Assembly: GCA_032622095.1 (NCBI GenBank) | Contig: CP136061.1 | Location: 12,849,287 to 12,913,286 of the forward strand | Direction: 5' to 3' | From: Siphonodentalium dalli | Taxonomy: Eukaryota > Mollusca > Scaphopoda > Gadilida > Siphonodentaliidae | Length of the DNA: 64,000 bases | Part shown: positions 1 to 64,000 of the stretch, piece after piece | Position numbering within the stretch: the stretch's first letter is position 1 | Layout: every line of letters begins with the position of its first letter | Translations under genes and position numbers: made by a program | The notes under the pieces: generated by a model | Databases searched by the model: none | The model's input: the letters and a program-made list of their open reading frames with translations, nothing else | What the model was told of the DNA's origin: nothing

Positions 1-711
1 ATCCAAACTTCCAGCACACACATACTGTCATTCTTATATATTAATTAAATGCAATCAGTTATCAGTTTCACGCACATGAACAAATCCGTAATATGTCTAA
101 AAAGCCGACAAAAATTTTACAATATTTACGTCTTGATATTTACAATTGGCCTTGATTGTAATCTTCCAGCTGATTGCCCCACAACGTAACATACCATGAA
201 CTTTAGCCGACTGAAGTTTCGGACATTGTTTCGGTTGTCAAATTATAAACCCCACACATTACCTGGTGTCAGGCCGCATTGATTGTCTTTACACATGCAG
301 GCATGAACTTCAAGTTCAATAATTCTCTTTATATCTGTTTAACTTAACGAGATCATCATGGACTTACAGCATTCTTTATTTTCAATTTTTGGTGTGACGA
401 TCCGCTAATAGACCGCAGTGTCATAATAGCATGGCACCGTAAGTTCACCTCAGTGACCATCTCGTTACCACTGTGGACACCGTATACTACCGGTAATACC
501 ACAGTCATTACCAGGGTATCACCCCGTTTATAGAGGCTACTGCCCACATACATAATATGTATAAGTATCTTATGCGCCACAGGCGCCCCTCGGTGATTAG
601 AGTATAACGGTAAGTACCCACCCACCAACCCATCCCACCGCCCATAGTATCTTATGCGCCGCAGGCGCCCCTATATTGTGAATCCTGGTCACATCGGTGT
701 TGAGTGTATTC
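1..711. other. Intron or upstream sequence, no exon seen
   Basis: Bases 1-110 resemble the long TA-flanked MITE seen at 7259-7842 and 25130-25510 (CTGTCATTCTTATATATTAA, then TTTCACGCAC). At 541-670 a GTATCTTATGCGCC/CAGGCGCCCCT motif occurs twice about 100 bp apart. No convincing coding sequence. Confidence 0.5.
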
Positions 712-1010
712 AAGCCTTGAAATAGCGTGTCTGCAGAATGAGGTCCAATTCACGACTTTTTATTTTAAATTTAATTCGCTAGATAAAATATAGTCCCTCA
801 ATTACCATCGCTCTTATCGTTAAAAATGCTGATAAACATGAAAAATTGCCACTTCAAATAGAAATAAATATGCACAACAATTAGTTTCTGCATGTACCTG
901 ATGTCCTTTTCAGATGTTTACCACTTTCAAACTGAAGTTTTGATTTTATCGCGAACTTGATAGCGGGCTAGCATCACCAAATTCACCCTCTGGGGACCTC
1001 ATTCTGCTTA
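712..1010. mobile_element. Hairpin MITE family B, split copy
   Basis: The left arm (CAAGCCTTGAAATAGCGTGT, CAGAATGAGGTCC) is at 712-747 and the right arm (GCTAGCATCACCAAATTCAC, CCTCTGGGGACCTCATTCTG) at 966-1010. About 210 bp of unrelated AT-rich sequence separates them. Confidence 0.7.
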
Positions 1011-1025
1011 CAACTCAGCTTACAA

Positions 1026-1205
1026 CTGTACATGTTCACATATTATCGTTGACGATGCGGTGACAGAGTTACTGTACATGTTCACATATTATCGTTGGCG
1101 ACGTGGTGACAGAGTTACTTTACATGTTCACATATTATCGTTGACAATGCGGTGACAGAGTTACTGTACATGTTCACATATCATTGACGACGCGGTGATT
1201 GATAC
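1026..1205. repeat. 46-bp x4 tandem repeat
   Basis: Four units of TGTACATGTTCACATATTAT, CGTTGACGATGCGGTGACAG, AGTTAC with small differences; the last is shortened. Confidence 0.85.
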
Positions 1206-1287
1206 AAGATGAATCCAATTCCGACATGACTATGTCTCTCTATAATATTTATGACAGTCACTTTGTCTGGAACTCTGCGAACAGTAA

Positions 1288-1490
1288 TTTAATGCGATGG
1301 TGCAGCATTGAAGATCCTGTGCCAGTTCATTCTCATATATATGTGAGTCTGCCATAGGGAGCCTCGCATATATACGAGAATGCACTGTCAATGTATTCTC
1401 TTATATATGCGATAGGATATTAGAGAATTCACTGGCACATGGTTTTCACTAAATTTCAGGAAGCTCCAGTCATGGAAGGGTTAAACAGTT
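1288..1490. mobile_element. Hairpin MITE family A, copy 1
   Basis: Contains CCTGTGCCAGTTCATTCTCA, TATATGTGAG and the complementary arm with TATATACGAGAATGCACTG, ending GCTCCAGTCATGGAAGGGTT. The AAGGGTTAA end is the family's terminal motif. Confidence 0.75.
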
Positions 1491-1758
1491 AGTTGATAGA
1501 TTCTGCATGATATATTTCATCGATTAGCATCCAATCAAGCATGACTCAAACATTTATGATTGAGATTTCAGCCGTCAGTCTTCACGTTTTGTAACTATGT
1601 TTGAACATAGTTATCAATTACAGTAACGAATCGCAAATCTGAACTGGGAAACGGATCTGATCTGATCAATCAATGCATCCCAATGTGTATGCCTAGTATT
1701 AATTTTTTGTTGAGAAATTTGTGTTTTAAAAGTTTAAAATTGTAAAAGTTTTTGTTAA

Positions 1759-1975
1759 GATTTCAATCATTTTTACTTCAAATACTTCAGCTCTCATCAG
1801 TGGTGTAAAGAAGTTTTGGTTTTATGGTTTATTGGACTCCATTTCAATCATTTGTACTTTGAATACATCAGCTCTCATCAGTGGTGTAAGGGGAAATGTT
1901 GCATGCTTTTGGACTCCATTTCAATCATTTGTACTTTGAATACTTCAGCTCTCATCAGTGGTGTAAAGAAATGTT
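1759..1975 (+). repeat. Triplicated acceptor region of exon 1
   Basis: Three copies of a segment of about 77-81 bp carry TACTTCAGCTCTCATCAG and GGTGTAA. The copies put AG at 1789-1790, 1870-1871 and 1947-1948, each with a second AG ten bases later. Only the third leads directly into the coding frame. Using the second copy in the same phase reaches TGA before the third copy. The unit therefore duplicates a 3' splice site plus the first exon bases. Confidence 0.8.
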
Positions 1976-2128
1976 GGGACAATTTGGAGCCACCTGGATG
2001 GGACTCGTCGTCAATCAGTTCCGACACGGATAGCATCGACGACATCTGGAGTATAAATAGCGAACAGAAGGCGTACTACATCACTCAATTTAAGACACTC
2101 CAACCAGATGTAGCCGGGGTTGTGATAG
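1949..2128 (+). CDS. REPS1: REPS1-like exon 1 of window: start of second EH domain
   Basis: Internal coding exon of a RalBP1-associated EH-domain protein, an endocytic adaptor linking Ral signalling to clathrin-coat proteins. The frame contains KKCWDNLEPPGW, a Ser/Asp-rich stretch, DIWSI, then EQKAYYITQFKTLQPD, which matches the opening helix of REPS1 EH domain 2. It ends in phase 1 (ATA G) before GT at 2129. Two AGs could be the acceptor (1947-1948 or 1957-1958), so the start is 1949 or 1959. I cannot choose because the upstream exon is outside the window or unseen. Both the acceptor region and the donor region are tandemly repeated (listed separately). Identity rests on continuity with the following EH exons. 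Confidence 0.82.
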
Positions 2129-2425
2129 GTATGTGATAATATATAATAAAAAAAACAACCAGATGTAGCCGGGGTTGTGATAGGTATGTGATAATATATA
2201 ATAAAAAAAACAACCAGATGTAACCGGGGTTGTGATAGGTAGGTAACAATATATAATAAAAAAACAACCAGATTTAGCCGGGGTTGTGATAGGTAGGTAA
2301 CAATATATAATAAAAAAACAACCAGATTTAGCCGGTGTTATGATAGGTAGGTAACAATATATAATAAAAAAACAACCAGATTTTGCCGGGGTTGTGTTAT
2401 GTAAGTTTCAGTATATAATAATACG
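2102..2425 (+). repeat. Six-fold repeated exon end and donor of exon 1
   Basis: A 54-55 bp unit containing the last coding bases (CCAGATGTAGCCGGGGTTG) plus the donor and an AATATATAATAAAAAA stretch is repeated. GT dinucleotides at donor-equivalent positions are at 2129, 2184, 2239, 2293, 2347 and 2401. Later copies drift from GTATGTG to GTAGGTAAC and GTAAGTTT. The first is assigned as the real donor because it alone continues the frame without added sequence. Confidence 0.88.
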
Positions 2426-2949
2426 ATATTAAAATCGAAGACATGTGGAATATAATTAGCAAACAGAAGGAATGTATGTAATTCAACTGGAGAATATTTT
2501 CTTTGAAAATACTTGCACTGACATTTCACAACACCTTGCAGGAAAAACTCGCGACTGACCTATTTCAATAGTACACGTCATGCAGCAAGTGACCGACTTT
2601 GTCAATAACATGTCGTTTGCAGCCGGCGGCAAACCTTTGATGCATGCTATTGCTACAATTTGTCTTTCCCGTGTCACGTCAACAATGAATGGACACTGCT
2701 CTCTGTGCACTGGCCCATGCATGTGGGTTGCTGAGCAATTGTTAAACTTCCCGGATTAAACTTGTCAACAGACAATGTACCCCCCCCCCCCCCCCCCCCC
2801 AGTTTCCGTTACATGAATAATTAATATAAAGCCCCTCCCATTTAACTGTCAATCTCGTGACACTGACTGAGAGATTTGACGACGTTCCTCATTGGTCAAC
2901 AGATAGTGTTTGTACTCTCTAATTAAATTAACGCAGTGCAACAATCTTT

Positions 2950-3317
2950 TTATTATGGGCTCAATGTCGGCATCTAGTTTTATGCTTCCCGGTCCGATGG
3001 GATATCACTGATAGTCGATACATCGACGAGGCTTTAATTGTGTTTTTTTTACAATACAATACAAGTTCCAACAACAAACATTTTAGATGAACATCTAGTA
3101 CACACATTTTAGCGAGTTCATGTAGGCCTACCTGTAGCCATGCAAGCACATACCCGCCTGTCGTTGTCGCTATATATCAGTGTATATACAGTCTGTATGA
3201 AGACTCAGCAATATCGCTATAATTTTAGGTAAGTAAAATCGCGATACGTATCGTATCGTGACCTCTGTATCACGATAAACATCAATACACCCTATACCCC
3301 ATATCGTTACACCCCTA
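2950..3317 (-). mobile_element. hAT-like element end with GTAACGATA terminus
   Basis: Read on the minus strand it opens TAGGGGTGTAACGATATGGG and carries ATCGCGATACGTATCGTATC. Nearly the same sequence in the opposite orientation begins at 63713. Only one end is seen, so the target-site duplication and class are not proven; the CAATACAATACAAG section is shared with the 63713 copy. Confidence 0.65.
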
Positions 3318-3566
3318 CTGGACTCCGATGGATACTGTACATGTTTTTATTATGTTAATAATGGATCTTCAAGATGTATTTTTATTTTATAACTTGTGTA
3401 ACTTTCTTCATATTCTTATTTTTTGAAAATGATAGAAGATTGCCAGTCTCTGCTGATAATCATGTGAACCAAACCTCTGATGAATAAATATTTTGACATC
3501 AAATTTAACAGATCATAAAATTAAGAGTCATACCTTTGATGTTACTGTATGGTCTTATCATTTCAG

Positions 3567-3630
3567 GCAGTGTAGCCAAAGAATTTTTTGAAAAATCCAA
3601 GCTTCCAGTGAAAGAGTTATCGTTAATATG
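3567..3630 (+). CDS. REPS1: REPS1-like exon 2: EH domain 2, central helices
   Basis: A 64-base exon between CATTTCAG and GTAAGTATT. It completes a Gly codon and then encodes SVAKEFFEKSKLPVKELSLI plus the first two bases of a Trp codon. This is the EH-domain segment carrying the conserved K-S-x-L-P and E-L-S-x-I-W motifs. In the EH family that Trp lines the pocket that binds Asn-Pro-Phe ligands. Phase 1 in and phase 2 out agree with exons 1 and 3. The match to REPS1 is very close and I see no defect. Confidence 0.9.
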
Positions 3631-3639
3631 GTAAGTATT

Positions 3640-3862
3640 CGAACAAATGTTATACATCATGCGTCATTCTTCAAAAAATGTTATACATCAGGCGTTGTTC
3701 TTCAACAAATGTTATACATCATGCATCGTTCTTCAACAAATGTTATACATCATGCATCGTTCTTCAACAAATGTTATACATCATGTGTCATTCTTCAAAT
3801 TTTTTTTTTAAATCATATGTTGTTCTTCAACAATTGTTATACATCAATCATCGTTTTTCACA
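3640..3862 (+). repeat. 31-bp tandem repeat just inside intron 2
   Basis: About seven degenerate copies of a 31-bp unit (AACAAATGTTATACATCATG then CATCGTTCTTC) begin within ten bases of the exon 2 donor. The short ORFs here are translations of the repeat and are not considered genes. Confidence 0.85.
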
Positions 3863-3893
3863 ACTAATGCTGACAGGCTCAAAATAGCTTCCT

Positions 3894-4214
3894 TTAACCC
3901 TTTACCTAACATAACGGCCCTGTGCCAATGCATTCTGTTATATATGCGAGTCGACCATAGGTCGCCTCACATATATAAGAGAATGCATTGGCTTAACACA
4001 TATTAAATTTTTTTTTAGGCCAATGCATTCTCTTATATATGCGATAAGAGAATGCATTGGCACAGGGCATAACTGTAGCCATCATAATGTGGGCAATGAA
4101 CCGGTTCCAATGATATCCATATTTGTATGGTGTTATTGAGACAGACCGAAGATATTTTAGGCTGTTGAAGCTTTATTTGGGCGTTTTTGGCCGTTTTGTT
4201 GGGTAAAGGGTTAA
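3894..4214. mobile_element. Hairpin MITE family A, piggyBac-like ends
   Basis: Bounded by TTAACCCTTTACCTAACA and its complement TTGGGTAAAGGGTTAA. Inside are hairpins of CCAATGCATTCTCTTATATA and its complement. TTAA at both ends followed by CCCTTT matches the piggyBac pattern of TTAA target sites with CCC-type termini (inference; no transposase). Confidence 0.82.
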
Positions 4215-5244
4215 TCTCCTTAGGATGATAATGCCCCTTTAATCCCCTTTAGTAGGATTATTTCCATTTATATTCTTCAGGCTATACTTGCACTCAAAAG
4301 TGGTGATGGTCATATTTTTATGTATTTGCATGTGCTTTGATCAAGTGGGTGAATTTGGTGATGCTACCCCACTAGCATCACAAAATTCACCCTCTGCGTT
4401 ACTAAATTATGAAAATTCATCAAAAATATACTGATAGTATAGCATAATGATGGTATAAATGCGATATTATAAACAAAACGCACTTAGTGTGAGCCGAGCA
4501 TTTGCTTATATACAGCACGTAAAGAGTGTGTGATAAGCAAAACACTCAACAACGTGGGAATTTTTTTTGGGAGAATAATTCACTGTGACCCATTCATTCA
4601 ACACTGAAATCTTGAGTGGCGAGAATTAGCAAGCCCTATACCGGTATGTTGTCAACACTATGGTGGAAGTTTTATTAGTTATTAAAGTTTATTAGTGGCC
4701 CTGGCTTTTGTTTAAATAACACAGCATACTTGACAATAATATGCTATTTACATGTTATTTATGATTGGTATAAGAAGAAAGTCTATATTTTAATATTCTT
4801 TCATTTTATGGACGTTTTAACGGATGTGAATAATTACAACAGTGATACCATCCCATGCCTTTAGGCATTTTATTTTTTACTACTTTGTTTACAGATTTTT
4901 GTTTGGCTCAAAGGTAGGGGAGGTGGGAGAAAACAAATAAAAATATAATTTGTATAATTTTTTTTTAATCTAAATTGTCTAAAAATAGGGTCGGGAGAAG
5001 TAAAATATTTGCTGTATAATAATCTCTCATCTATAAAAAAAAAGCCACCAGAATGCCTAAGGTTATGATTTGCCCATGTTCACTTGCACGGGCAAACATA
5101 TTTTTATATTTGGATTAGTCCTTAAAGCAAGGTAGTGATAGATGAAAAAATATCGCCAATATCAGCGTCTACCATGTTGGTGTTGACATTCAATACCATA
5201 TCTTGGGACCAAAATGTTGTAACTGAATTTGTTTTGAATATTTG
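4215..5244. other. Intron 2 sequence, little recognised
   Basis: AT-rich sequence. At 4345-4397 there is a short family B hairpin remnant (GGTGAATTTGGTGATGCTAC and its complement). No exon or other element supported. Confidence 0.5.
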
Positions 5245-5436
5245 CAGCATCGTACTATAGACATTCATAGCTTCCTCAGCATCGTACTATAGACATTCAT
5301 AGCTTCCTCAGCATCGTACTATAGACATTCATAGCTTCCTCAGCATCGTACTATAGACATTCATAGCTTCCTCAGCATCGTACTATAGACATTCATAGCT
5401 TCCTCAGCATCGTACTATAGACATTCATAGCTTCCT
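5245..5436 (+). repeat. 32-bp x6 tandem repeat before exon 3 acceptor
   Basis: Six essentially identical 32-bp units beginning CAGCATCGTACTATAGACAT end 23 bases before exon 3. The region just downstream (TTTTCACTTTTCTCTTTTCAG) supplies the polypyrimidine tract. The array occupies the zone where a branch point would normally sit, and each unit contains an AG. Confidence 0.92.
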
Positions 5437-5459
5437 CATTTTCACTTTTCTCTTTTCAG

Positions 5460-5602
5460 GAATTTATCTGATTTGAATCGAGATGGTGCTCTCTCTCTTG
5501 ATGAATTCTGTATAGCAATGCATTTAGTTGTGGCGCGTTTAAATCATGTTGAATTACCCAATCATCTACCGCCATCATTACATCCATACTCCGCCTTCAC
5601 AG
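5460..5602 (+). CDS. REPS1: REPS1-like exon 3: EH domain 2 with EF-hand loop
   Basis: A 143-base exon bounded by TTTTCAG and GTAAGTG. It completes the Trp codon started in exon 2, then encodes NLSDLNRDGALSLDEF, CIAMHLVVARLNH and a PNHLPPSLHPYSAFT tail. DLNRDGALSLDE is a complete EF-hand loop, with Asp1, Asn3, Asp5 and Glu12 present. The following helix and the P-x-x-L-P-P-S-L ending are typical of REPS EH domain 2. The phase (2 in, 1 out) is consistent on both sides. The exon end and donor are duplicated 53 bp downstream. Confidence 0.92.
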
Positions 5603-5660
5603 GTAAGTGTTACATCATCTACCGCCATCATTACATCCATACTCAGCTTTTACAGGTAAT
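5553..5660 (+). repeat. Duplicated exon 3 end with second donor
   Basis: The 53-bp segment CATCATCTACCGCCATCATT through CACAG|GT is repeated, giving donors at 5603 (GTAAGT) and 5656 (GTAATT). Use of the second donor would add 53 bases. The added frame is open (GKCYIIYRHHYIHTQLLQ), but it shifts phase into exon 4. The first donor is the consensus one and keeps the frame. Confidence 0.88.
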
Positions 5661-5685
5661 TGTTACATCATCTTAAAAGCCAAGC

Positions 5686-5980
5686 CTGAGTTTAGTGTGC
5701 CTGTCATTTGCAGAATGAGGTCCCCTGAGGGTGAATTTAGCTACTATAGAAATGGCTTCCATCCATCCGTTCGTCCGTCAGTTCGTCCATCCGTCCGTCG
5801 TACCGTTCGTTCGTCCAATCACACTTTTGAGTATATTTCAACATTTTTTATAATTTTCTGTATGAGGATACCTTCATGTTCTAATCAACTCCTCCTACAG
5901 TTTTGATCCTAGAGATTTGAAACTTCAGAGTATTGTTACCCACATATTTGAGATGTGCAACATGTATATAGATGCATAGT
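5686..5980. mobile_element. Family B arm joined to CCGTCCGT-type element
   Basis: The left arm of hairpin family B (AGCCTGAGTTTAGTGTGCCT to GGGTGAATTTAG) changes abruptly at about 5740 into CTATAGAAATGGCTTCCATC followed by CCGTTCGTCCGTC. The latter matches the element at 39634 (GGGACTATAGAAACGGGCTT). A chimera of two repeat families. Confidence 0.65.
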
Positions 5981-6758
5981 AAGCATGGACAAAGATACCT
6001 TCCTCTGTCTAGTAATAACCAGAAAGGTAGAGGGAACTGTTATGCATATAAACTCATTTAGTCTTATATAAAATTGACATTGTACTACCAGTGTATGACT
6101 GGGATTACATAACAATATATAATGCCCCTGACATTAACTACTGTTATTGTTGTCTAAAAACTGATACCTCCCCATTGTAATATGTGATCCTGAATTTAGT
6201 CCTGGGCCTTTCAATTGTATAAAGTTACAATTATTGTAAGTTGTTCACAATGATTAATTGTAAGAAGAGCATGAGGATCAGCTAATCATTTTCTTAATAG
6301 TAGTCATCTACTTCATGTTGTAAGCCTGCAAGTCACTTTTTATTTTTTGGAAAAAAAATTTGTCATAACATCAGGCATTGCAATAAAAAGGCCTAATGCG
6401 GCCCTTTTTATTCAATGCAGCGGGGCCTGAGAACCAAAACTTTTTTTTTTGGCCTAATAGAAACTTATTTTCTGAACATTTCATTTATTATTGAAAAGGT
6501 TAAAATGATTTATTCATTGTTTTATTTTAATCTTGAGGTGTAAATATGAAGAAAATATATACTTCACACAAAATTGGTACCTCCTGTATTGTTCTTAACG
6601 GTGACCCCTTGTGGCTGGATTTAGGTACAGTCTCCCTTTAACGGAGAGGGATTTTTTCTCACCCCCCCCCCCCCCCCCCCCCTAAAAACATAAAATAATT
6701 TTTTTTAGTTTTTATTATGTATATTAGAATTTTAAACATGTGTTATATAGTTACCGGG
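5981..6758. other. Intron 3, nothing coding seen
   Basis: AT-rich sequence with a poly-C run at 6662-6682 and no recognised exon. Local words such as GGCCTAATGCGGCCC suggest old repeat remnants. Confidence 0.5.
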
Positions 6759-7190
6759 GTATAAAATATTAGATCTGAATCAAAGACTCCTGTCCGGAAA
6801 TGCTTCTATCGATTAATATTAATTTTATTTAGAATATTTTCTGATCTAAAAAGGTGTGTTTCTTCAGCTAACGAACAATAGTGGTTACTGTTAACAGAGA
6901 CCAGAAATTTTATTTAACAATTTTGTCACAAATAAACGTTAATTATACTTATTAGCGCTTATATCTGTGGAACAAAACAATAGAAATAACCAATCTGTGA
7001 CATTTGACTTTCGCTGCGTAGCCGTAGGAACAGCCCAGTGCTCTATATCGCAATATGGTATCATCCGAATGGTCTGTTCTAAAAATAGTAACATGAACAG
7101 TCCCGATTTAATATTAGAAATAAAATCAATATTAATTGATAGAAGCTTTTCCGGATAAGGATCTTCAGTTCATATCTATTATTTTATACC
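6759..7190. mobile_element. ~430-bp element with ~75-bp terminal inverted repeats
   Basis: The left end GGGGTATAAAATATTAGATC, then TGTCCGGAAATGCTTCTATC, is mirrored at the right end (GATAGAAGCTTTTCCGGATA, ATTATTTTATACCC). A diverged relative is at about 21700-22015. No coding capacity; family unknown. Confidence 0.8.
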
Positions 7191-7258
7191 CACGCAACTA
7201 TTTAAAATTTGTTATTTAAAGAGATAATCCATCTTTAATGTCTGTTTCCTATCAACTA

Positions 7259-7842
7259 CAGTAATGCCCTAATTAATCGACTTCTTAACCACAGCAGAAT
7301 TATGGGTAACTTTTCAGGATTTAGTCGGAAATATGGCTTGTTGCCATTCATCGGAAAGCTCTCGGCGAGAGCTTTCCAATGAATGGCAACAAGCGATATT
7401 TCTGACTAAATCCTGAAAAGTTACCCATAATTCTGCTGTGGTTAAAGACATGTTATGTACTTGCTTGGGTGTGTAAAACTGATAAGTTAGTATTCAGGCA
7501 CAATGCCAACTGGAGGAATGTAACATTCTACTAACATCGCAGAAAATCTGAAGCTAAACGACCCTACCACTCCATAGAAAACATGGTCTGAACTACGCTC
7601 AATTGTAAATATTTACTACTCAATTCTGGACGCATCTATCTGCGATAAACTAACGAAAACGATTTCCCCATCGAGAGTCACTGCAATTATTTAATATATA
7701 AAAATGACGGTGTGTGTTGTCAATTTGGATATAAATTTGTAAAAATTACTACTTTAAACAAGATTATTCTCTATTTCTATTCGATCACCCTGCTGGAGTG
7801 TTTCACATGACTTTAAGAAGTCGATTAATTAGGGCATTACTG
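7259..7842. mobile_element. TA-flanked MITE, long form
   Basis: Terminal inverted repeats CAGTAATGCCCTAATTAATC and GATTAATTAGGGCATTACTG, each next to TA (7257-7258 and 7843-7844), as in Tc1/mariner-type insertions (inference). The left part folds into a large hairpin around GGAAAGCTCTCGGCGAGAGC. The right 400 bp is the extension missing from short copies. This copy serves as the empty-site reference for the insertion at 48527. Confidence 0.88.
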
Positions 7843-8081
7843 TACCTATTACAGGTTGGTATATGTGATTAATTTAGTTTGACATGGCAGTGATTGCTTA
7901 TGTAACATCCGTACATTTTATGTTCGGAGTGACACAGACTAGCATATATTTTTATATTTAGTAATTTTAAAGCCAGAACAACATAGATTGTCATATGTAT
8001 CTCTTCGGAGTGACAGTGAAATCAGATTTTCTTATTTGTAGCTTTCATATTTCACTGTAGCTTGACTAATGATGTCATCCC

Positions 8082-9716
8082 TTAACCCTTTCAGTGCCAA
8101 GTCTGATTTTTGTATCAACCCATATTTCCTTGATCATTGTTATACCCCCACAACAAAGTTGTGGGGGGGGTATACTGGAATCAGCTTGTCTGTCCGTCCG
8201 TGGACACAAATCTGTCCGGAGTTTTTCTCAGTAGTTTTTTGATCAATTTCCGTGAAACTTGGCACAGACATCAACCACCATGGGAACCTGTTCACCTGTG
8301 ATTGGAACCTGTTCACCTGCGATTATGACGTCTGTGGACTTTTTTTGGTGGAGTTATCCCCCCCTTTTTTGTCCGATCTTTTATTCCTACATTTTTAGGT
8401 CAATTTAAAAAAAACTTGGCACAGATATTTAGTACCATGGGAAGCTGTGCACCTGCGATTATGACGTCTGTACGACATTTTGTGGTGGAGTTATCCCCCT
8501 TTTTTTACTTAGAAATTGTTTTGCAATATGCATAATTTTGTCTGAGCTTTTATTCCTACATTTTTGGGTCAATTTTTTTAAAACTTGGCACTGATATTTA
8601 GTACCATGGGAACCTGTGCACCTGCGATTATGATGTTTGTCCGACTTTTTTGTGTGGAGTTATTCCCCTTTTTTGACTTATTTTCGCAACATGCATAATT
8701 TGTCCGAGCTTTTATTCCTACATTTTTCTGGCAATAGGTTTTAGATTAGGGTTAGGGTTGTGCACCTGCAATGGGAACTGTTATTTTATTATTTTAACTA
8801 AATGTTTACTGACATGTGAAACATCTTAGTATTTTAAAAACTTGGGGGGTATCCTTAGTCCCCATTGGGACAGTCACACCTGATGTTTGCAACCTACCAG
8901 CTGATCGGTGTCAGAATTTGGGTCAATCAGGTGTTGCTTCGTTGCATTATTTGATTTGTTATTGGTAAAAACAGTACATAATTGAGCAACTTTGAGCATT
9001 AATAAGGCACATATAATAAAAGAATACCTATTACAGTTTATGTTTGAAAACCTGAAACATCTCATTCGCATCTGGAAAGAAATATCAAATTTTCACTAGC
9101 GGTTTGCTGGTGCTCATCAACATTTTTTATTTCTTTCCAGACACTAATAAGATATTTTGGGAATCGAACAAAAACTAAATGTATTTTAGACTGGCTGTCT
9201 AGAGGCAGTTTTGAATTTAAAATTACATTATTTATAAGTTTTAAGGGCAAAAATAGTTGAAAAATATGGAAGAATGTTTTTTGAGTTGCGGAAAGAAAGA
9301 AAAATTTGTGTCCCCTTGATCACCCACTTACACGTGATTGTAAAATTTTACCCCCCCCCATCACCCCCCCCCCCCCAGCCACAAAACACAGGAAAAACAT
9401 CTGGTGTTGAACTTATAATATTTGAACTTATAATATTTGAACTTATTATATTTGACCTAAAACTTTTTTTTGTAAAGATAGATTTTCAATAAAAAAAAAA
9501 CACACCACAATACTGTAATGTTGCAAATTTAATAAAACTTTCTGTCCCAGTTTATGGGATTTTTCTGTTTATTATTTGACAAGTTCAGGGAAGATATACA
9601 CCAACTTTATCCACTTTACGTAAGGAAATTAACTATTGTCTAAATATATTACAAGTTTCTGATTATGTAGATCAATGGGTTGATACAAAAATCGGACTTG
9701 GCACTGAAAGGGTTAA
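8082..9716. mobile_element. TTAA-flanked element with ~43-bp inverted ends
   Basis: TTAACCCTTTCAGTGCCAAG, then TTTTTGTATCAACCCAT, at the left is mirrored by ATGGGTTGATACAAAAATCG, CACTGAAAGGGTTAA at the right. TTAA plus CCCTTT again suggests a piggyBac-like non-autonomous element. It holds a nested dispersed element (8142-8882) and C-rich simple sequence near 9350. Confidence 0.83.
8142..8882 (+). mobile_element. TTATACCCCC dispersed element, copy 1
   Basis: Begins TTATACCCCCACAACAAAGT and GGGGGTATACTGGAATCAGC, has CCGTCCGTGGACACAAATCT and internal ~180-bp repeats of ACTTGGCAC...GTACCATGGGAA, and ends GGGGGGTATCCTTAGTCCCC. The same family is at 14478-15095. No ORF; unclassified non-autonomous element. 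Confidence 0.8.
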
Positions 9717-9863
9717 AGGCTGTGATGATCTAAGGTTTGGAAAATTAATTACTTTTTACGTTTCTGTAGCCATTTTGACAACCCTGTGACATGCTCCATG
9801 TCCTTAAAGGACCTCCCTACACTTGACAGACATGCTATATTTAATTCTCGTTGATTTTTACAG

Positions 9864-9952
9864 ACGAGCCGTATGAACCATTTGCTGCTGACCTTGAACC
9901 TGGAAGTACGATGAAGGTGCTCAAGCCGCCAGTGACTCCTCCCGGGAATCAG
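9864..9952 (+). CDS. REPS1: REPS1-like exon 4: linker after EH domain 2
   Basis: An 89-base exon between TTTTTACAG and GTGAGATT. It completes an Asp codon and encodes EPYEPFAADLEPGS followed by TMKVLKPPVTPPGNQ, ending in phase 0. This is the acidic and proline-containing linker directly after the EH domain. Sequence conservation is low here, so support comes mainly from exact phase agreement with exons 3 and 5, good splice sites and an uninterrupted frame. The donor borders the largest of the short-unit arrays in the gene. Confidence 0.85.
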
Positions 9953-11597
9953 GTGAGATTACAGTTACTCCCCGTTGGTGTGTATGAGATTACAGTTACT
10001 TCCCTTTGGTGTATATGAGATTACAGTTACTTCCCTTTGGTGTATATTAGATTACAGTTACTTCCCTTTGGTGTATATGAGATTACAGTTACTTCCCTTT
10101 GGTGTGTATGAGATTACAGTTACCCCCTTTGGTGTGTATGAGATTACAGTTACTTCCCTTTGGTGTGTATAAGATTACAGTTACTTCCCTTTGGTGTATA
10201 TGAGATTACAGTTACTTCCCTTTGGTGTGTATGAGATTACAGTTACTCCCCTTTGGTGTATATGAGATTACAGTTACTCCCCTTGGTGTATATGAGATTA
10301 CAGTTGGTGTGTATGCGATTACAGTTACTTCCCTTTGGTGTGTATGAGATTACAGTTACTTCCCTTTGGTGTGTATGAGATTACAGTTACTTCCCTTTGG
10401 TGTGTATGAGATTACAGTTACTTCCCTTTGGTGTGTATGAGATTACAGTTACTTCCCTTTGGTGTGTATGAGATTACAGTTACTTCCCTTTGGTGTATAT
10501 GAGATTACAGTTACTCCCCTTTGGTGTATATGAGATTACAGTTACTCCCCTTTGGTGTATATGAGATTACAGTTACTCCCCTTTGGTGTATATGAGATTA
10601 CAGTTACTTCCCTTTGGTGTATATGAGATTACAGTTACTCCCCTTTGGTGTATATGAGATTACAGTTACTTCCCTTTGGTGTATATGAGATTACAGTTAC
10701 TTCCCTTTGGTGTATATGAGATTACAGTTACTCCCCTTTGGTGTATATGAGATTACAGTTACTTCCCTTTGGTGTGTATGAGATTACAGTTACTTCCCTT
10801 TGGTGTGTATGAGATTACAGTTACTTCCCTTTGGTGTGTATGAGATTACAGTTACTTCCATTTGGTGTGTATGAGATTACAGTTACTTCCCTTTGGTGTG
10901 TATGAGATTACAGTTACTTCCCTTTGGTGTATATGAGATTACAGTTACTTCCCTTTGGTGTATATGAGATTACAGTTACTTCCCTTTGGTGTGTATGAGA
11001 TTACAGTTACTTCCATTTGGTGTGTATGAGATTACAGTTACTTCACTTTGGTGTGTATGAGATTATAGTTACTCCCCTTTGGTGTGTATGAGATTATAGT
11101 TACTCCCCTTTGGTGTATATGAGATTACAGTTACTTCCCTTTGGTGTATATGAGATTACAGTTACTTCCCTTTGGTGTGTATGATATTACAGTTACTTCC
11201 CTTTGGTGTATATGAGATTACAGTTACTTCCCTTTGGTGTGTATGGGATTACAGTTACTTCCCTTTGGTGTGTATGAGATTACAGTTACTTCCCTTTGGT
11301 GTGTATGAGATTGCAGTTACTTCCCTTTGGTGTATATGAGATTACAGTTACTTCCCTTTGGTGTATATGAGATTACAGTTACTTCCCTTTGGTGTGTATG
11401 AGATTAGTTACTTCCCTTTGGTGTGTATGAGATTACAGTTACTTCCCTTTGGTGTGTATGAGATTACAGTTACTCCCCTTGGTGTGTATGAGATTACAGT
11501 TACTCCCCTTTGGTGTATATGAGATTACAGTTACTTCCCTTTGGTGTGTATGAGATTACAGTTACTTCCCTTTGGTGTGTATGAGATTACAGTTACT
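9953..11597 (+). repeat. ~30-bp minisatellite starting at exon 4 donor
   Basis: About 54 copies of a roughly 30-bp unit (GAGATTACAGTTACTTCCCT then TTGGTGTGTAT). The first copy is the intron start itself: the donor GTGAGATTACAG becomes GTATGAGATTACAG in later units. Units vary between GTGTAT and GTATAT and between TTCCC and TCCCC. Every unit carries a GT-rich donor-like segment and a TTACAG acceptor-like segment. The small ORFs in it are repeat translations. Confidence 0.93.
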
Positions 11598-12089
11598 TAA
11601 GAAATGAATGTAGTGGGAGTGTATGTTAGTTGGGGGATACGCTGTAGTTGTTGGGGGTACATTGTGTAAACCGCAAATGTACCCCAATGACCACAGCGCC
11701 GTATCCCCAATACATTCATTTCTTATATTTATATAGCTTTTTGATGATTTATTTCTATAAAAAAGCTGAGTGTATTCTTGTTTATATTAGAAAATGGCCG
11801 ATAATTTGAGACCAGCCCATGCAGCACATGAGTCAGCCCGATATAAGATTTCCAAACTTTTAGCTATGATAACGTGATCGATATAAATGACTGGCTTCAG
11901 AAGCAATTCGGCTGAACTTTGAAAAAACTTTTAGTGATTAGATCAGATACGGTCAACAATTTGTATCTTTCTGTTCGTGATACGCTCTATAGATCTCTGC
12001 ATTATTGGGATATAAACCAGATGGCCCAATTGGATGTTGACCAATCACCAAACAGGATTTAGTTTATTACGGACAGGCTATGTAAATAT
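11598..12089. mobile_element. Insertion inside the 30-bp minisatellite
   Basis: About 490 bp of unrelated sequence interrupts the array between GTTACTT and TTCCTTTGG. It opens with an imperfect hairpin of about 120 bp whose arms are AAGAAATGAATGTA (from 11599) and its complement near 11705. The rest is unrecognised. The class is uncertain because no target-site duplication can be separated from the repeat units. Confidence 0.5.
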
Positions 12090-12376
12090 TTTCCTTTGGT
12101 GTGGATGAGATTACAGTTACTCCCCTTTGTGTATATGAGATTACAGTTACTTCCCTTTGGTGTATATGAGATTACAGTTACTCCCCTTTGGTGTATATGA
12201 GATTACAGTTACTCCCCTTTGGTGTATATGAGATTACAGTTACTCCCCTTTGTGTATATGAGATTACAGTTACTTCCCTTTGGTGTATATGAGATTACAG
12301 TTACTTCCCTTTGGTGTATATGAGATTACAGTTACTCCCCTTTGGTGTATATGAGATTACAGTTTCTTCCCTTGGT
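12090..12376 (+). repeat. Second block of the 30-bp minisatellite
   Basis: About nine further units of the array that starts at 9953, in the same orientation, ending at TTCTTCCCTTGGTATAG. The two blocks are one array split by the 11598-12089 insertion. Confidence 0.9.
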
Positions 12377-12527
12377 ATAGTGTTTTGCGAATCGTAAGTT
12401 TGCATCAAATCGAATATCGATATCGAATCTCCTTCCTGATATCGACATCGAATAGATACTATATAACAATGTTACTCTCCATAAGCATCCATTGGAACTT
12501 GTGTTTATTGAGGAAAATCATGACATA

Positions 12528-12709
12528 CAGTAATGCCCTAAGTATTTGACTCCTTAACCACAGCAGAATTATGTCTTGTTGCCATTCATTGGAAAGCACT
12601 CGGGGAGAGCTTTCCGATGAATGGCAACAAGCCATATTTCCGACTAAATCCTGAAAAGTTACCCATAATTCTGCTGTGGTTAAGGAGTCGATTACTTAGG
12701 GCATTACTG
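12528..12709. mobile_element. TA-flanked hairpin MITE, short form
   Basis: CAGTAATGCCCTAAGTATTT at the left and GATTACTTAGGGCATTACTG at the right, flanked by TA. The whole 182 bp folds as one hairpin through AATGGCAACAAGCCATATTT. Same family as 7259-7842. Confidence 0.88.
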
Positions 12710-12814
12710 TAGGCAAGTCACTCTCATACAGGTTTGGCTGTTTGTGCTATGTAGCATTGAATTTCTATCTAGCTGTGCCATGTCGAACATGACTGTAACA
12801 TGACAGTAAGACAG

Positions 12815-13225
12815 TTAACCCTTTACCCAACAGAACGGCCCTGTGCCAATGCATTCTCTTATATATGCGAGTCGACCATAGGTCGCCTCGCATATATAAG
12901 AGAATGCATTGGCTTAACACATTAAAAATTATAAAATTGTTAAAGAATGTAAGAAAAAATGGTAAAAAGTGTTAAAAAAAGTTTTTTTGTTAGGCCAATG
13001 CATTCTCTTATATATGCGAGGCGACCTATGGTCGACTCGCATATATAAGAGAATGCATTGGCACAGGGCATAACTGTAACCATCACAATGTGGTCAATGA
13101 GCCGGTTCCAATGATATCCATATTTGTATGGTTTTATTGAGACAGACACAAGATAATTTAGGCTGTTGCAGCTTTATTTGGCCGTTTTTGGCCGGTTTTG
13201 GCCGGTTTGTTGGGTAAAGGGTTAA
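12815..13225. mobile_element. Hairpin MITE family A, TTAA-flanked, complete
   Basis: TTAACCCTTTACCCAACAGA at the left, TTTGTTGGGTAAAGGGTTAA at the right. Two separate hairpins, each of CCAATGCATTCTCTTATATA with a GCGAGTCGACC loop, lie in tandem inside. This is the cleanest full copy in the window. Confidence 0.88.
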
Positions 13226-13885
13226 ATCGACACAAAATAAACCCCAGTGAAGTCACATACTCGTCTACATTATTAAATAAGTATTCGACACACATGGACA
13301 CAGGTTTACTGTTCAGCTATATATTTGTTGTAGTCCAATGGTAGTTTTCTGGATAACTTTTCACCCGACAATAGATCAAACACCTACATGGCAGTAGTTG
13401 TCTTCCCAGAGGGGGATCCAAATAACACATAAATTACAAGTATTAAATTTGATAATTTATCGTATCGAAACTTGAGCCGTGTTCAAATTGCTGGTAGAGA
13501 AACAGAAACTAAATGTAGTACATGCCAGGAATTCTGTGACAGATAACTGGTCGTACAGAGTGACATTCATTCAAGAACGTTATAGACTGGTTGTTTTAAG
13601 GTTTCTGTTGTTTCCACTATGTTGTATCGCGCATAACGGTGGCTATATGCGAAATCTACATTGAACTGTATATAAACTGAATGTTGTATCTAAATTTCTC
13701 AACATAACCAATTGAGTTTAGATTCTAGCGACCACTCATCTTATAGACAACCTATATAGTGTCGATACCAATTACCAATGTATGCGGTGATTGATCACCT
13801 TCACAGGTTGCAATCGAAGAACATCATTTTCATAATGCACGTCAATTGCGAACAGGATACATATTACATGTACATTCAAAAGAAT
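13226..13885. other. Intron 4 stretch, no feature recognised
   Basis: AT-rich intronic DNA. A 61-residue open frame at 13479-13664 has no recognisable motif and no splice context. Confidence 0.45.
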
Positions 13886-13985
13886 GCCGGCTGATACGGA
13901 CCCTGGCTCTTACGGACTCTGGCTCATACGGACCCTGGCTCTTATGGACCCCCGGCTTATACGGATCCTGGCTGATACCGACCAC
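13886..13985. repeat. 15-16 bp x6 minisatellite
   Basis: Degenerate copies of CGGACCCTGGCTCTTA. The downstream 500 bp (13986-14477) holds nothing recognised. Confidence 0.78.
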
Positions 13986-14477
13986 AATTATAATATACAA
14001 TTTTATTTATATTTTTATTTATTTAAATAAATTAAAATACTGGCAACATACATACTAAAATAACAAAAATATTAATATATTGAGGAACAACAACAACAAT
14101 CATTATTTATACTGGAGCGTACAGCTTGGTAGCTTCTTTCAACAATCTGCTGGTAGTAATTCTCATTGACGATTAGTTTGTCCATAAGAACATCACCTTC
14201 CCGGTCCTCTCGTCGTTTTCCTCTCCTGTCGTCTACACATCTCCCTTTCTGAAACCTGCTTCATATCGCCACCGAAATTATAAATGAAATTACAAAAATG
14301 TCAACTTATAATCCCATAGAAATAATACTGGAACATTTAGGTTCAATGCAGCCAATAACCTCCTGAAAAGCCGATTGATATATCCCCATGAAGATGAGGT
14401 AGACATTGTGGAATTAATATTGAAAAAATTATGCCAGCCAGCGACAAATCAGTTGAATATATACCAGTTGTATTTTT

Positions 14478-15095
14478 ATACCCCCCGCAACGAAGTTAGG
14501 GGGGGTATACTGGAGTCAGCTTGTCCGTCCGTCCGTCGTCCGTCCGTCCGTGGACACAAATTTGTCCAGAGTTTTTCTCAGTCGTTTTTTAATCAATTTC
14601 CGTGAAACTTGGCACAGGCATCAACCACCATGGGAACCTGTGCACCAACGATTATGACGTCTGTCCGCCTTTTTTTGGTGGAGTTATTCCCCCTTTTTCG
14701 ACTTAGAATTTTTTTTGCAACATGCCAACTTTTGTCCGAGCTTTTATTTCTACATTTTTAGGTCAATGTTTTTTAATCTTGGCACTGATATTTAGTACCA
14801 TGAGAACCTGTGCACCTGCGATTATGATGTCTGTCCGACTTTTTTTGTGGAGTTATTCCCCTTTTTCAACTTAGAACATTTTTGCAAAATGCATAATTTT
14901 GTTCGAGCTTTTATTCCTACATGGTTTAAAATTATGGTTAGGTTTGTGCACCTGCAATGGGAACTGTTATTTTATTATTTTAACTAAATGTTTACTGACA
15001 TGTGAAACATCTTAGTATTTTAAAAACACGGGGGGGGGGGGGGGGGGGGGGGTGGGTATCCTTAGTCCCATTGGGACAGTCACACCTCTAGTTAT
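14478..15095 (+). mobile_element. TTATACCCCC dispersed element, copy 2
   Basis: Begins TTTATACCCCCCGCAACGAA and GGGGGGGTATACTGGAGTCA, then a CCGTCCGT stretch, internal ACTTGGCAC repeats, and ends with a poly-G run and GGTATCCTTAGTCCCATTGG. Closely related to 8142-8882. Confidence 0.82.
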
Positions 15096-15108
15096 GTTTA
15101 CCCATACC

Positions 15109-15443
15109 ATAGTATGGTAAACATGTTGTTGTTGTCCACTCGTCGTTAGTCCGTCCATTCGTCTGTCTGTCTGTAGACACTTTACGCATGGTGCGATAAC
15201 TCTATGCGATGGGAACCAAATTTTGTATATGAATTTTTCAGCACAAAAGACAGATCGAGTTCGAATGTGGGTTTGATCCGACTATTTTTAACTGAGTTAT
15301 GGCCCTTTTTTGAAAAAATATTCTGATTTCAAGACTACAAATAACTTTTTATGTGATAAAACAATCACAAAATGAAGATTGGGGAGATTATTTGTCTAGA
15401 AAGATACGATAAGGTGGTTTATTCCCAAGTGTAGAGCGAAATA
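15109..15443 (+). mobile_element. TTTACCCATACC element, left part
   Basis: Starts TTATGTTTACCCATACCATA with an immediate inverted copy (TATGGTAAACAT), then CCGTCC/TGTCTGTCTG and GGAACCAAATTTTGTAT. Same family as 27264-28115. It is interrupted by the hAT element that follows. Confidence 0.75.
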
Positions 15444-16871
15444 TAGTGATGAGCCGATAATCGGGAACGACAATCGGAATCGGCCGATTGTGGCCCATCG
15501 GATGACAATCGGTACTCTGGTTTCAACATCGGCATTTCCGATTGTCTAAATATAAATCAGGTGCTTGTTTTTCTTCAATAAACTGTTTTAAATATGACGA
15601 CATTTTGTTGAATAAATGATTTACCAAACACAAACTTGATATACAGCCATCTCCTCTTCAATACACCGGCCGTACCTGGGTCTATGTTTGAACAATATAT
15701 TACAGTGGGGATCGCCGGGAAGAACGCGACACTTTGGGTTAGAGCCAGGCTGCGATGATGATGCCGTGATTGCGCGTAATCATAAATTATATGATGATGT
15801 ACACACATTACATATCATGGGACTCATGTACGCCGATACGTAACTTTATTGCTCGTCAACGTGTAGACATTTTGATTTATGTGTGTCAGACTATAAAAAA
15901 TCAAAATGTATGCATACGCAGCACAACAAATCTATCTATATAGTACACACAGCGTAAAACAGGTATAAACTCTAGAAACCGAAAGTGCATGTCACGTGAC
16001 ATTTAATTGCGCAGCTGACTTCACTGTTTGTTCAATTAAATTGAGCATATTATAACATGTGTATCAGTTGTCAGGACGCAGGAATAAAAACTGTACAAGC
16101 ATTAATAGTCAGATATTAAAAAGAATTAAAGAAATTTATTTCTTAATTTTACTATCTAATTAATATTTTCAAAGTCTTTCACCCAACACAACTTTCCATT
16201 AATGATTAACTTTAAATAGCCGAAGACAATGTCATTCCATCCAGTCAGCCTCGTGTGACGTCACGTATAGGTCACCACCAATGATTATTTTGATGACCAT
16301 GCCGAAATCGACAATCAAATCGTGTCTGCGAAATTGACATGAACATGTTGTAACTTGCACCTAGTTCAGTCGGGTCATTTCCTTTGAGTTTGATGTGATG
16401 TCTTTGAATTGGGATCAAAGAAAAATGCCGTTTGATGAATTGTTATCAAAAACGGGCCGTGGATATGTCGTCATGCACGTGGCTACATCAAACTTTCAAA
16501 CTATTTGTTGTGGATTAGCCTAGAATACATGGGTAAGTTAATGCATTGCATCGTCGACTCGTCGATACAATACATTACAATAAATACACCGAGGCCCCGT
16601 ACTACAGCCTCTGCAGGACATGTGCCTGTATTCGATCACAAGTCCGCCCATACCTACCTATATACTTACCCAAACGTATAATTATGCATACTGTGTACTG
16701 GCATATTACTACGGTTGTTGTTTGCTTCTAATTCTAAGTATTATATAACACATATAACATATTCTGGTATGATTATTACAATAATCGGAATCGGCACCTG
16801 AATCGGCCGATTGTGATCTCAAATAATCGGCAATCGGCGCAAGGCTCTATTTGACAATCGGCTCATCACTA
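15444..16871. mobile_element. hAT-type non-autonomous transposon
   Basis: The ends are TAGTGATGAGCCGAT... and ...ATCGGCTCATCACTA, in inverted orientation, with further inverted AATCGGCCGATTGTG motifs inside. It is flanked by a perfect 8-bp direct repeat, GCGAAATA, at 15436-15443 and 16872-16879. An 8-bp target-site duplication with ends of this type is characteristic of hAT elements. The 1.43-kb interior has no transposase-sized ORF. Confidence 0.92.
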
Positions 16872-17073
16872 GCGAAATATCTGACATTTTGCCTTGGTGG
16901 AAAGTTCTAAAAAGATGAGTTCTCCCACTCACAGAAACATTCAGAGTGAAGCAAGCAGGAGGACTCTATCTTTATCTAAGATCGTCTGATGTTTCATGAC
17001 TGATCCGTTCTAAAAATAGCACATAAAAATGTCGCAATTGATTGTATGTATAATATATCCGTAAAATTTGAAA

Positions 17074-17199
17074 TGTTTTTTTCCCAATCTTTTAGCAGTG
17101 GAACCCTGGATTCACAGACTCTCCACCCGTTACTAATGTTTTTTTCCCACTCTTTTAGCAGTGGAACCCTGGATTCACAGACTCACCACCCGTTACTTC
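17074..17199 (+). repeat. 63-bp duplication of exon 5 acceptor
   Basis: Two copies of a 63-bp unit: a TGTTTTTTTCCCA tract, CTTTTAG, and the first 42 exon bases. The AGs are at 17094-17095 and 17157-17158. If the upstream one is used, the frame runs QWNPGFTDSPPVTN and then reads into the pyrimidine tract, ending at the TAG of the second acceptor. The downstream acceptor is therefore the coding one. Confidence 0.9.
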
Positions 17200-17251
17200 T
17201 TCCACACAGCCTGCCAACTTCGAATTTGAAACTCCGGTTCCAACTGATCCA
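17159..17251 (+). CDS. REPS1: REPS1-like exon 5: QW...FTDS linker block
   Basis: A 93-base phase 0-0 exon between CTTTTAG and GTAAGTCA. It encodes QWNPGFTDSPPV, a Ser/Thr/Gln stretch and FEFETPVPTDP. The Q-W-x-x-F-x-(D/E)-S pattern corresponds to a conserved block of the REPS1 linker downstream of EH domain 2. Because the exon is a multiple of three and in phase 0 on both sides, it could be skipped without frameshift. Its acceptor is duplicated 63 bp upstream, and only the downstream site gives an open frame. Confidence 0.87.
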
Positions 17252-17297
17252 GTAAGTCATTACATTTAAAGACATAATTTGGACTTTTAGTGATATT

Positions 17298-17965
17298 GAG
17301 GATCTACAACGAGTCCCCATTTTATAGCGAAATTTACAAAACGAGTCCAGACTTAATTTATTGAGGTCTAGATCCAATTTACTGGACTCGTTTTGTAAAT
17401 TTCGTTATAAACTAGGGGACAAGTTGTAGATTATATTTATTACTTGATCCAAAACCTCCATAAACATACTTAAATCAATAAATTGCATGTGAAACTAAGG
17501 CCTGCAATGATGTTTCACGTAACTATGCATTGTTTGCCACGTGTAAAGATATAGTCCCAGATAGATAAGACTCTTTGACGTATTTAATGGTGTAAATTTA
17601 ATGAAATACAGTAATGCCCTAAATAATCGACATCTCAACCACAGCAGAATTATGGGTAATTTTTCAGGATTTAGTCGGAAATATGGCTTGTTGCCATTCA
17701 TCGGAAAGCTCTCACTGAGGAGTCAATTATTTAAAGCATTACTTTATTTTTTCAAACTAAATCAACAATAGGCACAGACATCGATTTAGCATACGGAATG
17801 TAAACAGATGACAAGTCGGAAGTCACGTTTGTGTAATAATTATAATGTATTTGGGTACACCTGACACTACTAGTATTTCCTGTTATACAATGACTGTTGT
17901 ATATCATTATTATAGAATGGGTTTAATGATGGATTAAGGGTGAGATCAGTTAATAAATTGTAGAA
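17298..17965. mobile_element. Hairpin-headed element family C, copy 1
   Basis: Opens with a ~130-bp hairpin (GGATCTACAACGAGTCCCCA ... AGGGGACAAGTTGTAGATTA), followed by a non-hairpin tail containing ATGTTTCACGTAACTAT and ending AGAATGGGTTTAATGATGGA. The same head-plus-tail occurs at 22717-23268. A TA-flanked MITE is nested at 17609-17744. Confidence 0.78.
17609..17744. mobile_element. TA-flanked MITE, truncated copy
   Basis: CAGTAATGCCCTAAATAATC at the left, then the left half of the hairpin as far as GGAAAGCTCTCA, jumping directly to the right end GAGTCAATTATTTAAAGCAT. An internal deletion has removed one hairpin arm. Confidence 0.78.
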
Positions 17966-18034
17966 AATTCCAACCACACCAACTACGAAAAAACGCTGAC
18001 TATGCACTATCTCTGAACAGGCCTCAAATATGGT

Positions 18035-18145
18035 GCTGGACATTTGCAGAAAGGGGTCCCCAGAGGGTGAATTTAGTGACGCTATCCCGCATAGAAGGCT
18101 ACCATCACTAAATTCACCCTCTGGGGACCTCATTCTGCATGGCCT
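18035..18145. mobile_element. Hairpin MITE family B
   Basis: GTCCCCAGAGGGTGAATTTA and its complement AAATTCACCCTCTGGGGACC flank a short loop at the CCCGCATAG centre. Next to it (18165-18250) lies a related shorter variant with GGTGAATATTGTGATGTGCA, also seen at 28770-28885. Confidence 0.82.
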
Positions 18146-18324
18146 CATCTGCTAATGGAAACATTAAAGTTTCCAAATGGTGAATATTGTGATGTGCACC
18201 CATTGGGAACCTCGATTATGCAATGTGTCATCTGCCAATTTAGGGATATAGAGAAACTAAACTAAAAAAGATATAGCATCTAAGTTTCTATAGAAATTTG
18301 ATATAAAGAAACTTTCCAGAGAAG

Positions 18325-18425
18325 ATGAGGCCTAACCAGAATGAGGTCCCCATAGGTTGAATTTAGTGATACTAGCAGCATTACTTAATTCATCTTCTGG
18401 GGACCTCATTCTGCATTAGCCTCAT
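18325..18425. mobile_element. Hairpin MITE family B, diverged
   Basis: GAATGAGGTCCCCATAGGTT...GATACTAGCAGCATTACTTA...GGGGACCTCATTCTGC. Same fold, more mismatches between arms. Confidence 0.75.
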
Positions 18426-18458
18426 CTGCTATGAGAGACCTAGATACAATCTCAAATC

Positions 18459-19027
18459 CAACAGGCCACATCCCTCATCCGATTGCCACCAAACTTCATA
18501 TGGATCCTCGGGGTGACTCCCTTGACACATCCTACAGGCCACATCCCTCATCCGATTGTCACCAAACTTCATATGGATCCTCGGGGTGATTCCCTTGGCA
18601 CATCCTACAGGCCACATCCCTCATCCGATTGTCACCAAACTTCATATGGTTCCTCGGGATGACTCCTTTGACACACGCTACAGGCCACATCCCTCATCCG
18701 ATTGTCACCAAACTTCATACAGATCCTCGGGGCGACTCCTTTGACACATCCTACAGGCCACATCCCTCATCCAATTGTCACCAAACTTCATACAGATCCT
18801 CGGAGCGACTCCTTTGACACATCCTACAGGCCACATCCCTCATCCGATTGTCACCAAACTTCATACAGATCCTCGGGGCGACTCCTTTGACACATCCTAC
18901 AGGCCACATCCCTCATCCGATTGTCACCAAACTTCATACAGATCCTCGGGGCGACTCCTTTGACACATCCTACAGGCCACATCCCTCATCCGATTGTCAC
19001 CAAACTTCATACAGATCCTCGGTGTGA
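18459..19027 (+). repeat. 73-bp tandem repeat upstream of exon 6
   Basis: About eight copies of a 73-bp unit (CAGGCCACATCCCTCATCCG, ATTGTCACCAAACTTCATAC, then GATCCTCGGGGCGACTCC) end 75 bases before exon 6. The repeated 62-residue frames in it (SPNFIQILGATPLTHPTGH) come from the unit being open in one frame and are not treated as genes. Wording such as CACCAAACTTCAT recurs in other dispersed elements here, so the seed was probably a transposon fragment. Confidence 0.92.
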
Positions 19028-19101
19028 CCTCAATTTAGAAGCTTACTATTTTTATTTTCTTTCTTTTCGAATGGTAAAGGTGACATTGTTTTTTTCTTCA
19101 G

Positions 19102-19186
19102 GATTCTAAGATACTTCATCCGGTTCCGATGCGAGTGAATTCACCGGAATCACAGCAGGCTAGTCAGAGGGGCAGGACTTTTTCAG
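19102..19186 (+). CDS. REPS1: REPS1-like exon 6: HPVPMR block
   Basis: An 85-base exon between TTTTTTTCTTCAG and GTATCAAA, phase 0 in and 1 out. It encodes DSKILHPVPMRVNSPESQQ and ASQRGRTFS. The I-x-HPVP-x-R-x-x-P motif is a recognisable REPS1 linker block. Polypyrimidine tract and frame are good. The next exon recognised lies 16.7 kb downstream and begins in the matching phase; small exons between could have been missed. Confidence 0.87.
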
Positions 19187-19257
19187 GTATCAAATAATTC
19201 TCATTATTATCCGTCCCTTCTCTTCTGACTGGGCAAAAACCGTAACTCTATTGCCAA

Positions 19258-19600
19258 ATGAATCGGTGAAATTGTGATGCTCACTCAGTACTCTGGTGGA
19301 TTTAGCAGACGTTTCACTTCCGCATTGAGTTTTTTTTTCACTTCCACATTGACTGTTCCAAATCCTGCATCTGATGATACAGGCTTTTATAGAGAATCAA
19401 GTGCCGACAAATACCAAAAATAACCACACAAATTTTATTCCCAAAATTTGGATAAACAAACAGATGTATAAAAAAATGTTATTATACAATGTTGTGTACT
19501 ATAAGTGTTTTTCTCGTACTTGTCCAGGTTGTGGTGAAAAGTCCAATATGACTTTTCACCACAACCTGGACTCATACAAGAAAAACACATAACATTGAAA
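19258..19600. mobile_element. Hairpin-containing element family L, copy 1
   Basis: Runs from AATCGGTGAAATTGTGATGC to a terminal hairpin whose arms are GTCCAGGTTGTGGTGAAAAG and CTTTTCACCACAACCTGGAC. A second copy lies at 22105-22480. The small ORF here is contained in the repeat. Confidence 0.78.
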
Positions 19601-19854
19601 AATAACTTTATATTATATATTTTTGAGGATTATAGAAGATAATACTTGTATTCAATTATTCAGCAGCACTTTGAAGAAGAAGAGTATGCAAGATTATAAA
19701 TAGCAGTCCTTTCTGCAAGGAAAACTTAACATGTGCAATTATATGCTTACGCAAATCAGAATACTAGAATAAATATTGTCATCAGCTGATTTTTCTCAGC
19801 CAAAATGTTATCGTGGATTGTTCCAAGAGCCCAATTACACTGTCATTGTCGAGA

Positions 19855-20030
19855 CAAGCCTTGAAATAGTGTGTCTAACATTTGCAGAATGAGGTCCCCA
19901 GACGGTGAATTTAGTGACGCTATCCCACACCAAATTCACCCGTTGGCAGAAGATCAAATGTATAATCTAGGTGAATAATGAGTGAACATCGCCAACTTCA
20001 ACTGGGGAACTTCAATCGGAACCTAGGTGT
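19855..20030. mobile_element. Hairpin MITE family B and B2 remnant
   Basis: AGCCTTGAAATAGTGTGTCT, the left arm and a short loop, then a truncated right arm (CAAATTCACCCGTTGG), followed by a CGCCAACTTCAACTGGGGAA variant that recurs at 23635 and 32470. Confidence 0.7.
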
Positions 20031-20744
20031 TCGATACACATATTCTCAAAATAAGTGTCCCTCTCGACCGCGATTGTAACCGAAAAATTACCATCAACGC
20101 GGTTCTAGTGTTAAAGCAACACGGGCATAATGTTGCTCCAATGAGGTTATAATTTTCAAAGCGGTCGAGGTAACCGTCAACGTAATATAACGCCGTTGGT
20201 GTAACCATCAAAGCAACAAAATGCAGTCGAGATAACCGCTAACTCAACATAACATGATGTATGTGGTCGTAAACAAAACAGAACAGTGCCTTGGATTCCA
20301 CAGCGATACGTTCGGGACATCTTATGACAGCCTGACAGGCATGTTTAGTCTTGACTGACAGGCATGTTTTGTCCACTTAGGCCAGATATATTGTCATATA
20401 ATGCCAATTTTTTATCTTTCTTGTTGGATTATAAAATGAATTAGTTAATTAAGCAACTGGCTATAGTTTCGTTTTATTTTTGAGTAATATCATCCTCATT
20501 TTGTTGAGGTCCACCTGTAATTTCAAGTCGGTCAAGTAGCTTAGGAGCAGCATGCTAAAAGTTCCTAGAAAAGGCGACCACATGCTCTATATTGTACTTC
20601 ACGATTTTGGAGCTATAAATGTAAGCATCCTTAAATATACGTCAATGTTTAACACATTTGCAATGTTTTATTCACGAACAAATGTCATTGTGATTATAAA
20701 ACAATTAAACAGTGATTTATTCGGGACATATTTTCTGTAATATT

Positions 20745-20912
20745 GTGTAACTACATGGGTGTGTAACTACATGGGTGTGTAACTACATGGGTGTGTAACT
20801 ACATGGGTGTGTAACTACATGGGTGTGTAACTACATGGGTGTGTAACTACATGGGTGTGTAACTACATGGGTGTGTAACTACATGGGTGTGTAACTACAT
20901 GGGTGTGTAATA
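20745..20912. repeat. 14-bp x~11 tandem repeat
   Basis: Perfect copies of GTGTAACTACATGG. Confidence 0.95.
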
Positions 20913-21061
20913 ACTCTGTATACACATAGGATCCCAGAATCTTACTTTTGTTTTCCATTTCCGTCCCAATATAAATTCGCTGTGTTTACATGTTTTATGT
21001 ACAATTTGTATATTTCTGCCGAATTATATGATAATAAAGTTACGTTTTCCATTACAAGAAT

Positions 21062-21440
21062 GATGCTCAGATGCGGGCTAGTATCACAAAATTCATCCTC
21101 TGGGGATTTCTTTCTGGATGACGTCATTTGCCAGACTCAGATTTAAGTTCCAATAGGTCGTTTGCTGAACATATTAACTAAACATTTATAAATAAATAGG
21201 ACTATTTCTGCACTTTTATTAACTGTTGTACGTTTTTATCACCTTAACATCCCTTCAAAAGGTGGTATGCCACATTGGTGTATGCACCGGGCAACAGCCC
21301 AGCTTTTGTTTAATATAGAATGCGCTATATATTGACTGTGTATATATTTTTATTGAGCATGAACTGTTGGATGAATTGTTTATATCTAGTTCATTATATT
21401 ATATTATTATGTCCGTCTGTCCATTCGTCATGAACTGTTG
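21062..21440. repeat. Family B arm and short direct repeat
   Basis: At 21072-21122 lies a single family B arm (CGGGCTAGTATCACAAAATT). At about 21358-21468 TGAACTGTTG(G/A)ATGAATG, then CTAGTTCATT, occurs twice about 70 bp apart. Confidence 0.6.
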
Positions 21441-21699
21441 AATGAATGGTTAACATCTAGTTCATTTCTTCTGTTACGATTTGCTTTTTTTCAAAACGAG
21501 TTTGATGAATGTTTCAATATATGTTTCATTATTTTTGTGCTTAACTGTATTTCAGAACGAGAAAATGGTAAGCTGGGTGTGTAGTTAGTCAGAAAACTAA
21601 TGCTTTCCTTAGACTGTCTTAACATATGTATGCAAATATACTGCAGTTCAATGTATCGGAAGATGTTTAAAAATGGTCTATCTCTTCCTAAATACGTTT

Positions 21700-22015
21700 T
21701 ATATATTTTTAGGGGTATCAAAAAACAAAATATGAGTTGAAGACACATGTTCGGAAAATCTTCTATCAATTAATATTGATTTTATATCAATATTTTCTAA
21801 CATAATGTGAAATCAATTGGGACAATTTTTCGTTACTATTTTTAGATAGAGTTATCGTGCATGCCATGCTCCGAATGAAGGCGAGTCGTAAAATGTCCCA
21901 TATTGATTGTACATGTACATGTATGTATATTATAGCAGAAAATTCAAAATAAAATCAATAACAATTAATAGAAGCATTTTCAGACAGGGCTCTTATATTT
22001 ATTATTGTCATATTG
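21700..22015. mobile_element. Relative of the 6759-7190 inverted-repeat element
   Basis: The left end carries GGGGTATCAAAAAACAAAAT and CTTCTATCAATTAATATTGA; the right end carries AAAATCAATAACAATTAATA and GAAGCATTTTCAGACAGG. Arms are more diverged than in the 6759 copy. Confidence 0.65.
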
Positions 22016-22104
22016 GACTCCCAAATGTCATATTGGACTCCCAAGTGTGTAATATGAATTTTTTATCAGGACTCTGACGTCATGAATTAACTATTGCAAA
22101 ATGA

Positions 22105-22480
22105 TCGGTGAATTTGTAATGCGTGCAACACTGGTGGATTTAGCAGACATTTCACTTCCGCATTGAGTTTTTTTTCATTTTCGTGTTTACTGTTCAAAAT
22201 CCTGCTTTCTGATGATATCAAATACAGGCTTTTATAGGGAATTAAGTGCGACAAATACCAAAAATAACCACTAAATTTTGATTCCCAAAATTTGGATAAA
22301 CATATAGATGGATAATAAAAATGCCATTACACAATGTTGTGTACAGTATGAGTTTTTCTTGTACTAGTCCAGGTTGTGGTGAAAACTGGCGTGTCTTGTC
22401 CAATATGACTTTTCACCACAACCTGGACTCGTTCAAGAAAAACACATACTGTACACAACATTGTATAATAACTTCATATT
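22105..22480. mobile_element. Hairpin-containing element family L, copy 2
   Basis: Matches 19258-19600 from ATCGGTGAATTTGTAATGCG through the hairpin GTCCAGGTTGTGGTGAAAAC / TTTTCACCACAACCTGGACT. Confidence 0.78.
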
Positions 22481-22534
22481 ATTGTTTACCCATGAAACTG
22501 TATAAAACTTGTTACAGGACGAGGTAGACCATCA

Positions 22535-23337
22535 TTAACCCTTCCATGATTAGAGCTCCCTGAAAACCCTGTGCCAATGCATTTTCTTATATATGCGAAT
22601 CTCCCAAAGGGAGCCTTGCATATATAAGAGAATGCATCGGCCTAACAATATTAACATTGACCGTGTAAGCCAGTTCATTCTCTTATATACGAGGCTCCAT
22701 ATGGGAGACTCGCATATATAGAGGATCTACAACTCATCCCCAGTTTATAGCGGAATTTACAAAACGAGTCCAGTAAATTAGGTCTGGTCCGAATCTTTAA
22801 CAAGGTCCAGACCAAATTTACGGGACGAGTTTTGTAATTTCCGCTATAAACTGGGGACGAGTTGTAGATTCTATTTATTACATGATCCAAAACATCGACA
22901 AAACATACTTAAATCAACAAATGGAAAGAGAAACTAACATCGGCTTCTATAAGACATGCGATGACGTTTCACGTAACTATTCGTTGTTTGCCCGCGTAAA
23001 GAAATAGTCCCAGATAAATAAAGACTATTTGGCGCTTTTAATGGCGTATATTTAATAACATAACTTTTCAAATTCTTCATTCATGATAGTTTGTTGGAAA
23101 TATATTGGAAGTCATAGTATTTTTGAGACGTAGCGTACGGAATGTTAAAAGACGGCAAACCGGAAGCCAAAGGTCACCTGGCACTATTTCCTGTTATTAA
23201 ACGAACGTTTAATATCACAATTTATAGAATGGGTTTATTGAATGGAATAAGGGTAGGATCGTGTAATAAATAAGAGAATGCACTGGCACATGATCTTCAA
23301 TGCTGCACCAGCTCTGCTCCCATCATGACAGGGTTAA
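22535..23337. mobile_element. Family A MITE containing nested family C element
   Basis: Family A starts with TTAACCCTTCCATGATTAGA and two hairpins, breaks at about 22717, and resumes at about 23268 with AAGAGAATGCACTGGCACAT through CATGACAGGGTTAA. The intervening 22717-23268 is a full family C element with hairpin head CCCCAGTTTATAGCGGAATT and tail ending AATGGGTTTATTGAATGG. A clear nest: C inserted into A. Confidence 0.82.
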
Positions 23338-23417
23338 TGTTATTCTTGTTTTTCTCATTCATTTCTTTTATGAGATTTCTAACTTGTACTAATTAAAAAT
23401 CAATCATTGTCATTTTA

Positions 23418-23795
23418 CATAATGAGGTCCCCACAGGATGAATTTAGTGATGCCATCAAGCTACCATGCACAGTGGGCTAGCATCACTAAATTTGCTCTC
23501 TGTGAACCTCATTCTCCTTAGGCCTCATCTTCTGGGAAGTATCTATAGTTCTTTTGTTCGTTTTTCTCTTTTGCTCAGTTTCTGTACCCCCTAATTTGCA
23601 GAAGATAAATTGCATAATCGAGTGACTAATGGGTGAACATCACCAACTTCAACCGGGGAACATCAATCTGATCCTAGGTCTCCCATAGCAGTTCAGGCCT
23701 AAGCAAACTGAGGTCCCCAGAGAGTGAATTTGGAGATGCTGGCACTAAATTCACTCTCTGGGGACCTCAGTCTGTAAATGACAGCCTTGCATCTA
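23418..23795. mobile_element. Two family B hairpins
   Basis: The first is at 23418-23530 (AATGAGGTCCCCACAGGATG ... GTGAACCTCATTCTCC). The second is at 23700-23795, a compact version with a very short loop (GTGAATTTGGAGATGCTGGC ... CACTCTCTGGGGACCTCAGT). Confidence 0.75.
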
Positions 23796-23824
23796 CTCCA
23801 ATAAGTGAAATAACTCATGAATAT

Positions 23825-23945
23825 TTTATAGGTAACCCACAGCGAGTCTCACACAGGTAGAAGCATGCACTACAGAGTGTCGTCTGTGCTAGTCTATATG
23901 GGGCTCTCCATGGGTTCAGACACACTATTTGCAGCTTGAAATTAA
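23825..23945. repeat. CCACAG...GTGGGGCTC unit, single copy
   Basis: TAACCCACAGCGAGTCTCAC ... TATATGGGGCTCTCCATGGG, related to the four-copy array at 24565-25040. Confidence 0.6.
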
Positions 23946-23996
23946 CCCATTGGTTACTGACTGGGTTTTCTCATTCAGTTGTAAAACTATAAACTT

Positions 23997-24534
23997 AAAC
24001 CCTTCCATGACTGGAGCTTCCTGAAATTTTGCGAAAACTATGATCCAATGCATTCTCTTATATATGTGAGTCTCCCATAGGGTGCCTTGCATATATAAGA
24101 GAATGCATTGGCGTAACAATATTTACCTTGATCTTGAAAGCCAACGCATTCTCTTATATATGTGAGGCTCCCTATGAGAAACTCGCATAGGAGAATGCTA
24201 TGGCTAACAATATTTACCTTGATCTTGGAACCCATGCATTCTCTTATATAAGTGAAGCTCCCTGTGTGAGACTTGCATATATAAGAGAATGCATTGGCCT
24301 AACAATATTTACCTTGATCTTGGAACCCATGCATTCTCTTATATAAGTGAAGCTCCCTGTGTGAGACTCACATATATAAGAGAATGCATTGGCCTAACAA
24401 TATTTACCTTGATCTTGGAAGCCAGTGAATTCTCTTATATATGTGATGCTCCCTGTGGGAGGCTCGCATATATAAGAGAATTCTCTGGCACAGGGTCTTT
24501 AATGCTGCACCAGAGTAGCTCCCATCATAAAGGG
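23997..24534. mobile_element. Family A composite with five hairpins in series
   Basis: From ACCCTTCCATGACTGGAGCT to GCTCCCATCATAAAGGGATA there are five consecutive hairpins of the GCATTCTCTTATATA type, separated by a constant spacer CCTAACAATATTTACCTTGA. Ordinary copies have one or two hairpins, so the middle unit (about 119 bp) has been tandemly amplified. Confidence 0.82.
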
Positions 24535-24564
24535 ATAATAACTGAGGCGATATATAAATTTTAT

Positions 24565-25040
24565 TGTTTAACCCACAGGGTGCCTCACACAGATAGAAGG
24601 ATGCACTGCAGAGTTTCATCTGTTGCAGTCCGTGTGGGGCTCTCTATGGGTCATGAAAGGGTTAATTAATTCCTGGTTCATGAATGTTTAACCCACAGAG
24701 TGCCTCACACAGATAGAAGGATGCACTACGGAGTTTCATCTGCTGCAGTCCATGTGGGGCTCTCTATGGGTCACGAAAGGGTTAATTAATTCCTGGTTCT
24801 TGAATGTTTAACCCACAGGGTGCCTCACACAGATAGAAGGATGCACTACATAGTTTCATCTGCTGCAGTCTGTGTGGGGCTCTCTATGGGTCATGAAAGG
24901 GTTAATTAATTCCTGGTTCTTGAATGTTTAACCCACAGCCTCACACAGATAGAAGGATGCACTACAGAGTTTCATCTGCTGCAGTCCGTGTGGGGCTCTC
25001 TATGGGTCATGAAAGGGTTAATTAATTCCTGGTTCTTGAA
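24565..25040. repeat. ~122-bp x4 tandem repeat
   Basis: Four copies of TTTAACCCACAGGGTGCCTC ... GTGTGGGGCTCTCTATGGGT ... AAAGGGTTAATTAATTCCTG. The unit contains TTTAACCC and GGGTTAA ends, so it resembles a tandem chain of TTAA-bounded MITEs sharing ends. The fourth copy lacks six bases. Confidence 0.85.
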
Positions 25041-25129
25041 ACTCCGGGAGAAATTGACGTTATTTCAGTAAGACTGGAATATAATGGAAAATCCATACAT
25101 TATTTTCTTAGCACGGGCCTTAAAGTGAT

Positions 25130-25510
25130 TTGAAACACTCCGGTAGGGTGATCAATTAGAAATGGAGAATACTGCTCAAGGTAGTTATTTTTACGAATAT
25201 TAATCCAAATTGACAACACGTATTGTCATTCTTATATATATAAATTAAATGCAATGACTCTCGATGGTGGAATAATTGGCGTTAGATTATCGCTGATAGT
25301 TGCGTCCCGAATCTGGATGTAAATATTTACAATTGAGTGAACTTCAGATGATGTTTTCAATAGAGAAGTATGGTCGATTTCTTAGAAATTTTCAACGATG
25401 TTAAATTGTTAATAGAATGCAACATTCCCCAGGATGGCATAGCACCTGTGTACTAACTTTTAAGTTTCACGCACCCGAACAAGTCCATAATATGGTTTAA
25501 AGTACCTGGT
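25130..25510 (-). mobile_element. TA-flanked MITE long-form fragment
   Basis: In reverse orientation it matches the right part of 7259-7842 (AACACTCCGGTAGGGTGATC; CCAAATTGACAACACG; CTCTCGATGGTGGAATAATT). The hairpin half is absent. Confidence 0.72.
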
Positions 25511-25621
25511 AGAACTGTTCTGTCAGATTCAACTTCCCTTTGATTTCAATTTCACCTCAGTCAAACCGCATGCTAAAGTAGTTTACTGTTTACATGAACT
25601 ATTTCATTAACAAATTACTTT

Positions 25622-25722
25622 TCTTATTGACGATTGCTGTCAGTATAATTTAATTCTTATTGACGATTGCTGTCAGTATAATTTAATTCTTATTGACGAT
25701 TGCTGTCAGCATAATTTAATTC
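25622..25722. repeat. 33-bp x3 tandem repeat
   Basis: TTCTTATTGACGATTGCTGT then CAGTATAATTTAA three times. Confidence 0.88.
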
Positions 25723-25867
25723 TCGCTATTATTAACAATCTGTTCCTAAAGCCTATTTCTTTCCTGTTTTTTTTTCTTCTTTCGGTGATTAACATTGATA
25801 TCAAGGCTGAATAGATCTAAATAAAATAAAACATTAATATGACTCAAAATACAGTGAATTTCTCTTT

Positions 25868-27190
25868 TAGAAATCAAATCTGAGTTTAATGTGCCTGTCA
25901 TTTGCAGAATGAGGTCTCCAGAGGGTGAATTTATATATATATATATCTTTAATCCTCCGATAACGAAGAGTGGATAAACATACATATTATTTTTTTTACA
26001 AAGAACTCAAGAACAAAGAACAATACGACAGAAAGACAAGTTTTATCAACAACAAAGACTACCCTTCATGTTAATAACATATTTACATAGACCTAAGTGC
26101 GCACATGCGTTCAGATGCACATTCGGGCCATCATGCACGTATTACATACTTACATATTTGCAACATGTATGCATCCATTCATTCACGTAACCACATTAAC
26201 CCCTTACATACTGATGAACACACTCAAAGGAATGCACAAGTACACCTGACGTACATATATACTTACATGTGCATCAATCCATACATCCATACATACAAAC
26301 CTATTACATACCTACTTTCCTGGGTGCTGATATACAGCCACACAGACTCACGTACGCATACGTGCATACGCGCAGTCACCCACATCCACATATACTCGTT
26401 ATATACACATATCCATACATATGCACATACTCAAGTACACGGTGACACAACAGTACCCTCACACATTCATTCAACAACAATAAGTCAATATAGAGGCCGG
26501 GACCGGATCAATAGCTTGCAGCGAGTATATGAATTAGGATTTAAGAGAAAGAGAAAGATGTTCAAGTAACGCGATGTTATCAATTTTGGAATTGTCCCGT
26601 CTCTGTTCATGGGATATCAGCATTCCAATTTTTTTAAATAGTCGCTACATACCATCGGTCCACCCCCTCTATTTACCACAACATGGTGGCGACCAGAGCG
26701 TCCAGTCTAACAGTACGTAATGATTAATCGTTTTCAGCACCGTGATGTCCCTCTGTTAACAAAAAATTATTGCGTTAGTTTACTATAATTAATGAAAAAT
26801 GTGACAAATTTGTATTTATCAAGAAACGGTATCAGCAATGTCGGGTATGTGCCCCAAAAATATTGCCGCAAGATCTGGTGTGTTCAGATTGTCCAGCCTA
26901 ATGTAGAAATTGATCCCAAAGTGATCAATTATCTTGTACCATATAACATTTTGAATTTCGCAAACAGATGGGCATTCGAACAATATGTGCAGTACTTTGT
27001 GTGCATACGGATGCAGACACGCATCACAAACTCCCTTTTGGTCATATGTTGTTTGTGATATTATTCTTCCCACCTGAAGAAAGTCATCTTTGAATTGAGG
27101 ATACGCACAGCATACGCGCCATAAAAATGACAGCAAAAATTCACTTTGATCCACCCTCTGGGGACCTCATTCTGCTTAGGCCTCATCTTC
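25868..27190. mobile_element. Family B hairpin split by a LINE fragment
   Basis: The left arm (TTTGCAGAATGAGGTCTCCA GAGGGTGAATTT) ends at about 25932 and the complementary right arm (CACCCTCTGGGGACCTCATT) resumes at about 27149. The LINE fragment listed next fills the gap, so it inserted in or near the hairpin loop. Confidence 0.75.
25930..27148 (-). pseudogene. 5'-truncated non-LTR retrotransposon (LINE) end
   Basis: On the minus strand an open frame (27154 to 26819, 111 residues) contains CDACLHPYAHKVLHILFECP, a C-x2-C-x5-H-x3-H-x4-C arrangement. This is the zinc-knuckle-like domain found after the reverse transcriptase in many LINE ORF2 proteins. It is followed, in the same orientation, by 900 bp without a long frame (a 3' UTR with many CATACA/TGTATG words) and ends in an ATATATAT tail at 25931-25945. 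The RT core itself is missing, as expected for 5' truncation. Identification rests on this motif and the tail; a domain search would settle it. Confidence 0.65.
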
Positions 27191-27263
27191 TCTGGAAAGA
27201 TTCTGTATTATCAAATTTCTATAGAAACTTCTTCAACTTCTTCATATAGATTCTATTTCTTTT

Positions 27264-27341
27264 TTATGTTTACCCATACCATAGTATGGTAAACATAATG
27301 TCGACGTCCGGATTGACCACTCGTCGTGCGTCCGTCCGTCC

Positions 27342-27372
<31 letters not shown>

Positions 27373-28115
27373 CGTGGACACTTTACGCATGGTGCGATAA
27401 CTCAAATATTTTCTATCTGATCGGAACCAAATTTGGTATGCGAGTTTCAGAGCCCAAAATACAGATCGAGTTCGAATATGGGTTTGATCCGAGTTTTTTT
27501 TACGGAGTTATGGCCCTTTTTCGACTTCGAATTCACGCATGCTGTCATAACTCAAACAATTTTTATCTGATCGGAACCAAATTTGGTATGCGAGTATCAG
27601 AGCCCAAAATACAGATCGAGTTCGAATATGGGTTTGATCCGAGTTTTTTTTACGGAGTTATGGCCCTTTTTCGACTTCGAATTCACGCATGCTGTCATAA
27701 CTCAAACAATTTTTATCTGATCGGAACCAAATTTGGTATGCGAGTATCAGAGCCCAAAATACAGATCGAGTTCGAATATGGGTTTGATCCGAGTTTTTTT
27801 TACGGAGTTATGGCCCTTTTTCGACTTAGAATTCATGGATGCTACGATAACTAAAAAAAATATTATCTCATGAGAACCAAATTTGGTATGTGAGTTTCTC
27901 TATCTAAAATACAATTCGAGTTCGAATATGGGTTTGATCAGATTATTTTTAATGGAGTTATGGCCCTTTGATATAGAATTCATCCATGCTTCGATAGCTC
28001 AACCAGTTATCGTCTGATAGGAACCAAATTTGGTATGTGAGTTTCTCAACTCAAAATACAGATCAAGTTTGAATATGGGTTAGATCCTGTTTTTTATACC
28101 AGAGTTGTGGCCCTT
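27264..28115 (+). mobile_element. TTTACCCATACC element with 150-bp x3 internal repeat
   Basis: Starts TTATGTTTACCCATACCATA with the inverted TATGGTAAACATAATG, then CCGTCCGT/TGTCTGTC. Units beginning GGAACCAAATTTGGTATGCG recur at 27424, 27574 and 27724 almost identically, then more diverged copies follow at about 27874 and 28020. The 138-residue ORF (27438-27854) is a repeat translation. The following 28116-28765 contains nothing I recognise. Confidence 0.8.
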
Positions 28116-28769
28116 TTTAACTAAGGATTGAACAGATTCGATATTTTTATGCTTATCATGTAGAACCATAGCAGCTAACCCCTGTGATATCAGTTAGCAC
28201 TGAGAGAGAGAATAGATTAACTTGTATTATTGGAAATTAGAGTTATTTTTAGCCATCATATTGTCAGGGCACAGTGGAAGCTGTAATTGGACAGAGAACT
28301 ATCTGTTGTTTATTGTATTTCCATACAGCTCTCTGGTTTATGATATCAATGCAGTGTTCCAGTGACATACCTGTACCTAATTTTATTGAGTTAAAATTGT
28401 TAACCCTTGTCATCAATTTTATGCATTTGTATATTTTTCATGTAATCATTCTCCTATTATATCCCTTTCACTTGTATGGATTTTTGTGGTTAAAATGAAA
28501 CCTTAATTCTCAACATTCCTTATACTTAGCAGAAATACCTTTCATCTGATATATCTCCTTTTATTGAGATGTATGTAAATTTTGTATGTGAATTTCTCAG
28601 CCCAAAATACAGATAGATTTCGAATTTGGGTTTGATCCATTTTTTTATATTTTAAACAGAGTTATGGCTTATGGATTTTCGTGTCAGAACTGAAAATAGC
28701 TGATCACTATCGCCAAGGTATGGGTTAAACATCTGCCGATCGTGATCGGCCTCTCGTTTAGTTTAGTTT

Positions 28770-29005
28770 TTCTAAATCCCCAAATTGGCAGATGACACAT
28801 TGCATAATCGAGGTTCCCAATGGGTGTACATCACAATATTCACCATTTGGGAACTTCAATCTGAGAATATGTCTCCCTTAGCAGATAAGGCCATGCAGAA
28901 TGAGGTCCACAGAAGGTGAATTTTGTGATGCTGGATATCATCACTAAATTCACCCTCTGGGGATCTCATTCCGCCAATGACAGGCACATTAAACTCAGGC
29001 ATGTG
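28770..29005. mobile_element. Family B2 and family B hairpins
   Basis: 28770-28885 has CCCAAATTGGCAGATGACAC, AATCGAGGTTCCCAATGGGT and the reverse GGGAACTTCAATC. 28890-29000 is a family B hairpin with GGTCCACAGAAGGTGAATTT / AAATTCACCCTCTGGGGATC. Confidence 0.75.
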
Positions 29006-29369
29006 AGTAATGTGCACAAACCCTGTAGGTTCAGTTAAAAGTCTGTTAATTTTAAAGAGGTACTAGTACTATACACTAAATCTGGCCATTTGTGGAACCA
29101 TCTCCAATTATACTCAACAGAATATACACAACAAATGAATGAATTTGATTCATGGATTAGTGCAAAATAGACTTGTGTCAATGAATGATGCAGACAACAT
29201 AGTAATTTTACTGGAGTCATAAAGTCTGCTTTTATTTCCTGAACATCCCTCGAAATGAAAATAAACCATTCCAACTGGGATCGAGAATCCATTCAGTAAT
29301 TCAGTAAACAAACGGTTAATAGCTGAAAAGTTTTACAAATGAAAAATGGGAATCAAATAACGCCTTAAA

Positions 29370-29560
29370 ACTTTCATGATGGGAGCTTCCTGAATTTTAG
29401 CGAAAACCCTGTGCCAATGCATTCTCTTATATATGCGAGTCGACCATAGGTCGCCTTGCATATATAAGAGAATGCAGAATGAGTTCACCCTCTGGAGACC
29501 TCATTCTGCAAATGACAGGCACACTAAACTCAGGCACACTAAACTCAGGCACACTCAACT
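29370..29560. mobile_element. Family A hairpin fused to a family B arm
   Basis: Family A (TCATGATGGGAGCTTCCTGA ... CCAATGCATTCTCTTATATA and complement to GAGAATGCA) runs directly at about 29477 into the family B right arm (GAGTTCACCCTCTGGAGACC), followed by four ACTAAACTCAGGC repeats. Confidence 0.75.
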
Positions 29561-29967
29561 CAGGCTTAGAAGGGTTAAAGACCCATTTAATTTTCGAATC
29601 CCCAGATTACATTTTATCATATGACTCAATCATTATTTAGGTTGGAAAGTATGTCATAAATCAATTTCATATGAACTACTAGTTCATATCACCTTCCGAT
29701 AATTTGATTGGTTTGTTGACAAAAAGTGTGTTCTGATTGGCTGAATGGCAGCTGAGCCGAGACCCATCTCTAACTAAATGCAGGTCAAATTCGTGCGCGT
29801 CAATCAACGCGATGCCGAAATTCTCGCAATTATAATCTTGAAATATATAGTTTTGGACGTTGTTATACGATAAATAGAATATGTAATTCGTATTTATCTA
29901 ATAAACATACGATATAATGTCACAAACTGAGAACAGAATAGCGCACTATATCTTCGCGTGCATATTA

Positions 29968-30720
29968 TTATGCCCCCGATCTCCGATGGAGATTTGGGGG
30001 TATATAGTGGAGCCCTCCGTCCGTCCAGCCGTCCTTTCGTCCGTACGAACGTTTCAACTCATAACTTTGGTTTCGCTAACTCAATTCAGTTGATCTTTGG
30101 TATGCTAATAGACTAGCCGGGGGGACAAGATTTCCCCTTAACTGCAGTTTCGTCCGCCCATTTTTTCCAGAGTTACGCCCCTTTTTGGACTTAGAAAATT
30201 CAGTTTTCTGTGGCATACGAACGTTTCAACTCATAACTTTGGTTTCGCTAATTCAATTCAGTTGATCTTTGGTACGCCAATAGACCAGCCGGGGGGACAA
30301 GATTTCCCCATAGCCGTGATTTCGTCCGCCCATTTTGTCCAGAGTTACACCCCTTTTTGGATTTAGAAAATTCAGTTTTCTGCTACTTTTTTTGGTTTCC
30401 AGATGATAACTTGATTTTGGATTGTTTATTTGCAAAACCCGTTTTTTTTGTGTATTACCAATATCGCAATACAGGTCAAGGTAAAATTTCGGTTCAATCG
30501 GATAATTTTTGTGAGAGTTATGACCCTTTTTCGACTTAAAAAAATTCAGTTTTCCTGCTTTTTTTGTGGCACCAGACCAAATTTGAAGCTAATATAGAAC
30601 AACATGTGGCATTTTTATAGCGCTTAACCAGAAAGTTTCTCTGATTGTACAGTCGGGGCGTTACCTCCACCCAGCGGTGCACTTGTTTCTGCTAGTTCAC
30701 CAGGTGTAATTGGGCTTCCG
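29968..30720 (+). mobile_element. TGCCCCCGATCTCC dispersed element
   Basis: Opens TATGCCCCCGATCTCCGATG and GAGATTTGGGGGTATATAGT, then CCGTCCGTCCAGCCGTCC. About 170-bp internal repeats begin CGAACGTTTCAACTCATAAC. Same general architecture as the TTATACCCCC and TTTACCCATACC families: terminal short hairpin, CCGT tract, internal repeats. Confidence 0.75.
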
Positions 30721-30864
30721 GTGCAATGAAGTGACGTCACATTAACATTTTGCTGCCGATGTCATATAGCTATTTAGTGATTTGTGTGCGTTTTGGACAT
30801 CATAATCAATTTATAGGTGTCATATGATAAATAGGATATGTAATTTGTGTTTCTCTCATATGAT

Positions 30865-30965
30865 ATTTATGAAACTCGTCACGAATTTTCAGTTTTCTCT
30901 CGCCGGAGGCTCGAGAAAACTGAAAATTCTTAGACTCGTTTCATAAATATCATATGAGAGAAACA
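30865..30965. repeat. Strong hairpin inside family N
   Basis: Arms CTCATATGATATTTATGAAA and its complement, plus AATTTTCAGTTTTCTC / GAGAAAACTGAAAATT, around a GCCGGAGGC centre. Confidence 0.88.
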
Positions 30966-31530
30966 CTCATTTCATATCCTCTATATATATAATATATGCC
31001 ATATTATATACCATTTGAAAGAGGAAGCTCCAAAACATTGTATTATCAACTTATCTGGAGTAATAAACTGTGGACATGTTGTTTTTGTTGAGTTGCCAAT
31101 GCGTTTTGTCATCAAGATTGAAGTAAATCAGAATTATTTTCAATGCAGGGGGAATAACTCTAAATATTAAAGATAGAGTTCTTCCCCTTCCATTGAAAAT
31201 GTTTGAATTCTGTTGTATTCTGGTTGCCAAAAGGGGGAAGTCATTCTATTTCAGCAGTCTTCTATTTCTCTATGGGCATCTTCTGAGCCCCAGATGTTTC
31301 AAACAGTTATGAATTATAGTATTTTAATCATATTTTATGGCATAGATTGGTATTAAAACCGTATATCAAGTCACTATAAAAAAAATAATCAGCGACTCGA
31401 AAATTACGTGGGCCTTTAAAGCCACATATAATGTTTAAACTTCCATTTTAATTTGAGTTGAATATTTGTTGCTGAAACATTCGGAAGGGACGCTCGGCCG
31501 AGTTTGCCCGTTTCGCCGGGTCGCCTTTTT

Positions 31531-32300
31531 TTAGCTCACCTGAGACGAAGTCTCCGGTGGAGCTATAGTCATCACTCCTCGTCCGTCGTCCGTCCGTGCG
31601 TCCGTCTGTCCGTCTGTCCGTCCGTCAAACTTTTTTTAAGCATCTTCTCCTCTGAAACCATCATACCGAATTGGTTCATATTTGGTGTGGATGTTCCCTA
31701 GGTGACTCTCATTCAGATTTGTTCAAATGAGGTCACCAAGTCAAATAGTTTTGATGTCAGGACCATAACTATTTTTCCACATAGTAATTCTTAAAACGAC
31801 TTCTTTTCTGAAGTTGTCGGGCCGAATGGGTTCATATTTGGTATGAGGGTACCTTGGGTGACTGTGGTTCAGATTTGTTCAAATGAGGTCACTGTGTCGA
31901 ATGTTGGCGGAGCCAGTGACATAACTAAAAAAAAAAAAAACCCCAAAAAAAATATTCAGATTTAACTCCTTGCTCAATTTAACACACAAATTTTTTTTTA
32001 TAATTTTTTTTTATAACATGTTATAAAATTTGAAAAACTCACATAATTATAACATCCTCTGAGTTATGAAACTTCAGTCTTCAATGAAATCACAGAAACT
32101 TTCCATTACCCACCCCCCACTCTCACATGACCCAGGACCCCACCCTGCCAACAGCCCCTTCACCCATATCATATCACAACTTACCTCTCTCCAGAAGCAG
32201 TTATTATATCTGCCAATATTATATCTACAAGAGGACTCAGCTTCATAGAGACACACAGTCAGGTCATTAATTGAGATCAGAATGACAGATTAGAGATTAG
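31531..32300 (+). mobile_element. TTTAGCTCACCTGAG dispersed element, copy 1
   Basis: Starts TTTAGCTCACCTGAGACGAA with the inverted GTCTCCGGTGGAGCT, then CCGTCCGTCC and blocks with GGTTCATATTTGGTATGA and TTCAGATTTGTTCAAATGAG. Same family at 60105-60740, with older relatives at 32700-34480, 60990-61480 and 63415-63712. Confidence 0.8.
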
Positions 32301-32382
32301 AATGTTATTGGACAGGTTTGTGTAAACACTGCACTAGCAATGGTGCTTGTTGTTATTATCAAATTAAAACAAAATTATTTTC

Positions 32383-33200
32383 TCAAGCCTGAATTTAGTG
32401 TGTCTGACATTTGCAGAATGAGGTCCCCAGGGGGTGATTTAGTGTTGCTACCCTGTACAGCAGGCTAGAATCACCAACTTCAACAGTAGAACTTCAATCT
32501 GTTTCTAGGTTTCCCATGGCAGTTGAGGCCTAATCAGACTGAGTGTGAATTCAGTGATGCTAGCCTGCCTTGCGGAATAGTGTCATTCAATTCACCTTTT
32601 GGGGACCTCATTCTGCAAATTTCAGACACTAAATTCAGGCTTGGCTGTTTCATATTATTTTCTTAACCACCACTTATCCAGGTGTCCAGGTGAAGAAAAA
32701 TTGGGGGGTATATTGGATTGAATTTGTCTTCTGTCTGTCAGGCAGTCCTTCTATCCATCTATCTGTTGGGATGTCTATCCATCTGTCTTTCAACAATTGT
32801 TTTCTTCTCCATATTAAAGACCAAATGTGTTTATATATATTGGTGTGCATGTTCCCTAGGTGACTCACAATCAGATTTGTTCAAATAAGTTCATCAGATC
32901 AAATACATGTAGGTGCAAAGCCAGGACCATAACTGTTTCCCGCCATAGTAATTTTTAAAACAATTTCTTCTCAAGAACCATTGGGCCTATATAGCTTATA
33001 TTTGGTATGGAGGGGCCTTGGGTGACCGGGGTTCAGATTTGTTCAAATGGGGTCATTTTTAGGAAAAGAGGCCCCCAGAGGGTGAGGTGAATTCAGTGAT
33101 GCTAGCCCACCTTGCGGAATAGTGTCATTAAATTCGCCGTTTGGGGACCTCATTCTGCAAAGGTCAGACACACTTAATACAGGCTTGCTGTTCCAAAATT
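32383..33200. mobile_element. Three family B hairpins in a TTCATATTTGG-type element
   Basis: Hairpin arms lie at 32383-32470, 32530-32640 and 33067-33180 (GAGGTCCCCAGGGGGTGA; TTGGGGACCTCATTCTGCAA). Between them (32690-33060) is an old relative of the TTTAGCTCACC element with GACTCACAATCAGATTTGTT. Confidence 0.65.
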
Positions 33201-33214
33201 ATTTTCTTAACCAC

Positions 33215-33860
33215 CACTTATCCAGGTGAAATCATACCCTTATTTTTCAAAGAAAAATGGGGGGGGGGGTATATTGAATATTGGGGGGTATATATTGATA
33301 TTACTAGATAAATGGATCTCATAGATGGGGATTCACATTTGTTCTAATAGGGGCAGAGATAAGAGATTTAACTCTCCTCTATGCTGTTTGGTACTGGTAT
33401 AATAATATTGATTTCCAGGCAGCCTGGGTGGGGGCAACATTTGAGGCAATGGGTAGTGAGTGTAGAGGGGGTGGAGTTTTGGCCCCCTACTTTAATCAAA
33501 ATTTAAACAGTTGAAAATTTCATGCCTGATACAACATTAGTTGTAGATTAGATGTTCACACCAAAAAATTTCATGCCTGATACAACATTAGTTGTAGATT
33601 TTCCAATATTATTTTCTTAACCACCACATGACCTTATTTTTCAAAGAAAATTTGGGGGGGGGGGGGTATATAGGATATTGGGGGGTATATTGATATTACT
33701 AGATGAATTGATCTCATAGTTGGGGATTTACATTTGGCAATGGGGAGGGAGTGTAGAGGGGGTGGAGTTTTGACCCCCTACCTTGATAAAAATAAAAACA
33801 GTTGAAAATTTCATGCCTGATACAACATTAGTTGTAGATTAGATGTTCACACTAAAAATC
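33215..33860. repeat. ~385-bp imperfect tandem duplication
   Basis: TTATTTTCTTAACCACCAC, CCTTATTTTTCAAAGAAAA, a G run with GGTATATTG, ATATTACTAGATRAATKGAT and TCATGCCTGATACAACATTA occur in the same order twice. Confidence 0.72.
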
Positions 33861-35125
33861 GGTTGGAACTGTTTTCATAGTTTGGTTTAATTCTCCAACA
33901 TGTATGTTTTTAAATCACCAGTCCATATATGTTCCTACTTCAGGTTAAACTGTTGGACAGAATTGGCCACAAATTTTAACTTTATGGGGTTGTCAGGTTG
34001 GTAATTTTCAAATGAGGTCACCTGGTCAAATAGGGGCCAAGCGAAGGACAGTTTTCCTCTTAATATGCTTCCTTCACAAGGACCATCAGGTCTATTTTAC
34101 TGATATTTAGTATGAAGGGTTCTTTGGTGTATGGGATTCAAATTTATTCAGATGGGGTCACCAGGTTAAATAGGGTGGGACCAGGGACATAACTGTATGT
34201 TTCTATAGTAATACTTAAAATGTCTTCTCAAGATAGGTTGGACTATTTAGCTTACATATAGTATGGAGGATCCTTTAGTGTCTGAGATTCAGATTTGTTA
34301 ACATGAGGTCAACCTGTTAAGAAATGACGGGGCTATGGGGACTTAACACTTTTGTGTCTAATAAAATCATTAAAATACAAAATTCATTAAAACATCTACC
34401 TTGGAACTACCTGACTGATTAATCTGACATACATGTATGGTGTTTTGGGTCCATGGATAATTGGGCTTCAAACATGTCTAAATGGTTTTATAAAAAGGCG
34501 CTTGTGAGATTTGAAATTTCCAACAATTGAGAAAGTTTGAGATGTCGGTTGTGAAATTCCAACCTAAGACTTGGGAGTCTGGAGCCCGGTCGGGAGGGGA
34601 CTTGTTGAGCTGGAGGAGGGGTGGGGTGATCAGTAGTGTACAGTTGGTAAATTCAAGGTAGATATTCACCGATCTACATACATGAAGCCTCTCTAGCCAC
34701 ATATCCTGTTTAGATCTACTTCTTTTAAAATGATTATGAAAAGTTCTGACTGTTGTGGTCTCCAGAGTCCCAGTCTTATCAGTCTTTGTAGTCTGGTGAG
34801 CGACCCCACAGTCTTTGACTGTCTTGTTGAGAGAGGCCGGTCGCGCGCGCGCACGCCTCGCCATATATATAGCTTCAGTTTTTGTAGATGAAACATGCAT
34901 ACTGATTGGCCAAGAACTGCTAACTTCAGTTTTTGTTCCTGAAACATGTAAACCGATTGGCCAAGAGTTTCTAACATGAGTTTTCGATTCACCAGTATCG
35001 GCCGCTGATCAAACAAGTCCTTGCCTGTTATGATATTTCACTTGTCGCATTTCGAGTTTGATCATGTATATTTATTTTGTCTATTTTTGTTTTTTGTTTT
35101 TATAATACATGTGTGCATGCTTATA
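33861..35125. other. Degenerate dispersed repeat, no gene supported
   Basis: 33900-34480 contains several blocks of TCAGATTTGTT/GGTCACCAGGTTAAATAGG, old remnants of the TTTAGCTCACC family. 34481-35125 has a minus-strand 140-residue frame without recognisable motif and a CGCGCGCGCGC-rich patch at 34838. Confidence 0.5.
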
Positions 35126-35276
35126 TAACCCTTTCACGGAAGTGTAGCATTGTAGATCATGTGCCAGTGCATTCTCTTAAGACACTTATATATGTGAGTC
35201 TCCCATATATACGAGAATGCACTGGCACAGGGTTTTCAAAAAAAATTCAGTAAGCTCCAGTCATAGAAGGGTTAAT
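35126..35276. mobile_element. Family A hairpin MITE
   Basis: ACCCTTTCACGGAAGTGTAG, GTGCCAGTGCATTCTCTTAA and the complementary CGAGAATGCACTGGCACAGG, ending AGCTCCAGTCATAGAAGGGT. Confidence 0.8.
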
Positions 35277-35337
35277 TGGTCAGAACAGTGAATTTGCTTA
35301 AAGTGACATACAATCTACAGGTCTCATAATAAACCAG

Positions 35338-35434
35338 GTCTCTCAGTGAGAGCTTTCAGATGAATGGCAACAAGCCATATTTCCGACTAAATCCTGCTGT
35401 GGTTAAGGAGTCGATTACTTAGGGATTACTGTAC
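35338..35434. mobile_element. TA-flanked MITE, right-half fragment
   Basis: Only the right arm remains: GAGAGCTTTCAGATGAATGG, CCATATTTCCGACTAAATCC, TGTGGTTAAGGAGTCGATTA and CTTAGGGATTACTG. Confidence 0.75.
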
Positions 35435-35624
35435 ATGAAGTTTGGGATCAATCAGATGAAAAATATTGTCTGTAGGGATTCAGTCATGCAAAGAGTAAAA
35501 TTCAAGATGGTTGCATGCATCATGTTTATCATCAAAAATCATTATAATTCACTAGCTCCCATCTTGTGATCCTGAACCAAATTGAGCTAAAAATGGATGA
35601 AAATCTTGAATTATTATATTTGTT

Positions 35625-35878
35625 CTTAGTTATAGTACTGATGTTTTGTTATAGTATTACTGTTTTTCGTTATAGTATTACTGTATTTCGTTAAAGTATT
35701 GCTGTTTTTTTGTTATGCTGTGTTTCGTTATAGTATTGCTGTTTTTCGTCATAGTATTGCTGTTTTTTGCGTATGCTATTTTTCGTTATAGTATTGCTGT
35801 TTCTTGTTATTGTATTTCTGTTTTTCGTTATAGTATTACTGTATTTCGTTAAAGTATTGCTGTTTTTCGTTACACCTT
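35625..35878 (+). repeat. ~22-bp tandem repeat before exon 7 acceptor
   Basis: About ten degenerate copies of a 22-23 bp unit (GTTATAGTATTGCTGTTTTT followed by CG) end about 27 bases before the exon 7 acceptor. The T-rich units may serve as an extended pyrimidine tract. ORFs across the junction are artefacts of this array. Confidence 0.85.
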
Positions 35879-35904
35879 GGATGTTGTAATTCTGTCGTCC
35901 ACAG

Positions 35905-36081
35905 ATCCTGCACCGTATGAGAATGTCGATCAAAGTGAATTTAGCGTTAAAACTCCTGTGAAGCAGCGAGCGAATACTGAATCTAACGCTGATATTAGTC
36001 AAACCGATAGTCTTTCATCCAAACTGAATGCGCCCCTGCATCCGAGGCCACGCCCCACCATTGCAAAGAAGGGCACAGCAG
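35905..36081 (+). CDS. REPS1: REPS1-like exon 7: Ser/Asn-rich linker
   Basis: A 177-base exon between GTCGTCCACAG and GTATAGC, phase 1-1. It encodes DPAPYENVDQSEFSVKTP, a polar stretch with SNADISQTDSLSSKLN, and APLHPRPRPTIAKKGTA. This is low-complexity linker, so homology alone is weak. Support comes from coding composition unlike the flanking intron, matching phase on both sides, and its position between two firmly identified REPS blocks. The serine-rich part is a plausible phosphorylation region (inference). Confidence 0.82.
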
Positions 36082-36229
36082 GTATAGCTATTTTAGTTAC
36101 ACAAATTAATACTCTTCATAAAACTTAAATGTTACGATGAACAAAAAGTATAAAAAGTCTTTTTCAAGCCATTAAGCCAGCATACAGAATTTTGGGAATA
36201 ACTAGCAACTAATTCGGGATTTGTTTTTA

Positions 36230-36662
36230 CCCTGTGCCAATGCATTCTCTTATATATGCGAGTCGACCATAGGTCGGCGAGTCAACCATAGGTCGCCTCG
36301 CATATATAAGAGAATGCATTGGCCTAACAATTTTTTATCATGTTTTTTAAATAAATGTTTCTTACAATTTTTAGGACATAAAATAAAAAAACATCCATTA
36401 CCCTGCAGGGAGCCCCACACATATATAGAAGCATATAGAAGAGTGTCGTCTGCTCATGTTTGTCTGGGGCTCTGTATGGGTGAAATTATAAAATTGTTAA
36501 AGAATACAAGAACAAATTATTAAAATTGTAAAAAATTGTTAGGCCAATGCATTCTCTTATATATGCGAGGTGACCTATGGTCGACTCGCATATATAAGAG
36601 AATGCATTGGCACAGGGTAAAAAAATTACGACTTACGACTGGATTTGATAGGGCGGGTCACA
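36230..36662. mobile_element. Family A extended form
   Basis: Two hairpins (CCAATGCATTCTCTTATATA arms) flank a central block with CCTGCAGGGAGCCCCACACA. The right end continues into CACAGGGTAAAAAAATTACG and GGATTTGATAGGGCGGGTCA. The central block recurs inverted at 55560-55650, and the first hairpin's loop contains a duplicated GACCATAGGTCG. Confidence 0.78.
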
Positions 36663-37055
36663 TTTTCTGATAGCGCGACAAATCAAAATTCTCTGGAAAA
36701 CAAGGCTTTGTTCGCAGAATTTTGGGAATAAAATAGACGAAGTCTTCTCAGTCCACAACTAGCTTGGGAAATCGGTTGGTTGATTTCTGTTTTGGACAGA
36801 GTCCTGTTTCGTTACTCTTCTATAACAGACTTTCATACTTCATTTACAGGTGAAGCCATGGAATTCGTGTGAACCCCTGAATGTCATTAATCATCTGACA
36901 TATTAACAGATATTAATCTGTCTTCAAAATGATATATCATTTACCATGATAAAAAAGGCAAAGTGATGATATAATCATTTAATATATTTATACATACATT
37001 TTATGATAGAGCGACAAATCAAAATTCTCTGGAAAACAAAGCCTTGTTCACTTAT

Positions 37056-38183
37056 AAGTCTAGTCCAAGTCTTCTCGTACTAAAGCCGGCTAAGATATCG
37101 GGATGGAGGTGCCGGTCTTTAGTCCGAGTTCCAGGCCCATGCATTCCTTTGACAGGACTTAAGCGTTAGTGATCCGCTCAAATAAAACCACAATTATATG
37201 AAATAAAATATCACAATTGCTACAATAAACGGATAGTTTCCGCAGAAGACATGCTATTTTATCTGAAACCCACATCGGTTGTGAATTGAAAGCGGTAATT
37301 TAATGTGAAAAGAAACATTTGCCGCAGTGTTTACATATTTTTTTAAGTATGCGAACTCAGTTGACCTTGCGAACTGCGTTCGGCATTTTCCGTTGAAAAT
37401 ATTTCGTAGATTTTGGACAACAACGCAAATTACGATGAATTCTCCATTGTAATCGTAATTATGTGTGTCAATAAATAAAATAATAAATAGATTAATTAAA
37501 CATTGGAGATATAAATGTAATACACTAAATAAATGAACCTTAAGTTTGAAAAGTCCCACTAAAACGGAAGAACTATATTTCGAAACTGTGTGATTCGGTT
37601 CTCCGATTATTTTATCAACACAGATGTCAAATGCACATCACGCATGGCAAGTCAGACACAAGAGTTCTAATTTGCTCCAATTTTGACAAGTTGCTTAAGT
37701 TTTTAGTGCGGGAATTGTTCTGAAAGCACATAGAAAACTGGACTTTCGGGCGATCGGTTTTCGCTATTTTTGTTCGGAAAACCCGCGCTATATATAGAAA
37801 CGGAAAGTAGAATTAGTAGAACAAACAGCGGATTATGCCGAACTTATTCGGACCACTTCGGCTTTCGGTTAAAATGTAAACAAACAGAGAAACAAATCGA
37901 TGTGTGTGGCAATCAACCGGAATATTCTATGTGTAATTTAACATTAAAGTTAGATTATTATACACCATTATGACCATAAGATGTAAGCCTTTCCGATGCA
38001 TATAGCATCATGTATTGATTTGCTAGGTAAATCCAGTAAAATACACCACAAATTCCCGCCACAGATCGTGGGCGTAAGTCGTGTCAAAGGATTGGTATAC
38101 AAGCGGTCTTGGACTAAAGACCAGCATCGCCATCCCAATATCTTAGCTGGTTTTAGTACAAGAAGACTTGGGACTATTATAAG
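37056..38183. mobile_element. ~1.1-kb element with ~105-bp terminal inverted repeats
   Basis: The left arm TTATAAGTCTAGTCCAAGTC, ACTAAAGCCGGCTAAGATAT and CCGGTCTTTAGTCCGAG is mirrored at 38076-38183 (CTTGGACTAAAGACCAGCAT, AATATCTTAGCTGGTTTTAG, GACTTGGGACTATTATAA). The interior has no convincing CDS. A related fragment (GCGACAAATCAAAATTCTCT) occurs twice to the left, at 36670 and 37010. Confidence 0.78.
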
Positions 38184-38192
38184 TCTTGTTTC

Positions 38193-38343
38193 CAAGCCTT
38201 GAAATAGTGTGTCTGTCATTTGCAGAATGAGGTCTCCAGAGGGTGAATTTAGTGACGTTACCCCGCATAGCGGGCTAGCATCACCAAATTCACCCTCTGG
38301 GGACCTCATTCTGCAAATGACAGACACCCTATTTCAAGGCTTG
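38193..38343. mobile_element. Hairpin MITE family B, complete copy
   Basis: CAAGCCTTGAAATAGTGTGT at the left and its near-complement CCTATTTCAAGGCTTG at the right. About 73-bp arms with few mismatches meet at CATAGCGGG. This is the most complete family B copy and defines its ends. Confidence 0.88.
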
Positions 38344-39420
38344 CATTGAACGGACCTTTGATATACCGTACGCATGTTTGATATCATCATGCTTGGGAAA
38401 GGCTACCCTCTATGTTCTTATACGCAAAGCATCTATTTGACCTAATCTGAAGACATACAAGCAAGATAACTCCCAATCATGATTCTGTATGTAAAGTCTG
38501 GTATAGAAGATAAACAGGACGAGACCTCGGTCCAAAACAGCAAACCCAACTGATATCCAAGCTGTTGTGGACCGAGAAGTTTTGGTATAGGAATAATAGA
38601 GAGGTTTAGATGGTAACCTTATAACTTGGACCGTCTAGAAATATCAGATTATTACTACTTGTCATAGCGTGGTGCGAGATCTTGACTAATTGTCAGGGTT
38701 CGCGCTGCCACTTGCCAAATTTTCCAATGGCAAAAATAATTCACATTTGGCAAAAAATATTTTCATTTGGCAAAAGATTTGGCAAGTCACTTTTTAATTC
38801 CTCAAGCAATTTGAAAAAGTATTGGTCAATAATTACCGTTTATTTCAGGAAACTCTTACAACATAATTATATTATAGTGGTGTTTTATATGGTTTAGGAA
38901 AAGTTAACACCACTTAGCAACCCTTCTACCATTGAATTGTTCGTGGCTTAATGTTGTATGATAAACCACAATAGAGATGCGAGTATACATGTAATTAATT
39001 ATTAACTAACTGATTTTCTATTGATATCAAAAGTCTTTCAACCCGCGAGTGTCGAAACATAATAATTAACGTTGCAGAAAATGATACTATCAGGGAGAGC
39101 ATATGCCACCATATTTGATCGGTTGGAAACACTACCGGCATGACATCATGAATCTTGCACTTTAATGCCATATAAGGTATGGTGTTGAAAACAGATCCTA
39201 GATCCTCGACATTGGATGCGTCTGAAGGTCATATTAATTTCAACACAACGTACATATTTCTATGGACACAACATATTCTTTTAAACCTCCTATATATCTT
39301 CCCACCGCTGCATGCTTATGTTGTATATTTGTTGTCGCCCGATAATAAAATTTCAGTGGATGAGGAAATGAGCGACGTCCATTCGTCCACCCACTTGTCT
39401 ACATGTCAGACTGTCCAAAA
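38344..39420. other. Intron 7 stretch, no feature recognised
   Basis: AT-rich intronic DNA. Around 38715-38790 the words CATTTGGCAAAA and TTGGCAAG recur, a minor degenerate repeat. No exon supported. Confidence 0.45.
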
Positions 39421-39424
39421 CGTC

Positions 39425-39562
39425 TGCATGATAACCTGAATAATAAACGTCTGGATGATAACCTGGATGATAACCTGGATGATAACCATCATCCCTGGAT
39501 GATAACCTGGATGATAACCTTGATGATAACCTTGATGATAACCTGGATGATAACCTGAATAA
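39425..39562. repeat. 12-bp tandem repeat
   Basis: About ten copies of GATGATAACCTG with GAATAATAA and CATCATCC variants. The overlapping minus-strand ORFs (RLSSRLSSR and YHPGYHPG) are repeat translations. Confidence 0.9.
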
Positions 39563-39633
39563 TATTTGACAGAATTTGATGAAACTTGATATGGGGCCTC
39601 CATACAAGAGGTTCCCAATCAATGCTGATTATT

Positions 39634-40300
39634 TGTCCCCCGACGTTCTGAAAGAAAAGGGGGACTATAGAAACGGGCTTCGTCCGTTCATCCGTCCGTC
39701 CGTCCGTTTGTCACACTTTTGAGTACCTTCATGGTGTAATCATCTCCTCTTACAGTTTTCATCCCAGAGATTTGAAACTTCCGAGTATTGTTACCCACAT
39801 ATTGGAGATGTGCAACATGTATATATATAGATGACGGAGTTATTAACCCTTTTCGACTTTCAAATTTCAATTTTTTTTATAATTTCTTAAACAAAGCGGC
39901 ACCGACTTGCCACATTGTCGGGGGGACACTGGTCGGCTGACCTTTTATTTGTTTCAGTATGATAACTCAAGTTCTGTGATTATTCGAAAGTTTTCACATT
40001 TAGTACATGTACATGTATGTGGATTAATCACATGAAAATACAGGTAAAGTTTGAATTTGGGTTCGATCCAACCAAATCTGATAGAGTTATAGCTCCTTTT
40101 CAACTTAGAATTTGCCAAGTATTATTCTGGTATCTAATTATGTTAAAAACATAAATAGTTGGAAGCACATTTTGATCAGTGATTGTTCCCCTGAATAAAA
40201 ATTTTCATTTAAAAAAAAAAGCAGCTGGTCAAATAAGGCCACCTATACGGGCAACGTGTTACCACGAGGCCTTTTATTACTGGATGATTTCCCATAAAAA
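39634..40300 (+). mobile_element. TTGTCCCCCGACG dispersed element
   Basis: Opens TTTGTCCCCCGACGTTCTGA and AAGGGGGACTATAGAAACGG, then CCGTCCGTCCGTCCG and blocks with GTTACCCACATATTGGAGAT. A 3'-truncated relative is at 5740-5980. Confidence 0.75.
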
Positions 40301-40797
40301 AATACGCTTTTTTATCTAGTATGTGCTGACCTGCACAAATTGTAATTTACATTTTTGGTTGCGTTGTGACTCTATTAGTCTCGGCCATCACATCAGACAA
40401 CATATCTTTATCTCCATACAATAGAAAAGCAAGTATGGCTTCGATGGCTTCGTGTGCAACATCACATGACATCATTTTGACAAATGTCATAAGAATTAGT
40501 GCAAATACAGCCTTTTGGGACCATGTTCGATGTCCGGTTTTCTTTTACCAATCATGTTTTATGTCATATTGGGCTACATCGGATGTATGTTTGAAAAGTT
40601 ATAAACGCATGAAAATCGTGCCAAAGTTACAAACACACACACACACAATGGGTTATATATATGCTATTTGTGCTGTGATATTGTGTTGATATAATTTTTT
40701 TATTTTATTTAAGCGTTATCATATATAGTCTTCTTTAAGCAGTCCTCGAAACAGCTTGTCTGTCATGAAATCTCCATAAAATCTCATGTGTTCGTTT

Positions 40798-41137
40798 TTA
40801 GCTCAACTTTACTTTGTAAAGTTTGAGCTTTTGCCATGGCTTTGTATCCGTCGTCCATGTGTGTGTGTGTGTGATTCGTAAACAATTTCCTTTAGCACGG
40901 GCTACAGGTCGTACCTTTGGTCAGATCATTATAAAATTTGTCATAGCTGTTGGCATTGATATGTAGATGGGAACGAGTCGTTTTGGGGTCATTCGGTCAT
41001 TATCAATTGAGGTCTAATTAGAATGAGGTCCCCAGAGTGTGAATTTGGTGATGCTAGCCCACCATAGGGGATAGCATTACTAAATTCACCCTCTGGGGAC
41101 CTCATTCTGCAAATGACAGACACATTATTTCTAGGCT
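40798..41137 (+). mobile_element. TAGCTCAACTTTACTTTG element joined to a family B hairpin
   Basis: TTTAGCTCAACTTTACTTTG with inverted AAAGTTTGAGCT, then GATATGTAGATGGGAACGAG, as far as about 40985. The remainder is a family B hairpin (GAATGAGGTCCCCAGAGTGT ... CATTCTGCAAATGACAGACA). Same family as 61487-63410. Confidence 0.75.
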
Positions 41138-41301
41138 TGCTTATCTATCTCATCTCCCCTGATTATTCGTCGTCATTCACAACATTATCTCGTACCCGAA
41201 TGTAATTTTTCATGATTTTTTTTACTTCAGGATTTTGTTTTATTTGAAAATTTCAGGATATTTGTAACAGGGCTTTCTGATATGTGCAGATATGTGACAC
41301 A

Positions 41302-44300
41302 TTAAAGGCCCACTTAATTTTCGAATGCCCGGATATCATTATACAAAACATATTCCATATTATATTCCATTTGGAAGAGGAACCAAAAATATAAGAACAG
41401 CTGTGGTCTAGGAGTGTCCACAAAGTGATATAGATTCTCAGGTTCATTCCAAGACTTCCCCCGTTGTCAATGTAGAATGCATCAGAAATCAAACTAAGAG
41501 ATACTGATAGAGTTATTTCCCTTTCATTGAGAATAATAAACTGTACAGTACAGTCTGGATCAAAATTAAGCTCAGAACACACATCGGCACCTCAACAAAA
41601 ATAACATGTTCCCAGTTTATTCGACCAGATCAGTTGATACTACAATGTTTTGGGGCTTCCTCTTTCACATGATATATAATATGGAATATGTTGTATATAA
41701 TGTGATCTGGGGGGGGGGGTGTATATAATATGGAATATGTTGTATATAATGTGATCTGGGGGGGTGTATATAATATGGAATATGTTGTATATAAAGTGAT
41801 CTGGGGGGTGTATATAATATGGAATATGTTGTATATAAAGTGATCTGGGGGGTGTATATAATATGGAATATTTTGTATATAATGTGATCTGGGGGGGGGT
41901 GTATATAATATGGAATATGTTGTATATAATGTGATCTGGGGAGGGGGGGTGTATATAATATGGAATATGTTGTATATAAAGTGATCTGAGGGGTGTATAT
42001 AATATGGAGTATGTTGTATATAATGTGATCTGGGGGGGGTGTATATAATATGGAATATGTTGTATATAATGTGATCTGGGGGGGGGGGGGTGGGTGTATA
42101 TAATGTGGAATATGTTGTATATAATGTGATCTGGGGGGTGTATATAATATGGAATATGTTGTATATAATGTGATCTGGGGGGTGTATATAATATGGAATA
42201 TGTTGTATATAATGTGATCTGGGGGGTGTATATAATATGGAATATGTTGTATATAAAGTGATCTGGGGGGGTGTATATAATATGGAATATGTTGTATATA
42301 ATGTGATCTGGGGGTGTATATAATATGGAATATGTTGTATATAATGTGATCTGGGGGTGTATATAATATGGAATATGTTGTATATAAAGTGATCTGGGGG
42401 GGTGTATATAATATGGAATATGTTGTATATAAAGTGATCTGGGTGGTGTATATAATATGGAATATGTTGTATATAAAGTGATCTGGGGGTGGGTGTATAT
42501 AATATGGAATATGTTGTATATAATGTGATCTGGGGGGGGGTGTATATAATATGGAATATGTTGTATATAATGTGATCTGGGGGGTGTATATAATATGGAA
42601 TATGTTGTATATAAAGTGATCTGGGGGGGTGTATATAATATGGAATATGTTGTATATAAAGTGATCTGGGGGATGTATATAATATGGAATATGTTGTATA
42701 TAATGTGATCTGGGGGGGGGTGTATATAATATGGAATATGTTGTATATAATGTGATCTGGGGGGTGTATATAATATGGAATATGTTGTATATAATGTGAT
42801 CTGGGGGGGGGGTGTATATAATATGGAGTATGTTGTATATAATGTGATCTGGGGGGGGTGTATATAATATGGAGTATGTTGTATATAATGTGATCTGGGG
42901 GGTGTATATAATATGGAGTATGTTGTATATAATGTGATCTGGGGGGTGTATATAATATGGAATATGTTGTATATAATGTGATCTGGGGGGGGGGGTGTAT
43001 ATAATATGGAGTATGTTGTATATAATGTGATCTGGGGGGGGTGTATATAATATTGAGTATGTTGTATATAATGTGATCTGGGGGGGGGTGTATATAATAT
43101 GGAATATGTTGTATATAATGTGATCTGGGGGGTGTATATAATATGGAGTATGTTGTATATAATGTGATCTGGGGGGGTGTATATAATATGGAATATGTTG
43201 TATATAATGTGATCTGGGGGGGGGGGGGGTGGGTGTATATAATATGGAATATGTTGTATATAATGTGATCTGGGGGTGTATATAATATGGAATATGTTGT
43301 ATATAATGTGATCTGGGGGGGGGGGGGTGTATATAATATGGAGTATGTTGTATATAATGTGATCTGGGGGGGGGTGTATATAATATGGAATATGTTGTAT
43401 ATAATGTGATCTGGGGGGGGGTGTATATAATATGGAGTATGTTGTATATAATGTGATCTGGGGGGGGGGGGTGTATATAATATGGAGTTTGTTGTATATA
43501 ATGTGATCTGGGGGGGTGTATATAATATGGAATATGTTGTATATGTGATCTGGGGGGGTATATAATATGGAGTATGTTGTATATAATGTGATCTGGGGGG
43601 GTGTATATAATATGGAGTATGTTGTATATAATGTGATCTGGGGGGTGTATATAATATGGAATATGTTGTATATGTGATCTGGGGGGGGGTGTATATAATA
43701 TGGAGTATGTTGTATATAATGTGATCTGGGGGGGTGTATATAATATGGAATATGTTGTATATAATGTGATCTGGGGGTGGGTGTATATAATATGGAATAT
43801 GTTGTATATAATGTGATCTGGGGGGGGGTGTATATAATATGGAATATGTTGTATATAATGCGATCTGGGGGGGTGTATATAATATGGAGTATGTTGTATA
43901 TAATGTGATCTGGGGGGGGGGGGGTGTATATAATATGGAATATGTTGTATATAATGTGATCTGGGGGGGTGTATATAATATGGAGTATGTTGTATATAAT
44001 GTGATCTGGGGGGGTGTATATAATATGGAATATGTTGTATATAATGTGATCTGGGGGGGGGGGTGTATATAATATGGAATATGTTGTATATAATGTGATC
44101 TGGGGGGGTGTATATAATATGGAATATGTTGTATATAATGTGATCTGGGGGGGGGGGTGGGTGTATATAATATGGAATATGTTGTATATAATGTGATCTG
44201 GGGGGTGTATATAATATGGAATATGTTGTATATAATGTGATCTGGGGGGTGTATATAATATGGAATATGTTGTATATAATGTGATCTGGGGGGTGTATAT

Positions 44301-46672
44301 AATATGGAATATGTTGTATATAAAGTGATCTGGGGGGGGGGTGTATATAATATGGAATATGTTGTATATAATGTGATCTGGGGGTGTATATAATATGGAA
44401 TATGTTGTATATAATGTGATCTGGGGGTGTATATAATATGGAATATGTTGTATATAAAGTGATCTGGGGGGTGTATATAATATGGAATATGTTGTATATA
44501 AAGTGATCTGGGTGGTGTATATAATATGGAATATGTTGTATATAAAGTGATCTGGGGGATGTATATAATATGGAATATGTTGTATATAATGTGATCTGGG
44601 GGGTGTATATAATATGGAATATGTTGTATATAATGTGATCTGGGGGGTGTATATAATATGGAATATGTTGTATATAAAGTGATCTGGGGGGGTGTATATA
44701 ATATGGAATATGTTGTATATAAAGTGATCTGGGGGATGTATATAATATGGAATATGTTGTATATAATGTGATCTGGGGGGGGTGTATATAATATGGAATA
44801 TGTTGTATATAATGTGATCTGGGGGGTGTATATAATATGGAATATGTTGTATATAATGTGATCTGGGGGGGGGGTGTATATAATATGGAGTATGTTGTAT
44901 ATAATGTGATCTGGGGGGGGTGTATATACTATGGAGTATGTTGTATATAATGTGATCTGGGGGGTGTATATAATATGGAGTATGTTGTATATAATGTGAT
45001 CTGGGGGGTGTATATAATATGGAATATGTTGTATATAATGTGATCTGGGGGGGGGGGGGGGGTGTATATAATATGGAGTATGTTGTATATAATGTGATCT
45101 GGGGGGGTGTATATAATATTGAGTATGTTGTATATAATGTGATCTGGGGGGGGGGGTGTATATAATATGGAATATGTTGTATATAATGTGATCTGGGGGG
45201 GTGTATATAATATGGAGTATGTTGTATATAATGTGATCTGGGGGGGGGGGTGTATATAATATGGAATATGTTGTATATAATGTGATCTTGGGGGGGTGGG
45301 TGTATATAATATGGAATATGTTGTATATAATGTGATCTGGGGGTGTATATAATATGGAATATGTTGTATATAATGTGATCTGGGGGGGGTGTATATAATA
45401 TGGAGTATGTTGTATATAATGTGATCTGGGGGGGGTGTATATAATATGGAATATGTTGTATATAATGTGATCTGGGGGGGTGTATATAATATGGAGTATG
45501 TTGTATATAATGTGATCGGGGGGGGGGGGGGTGTATATAATATGGAGTATGTTGTATATAATGTGATCTGGGGGGGTGTATATAATATGGAATATGTTGT
45601 ATATGTGATCTGGGGGGGGGGGTATATAATATGGAGTATGTTGTATATAATGTGATCTGGGGGGGTGTATATAATATGGAGTATGTTGTATATAATGTGA
45701 TCTGGGGGGTGTATATAATATGGAATATGTTGTATATGTGATCTGGGGGGGGGGGGTGTATATAATATGGAGTATGTTGTATATAATGTGATCTGGGGGG
45801 TGTATATAATATGGAATATGTTGTATATAATGTGATCTGGGGGTGGGTGTATATAATATGGAATATGTTGTATATAATGTGATCTGGGGGGGGGTGTATA
45901 TAATATGGAATATGTTGTATATAATGCGATCTGGGGGGGGGTGTATATAATATGGAGTATGTTGTATATAATGTGATCTGGGGGGGGGGGTGTATATAAT
46001 ATGGAATATGTTGTATATAATGTGATCTGGGGGGGGTGTATATAATATATGGAGTATGTTGTATATAATGTGATCTGGGGGGGTGTATATAATATGGAAT
46101 ATGTTGTATATAATGTGATCTGGGGGGGGTGTATATAATATGGAATATGTTGTATATAATGTGATCTGGGGGGGTGTATATAATATGGAGTATGTTGTAT
46201 ATAATGTGATCTGGGGGGGGTGTATATAATATGGAATATGTTGTATATAATGTGATCTGGGGGGGGGGGGGTGTATATAATATGGAGTATGTTGTATATA
46301 ATGTGATCTGGGGGGGGGGGTGTATATAATATGGAATATGTTGTATATAATGTGATCTGGGGGGGGGGGGGGGTGTATATAATATGGAATATGTTGTATA
46401 TAATGCGATCTGGGGGGGGGGTGTATATAATATGGAGTATGTTGTATATAATGTGATCTGGGGGGGGGTGTATATAATATGGAGTATGTTGTATATAATG
46501 TGATCTGGGGGGGGTGTATATAATATGGAGTATGTTGTATATAATGTGATCTGGGGGGGTGTATATAATATGGAGTATGTTGTATATAATGTGATCTGGG
46601 GGGGGTGTATATAATATGGAATATGTTGTATATAATGCGATCGGGTGATTTGAAAATTAATTGGTCCTTTAA
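41302..46672. mobile_element. TTAA-flanked element family N, copy 2, expanded
   Basis: The left end TTAAAGGCCCACTTAATTTT and right end AAAATTAATTGGTCCTTTAA, both including TTAA, are inverted repeats. 41302-41660 matches 31015-31419 inverted. A normal copy has one subterminal CATATTCCATATTATAT block at each end; here the right-hand block has been amplified into the minisatellite at 41665-46642. Confidence 0.8.
41665..46642. repeat. ~5-kb minisatellite, ~108 G-run units of ~46 bp
   Basis: Each unit reads GTATATAATATGGAATATGT, TGTATATAATGTGATCT, then a G run of 3-15 bases and T. Variants are GGAGTATG for GGAATATG, AAAGTGATC for AATGTGATC, GGGTGGG and rare GCGATC. On the minus strand the unit has no stop in any frame, so the changing G-run length rotates the frame without closing it. 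This explains the 1707-residue open frame (HYIQHIPYYIHPP, ITLYTTYSILYTPP and HIIYNIFHIIYTPP) without any gene. Confidence 0.95.
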
Positions 46673-46859
46673 CAGCCTTTAATGAGTTTAACATTTGTAA
46701 GAAAAAGCACGGGTTCCTAGATTTGTGAAATATAGCAAAAATTCTTTTTCGGGTGCCACACAAAACACTCTTCAGAGTATCTTAAGTTGAAATTTTTTCC
46801 TCTGGGCTACCTACCCCGGAACAGATGTTTTTGTCACACTTGTTTTCATGACCCTTTCT

Positions 46860-47102
46860 TAACCCTCCATGACTGGAGCTTCCTGAAATTTTGCGAAAAC
46901 CTTGTGCCAATGCATCATGTGAATCTCCCGTAGTAGGGAGCCTGTCGTATATAAAAGAATGTGGCAGTGGCCTAAAATATTTACCTTGTCCTTGTAAGCC
47001 AGTGCATTCTCTTATATATGCAAGGCTTGAATATATAGTAGACTGCACTGGCACATGATCTTTAATGCTGCACCAGCAGAGCTCCCATCAGGGAGGGGTT
47101 AA
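46860..47102. mobile_element. Family A hairpin MITE, degraded
   Basis: TAACCCTCCATGACTGGAGC and CCTTGTGCCAATGCATCATG at the left; CACTGGCACATGATCTTTAA and CAGGGAGGGGTTAA at the right. Two internal hairpins with eroded loops. Confidence 0.8.
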
Positions 47103-47119
47103 TGCATCTCTTACATCCC

Positions 47120-47246
47120 TTGTATGACTATCTCGTATCACTATTTGGTATGACTTGCATTCAGAACACTATCTTGTATGACTATTTCGTATGACTATCT
47201 CGTATGACTATCTTGTATGACTATCTCGTATGTCTATCATATATCT
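47120..47246 (+). repeat. 13-bp tandem repeat before exon 8 acceptor
   Basis: Degenerate copies of a 13-bp unit (CTCGTATGACTAT) lead into the exon 8 polypyrimidine region ATCTCTCCTGTACAG, ending about 22 bases before the acceptor. Confidence 0.82.
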
Positions 47247-47268
47247 ATCACCTATCTCTCCTGTACAG

Positions 47269-47439
47269 TTCCTGCAGTGTTACCGGGACAGTTATTACCT
47301 CCAGCGACGTCTAGTCAGGGCGAGACGACGGAGCGAGTGAACGCCGCGGTGCTGCCTGTGGGGGACGTCCCACCTGCTCCTCCTCCACGCCCGCCACATT
47401 CTCGAAGCATGTCTATGGACTGCCAGAAACAACAATCAG
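47269..47439 (+). CDS. REPS1: REPS1-like exon 8: proline-rich block
   Basis: A 171-base exon between CCTGTACAG and GTCACTAC, phase 1-1 and so a multiple of three. It encodes VPAVLPGQLLPPATSSQGE, TTERVNAAVLPVGD and VPPAPPPRPPHSRSMSMD. The proline run followed by HSRS-x-S-x-D is the REPS1 signature region, whose proline-rich segments are known in the family to bind SH3 domains. GC content is clearly higher than the surrounding intron. The donor GTCACT is weak. Confidence 0.9.
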
Positions 47440-47797
47440 GTCACTACTCGCTATCTGTAACCTACCTAAACCTGGATCTATAACGTACCTCCTCTGTTAT
47501 CATACCCCGACCCCTTCGTAGGATGTTTTGGGCAAATAGCCGAGGTCTCTGTCCATCAGTTCGTCTGTTATTATTGTCGTCATTTGCTGATGGGGCCAAT
47601 GTCACAAAGCACAAATTAGGCCCAATAAAATTATTATTTAGTTTCTAAGACACTGGCCCCTCATAAAAAATATGGCCCCCAAGGTCAACCGAAAATAAAA
47701 AAAATATAAATCATCCTGTTGCTTGGTGACATTGGATGAACTGCTGACTATAACTAGCCAGGCATATTTCAACTTGTTTTTGATATTTCCGTTTGAA
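47440..47797. other. Intron 8 start, no element recognised
   Basis: AT-rich sequence following the exon 8 donor, with no recognised repeat or exon. Confidence 0.45.
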
Positions 47798-48004
47798 CAG
47801 TAATGCCCTAAATAATTGACTACTTAACCACAGCAGAATTATGAGTAATTTTTCAGGATTTAGTCGGAAATATGGCTTGTTGCCATTCATCGGAAAGCTC
47901 TCAGTGAGCCATAAGCAGAATATAAGCCATATTTCCGACTAAATCCTGAAAAGTTACCCATAATTCTCCTGTGGTTAAGGAGTCAATTATTTGGGGCATT
48001 ACTG
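47798..48004. mobile_element. TA-flanked hairpin MITE, short form
   Basis: CAGTAATGCCCTAAATAATT ... CAATTATTTGGGGCATTACT G with a large internal hairpin. The loop AGTGAGCCATAAGCAGAATA replaces part of the right arm. Confidence 0.82.
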
Positions 48005-48526
48005 TACTGTAAAAAATTTACAGAACAAAAATGATTTTTCCATTCCAGACTCCTTGTGTTGAATGAACAATTTATTCTATCGAATCTTAAATGCTATGCA
48101 TGTGAAATGGTCGATATCTAAGTCAATTTCTGCATATGTTTGCTTATACACACTTTCTACTTCTTGAGGAATTGCTTGCTGAAAGTTTTGCCAAATGAAA
48201 AAAATATTTATACACCAATCTAAATGTATTATGTTATTGGTCTGTGAATTATTTTCTCAAATGTCTCTAAAATATCTCAGGCATTAAAGACATATTATAG
48301 ACTTATTTGGGTGCATGAAACTGATAGTTATTCAGGCGCTATCATGGATGAATGTAATATTGCCGAAAATCTCAAGCATATCGACCGTACCACTCCATAG
48401 AAAACATTGTCCGAACTACATTCTATTGGCGATATTTACTTTCTCAAATTTGGGATGCATCTATCAGATAAACTATAGAAAACGTTTTCGCCATCTGCAT
48501 TTAATTAATATGTAATAATGACGGTA

Positions 48527-51103
48527 CAGCTATGCTCTCATTAAGCGACCTGTTTAACGAGGTTATGGGCCGGTACTTACCGCGGTGATACCACCAAAAT
48601 ACCACAGTAATCATTCTGTACCGCGGCGGAGGTGCGGTTGACCTGCGGTACTGGTACGGTATTTTTACTGTTTGTTACTGCAGGTCACCGCGTTATTGGT
48701 GTTCGTTACCGCCGTACACCGCAGAGAGAGAACACGTCGGAAACAAGGACTCACATCGTGGGTAAATGATTATGAATAACTTTTGTATTGAATGAATACC
48801 TGTAAGCTGCACATAATTATGTACGTAATGAATATAAATGAATAATAATGCAATCGGAGTACATATGGGCAAAGTACATGAACATGTCGGGTTTACATGT
48901 AACATATTACAAATTTACACGTACATCACATTTAATCTCGTGTCATGTATATATATATGAAATATTTTTACCAGAAAATCAGATTATTATAATATATACG
49001 ACGTCGGTGGTTTTTGAACTCAGCTATAGTTGCTTACGCAAAGCATCGTGGAGTAATATTTTTGTTGTTGGCATCTATCTTACATATCGTCAAACGATTT
49101 ACGCACCCGATTCCTATATAGGTGTCCACTAATGCGGAATTTTTTGTTTTTTTTTGTGTTTCCGAAATCTAAATTTCTTATAAAATGGGTGAAGTAAATC
49201 CTCCATTTATCTGAATTTGGTCGAAACCAGCGGGGACTGTGCATTAGTAATAGTCCGATTTTAGTCTTAGTGGCAAGGGCGGCGTTCATTGCAGAAATAT
49301 TCATATTCATTCAAATATATAGTTTGTTCAAATGCCAAACATAATCGGCGCGTAAATAGTATATTGTTGTCAAGACGTACGATTGTACGCATGCGTGAAA
49401 TTTGCGCCTCAAGATTTCTTGTCGGTGGGAATAAAATGTATAACTAAGAAAGCGTGGCACATGTCATGCAGCAAAGTTGTTATCATCACCAATTTGCACG
49501 ACAAAAGACACACGCAAAACACCAAACATTGAAAGACACAACGTTGTCAAATCAGTCTTTGATTTTGTTACGTGAACATTCATTGAGCTCACGAGTGTGT
49601 GTCGGGCGGCATTGTTTGATGTGAAATTGCAACTTTTGGCGAGGGCGTGCACTTGTAGTTCTCGGTGGGTCGCAGTATAAATTTTATCACATATTCCTAT
49701 CTAATCGTGATTCGGAAGAAAAACATTCATGGTGTTGGAAAGTTGACCTCTAAATATGTTTGTTTGGTTATATACAGAGGTTAACATTGTAACATAATTA
49801 TTTTAAGTGATCGAATTGGGTGTGTTTTAGTCCTTATTAGTTTATTCCCGATATGGTAGCAATAAAGAGCGTTTGTCTCACTTTTGTGCGACAAAGATTT
49901 ATAAATAGCTATTACGTGCACAACATTTTAAAGATCGAATGAGCCTTGTCTGCTTAAAGCCACTTGGCGGTTTGCTCCCCAAAATACACGTATTATTCGC
50001 AATACCAAAATAGATCGATAAATATCTGAACTACCTTCTACGAGCATTATGTAAGCTAAACGGACGCAATGGAGTAATGAAAATACAAGTGTCCAAAACA
50101 CAAAACAGCCATAGCCATTCGGGCGTCACGTGTGTAGTTTTACTGTTAGCACCATCAACAAAACACAAATATTTATTTCACCCATTGAGGCCAGTTATAA
50201 AAAGACATGACGACATCTGAAGTGTCCCATGTCCTATATTAACAGAGTCTATACCAGCTGGAGTATGACGTAATCAGTGACACATGCTTTTGCACAGAAT
50301 GTATTTGTTTTCCCTGGATATACGGCAGTTCCACTTTGTGTCTTTTATTGCTAGGACAATAATTCCCTTTATACGAACAAATGGTGTTTGTGATTTGAAG
50401 TTAATGAATGTCAATAAAGTTAACAACTATATTTATTCTGGGAACTATTTAAATATTATCGTTTAATCATTCAATTTTGGGATCACGTACATCTGAAGAT
50501 TGATATAGACTATATATACGGGATTTACCGAGCTGTCTAAAATGGCCGAAATCATTTGTTCCCTTCCCGATAACCCACACTTCTCATAAAATAGTGTCAT
50601 TCACTGGGTTTTTGGGCAATAAAACAAGACTAGAAGTGTTATTATAATATTCACATTTAATTTAAAAATTACTTTCTCAAAGTAACTTATACTTACCTTT
50701 ACTTAATCTGGAAGCCGGGTATATTTCCCGATACTCGGCTTTCATCTATTTCAATATTTTAATAATACACTTCACGGCAGACAATCATGGACGGAGATCG
50801 TGAGAACGGCCGTCCTATTTTGGAAGATTGACGGTCAGACATCGAATCCCGTCATTAACCTCGTTAGAAAAACGCTACTGCGTAGCGGTAATGTCACCGC
50901 GTTTGTGCGGTGCATCACCGCGTGCCACCGCGGTACCAACATTCATTACCGCTGGTAGTGCGGTGATATCACGAATGTCGCGGTGGTACCGCGGTACGCG
51001 AGTGGTAGTGCAACCGCGAATCGGCGGTATGTCGCGGTATTGCACCGCAGTATTAACGCATGTACACCTCGTTAAAAAAGGTCGCTTAATTTGAGCAGTG
51101 CTG
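48527..51103. mobile_element. 2.58-kb TA-flanked transposon, copy 1
   Basis: Inverted ends CAGCTATGCTCTCATTAAGC and (complement of the right end) CAGCACTGCTCAAATTAAGC, followed by GACC and TTTAACGAGGT on both sides; TA at 48525-48526 and 51104-51105. Subterminal regions are GC-rich with many TACCGCGGT-type motifs, unlike the AT-rich 2-kb core. No transposase-sized ORF. TA target and CAG termini resemble Tc1/mariner-group elements (inference). Confidence 0.85.
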
Positions 51104-51326
51104 TATGTGTGGATAATTTGTATTTTCTTTAGCAAGATTATTCTCCATTTCTATTTGATCACCCTACCAGAGAGTTTCACATCACCGTACCACTCCATAG
51201 AAAACATTGTCCGAACTACATTCTATTGGCGATATTTACTTTCTCAAATTTGGGATGCATCTATCAGATAAACTATAGAAAACGTTTTCGCCATCTGCAT
51301 TTAATTAATATGTAATAATGACGGTA

Positions 51327-53852
51327 CAGCTATGCTCTCATTAAGCGACCTGTTTAACGAGGTTATGGGCCGGTACTTACCGCGGTGATACCACCAAAAT
51401 ACCACAGTAATCATTCTGTACCGCGGCGGAGGTGCGGTTGACCTGCGGTACTGGTACGGTATTTTTACTGTTTGTTACTGCAGGTCACCGCGTTATTGGT
51501 GTTCGTTACCGCCGTACACCGCAGAGAGAGAACACGTCGGAAACAAGGACTCACATCGTGGGTAAATGATTATGAATAACTTTTGTATTGAATGAATACC
51601 TGTAAGCTGCACATAATTATGTACGTAATGAATATAAATGAATAATAATGCAATCGGAGTACATATGGGCAAAGTACATGAACATGTCGGGTTTACATGT
51701 AACATATTACAAATTTACACGTACATCACATTTAATCTCGTGTCATGTATATATATATGAAATATTTTTACCAGAAAATCAGATTATTATAATATATACG
51801 ACGTCGGTGGTTTTTGAACTCAGCTATAGTTGCTTACGCAAAGCATCGTGGAGTAATATTTTTGTTGTTGGCATCTATCTTACATATCGTCAAACGATTT
51901 ACGCACCCGATTCCTATATAGGTGTCCACTAATGCGGAATTTTTTGTTTTTTTTTGTGTTTCCGAAATCTAAATTTCTTATAAAATGGGTGAAGTAAATC
52001 CTCCATTTATCTGAATTTGGTCGAAACCAGCGGGGACTGTGCATTAGTAATAGTCCGATTTTAGTCTTAGTGGCAAGGGCGGCGTTCATTGCAGAAATAT
52101 TCATATTCATTCAAATATATAGTTTGTTCAAATGCCAAACATAATCGGCGCGTAAATAGTATATTGTTGTCAAGACGTACGATTGTACGCATGCGTGAAA
52201 TTTGCGCCTCAAGATTTCTTGTCGGTGGGAATAAAATGTATAACTAAGAAAGCGTGGCACATGTCATGCAGCAAAGTTGTTATCATCACCAATTTGCACG
52301 ACAAAAGACACACGCAAAACACCAAACATTGAAAGACACAACGTTGTCAAATCAGTCTTTGATTTTGTTACGTGAACATTCATTGAGCTCACGAGTGTGT
52401 GTCGGGCGGCATTGTTTGATGTGAAATTGCAACTTTTGGCGAGGGCGTGCACTTGTAGTTCTCGGTGGGTCGCAGTATAAATTTTATCACATATTCCTAT
52501 CTAATCGTGATTCGGAAGAAAAACATTCATGGTGTTGGAAAGTTGACCTCTAAATATGTTTGTTTGGTTATATACAGAGGTTAACATTGTAACATAATTA
52601 TTTTAAGTGATCGAATTGGGTGTGTTTTAGTCCTTATTAGTTTATTCCCGATATGGTAGCAATAAAGAGCGTTTGTCTCACTTTTGTGCGACAAAGATTT
52701 ATAAATAGCTATTACGTGCACAACATTTTAAAGATCGAATGAGCCTTGTCTGCTTAAAGCCACTTGGCGGTTTGCTCCCCAAAATACACGTATTATTCGC
52801 AATACCAAAATAGATCGATAAATATCTGAACTACCTTCTACGAGCATTATGTAAGCTAAACGGACGCAATGGAGTAATGAAAATACAAGTGTCCAAAACA
52901 CAAAACAGCCATAGCCATTCGGGCGTCACGTGTGTAGTTTTACTGTTAGCACCATCAACAAAACACAAATATTTATTTCACCCATTGAGGCCAGTTATAA
53001 AAAGACATGACGACATCTGAAGTGTCCCATGTCCTATATTAACAGAGTCTATACCAGCTGGAGTATGACGTAATCAGTGACACATGCTTTTGCACAGAAT
53101 GTATTTGTTTTCCCTGGATATACGGCAGTTCCACTTTGTGTCTTTTATTGCTAGGACAATAATTCCCTTTATACGAACAAATGGTGTTTGTGATTTGAAG
53201 TTAATGAATGTCAATAAAGTTAACAACTATATTTATTCTGGGAACTATTTAAATATTATCGTTTAATCATTCAATTTTGGGATCACGTACATCTGAAGAT
53301 TGATATAGACTATATATACGGGATTTACCGAGCTGTCTAAAATGGCCGAAATCATTTGTTCCCTTCCCGATAACCCACACTTCTCATAAAATAGTGTCAT
53401 TCACTGGGTTTTTGGGCAATAAAACAAGACTAGAAGTGTTATTATAATATTCACATTTAATTTAAAAATTACTTTCTCAAAGTAACTTATACTTACCTTT
53501 ACTTAATCTGGAAGCCGGGTATATTTCCCGATACTCGGCTTTCATCTATTTCAATATTTTAATAATACACTTCACGGCAGACAATCATGGACGGAGATCG
53601 TGAGAACGGCCGTCCTATTTTGGAAGATTGACGGTCAGACATCGAATCCCGTCATTAACCTCGTTAGAAAAACGCTACTGCGTAGCGGTAATGTCACCGC
53701 GTTTGTGCGGTGCATCACCGCGTGCCACCGCGGTACCAACATTCATTACCGCTGGTAGTGCAACCGCGAATCGTGGTATGTCGCGGTATTGCACCGCAGT
53801 ATTAACGCATGTACACCTCGTTAAAAAAGGTCGCTTAATTTGAGCAGTGCTG
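51327..53852. mobile_element. TA-flanked transposon, copy 2 with 50-bp deletion
   Basis: Identical in ends and core to 48527-51103. In the right subterminal region it lacks 50 bp lying between two TGGTAGTG direct repeats (copy 1, about 50953-51010), leaving one repeat, and differs again at AATCGTGGTATG versus AATCGGCGGTATG. Confidence 0.88.
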
Positions 53853-53937
53853 TATGTGTGGATAATTTGTATTTTCTTTAGCAAGATTATTCTCCATTTC
53901 TATTTGATCACCCTACCAGAGAGTTTCACATCACTTT

Positions 53938-54182
53938 TACCCTTTCATGACTGGAGCTTCCTGAAATATTACGAAAACCCTGTGTCAATGCATTCTTTTA
54001 TATATGCCAGTCTCCCATAGGGAACCTCGCATATATAAGAGAATGCATTGTCCTAACAATATTTACCTTGATCTTATAAGCCAGGGCATTCTCTTATATA
54101 ATGGGAGACTCCCCATGTGAGAATGCACTGGCACAGAATCTTTAATGCTGCACTAGTGCAGCTCCCGTCATGAAAGGGTTAT
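53938..54182. mobile_element. Family A hairpin MITE
   Basis: TACCCTTTCATGACTGGAGC ... GTCAATGCATTCTTTTATAT and complementary arms; ends AGCTCCCGTCATGAAAGGGT. Confidence 0.82.
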
Positions 54183-54203
54183 TACTGTTTTGCTCTTGGA
54201 ATC

Positions 54204-54312
54204 AAGCCTTGAAATAGTGTGCCTGTCATTTGCAGAATGAGGTCCCCAGAGGGTGAATTTAGTGATGCTAACCCGCTATGCGTGGGTAGCATCACTAAAT
54301 TCATTCTAATTA
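54204..54312. mobile_element. Family B hairpin, truncated right arm
   Basis: AAGCCTTGAAATAGTGTGCC, GAATGAGGTCCCCAGAGGGT, loop CCCGCTATGCGTGGG, then ATCACTAAATTCATTCTAAT where the right arm ends just before the exon 9 acceptor repeats. Confidence 0.8.
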
Positions 54313-54325
54313 TAAATAAATAGTA

Positions 54326-54479
54326 AGGAACTAACATATTATGTTGCATTTATAGGTAACTCAGCTTTGACGACGAGGGAACTAACATATTATGTTGTAT
54401 TTATAGGTAACTCAGCTTTGACGACGAGGGAACTAACTTATTATGTTGTATTTATAGGTAACTCAGCTTTGACGACGAG
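54326..54479 (+). repeat. 51-bp x3 repeat of exon 9 acceptor
   Basis: Three 51-bp units each contain GAACTAAC(A/T)TATTATG, TTTATAG and the first exon bases GTAACTCAGCTTTGACGACG. Acceptor AGs lie at 54354-54355, 54405-54406 and 54456-54457. The unit is 17 codons long and has no stop in the coding frame, so any acceptor can be used without frameshift; each upstream site adds RELTYYVVFIGNSALTT. Confidence 0.93.
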
Positions 54480-54537
54480 TGGTGGCCACACCCTACTCAA
54501 CCCTCCTGCAGTCCCTCCCAGGGTACAACAAAAAGAG
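54458..54537 (+). CDS. REPS1: REPS1-like exon 9: NPPAVPPR block
   Basis: An 80-base exon ending at the GTGAGTAT donor. It completes a Gly codon, then encodes NSALTTSGGHTLLNPPAVPP and RVQQKE, ending in phase 0. The (H/N)PPAVPPR block is a recognised REPS1 proline-rich motif following the HSRS block of exon 8. The start given uses the third of three equivalent acceptors. Starts at 54356 or 54407 are equally open and would add 34 or 17 residues; the YYVVFI-containing additions look intron-derived. Remaining exons, including the C-terminal coiled coil, are downstream of the window. Confidence 0.87.
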
Positions 54538-54726
54538 GTGAGTATATTCATATCCCTCCCAGGGTACAACAAAAAGAGGTGAGTATATTCATATCCCTCC
54601 CAGGGTACAACAAAAAGAGGTGAGTATATTCATATCCCTCCCAGGGTACAACAAAAAGAGGTGAGTATATTCATATCCCTCCCAGGGTACAACAAAAAGA
54701 GGTTAGTATATTCATATCCCTCCCAG
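54512..54726 (+). repeat. 41-bp x5 repeat of exon 9 end and donor
   Basis: Five copies of a 41-bp unit (CCCTCCCAGGGTACAACAAA, AAGAG, GTGAGTATATTCATAT) give donors at 54538, 54579, 54620, 54661 and 54702. The last is GTTAGTAT. Since 41 is not a multiple of three, any donor but the first changes phase, and the second unit contains an in-frame TGA at 54580-54582. Confidence 0.93.
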
Positions 54727-55411
54727 GTTAACAAAAATAAAAATGAGTATATTCGTATCCTGATCATTCATTTATGAACCAAACCATGTCATTTATTATC
54801 CCCTGGAGTCAGAAAAGAATTTATAATTTCCATGGGAGGAAGATAAATGTATGGTCATGCAGCCTCCCTGTAATTTATATTGTGATATGTTAAAAAAATA
54901 GTTTGTTTACATTAATTATCAACATTGCTGAATAAAGTATATTCTATTCTATTCTGCTAACAAAGTTTGGTGGGGTATATAGCAATATGCTCCATGAGTC
55001 CATACATTGGGGCGTCCATCCATAACAACTTTGAAGCTCTATATCTTGGACATTTTCAGTCAGATTTTAATGATCTTTGGTATGTTGATGAACCAATATA
55101 AGAAAAAGAGTAGTCACAAGCAGCGGGTTTTGTCCATTGATTTTTCCAGATTTACGGCCCTTATTGAGTAATGGGTCTTAGAGTGAAAGTGGATTTTACT
55201 CTTTGCACCCTACAAACCATGCCCCGACTTCATATGGATCTTTGGGGTGGCCTCTAGATGGGAGCTGTCGATGTTTTCACCAAAATTTGTTAAAACATGG
55301 CCGTCGGAAGCCATCATTTTAAGGAGTTAATTTGTTTCATAACTTTTTAATACATAGTTCCCAAGAGTATAGAAAATATGGTATAGAAAACATGTGACCC
55401 GCCATATCAAA
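54727..55411. mobile_element. GTTTGGTGGGGTATATAG dispersed element
   Basis: From about 54955 TGCTAACAAAGTTTGGTGGG and GTATATAGCAATATGCTCCA, with CTTTGAAGCTCTATATCTTG and CTTCATATGGATCTTTGGGG blocks. Looks like an old member of the CCGT-type families. 54727-54950 is plain intron. Confidence 0.55.
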
Positions 55412-55699
55412 TCCAGTCGTAAGTCGGGAATATTTTTATCCTGTGCCAATGCATTCTCTTATATATGCGAGTAGGTCGCCTCGCATATATAAGAGAATGC
55501 ATTGGCCTAACAATTTTTTACAATTTTTATAATTTTTTCTTATATTCTTTAACAATTTTATAATTTCACCCATACAGAGCCCCAGACAAACATGAACAGA
55601 CGACACTCTTCTATATGCTTCTATATATGTGTGGGGCTCCCTGCAGGGTAATGGATGTTTTTTATTTTATGTCCTAAAAATTGTAAAAAACATTTATTT

Positions 55700-57390
55700 A
55701 ACCCTTTAGCGTTCAGAACACCCCAGAGCGCCCTGCCGCGTAGCGTCCATAGAGCCCCAGAGAGCCCGGAGTTTTGCGTTTTTTTCAGTCATAGTTTACA
55801 ACAAAACTATTGCATTATAACACAACAAATTGCTTTCATTGTTAATGTAAATAATAAAATATATGTTACATTATTAATTGTTAAGTTTTTGTGGGGTTTT
55901 GTGGCAGATTTTGTACAATTTAATCAATAGTTGTCAATAAAATCGCAATAAAACGAAAAGTGGAATGCGGCGGTGCTATTTTTTGAAGTCGACTAGAGAA
56001 ATCAGCGTACTCGGGTAACTGTGTACGGTCGTCTAACTGACATTTATTTATTTTCGAACTTTATTTTTATTTCCAATAAAATATTCACTTGACTTGTTTA
56101 TGTTTTTATATCATATGCATCCAAATATAAAACAATCACTACCATTAATTTGACTAACGAAGCTACGGTAAGAGCAAGACGACATGCTGATGTTAGTTTT
56201 TGTTACTAAGGACGCCGTGTTTGTTCTTACTGCTGTGTAGGCCTATTCCCAAATAAAACTGTTTCCAATTATTATTTTATTTTTCCTAATTCTTCACATG
56301 ATCATATTGACAATATTATATTTTTTATAGAGTGTATAAAATGTATTGAATAGCAATGCGAGGAACTAATTAGAAGCTTCCAGCAAACAGCGCGTTCGCG
56401 TTTACCAATTTCTGAACACGTGGCTTCCATCCAAGCTGGGCGCGAATTTCAATCTTATAGTTATCAATAATTTTTCAAGAGATATTTATCATTTAATCGA
56501 ACAAAATTGTACTATTAGTATGTCCTTTGTTACAAGTTGAACATAGGCCAAACAATATATCGATTACCGGTAGTTTAACTGTGTACACACCTTGTGTTTT
56601 GGCACTAACTGTGATATATACATTGCATCATCATTACATTCAAGGTCAAGGTAACGCCTGTGTCTCAATGTGATTTATTTTTAGTATATTTCGTCATCCT
56701 TATTCAATACGATGTCTTGCTAACTATTATTTAGTTTGGCATCTCATATATTCACGAAGAGAAAAGCACTGTTATCGACCTTAATGGCCATTCAATCTTT
56801 TTCAAATGACAATATGTGATGGACATGATCTACGCATGTAAATGTGACAAGATATATCGTAATAAACTGGGTCAAGTACGTACGCATTACGTTCGTGAGG
56901 TACACAGAAGGAGTTGTTGTCAGCGCTGAATATATAGTTCTTGCGATATATATTTCAATTCCGACATATTAAACATTATATTGTTACTGAATAGCATTTC
57001 AACTTCTAACCTATGATTTAAAAAATTGAAATTTTAGTCTATTAATGCTGTTTTTATGTCTTTTTTTATACATGACACACGGAGTAATTGTCCAAGTATT
57101 TACGTCGACGTTGCATCTTATTTCTGTACCCTCACGATCATGGCTTGTGTTTTGTTTACATTGGTTACTATCTGTGATCACGTGTCAACAACAGTTAATC
57201 AGATTTTTACAATGCTGGAATAAATTTCACAATGCATTTCCACATTTTATTGAATTTCGTTGGTACATTATTAAATGCAAATAAATAGAAGTTGGTTAAC
57301 ACTTTGCTAGTGATTGTGGAAAAGTGAAGGTAATTCTGGAAATCGAGGTTACAACGTCAAACTTCATACGGTGTTTTTGTTGATAAAATA
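55700..57390. other. Intron 9 AT-rich stretch, nothing recognised
   Basis: No splice-compatible coding sequence or known element. A 79-residue frame at 57045-57284 has no recognisable motif. Confidence 0.45.
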
Positions 57391-57810
57391 TTGGGGATAA
57401 TTTTATTAAACGATGTCAAAGTATGGTACGCATTCATATGGACATGAACTAGAGTGATTGGTGCACATGTAGATGTGAAAATTTAAAGGAATGCACGCGT
57501 AAAACGATCTCATTATTTTATTAGTAAGTGATTGCTAACAGTAAAGAAAGTACGGCAACTGTGTTGCCTTGCCGTCTTACGTAATACACAACTCAATCGA
57601 CGACGTTTTCTGTTTTGCAAATTTATATATGCAATATATAATGGGGGATAATTTTGTTTAACGATGTCAAATTATGGTACGCATTCATGTGGACATGAAC
57701 TAGAGTGATTGGTGCACATGTAGATGTGAAAATTTAAAGGAATGCACTGCAAAACGATCTCATTTTTTTTATTTGAAAGTGATTGCTAACAGTAAAGAAA
57801 TTATGGCGAC
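57391..57810. repeat. ~250-bp imperfect tandem duplication
   Basis: GGGGATAATTTTATTAAACG, ATGGTACGCATTCATATGGA, CATGAACTAGAGTGATTGGT and GCTAACAGTAAAGAAA occur in order at 57391-57555 and again at 57641-57805 with scattered substitutions. Confidence 0.85.
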
Positions 57811-58659
57811 TGTGTTGTCTCACGCAGTACCGTACACAACCAGATCTCCGGATTTTTTTGTTTTGCAATATTTCTGTTGATAAATTGAACACAATAATAC
57901 GATAAATTTTCGGAAATTACCAGCTGAAATGACAGCAATAAAATTCAGAATCTGATACATTTCAATGTGAAATTGATTTTAATTCTATGCAACGAATCAG
58001 GGTCAAGAAAAATCCGGAAAGATACCTACCAACTCCATAGTGTCTCCTTGTTCTCCATCGCCAGATGGAATATATGATCAAACAAATCATCTTACCTGCT
58101 CTTCCCATACTAAGGATGTAGTATGAATTAAATAAAAACAAATTGCACATTGCCAATGTGGGGGGGGGGGGGGGGGGGACTTGACTTTCATAAATATGAA
58201 AATCAATTGTTACCAATTAATTAAAATAAAATAAACCATCCTTGCAGATAAACAAGAGCCACCATAAGATTTAATAATACATTTTTTCCTATAACTTTGA
58301 CGTTACCAGAAAGTTATGTTGGCTGGGGTGACGACGTTCTCTCCTATCAGTATTGGTGTGGGTAATGACGTTAGACATATTACTGTTGGGTAAAGGGTTA
58401 AAAAAAATTGTTAGGCCTATGCATTCTCTTATATATGCGAGGCGACCTATTGTCGACTCGCATATATAAGAGAATGCATTGGCGCAGGGTAAAAAAATCC
58501 CGACTTACGACTGGACAGTTAAATGTTTTGAGTAGTGTAAAGGGTTTCTCCTCTGTGAGATGCAAACCTTATTTTCACTCGGCTGGCACCTCATAAAAAT
58601 AATCCTCCGCATCTCACTCGAGGAGAAAAATCATAAACGCTACTCAGAACAGTTAACTA

Positions 58660-58860
58660 TTGTATATATATTAATCATTATTATGTCAGCCCTTGCGATT
58701 AGCCAATCAGCGTCGATAAATAGTGACGATGAATGAACTCTTATTAGGTAAATGATGGCATCAATGACCCCATATGAAATCATTATTATGTCAGCTTTTG
58801 TAATTAGCCAATCAGCGTCGATATACTGTGTTGTGTCAATGATAAATTGAGCATTCTTCA
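58660..58860. repeat. ~120-bp direct duplication
   Basis: ATCATTATTATGTCAGC followed by TTAGCCAATCAGCGTCGATA occurs at about 58674 and 58779. On the minus strand this gives the repeated IDADWLI-x-(K/R)ADIIMI pattern in a 187-residue frame (59203-58640) whose status is uncertain. Confidence 0.8.
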
Positions 58861-59084
58861 AAAGAATCTCTTGATACATCGTGAGTGGCTCACCATTGGG
58901 TGCATGCAGGTCATCGTCTACGGTCACGTTTTGCCAGAATTTGGATTCCTTGTTCTTAAAAAAAAAGCCAGCGTCCCAAAAGCCACCTCGATTCAGGGGA
59001 CATGGGGTCTGTGACCTTTCATTACCATGGGCGTATTTTGCCAAGACCAGCGATGCTCTTGTTGAAATATTAATATTGATACCG

Positions 59085-60067
59085 GTGTAACACGATATCT
59101 CCCCCCCCTGGGTATCTTCCCCCCGGGGGGGAACATATCCCGGGGTATCTTCCCCCCCACCCTGAGTATCTTCCCCCCCACTCGTACATTTTTTTTCCCT
59201 CACTTATTTTATATTATTATGGTAAGAAATGCCGAGAAAACTATTTTTTTGTTTTTTTTGTTTTGTTATTTTGAAGTTTAACTTAACCCAGTAATAGCAT
59301 AAATATGTCAAAATATTACCTTATGATTCTATCATATAATTTGCTTTATATAGTCATGAAATGGCGAGAAATTAACTTTATATGAGCAAAAAAATTATAG
59401 AGTAAAAAATTTGGGGGGGGGGGGGGGGGATGATACCCAGGCCTGAGTATTTCCCCCCCCCCCAACCCAGCACCTACATATGACAAAAATTAAACGTATG
59501 ATTTTATTGCTTAATTTGCTTTATATAGTTATGAAATGGCGAGAAATTAACTTTATATCAGCAAAATTTGATCGAGTAAGAATTTGGGGTGGGGGGGGGG
59601 GGGAAGATACCCAGGCCTGAGTATCTTCCCCCCCACCCAGCACCTACATATGACAAAAATTAAACGTATGATTTTATTGCTTAATTTGCTTTATATAGTC
59701 ATGAAATGGCGAGAAATTAACTTTATATGAGCAAAATTTGATTGAGTAAGAATTTGGGGTGGGGGGGGGGGGGGAGATACCCAGGCCTGGGTATCTCCCC
59801 CCCCCCCCTACCCCAAATTCTTACTCGATCAAATTTCATGACAATATAAAGCAAAATAAACGATAAAATCGTAAGGTAATATTTTGACATATTTATGCTA
59901 TTTGGTTGTGTGAGGGGTTAAGTTTTTTTTTTAATAGTTTTCTCGGCATTTCTTACCATAATAATATATAATAAGTGAGGGGAAAAAAATATATGAGTGG
60001 GAGGGAAGATACCCAGGGCGGGGGGGGGAAGATACCCCGGGGGGGAGATAAACTGTTACACCGGTAT
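59085..60067. mobile_element. C/G-run foldback element
   Basis: The left end ACCGGTGTAACACGATATCT followed by CCCCCCCTGGGTATCTTCC is mirrored at the right by GGGGGGGAAGATACCC and GTTACACCGGT. Inside are three direct repeats of about 180 bp, each with ATGAAATGGCGAGAAATTAA and a run of 12-16 G. The outer blocks at 59195-59400 and 59820-59985 are also inverted copies of each other. Confidence 0.82.
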
Positions 60068-60104
60068 TCACAAATTTTTAGTGTTTTGAAGTTATATAGG
60101 TTTT

Positions 60105-60740
60105 TAGCTCACCTGAGACGAAGTCTCCGGTGGAGCTTGTGTCATCACTCCTCGTCCGTCCTCCGTCCGTCCGTCTGTCCGTCAGTCCGTCAACAATTCT
60201 TTGAACATCTTCTCCTCTGGAACCAATAGACCGAATGAGTTCATATTTGGTGTGGATGTTCCCTAGGTGACTCACATTCAGATTTGTTCAAATGAGGTCA
60301 CTGGGTCAAATAGTTGCGAAGCCAGGGCCATAACTCTTTCCCTCCATAGTAATTCTTTTAAACATCTTCTCAAATACCATCAGGCCAAATGGGTTCATAT
60401 TTGGTATGAAGGATCCTTGGGTGACTGGGGTTCAGATTTGTTCAAATGAGGTCACTGGGTTAAATGTGGGCGGGGCAGGGACACAACTCTTAAATTTTGA
60501 ATTTTTTTTAGATTGATCTAAAAAAAATTTTTTACATTGAACTCGTTCAATTTAACAAAACAAAACAAAAAACCCATAAAAAATTTGATTTTTTTTTTTC
60601 TTCAAATTAATTTTTTTATTTTAATTGAAATTAATATCTTGCTCAATCAGGCTCAATTTAAAAAAAAAAATAACACTATTATAACATCCACCAGGGTGAC
60701 TCAACCAAATTTGGTTTAAATCAGTCTAAAATCAAGAACA
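60105..60740 (+). mobile_element. TTTAGCTCACCTGAG dispersed element, copy 2
   Basis: TTTTTAGCTCACCTGAGACG, CTCCGGTGGAGCTTGTGTCA, CCGTCCGTCC, then GGTTCATATTTGGTATGAAG blocks, matching 31531-32300. Confidence 0.82.
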
Positions 60741-61486
60741 TGCTTATTAAAACCATATAGAAGTCACATTGATTATAAAGTAATAAATGAAATGGCAGTG
60801 TTAACAAAATCTGTTTGGAATGACAGCTTTGATTAATAGCCTAAATTTCTCTGCCTGTTAGAGAGTTTGTATATAAATGACCCTGCTTATGATAATAACT
60901 CCACTCCCAAGGCCAAGTGTGAATGATGAATCTGACAGTTAGGCCAGTAAAACTAAATACCTGTTTTCTCAGGCGATTACATATGGGAAACTGGATGAGA
61001 AAGATGGAGGCATTTTCTTAGCTTACCTGAGATGATGAATTGAGACATATTTTGTGTGGATGGTCCCTAGGTGGCTGGGATTCAGTTCTGTTCAAATGGG
61101 GGTCACATGGTCAAAAAAGTGGCATAGCTAGGGACCTAACTCTTTCCATCCATAGTAATTCTTAAAACATCTCAAGAATCTAGGGACCTAACTCTTTCCA
61201 TCCATAGTAATTCTTAAAACATCTCAAGAATCATTGGGGCTATTTAGCTTATAATTGGTATGGAAGGTTTTTGGGTGACGGGGATACAGATGTGTTAAAA
61301 TGAGGTCACCGGGTCAAATAAGGGCGGAGCCAGGGACGTAACTTGTCCATCCATTGTAATTCTTAAAATGTCTTCCTATCAAGAACCATAAGACCAATTC
61401 AGCTTATATTTGGTATGGGTGACTAGGATTCAGATTTGATTCAGAATTGGTCAGAGCCAATGACATAATTCTTTCCCTCATCAGTT
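60741..61486. mobile_element. Older TTCAGATTTGTT-type element
   Basis: From about 61015 (TTCTTAGCTTACCTGAGATG) come blocks with CAAATGGGGGTCACATGG and a perfect ~58-bp direct repeat of CTAGGGACCTAACTCTTTCC at 61131 and 61182. 60741-61010 is unassigned intron. Confidence 0.6.
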
Positions 61487-63410
61487 ATTAGCTCAACTTA
61501 CTTTGTAAGTTTGAGCTATTGCCATGGATTGACGTCCGTCGTCCTTGTGTGCATGTGTCCATGTGTCCGTCAACAATTTCCTTTCCCGCGGGCTACAGGT
61601 AGGGCTGCCACGATGCATCGAGATTTCGATGCATCGCGATGCGCTTGCTTCGATTCGATTTTCGATTTATCCAAAACCATAATCGAATAGTTTCGATGCG
61701 GACTGTACCGCACCGGCCGGTGCATAAGTCGATCTTTTGTGATTTACTAGTCACACTAGTGTACAAAGACACCCCTATTTTATGTACGAATTATGAAGGA
61801 ATCTGTGTATCGGTAAGTATAGCCATATCATGAATTTTTTGTGAAACGAGATCTGTTTTATTTGTTTGGAATAGGTGTTGCGATACGGTAACTGTCGCCA
61901 TTTTCATTGGAATTTCCCACTCTAAATATAGATGCAGTTTCGTTTTCTATCTAATTACCGCAGTGTGCAGACGAAAGCTAACATAAGAAGAATGATTTGA
62001 TAGGCTGATTTCGGTAATGCGCATACTATTGACCAATGACCTGCCCTGTTTTAAAAGTCGACCGGGTAATCGGGGTCAAACACGTGACACACTCAAAATC
62101 TTTTGCGAGCAGAGCTATGATAGGTCAAAAGCTCAAAGGTAACACTCGATAAACCAATGGTTATGCGTGTTGTTTTATTATCTGCGTTCAGTGTGCGATA
62201 TCAAAATGTCTGCTAAGCCATTCACCCTCTAACATTTAAACATGTACTGAGTTGTACTCCTTGTCTCAAAATTTCAAATGGACCTCCAGTCTATTGTTTT
62301 GATCTAGTTGATGAATGAGGATTGCAACAAATACAAATCTGGACCTCACTTTCATGGCTTTCTTTGAAAGTTGGCACTTGCACAATGTACAGTATGGTTT
62401 AATTTAATATTGGATCCCAGAAGTACATGTACATGTTATTCAGAGATATTGGACATGTCGACTGACACATACTCAGTCCCAAGTATGGGCATATGGCCAT
62501 TATGGGGTAAATTCTGGGTAATACGTGAACATTGAACAACATCTCTAAAAGTAAATGGTACCATTGGAAATGATTTTGGTAATTGATTTATTAACAGTGT
62601 TTAGCAACTTTAGTGCTGTTTAGTATTTACATATTGGATACATACATCATACATAGCAGTATAGATGACAGTATCATGACAAAATACATGAATGGTATTT
62701 ATTTTTTCAAATAGACAGTGCCGCTGTCATGACTCTGAATCAGCAGACCTGTTTTTGCCGGTAACTTGCATCGCGATGCGCATCGCATCGTGGACAAATA
62801 ATCGCGATGCGCATCGCATCGTGACCCCTCCGCATCGTGGCAGCCCTAGCTACAGGTCATACCTTTGGTCTGATCTTTATGAAATTTGTCATGAATGTTG
62901 ACATTAACATGTAGATGGGAACGAGTCATTTTGGGGTCATTCGGCAAAAAAACATGGCCGCCAGCAGCCATCTTGGATTTTACTCTTTGCATGATTAAAT
63001 CCTTTGACACAGGCTACCGGTCGTATCTTTGGTCAGATCTTCATGAAATTTGTTACGGATGTTAACAATGACATGTAGATGGGAATTAGTCATTTTGGGG
63101 TCAATCGGCAAAAAAACATGGCTGCCAGCAGCCATCTTGGATTTTACTCTTTGCATGATTAAATCCTTTGACACAGGCTACCGGTCGTATCTTTGGTCAG
63201 ATCTTCATGAAATTTGTTACGGATGTTAACAATGACATGTAGATGGGAATTAGTCATTTTGGGGTCAATCGGCAAAAAAACATGGCTGCCAGCAGCCATC
63301 TTAGATTTTACTCTTTGCATAACTAGGCCTTTCAACTTTCCACTTTCCTAATCACTCCATTGACTTTTACACATGAAATTATTCCCTTTCCAAGTTGAGC
63401 TACAGTGTCA
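61487..63410 (+). mobile_element. TAGCTCAACTTACTTTG element with a nested hAT
   Basis: Starts TTAGCTCAACTTACTTTGTA with inverted AAGTTTGAGCTA, is interrupted at 61600-62848, and resumes with TACCTTTGGTCTGATCTTTA. Three ~185-bp internal repeats (GGTCGTATCTTTGGTCAGAT ... CATGGCTGCCAGCAGCCATC) span 62850-63320; the second and third are nearly identical. Confidence 0.78.
61600..62848. mobile_element. hAT-type non-autonomous transposon
   Basis: Ends TAGGGCTGCCACGATGCATC and (complement of right) TAGGGCTGCCACGATGCGGA, with GCATCGCGATGCGC motifs subterminally. Flanked by a perfect 8-bp direct repeat GCTACAGG at 61592-61599 and 62849-62856, the hAT signature. The host element reads GGGCTACAGG|TCATACC across the empty site, as in the relative at 40899 (GGGCTACAGGTCGTACC). 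No transposase ORF. Confidence 0.94.
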
Positions 63411-63414
63411 TTGA

Positions 63415-63712
63415 CACTTTCATTTTTTAAAAATCTTCTCAAGAACCATTTGGCATATTTGGTATACATTTGGTATAGAGAGTCATTGGGTGACTGGGTT
63501 CAGATTTGTTGAAATGGGTTCACCAGGTCAAATAGGGGTGCGACCATGGACATAACTCTTCCCCTAAAGTAATTCTTAAAATGGCGCTCCTCAAGAGCCA
63601 TCAGTCCTATTTAGCTTATATGTAGTAACCAGTATGGAGGGTCCTTGTGTTACTTGGGACTGGGTTACAGATTTGTTAAAATGGGTTCGACCAATCAAGA
63701 AATGGCATTTGG
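63415..63712. mobile_element. Old TTTAGCTCACC-family remnant
   Basis: Blocks CTTCTCAAGAACCATTTGGC, TTCAGATTTGTTGAAATGGG and AGTAATTCTTAAAATGGCG recall the later part of that family. Confidence 0.55.
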
Positions 63713-64000
63713 TAGGGGCGTAACGATACGGGGTATGGGGTGTATCGATGTTTATCGCGATACAGAGGTCACGATACGATACGTATCGCGATTTTACTTA
63801 CCTAAAATTATAATGATATTGCCAAGTCTTCGTACGGACTGTATATACACTGATATATAGCGAAAACGACGGGTGGGTATGTGCTTGCATGGCTATAGGT
63901 AGGCCTACATGAACTCGCTAAAATATGTGTACTAGATGTTCGTCTAAAATGTTTGTTGTTGCAACTTGTATTGTATTGTCTAAGAAGAAAAAAAACTAAT
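63713..64000 (+). mobile_element. hAT-like element end, cut by window
   Basis: Opens TAGGGGCGTAACGATACGGG and continues CGATACGATACGTATCGCGA, TTTTACTTACCTAAAATTAT and AGGCCTACATGAACTCGCTA, matching 2950-3317 in the opposite orientation. It continues past the window end. Confidence 0.75.

Follow-up and report, generated by a model that had tools for sequence, protein, structure and literature searches.

Introduction

Duplications that span exon–intron boundaries, and introns whose ends are rich in repeats, are already known, each as a phenomenon in its own right. Among duplicated genes in humans, De Grassi and Ciccarelli (2009; PMC2812944) described internal tandem repeats at exon–intron boundaries, with minisatellite-size units averaging 30 bp; in their account, which takes in 27 manually inspected intron modifications in segmental-duplication paralogs, such repeats are credited with giving rise to alternative splicing and to new introns. 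A second related system is intron gain by tandem duplication (Rogers; potato RdRp, PMC4974935), where the duplicated segments, as that source describes them, copy AG|GT or an intron–exon edge. Minisatellites have also been tied to spliced regions in C. elegans, in which CeRep25B, reported as one family present in several genes, lies near alternative exons (PMC4039745), and intronic minisatellites are reported from earthworm metallothionein genes (PMC12783039). Genome-wide work in plants and algae found tandem repeats to be denser toward intron ends, with location expressed as relative intron position and with abundant motifs that are often short. A contrasting picture is reported for Daphnia pulex, where introns are poorer than other regions in repeats whose unit exceeds 8 bp (PMC3152781). 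Judging from literature listings, we found nothing that bears directly on molluscan minisatellites or on those close to splice sites.

Here we analyze a 64-kb stretch of contig CP136061.1 from the mollusc Siphonodentalium dalli (the whole of which we refer to as the window), in which a REPS1-like gene carries tandem arrays beside each of the nine exons predicted there. As in the human paralogs, the units are of minisatellite size and sit at exon–intron boundaries, and in six arrays the repeated unit runs across the boundary and the splice site is duplicated with it; the comparison is, however, with nine exons of one gene, whose structure is predicted. As in intron gain by tandem duplication, AGGT lies inside the duplicated segment at the donors of exons 1, 3 and 9 and at the acceptor of exon 9, but here it is existing introns that lengthen at their ends, with copies numbering up to 53. 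Gao and Lynch (2009) and Zhuo (2007) are reportedly cited alongside intron gain by tandem duplication. In contrast to the single family CeRep25B, twelve unrelated units occur in one gene, and while the density toward intron ends resembles that in plants and algae, the host here is an animal and the repeats are longer minisatellites that often enter the exon.

Results

The nine predicted exons of the REPS1-like gene, which is of molluscan type, join in frame within the 64-kb window to give a composite of 354 codons with no stops (coordinates are window positions on the + strand throughout). Exon 1 (1949, or 1959, to 2128), which encodes the N-terminal half of an EH domain and ends in phase 1, matched molluscan REPS1 strongly in tblastn from position 1951. 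Strong tblastn matches were obtained for exon 2 (3567-3630) and for exon 3 (5460-5602), which encodes the C-terminal half of the domain, together with a modest match for exon 4 (9864-9952; best E=5e-4) and strong matches, with E down to 1.4e-8, for exon 7 (35905-36081), a counterpart of which is absent from Haliotis rubra isoform P0045 in the protein alignment. The models of exon 5 (17159-17251; weak tblastn, E=0.37), exon 6 (19102-19186), exon 8 (47269-47439; no tblastn match) and exon 9 (54458-54537; weak tblastn, E=0.20-0.42) are predictions that combine splice signals, phase and the way in which the composite aligns to 11 molluscan REPS1 proteins. Splice-signal scoring returned no exon between exons 5 and 7, and exon 6 was located by a motif search.

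The EH domain is of REPS type (1fi6 REPS1, E=5.9e-34; runner-up 1iq3, 7.6e-31), and the gene product matched the Pfam EH family at 2.2e-17. The composite is 52-59% identical to the 11 molluscan REPS1 proteins (alignment A1) and 50% identical to a Haliotis cracherodii protein with 97% of the query covered; among the best 120 of 277 protein matches, none was close, the top identity being 63%, over 56% of the query. With nine proteins as queries, tblastn matched neither the N-terminal EH domain nor the C-terminal coiled coil of REPS1 anywhere in the window (E<=0.01), and the gene may extend beyond the window at both ends. With regard to other coding content in the window, seven ORFs yielded no Pfam families; an Rfam scan of the window at gathering thresholds gave no matches, and no relatives of protein P0019 were found in viral contigs.

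We called arrays with TRF and measured the gap from each array to the exon boundary. Twelve of the 18 splice boundaries, comprising five donors and seven acceptors, have a tandem array of their own, and every one of the nine exons has one within 80 bp. The original prediction had placed an array within ~200 bp of every exon and had listed the boundaries affected; TRF reproduced the list, including the six cases in which the unit carries coding bases together with the splice site.

These six arrays straddle their boundaries. At the exon 1 acceptor, copies lying 81 and 77 bp apart (1760-1977; 2.8 copies) reach into the first exonic bases, and at the donor of the same exon a unit of 54-55 bp is present six times (2101-2421), with 28 coding bases per unit and AG|GT in five of the six copies. 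Directly past this donor array, positions 2434-2470 hold a decayed copy that matches the exon 1 interior (2035-2071) at 86%. The exon 3 donor array (5561-5673) comprises 2.1 copies of 53 bp with 42 coding bases per unit, and the exon 5 acceptor array (17072-17197) two copies of 63 bp, 39 bp of each unit being coding; the upstream copy in this array reaches an in-frame stop. Exon 9 is straddled on both sides, by three copies of 51 bp at the acceptor (54327-54479) and by 6.1 copies of 41 bp at the donor (54512-54760), where each unit has 26 coding bases, copies 1-4 are identical and the splice site is gone from copy 6. AG|GT is absent from the units at the exon 1 and exon 5 acceptors.

A seventh array, consisting of 53.5 copies of 31 bp at the exon 4 donor (9954-11598), begins at intron base 2, and its unit reappears at 12093-12373. 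The others lie at the exon 2 donor (3642-3860; 31 bp, seven copies, gap 12 bp) and at the acceptors of exon 3 (5245-5438; 32 bp, 6.1 copies that are 100% identical, gap 22 bp), exon 6 (18456-19022; 73 bp, 7.8 copies, gap 80 bp), exon 7 (35621-35872; 21 bp, 12.6 copies, gap 33 bp) and exon 8 (47122-47240; 13 bp, 8.8 copies, gap 29 bp). The units had been described beforehand as unrelated sequences of 13 to 81 bp that record independent events. Consistent with this, the 12 exon-edge units gave no cross hits among each other, so that the arrays look independent. When the two terminal units of each array were compared, the exon-distal one had diverged further in seven arrays, less far in two and to the same degree in three, a polarity that is suggestive only (sign test p=0.18, Wilcoxon p=0.055).

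Array crowding at exons is confirmed as statistically real in this gene. The window holds 46 arrays in 64 kb, which cover 22% of it, and 46% of the window lies within 200 bp of an array. Using a threshold of 80 bp, which was chosen post hoc with the gaps already known, 12 of the 46 arrays are near an exon compared to 2.2 expected; none of 4000 random relocations matched this count, and none of 1719 circular shifts reached it for arrays with a TRF score >=40 (p=0.0006 at score 30). In a strict set (score >=100, period <=100), 12 of 22 arrays were near an exon, as against a mean of 1.2 and a maximum of 6 over 1719 circular shifts. That random placement would rarely reach every exon, as originally argued, is borne out by the finding of an array within 200 bp at 9/9 exons when 4.7 would be expected (circular-shift p=0.005). 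Straddling arrays likewise numbered six compared to 1.1 expected. Coverage of the boundary base itself (0 bp) was not significantly raised in circular shifts (6/18 versus 4.0 expected, p=0.27), with p=0.19, 0.07 and 0.03 at margins of 10, 25 and 50 bp; because two of the arrays are long (5.0 and 1.6 kb) and raise coverage, the array-wise tests were added. Nor are arrays equally dense deep in introns, at least within the window: the fraction of sequence in arrays was 0.51, 0.59 and 0.53 at 1-50, 51-100 and 101-200 bp from an exon, 0.19 at 201-400 bp, and 0.13, 0.23, 0.14 and 0.27 in successive bins past 400 bp. A TRF-free detector agreed, giving 0.47, 0.57 and 0.37 within 200 bp and 0.13-0.18 further out.

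Discussion

The explanation that we tentatively prefer, while placing it a little short of an even chance, is that the arrays are independent minisatellites, arising through local tandem duplications that are frequent near exons and then pass through a filter of selection. Each array would have started when a local segment of 13-81 bp, no more than ~80 bp from an exon edge, was duplicated in tandem. Purifying selection may then preserve one functional exon-adjacent copy, and duplicate splice sites beyond that copy would be spliced out with the intron or yield faulty transcripts, with growth of arrays into exons being limited because coding sequence would break. That selection keeps repeats harmless to splicing had been offered in the original prediction, and in one respect it fits: among 13 displaced duplicate splice sites (those other than the exon 1 acceptor copies), 10 led to a stop, one shifted the frame and two remained in frame and open. 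A selection filter alone, however, predicts fewer arrays that cross splice sites, whereas the six observed exceed expectation.

The preference for exon edges could have two sources, which one window cannot separate. Exon-flanking intron DNA may escape overwriting by dispersed repeats and so retain its duplications, or duplications may arise there more often. Dispersed repeats, as detected by in-window self-BLAST (a lower bound), occupy 1% of the sequence at 1-50 bp from exons, 13% at 51-100 bp and 12-41% at greater distances. In DNA with no in-window dispersed match, the masking of which is likewise a lower bound, array coverage was 0.51-0.68 within 200 bp and 0.18-0.34 beyond 400 bp; since the excess persists in DNA free of dispersed repeats, shelter cannot account for everything. 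Moreover, a broad sheltered zone by itself would not predict the peak of nearest array edges at 0-50 bp, where six overlap the exon and five lie at 1-50 bp (5.6/kb), as against 1.1/kb at 51-200 bp, none at 201-400 bp and 0.4-0.8/kb beyond.

A broader form of this idea, which we regard as possible but doubtful, is that the ~100 bases flanking exons on each side are a genome-wide hot zone of minisatellite birth in this lineage, in which case splice sites would routinely occur as arrays of variable copy number, with exons acting as master copies under selection that seed introns outward and with redundant splice sites and in-frame extensions, such as a 17-residue cassette at exon 9, as steadily supplied products. 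If the pattern proves genome-wide, exon edges here would constitute a natural laboratory for the duplication, shift and new use of splice sites, and the pattern would point to a mutational or preservation bias linked to exon–intron structure, a question that bears on intron evolution.

Among the alternatives to local duplication plus selection, the one that fares best, although we consider it unlikely, is mutagenesis linked to splicing or transcription, in which R-loops, U1-bound RNA or junction repair raise tandem duplication at exon ends. The crowding of nearest edges at the junction supports this part of the original prediction, as do the excess of straddling arrays, the involvement of both donors and acceptors and the start of the exon 4 array at intron base 2. 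Anchoring to the junction did not emerge, however, as the splice site falls anywhere in the six straddling units (exonic share 0.25-0.79), a distribution compatible with a uniform one in a test of low power (KS p=0.71, n=6), and five arrays sit 12-80 bp off the boundary.

It is less probable still that the locus is an extreme draw from a minisatellite-rich genome, singled out because arrays chanced to fall by exons. The array content of the window and the selection of this single gene by a reader are in keeping with such a draw, but neither the relocations nor the circular shifts (TRF score >=40) reproduced the observed count. We think it improbable that the arrays are functional, being retained because they aid splicing, for example by providing redundant or alternative splice sites. 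All three acceptors in the exon 9 acceptor array are in frame and open (adding 0, 17 and 34 residues), and the C. elegans minisatellite is reported to be over-represented near alternative splicing (PMC4039745); against this, 11 of the 13 displaced sites shift the frame or hit a stop, some site copies have decayed (exon 1 donor copy 6, exon 9 donor copies 5-6), and no sequence is common to the units. Finally, extra copies arising from read or consensus errors, an explanation with which the identity of all six copies at the exon 3 acceptor would agree, are very improbable given that copies bear shared and private substitutions of their own, that copy numbers in the window are as high as 53 and 108, and that we know of nothing that ties assembly error to exon edges.

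For gene prediction, loci of this kind carry a warning, in that exon models can go wrong where splice sites are duplicated or the ends of exons copied. Intron GC content was flat with distance at 0.35-0.38, and that of exons was 0.49.

The REPS1-like gene and its exon models

The REPS1-like gene is represented by nine predicted exons on the plus strand of the window: exon 1 at 1949 (or 1959)-2128, exon 2 at 3567-3630, exon 3 at 5460-5602, exon 4 at 9864-9952, exon 5 at 17159-17251, exon 6 at 19102-19186, exon 7 at 35905-36081, exon 8 at 47269-47439 and exon 9 at 54458-54537. Using tblastn with 18 REPS-family proteins, we obtained strong matches to exons 1-3, a modest match to exon 4 and weak matches to exons 5 (E=0.37) and 9 (E=0.20-0.42). 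The product of exons 1-3 is an EH domain matching the solved REPS1 EH domain 1fi6 (E=5.9e-34). Nine molluscan proteins used as tblastn queries matched exon 7 (E down to 1.4e-8), both boundaries of which are supported because the aligned Haliotis rubra isoform P0045 lacks the corresponding stretch. Exon 6 was located via a conserved motif and then read directly in the sequence, and exon 8 had no tblastn match with REPS-family or molluscan queries. Spliced together, the nine exons give 354 codons free of stops, and the composite product aligned with 11 molluscan REPS1 proteins at 52-59% identity with no evident exon gap. Its top protein match was from Haliotis cracherodii (50% identity, 97% of the query), with no close match among the best 120 of 277. 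With the nine molluscan proteins, no match to the N-terminal EH domain or C-terminal coiled coil was found within the window at E<=0.01.

Tandem arrays lie at or near every exon

Running TRF on the window yielded 61 rows, which merged to 46 minisatellite-type arrays covering 14.4 kb. The original prediction placed an array within about 200 bp of every recognised exon; all nine exons have one within 80 bp. Of the 18 splice boundaries, 12 are accompanied by an array (both boundaries of exons 1, 3 and 9, the donors of exons 2 and 4, and the acceptors of exons 5-8), leaving the acceptors of exons 2 and 4 and the donors of exons 5-8 without one. Six arrays straddle a boundary (the acceptor and donor of exon 1, exon 3 donor, exon 5 acceptor, and the acceptor and donor of exon 9), so that the unit includes coding bases and the splice site, in agreement with the predicted minimum of six. 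The exon 4 donor array begins at intron base 2, and the other five lie 12-80 bp from their boundary. Comparing the 12 units with each other gave no cross hits at E<=0.01; lacking detectable mutual similarity, they look like separate events, as had been proposed.

Repeated sequence also lies just outside these arrays. About 500 bp past the end of the exon 4 donor array, its 31-bp unit reappears at 12093-12373. Directly after the exon 1 donor array, at 2434-2470, part of the inside of exon 1 is present as a decayed copy, which suggests a trace of an older, larger exon duplication.

Arrays near exons exceed chance expectation

Within the scope of one gene and one window, three tests show an excess of arrays near exons and a fourth does not, with p-values that are optimistic because the window was pre-selected by a reader who had noticed the pattern. 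When the 46 arrays were relocated at random 4000 times, with covering a whole exon or sitting inside one forbidden, 2.2 arrays were expected within 80 bp of an exon (a threshold taken from the largest observed gap) versus 12 observed, a count reached in 0 of 4000 relocations; the claim that randomly placed arrays would seldom reach every exon is supported. Straddling arrays numbered six against 1.1 expected, with p between 0.00025 and 0.002 when the relocation was repeated. Circular shifts, which preserve how arrays and exons cluster, gave a mean of 2.2 arrays and a maximum of 8 (1719 shifts; TRF score 50, period 10 or more); at TRF score 30, arrays gave p=0.0006 and exons p=0.006. In the shift test at the originally predicted 200 bp, p was 0.005 for exons hit. 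Base coverage of boundary positions was not significant (6 of 18 versus 4.0 expected, p=0.27). Exon 1 was started at 1949 in the boundary-coverage and 200-bp shift tests and the non-TRF detector, and at 1959 in the relocation, distance-coverage, dispersed-repeat and score-threshold circular-shift analyses; its acceptor lies inside an array either way.

The third test showed that arrays in the window are not equally dense deep in introns: they cover 51-59% of the DNA up to 200 bp from an exon, then 19% (201-400 bp) and 13-27% (farther out), or 45-53%, 14% and 4-19%, respectively, without the two arrays longer than 1 kb. A non-TRF repeat detector gave an agreeing profile. Coverage stays high out to 200 bp because a single array extends over a hundred to several hundred bases. 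By nearest edge, six arrays overlap an exon, five lie at 1-50 bp (5.6 per kb), three at 51-200 bp (1.1 per kb) and none at 201-400 bp, with 0.4-0.8 per kb beyond; array births are therefore concentrated at exon edges or no more than about 80 bp from them.

Shelter, mutational bias and selection

Shelter from dispersed repeats is a plausible reason for this proximity: in-window dispersed copies, a lower bound since masking relied on self-BLAST of the window, make up 1% of the 50 bp nearest an exon versus 12-41% of DNA beyond 200 bp. Where such copies are absent, arrays still cover a fraction of 0.51-0.68 up to 200 bp from an exon versus 0.18-0.34 beyond 400 bp, and the measured shelter therefore does not account for all of the excess. 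A real mutational bias near exons may be involved; intron GC did not change with distance from the exon.

In the straddling arrays, between 0.25 and 0.79 of the unit is exonic (KS versus uniform p=0.71, with little power at n=6), so nothing suggests that breakpoints are fixed exactly by the splice junction. Among 13 displaced duplicate splice sites tested, which leave out the exon 1 acceptor copies, 10 run into a stop (five exon 1 donors, one exon 3 donor, one exon 5 acceptor and three exon 9 donors), and an exon 9 donor at +41 puts the sequence out of frame but meets no stop up to the end of exon 9. The two others, exon 9 acceptors at +51 and +102, are in frame and open, adding 17 or 34 residues. 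With 11 of 13 sites stopping or shifting the frame, the exon-adjacent copy alone would in most tested cases be able to serve the reading frame. This is the outcome to be expected if duplications arise at random and purifying selection acts on them. Distal units diverged more than exon-proximal ones in seven arrays and less in two, and the two were equal in three (sign p=0.18, Wilcoxon p=0.055). This hints at copies being derived from the one at the exon and decaying farther out. In the exon 9 acceptor array (54327-54479) all three copies are in frame and open, so that three protein forms, in steps of 17 residues, could be made.

Known systems and other repeats in the window

In human duplicated genes, splicing is reported to be altered by tandem repeats that sit at exon-intron boundaries (PMC2812944). 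Intron gain is commonly modelled as the tandem duplication of a segment that bears AGGT or spans an exon edge (PMC4974935, PMC2809761). Across 31 species of plants and algae, tandem repeat density rises toward the ends of introns (PMC3887541), while repeats with units above 8 bp are reported to be sparser in introns than elsewhere in Daphnia pulex (PMC3152781). Individual duplications in the REPS1-like gene therefore belong to known kinds; among the papers listed by our literature searches, none was seen to describe a gene with an array at every exon of a comparable stretch.

Elsewhere in the window, a 44-bp unit is repeated about 108 times at 41673-46642, where the plus strand is almost without C (GC skew about 0.87), which gives rise to very long spurious minus-strand ORFs and places runs of G in the sense strand of the intron following exon 7 (intron 7). 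The intron preceding exon 9 contains a 2.8-kb tandem duplication (48384-51185 and 51184-53934, 98.1% identical), and a dispersed element is present in two copies (8136-8881 and 14472-15087) that are 76-83% identical.
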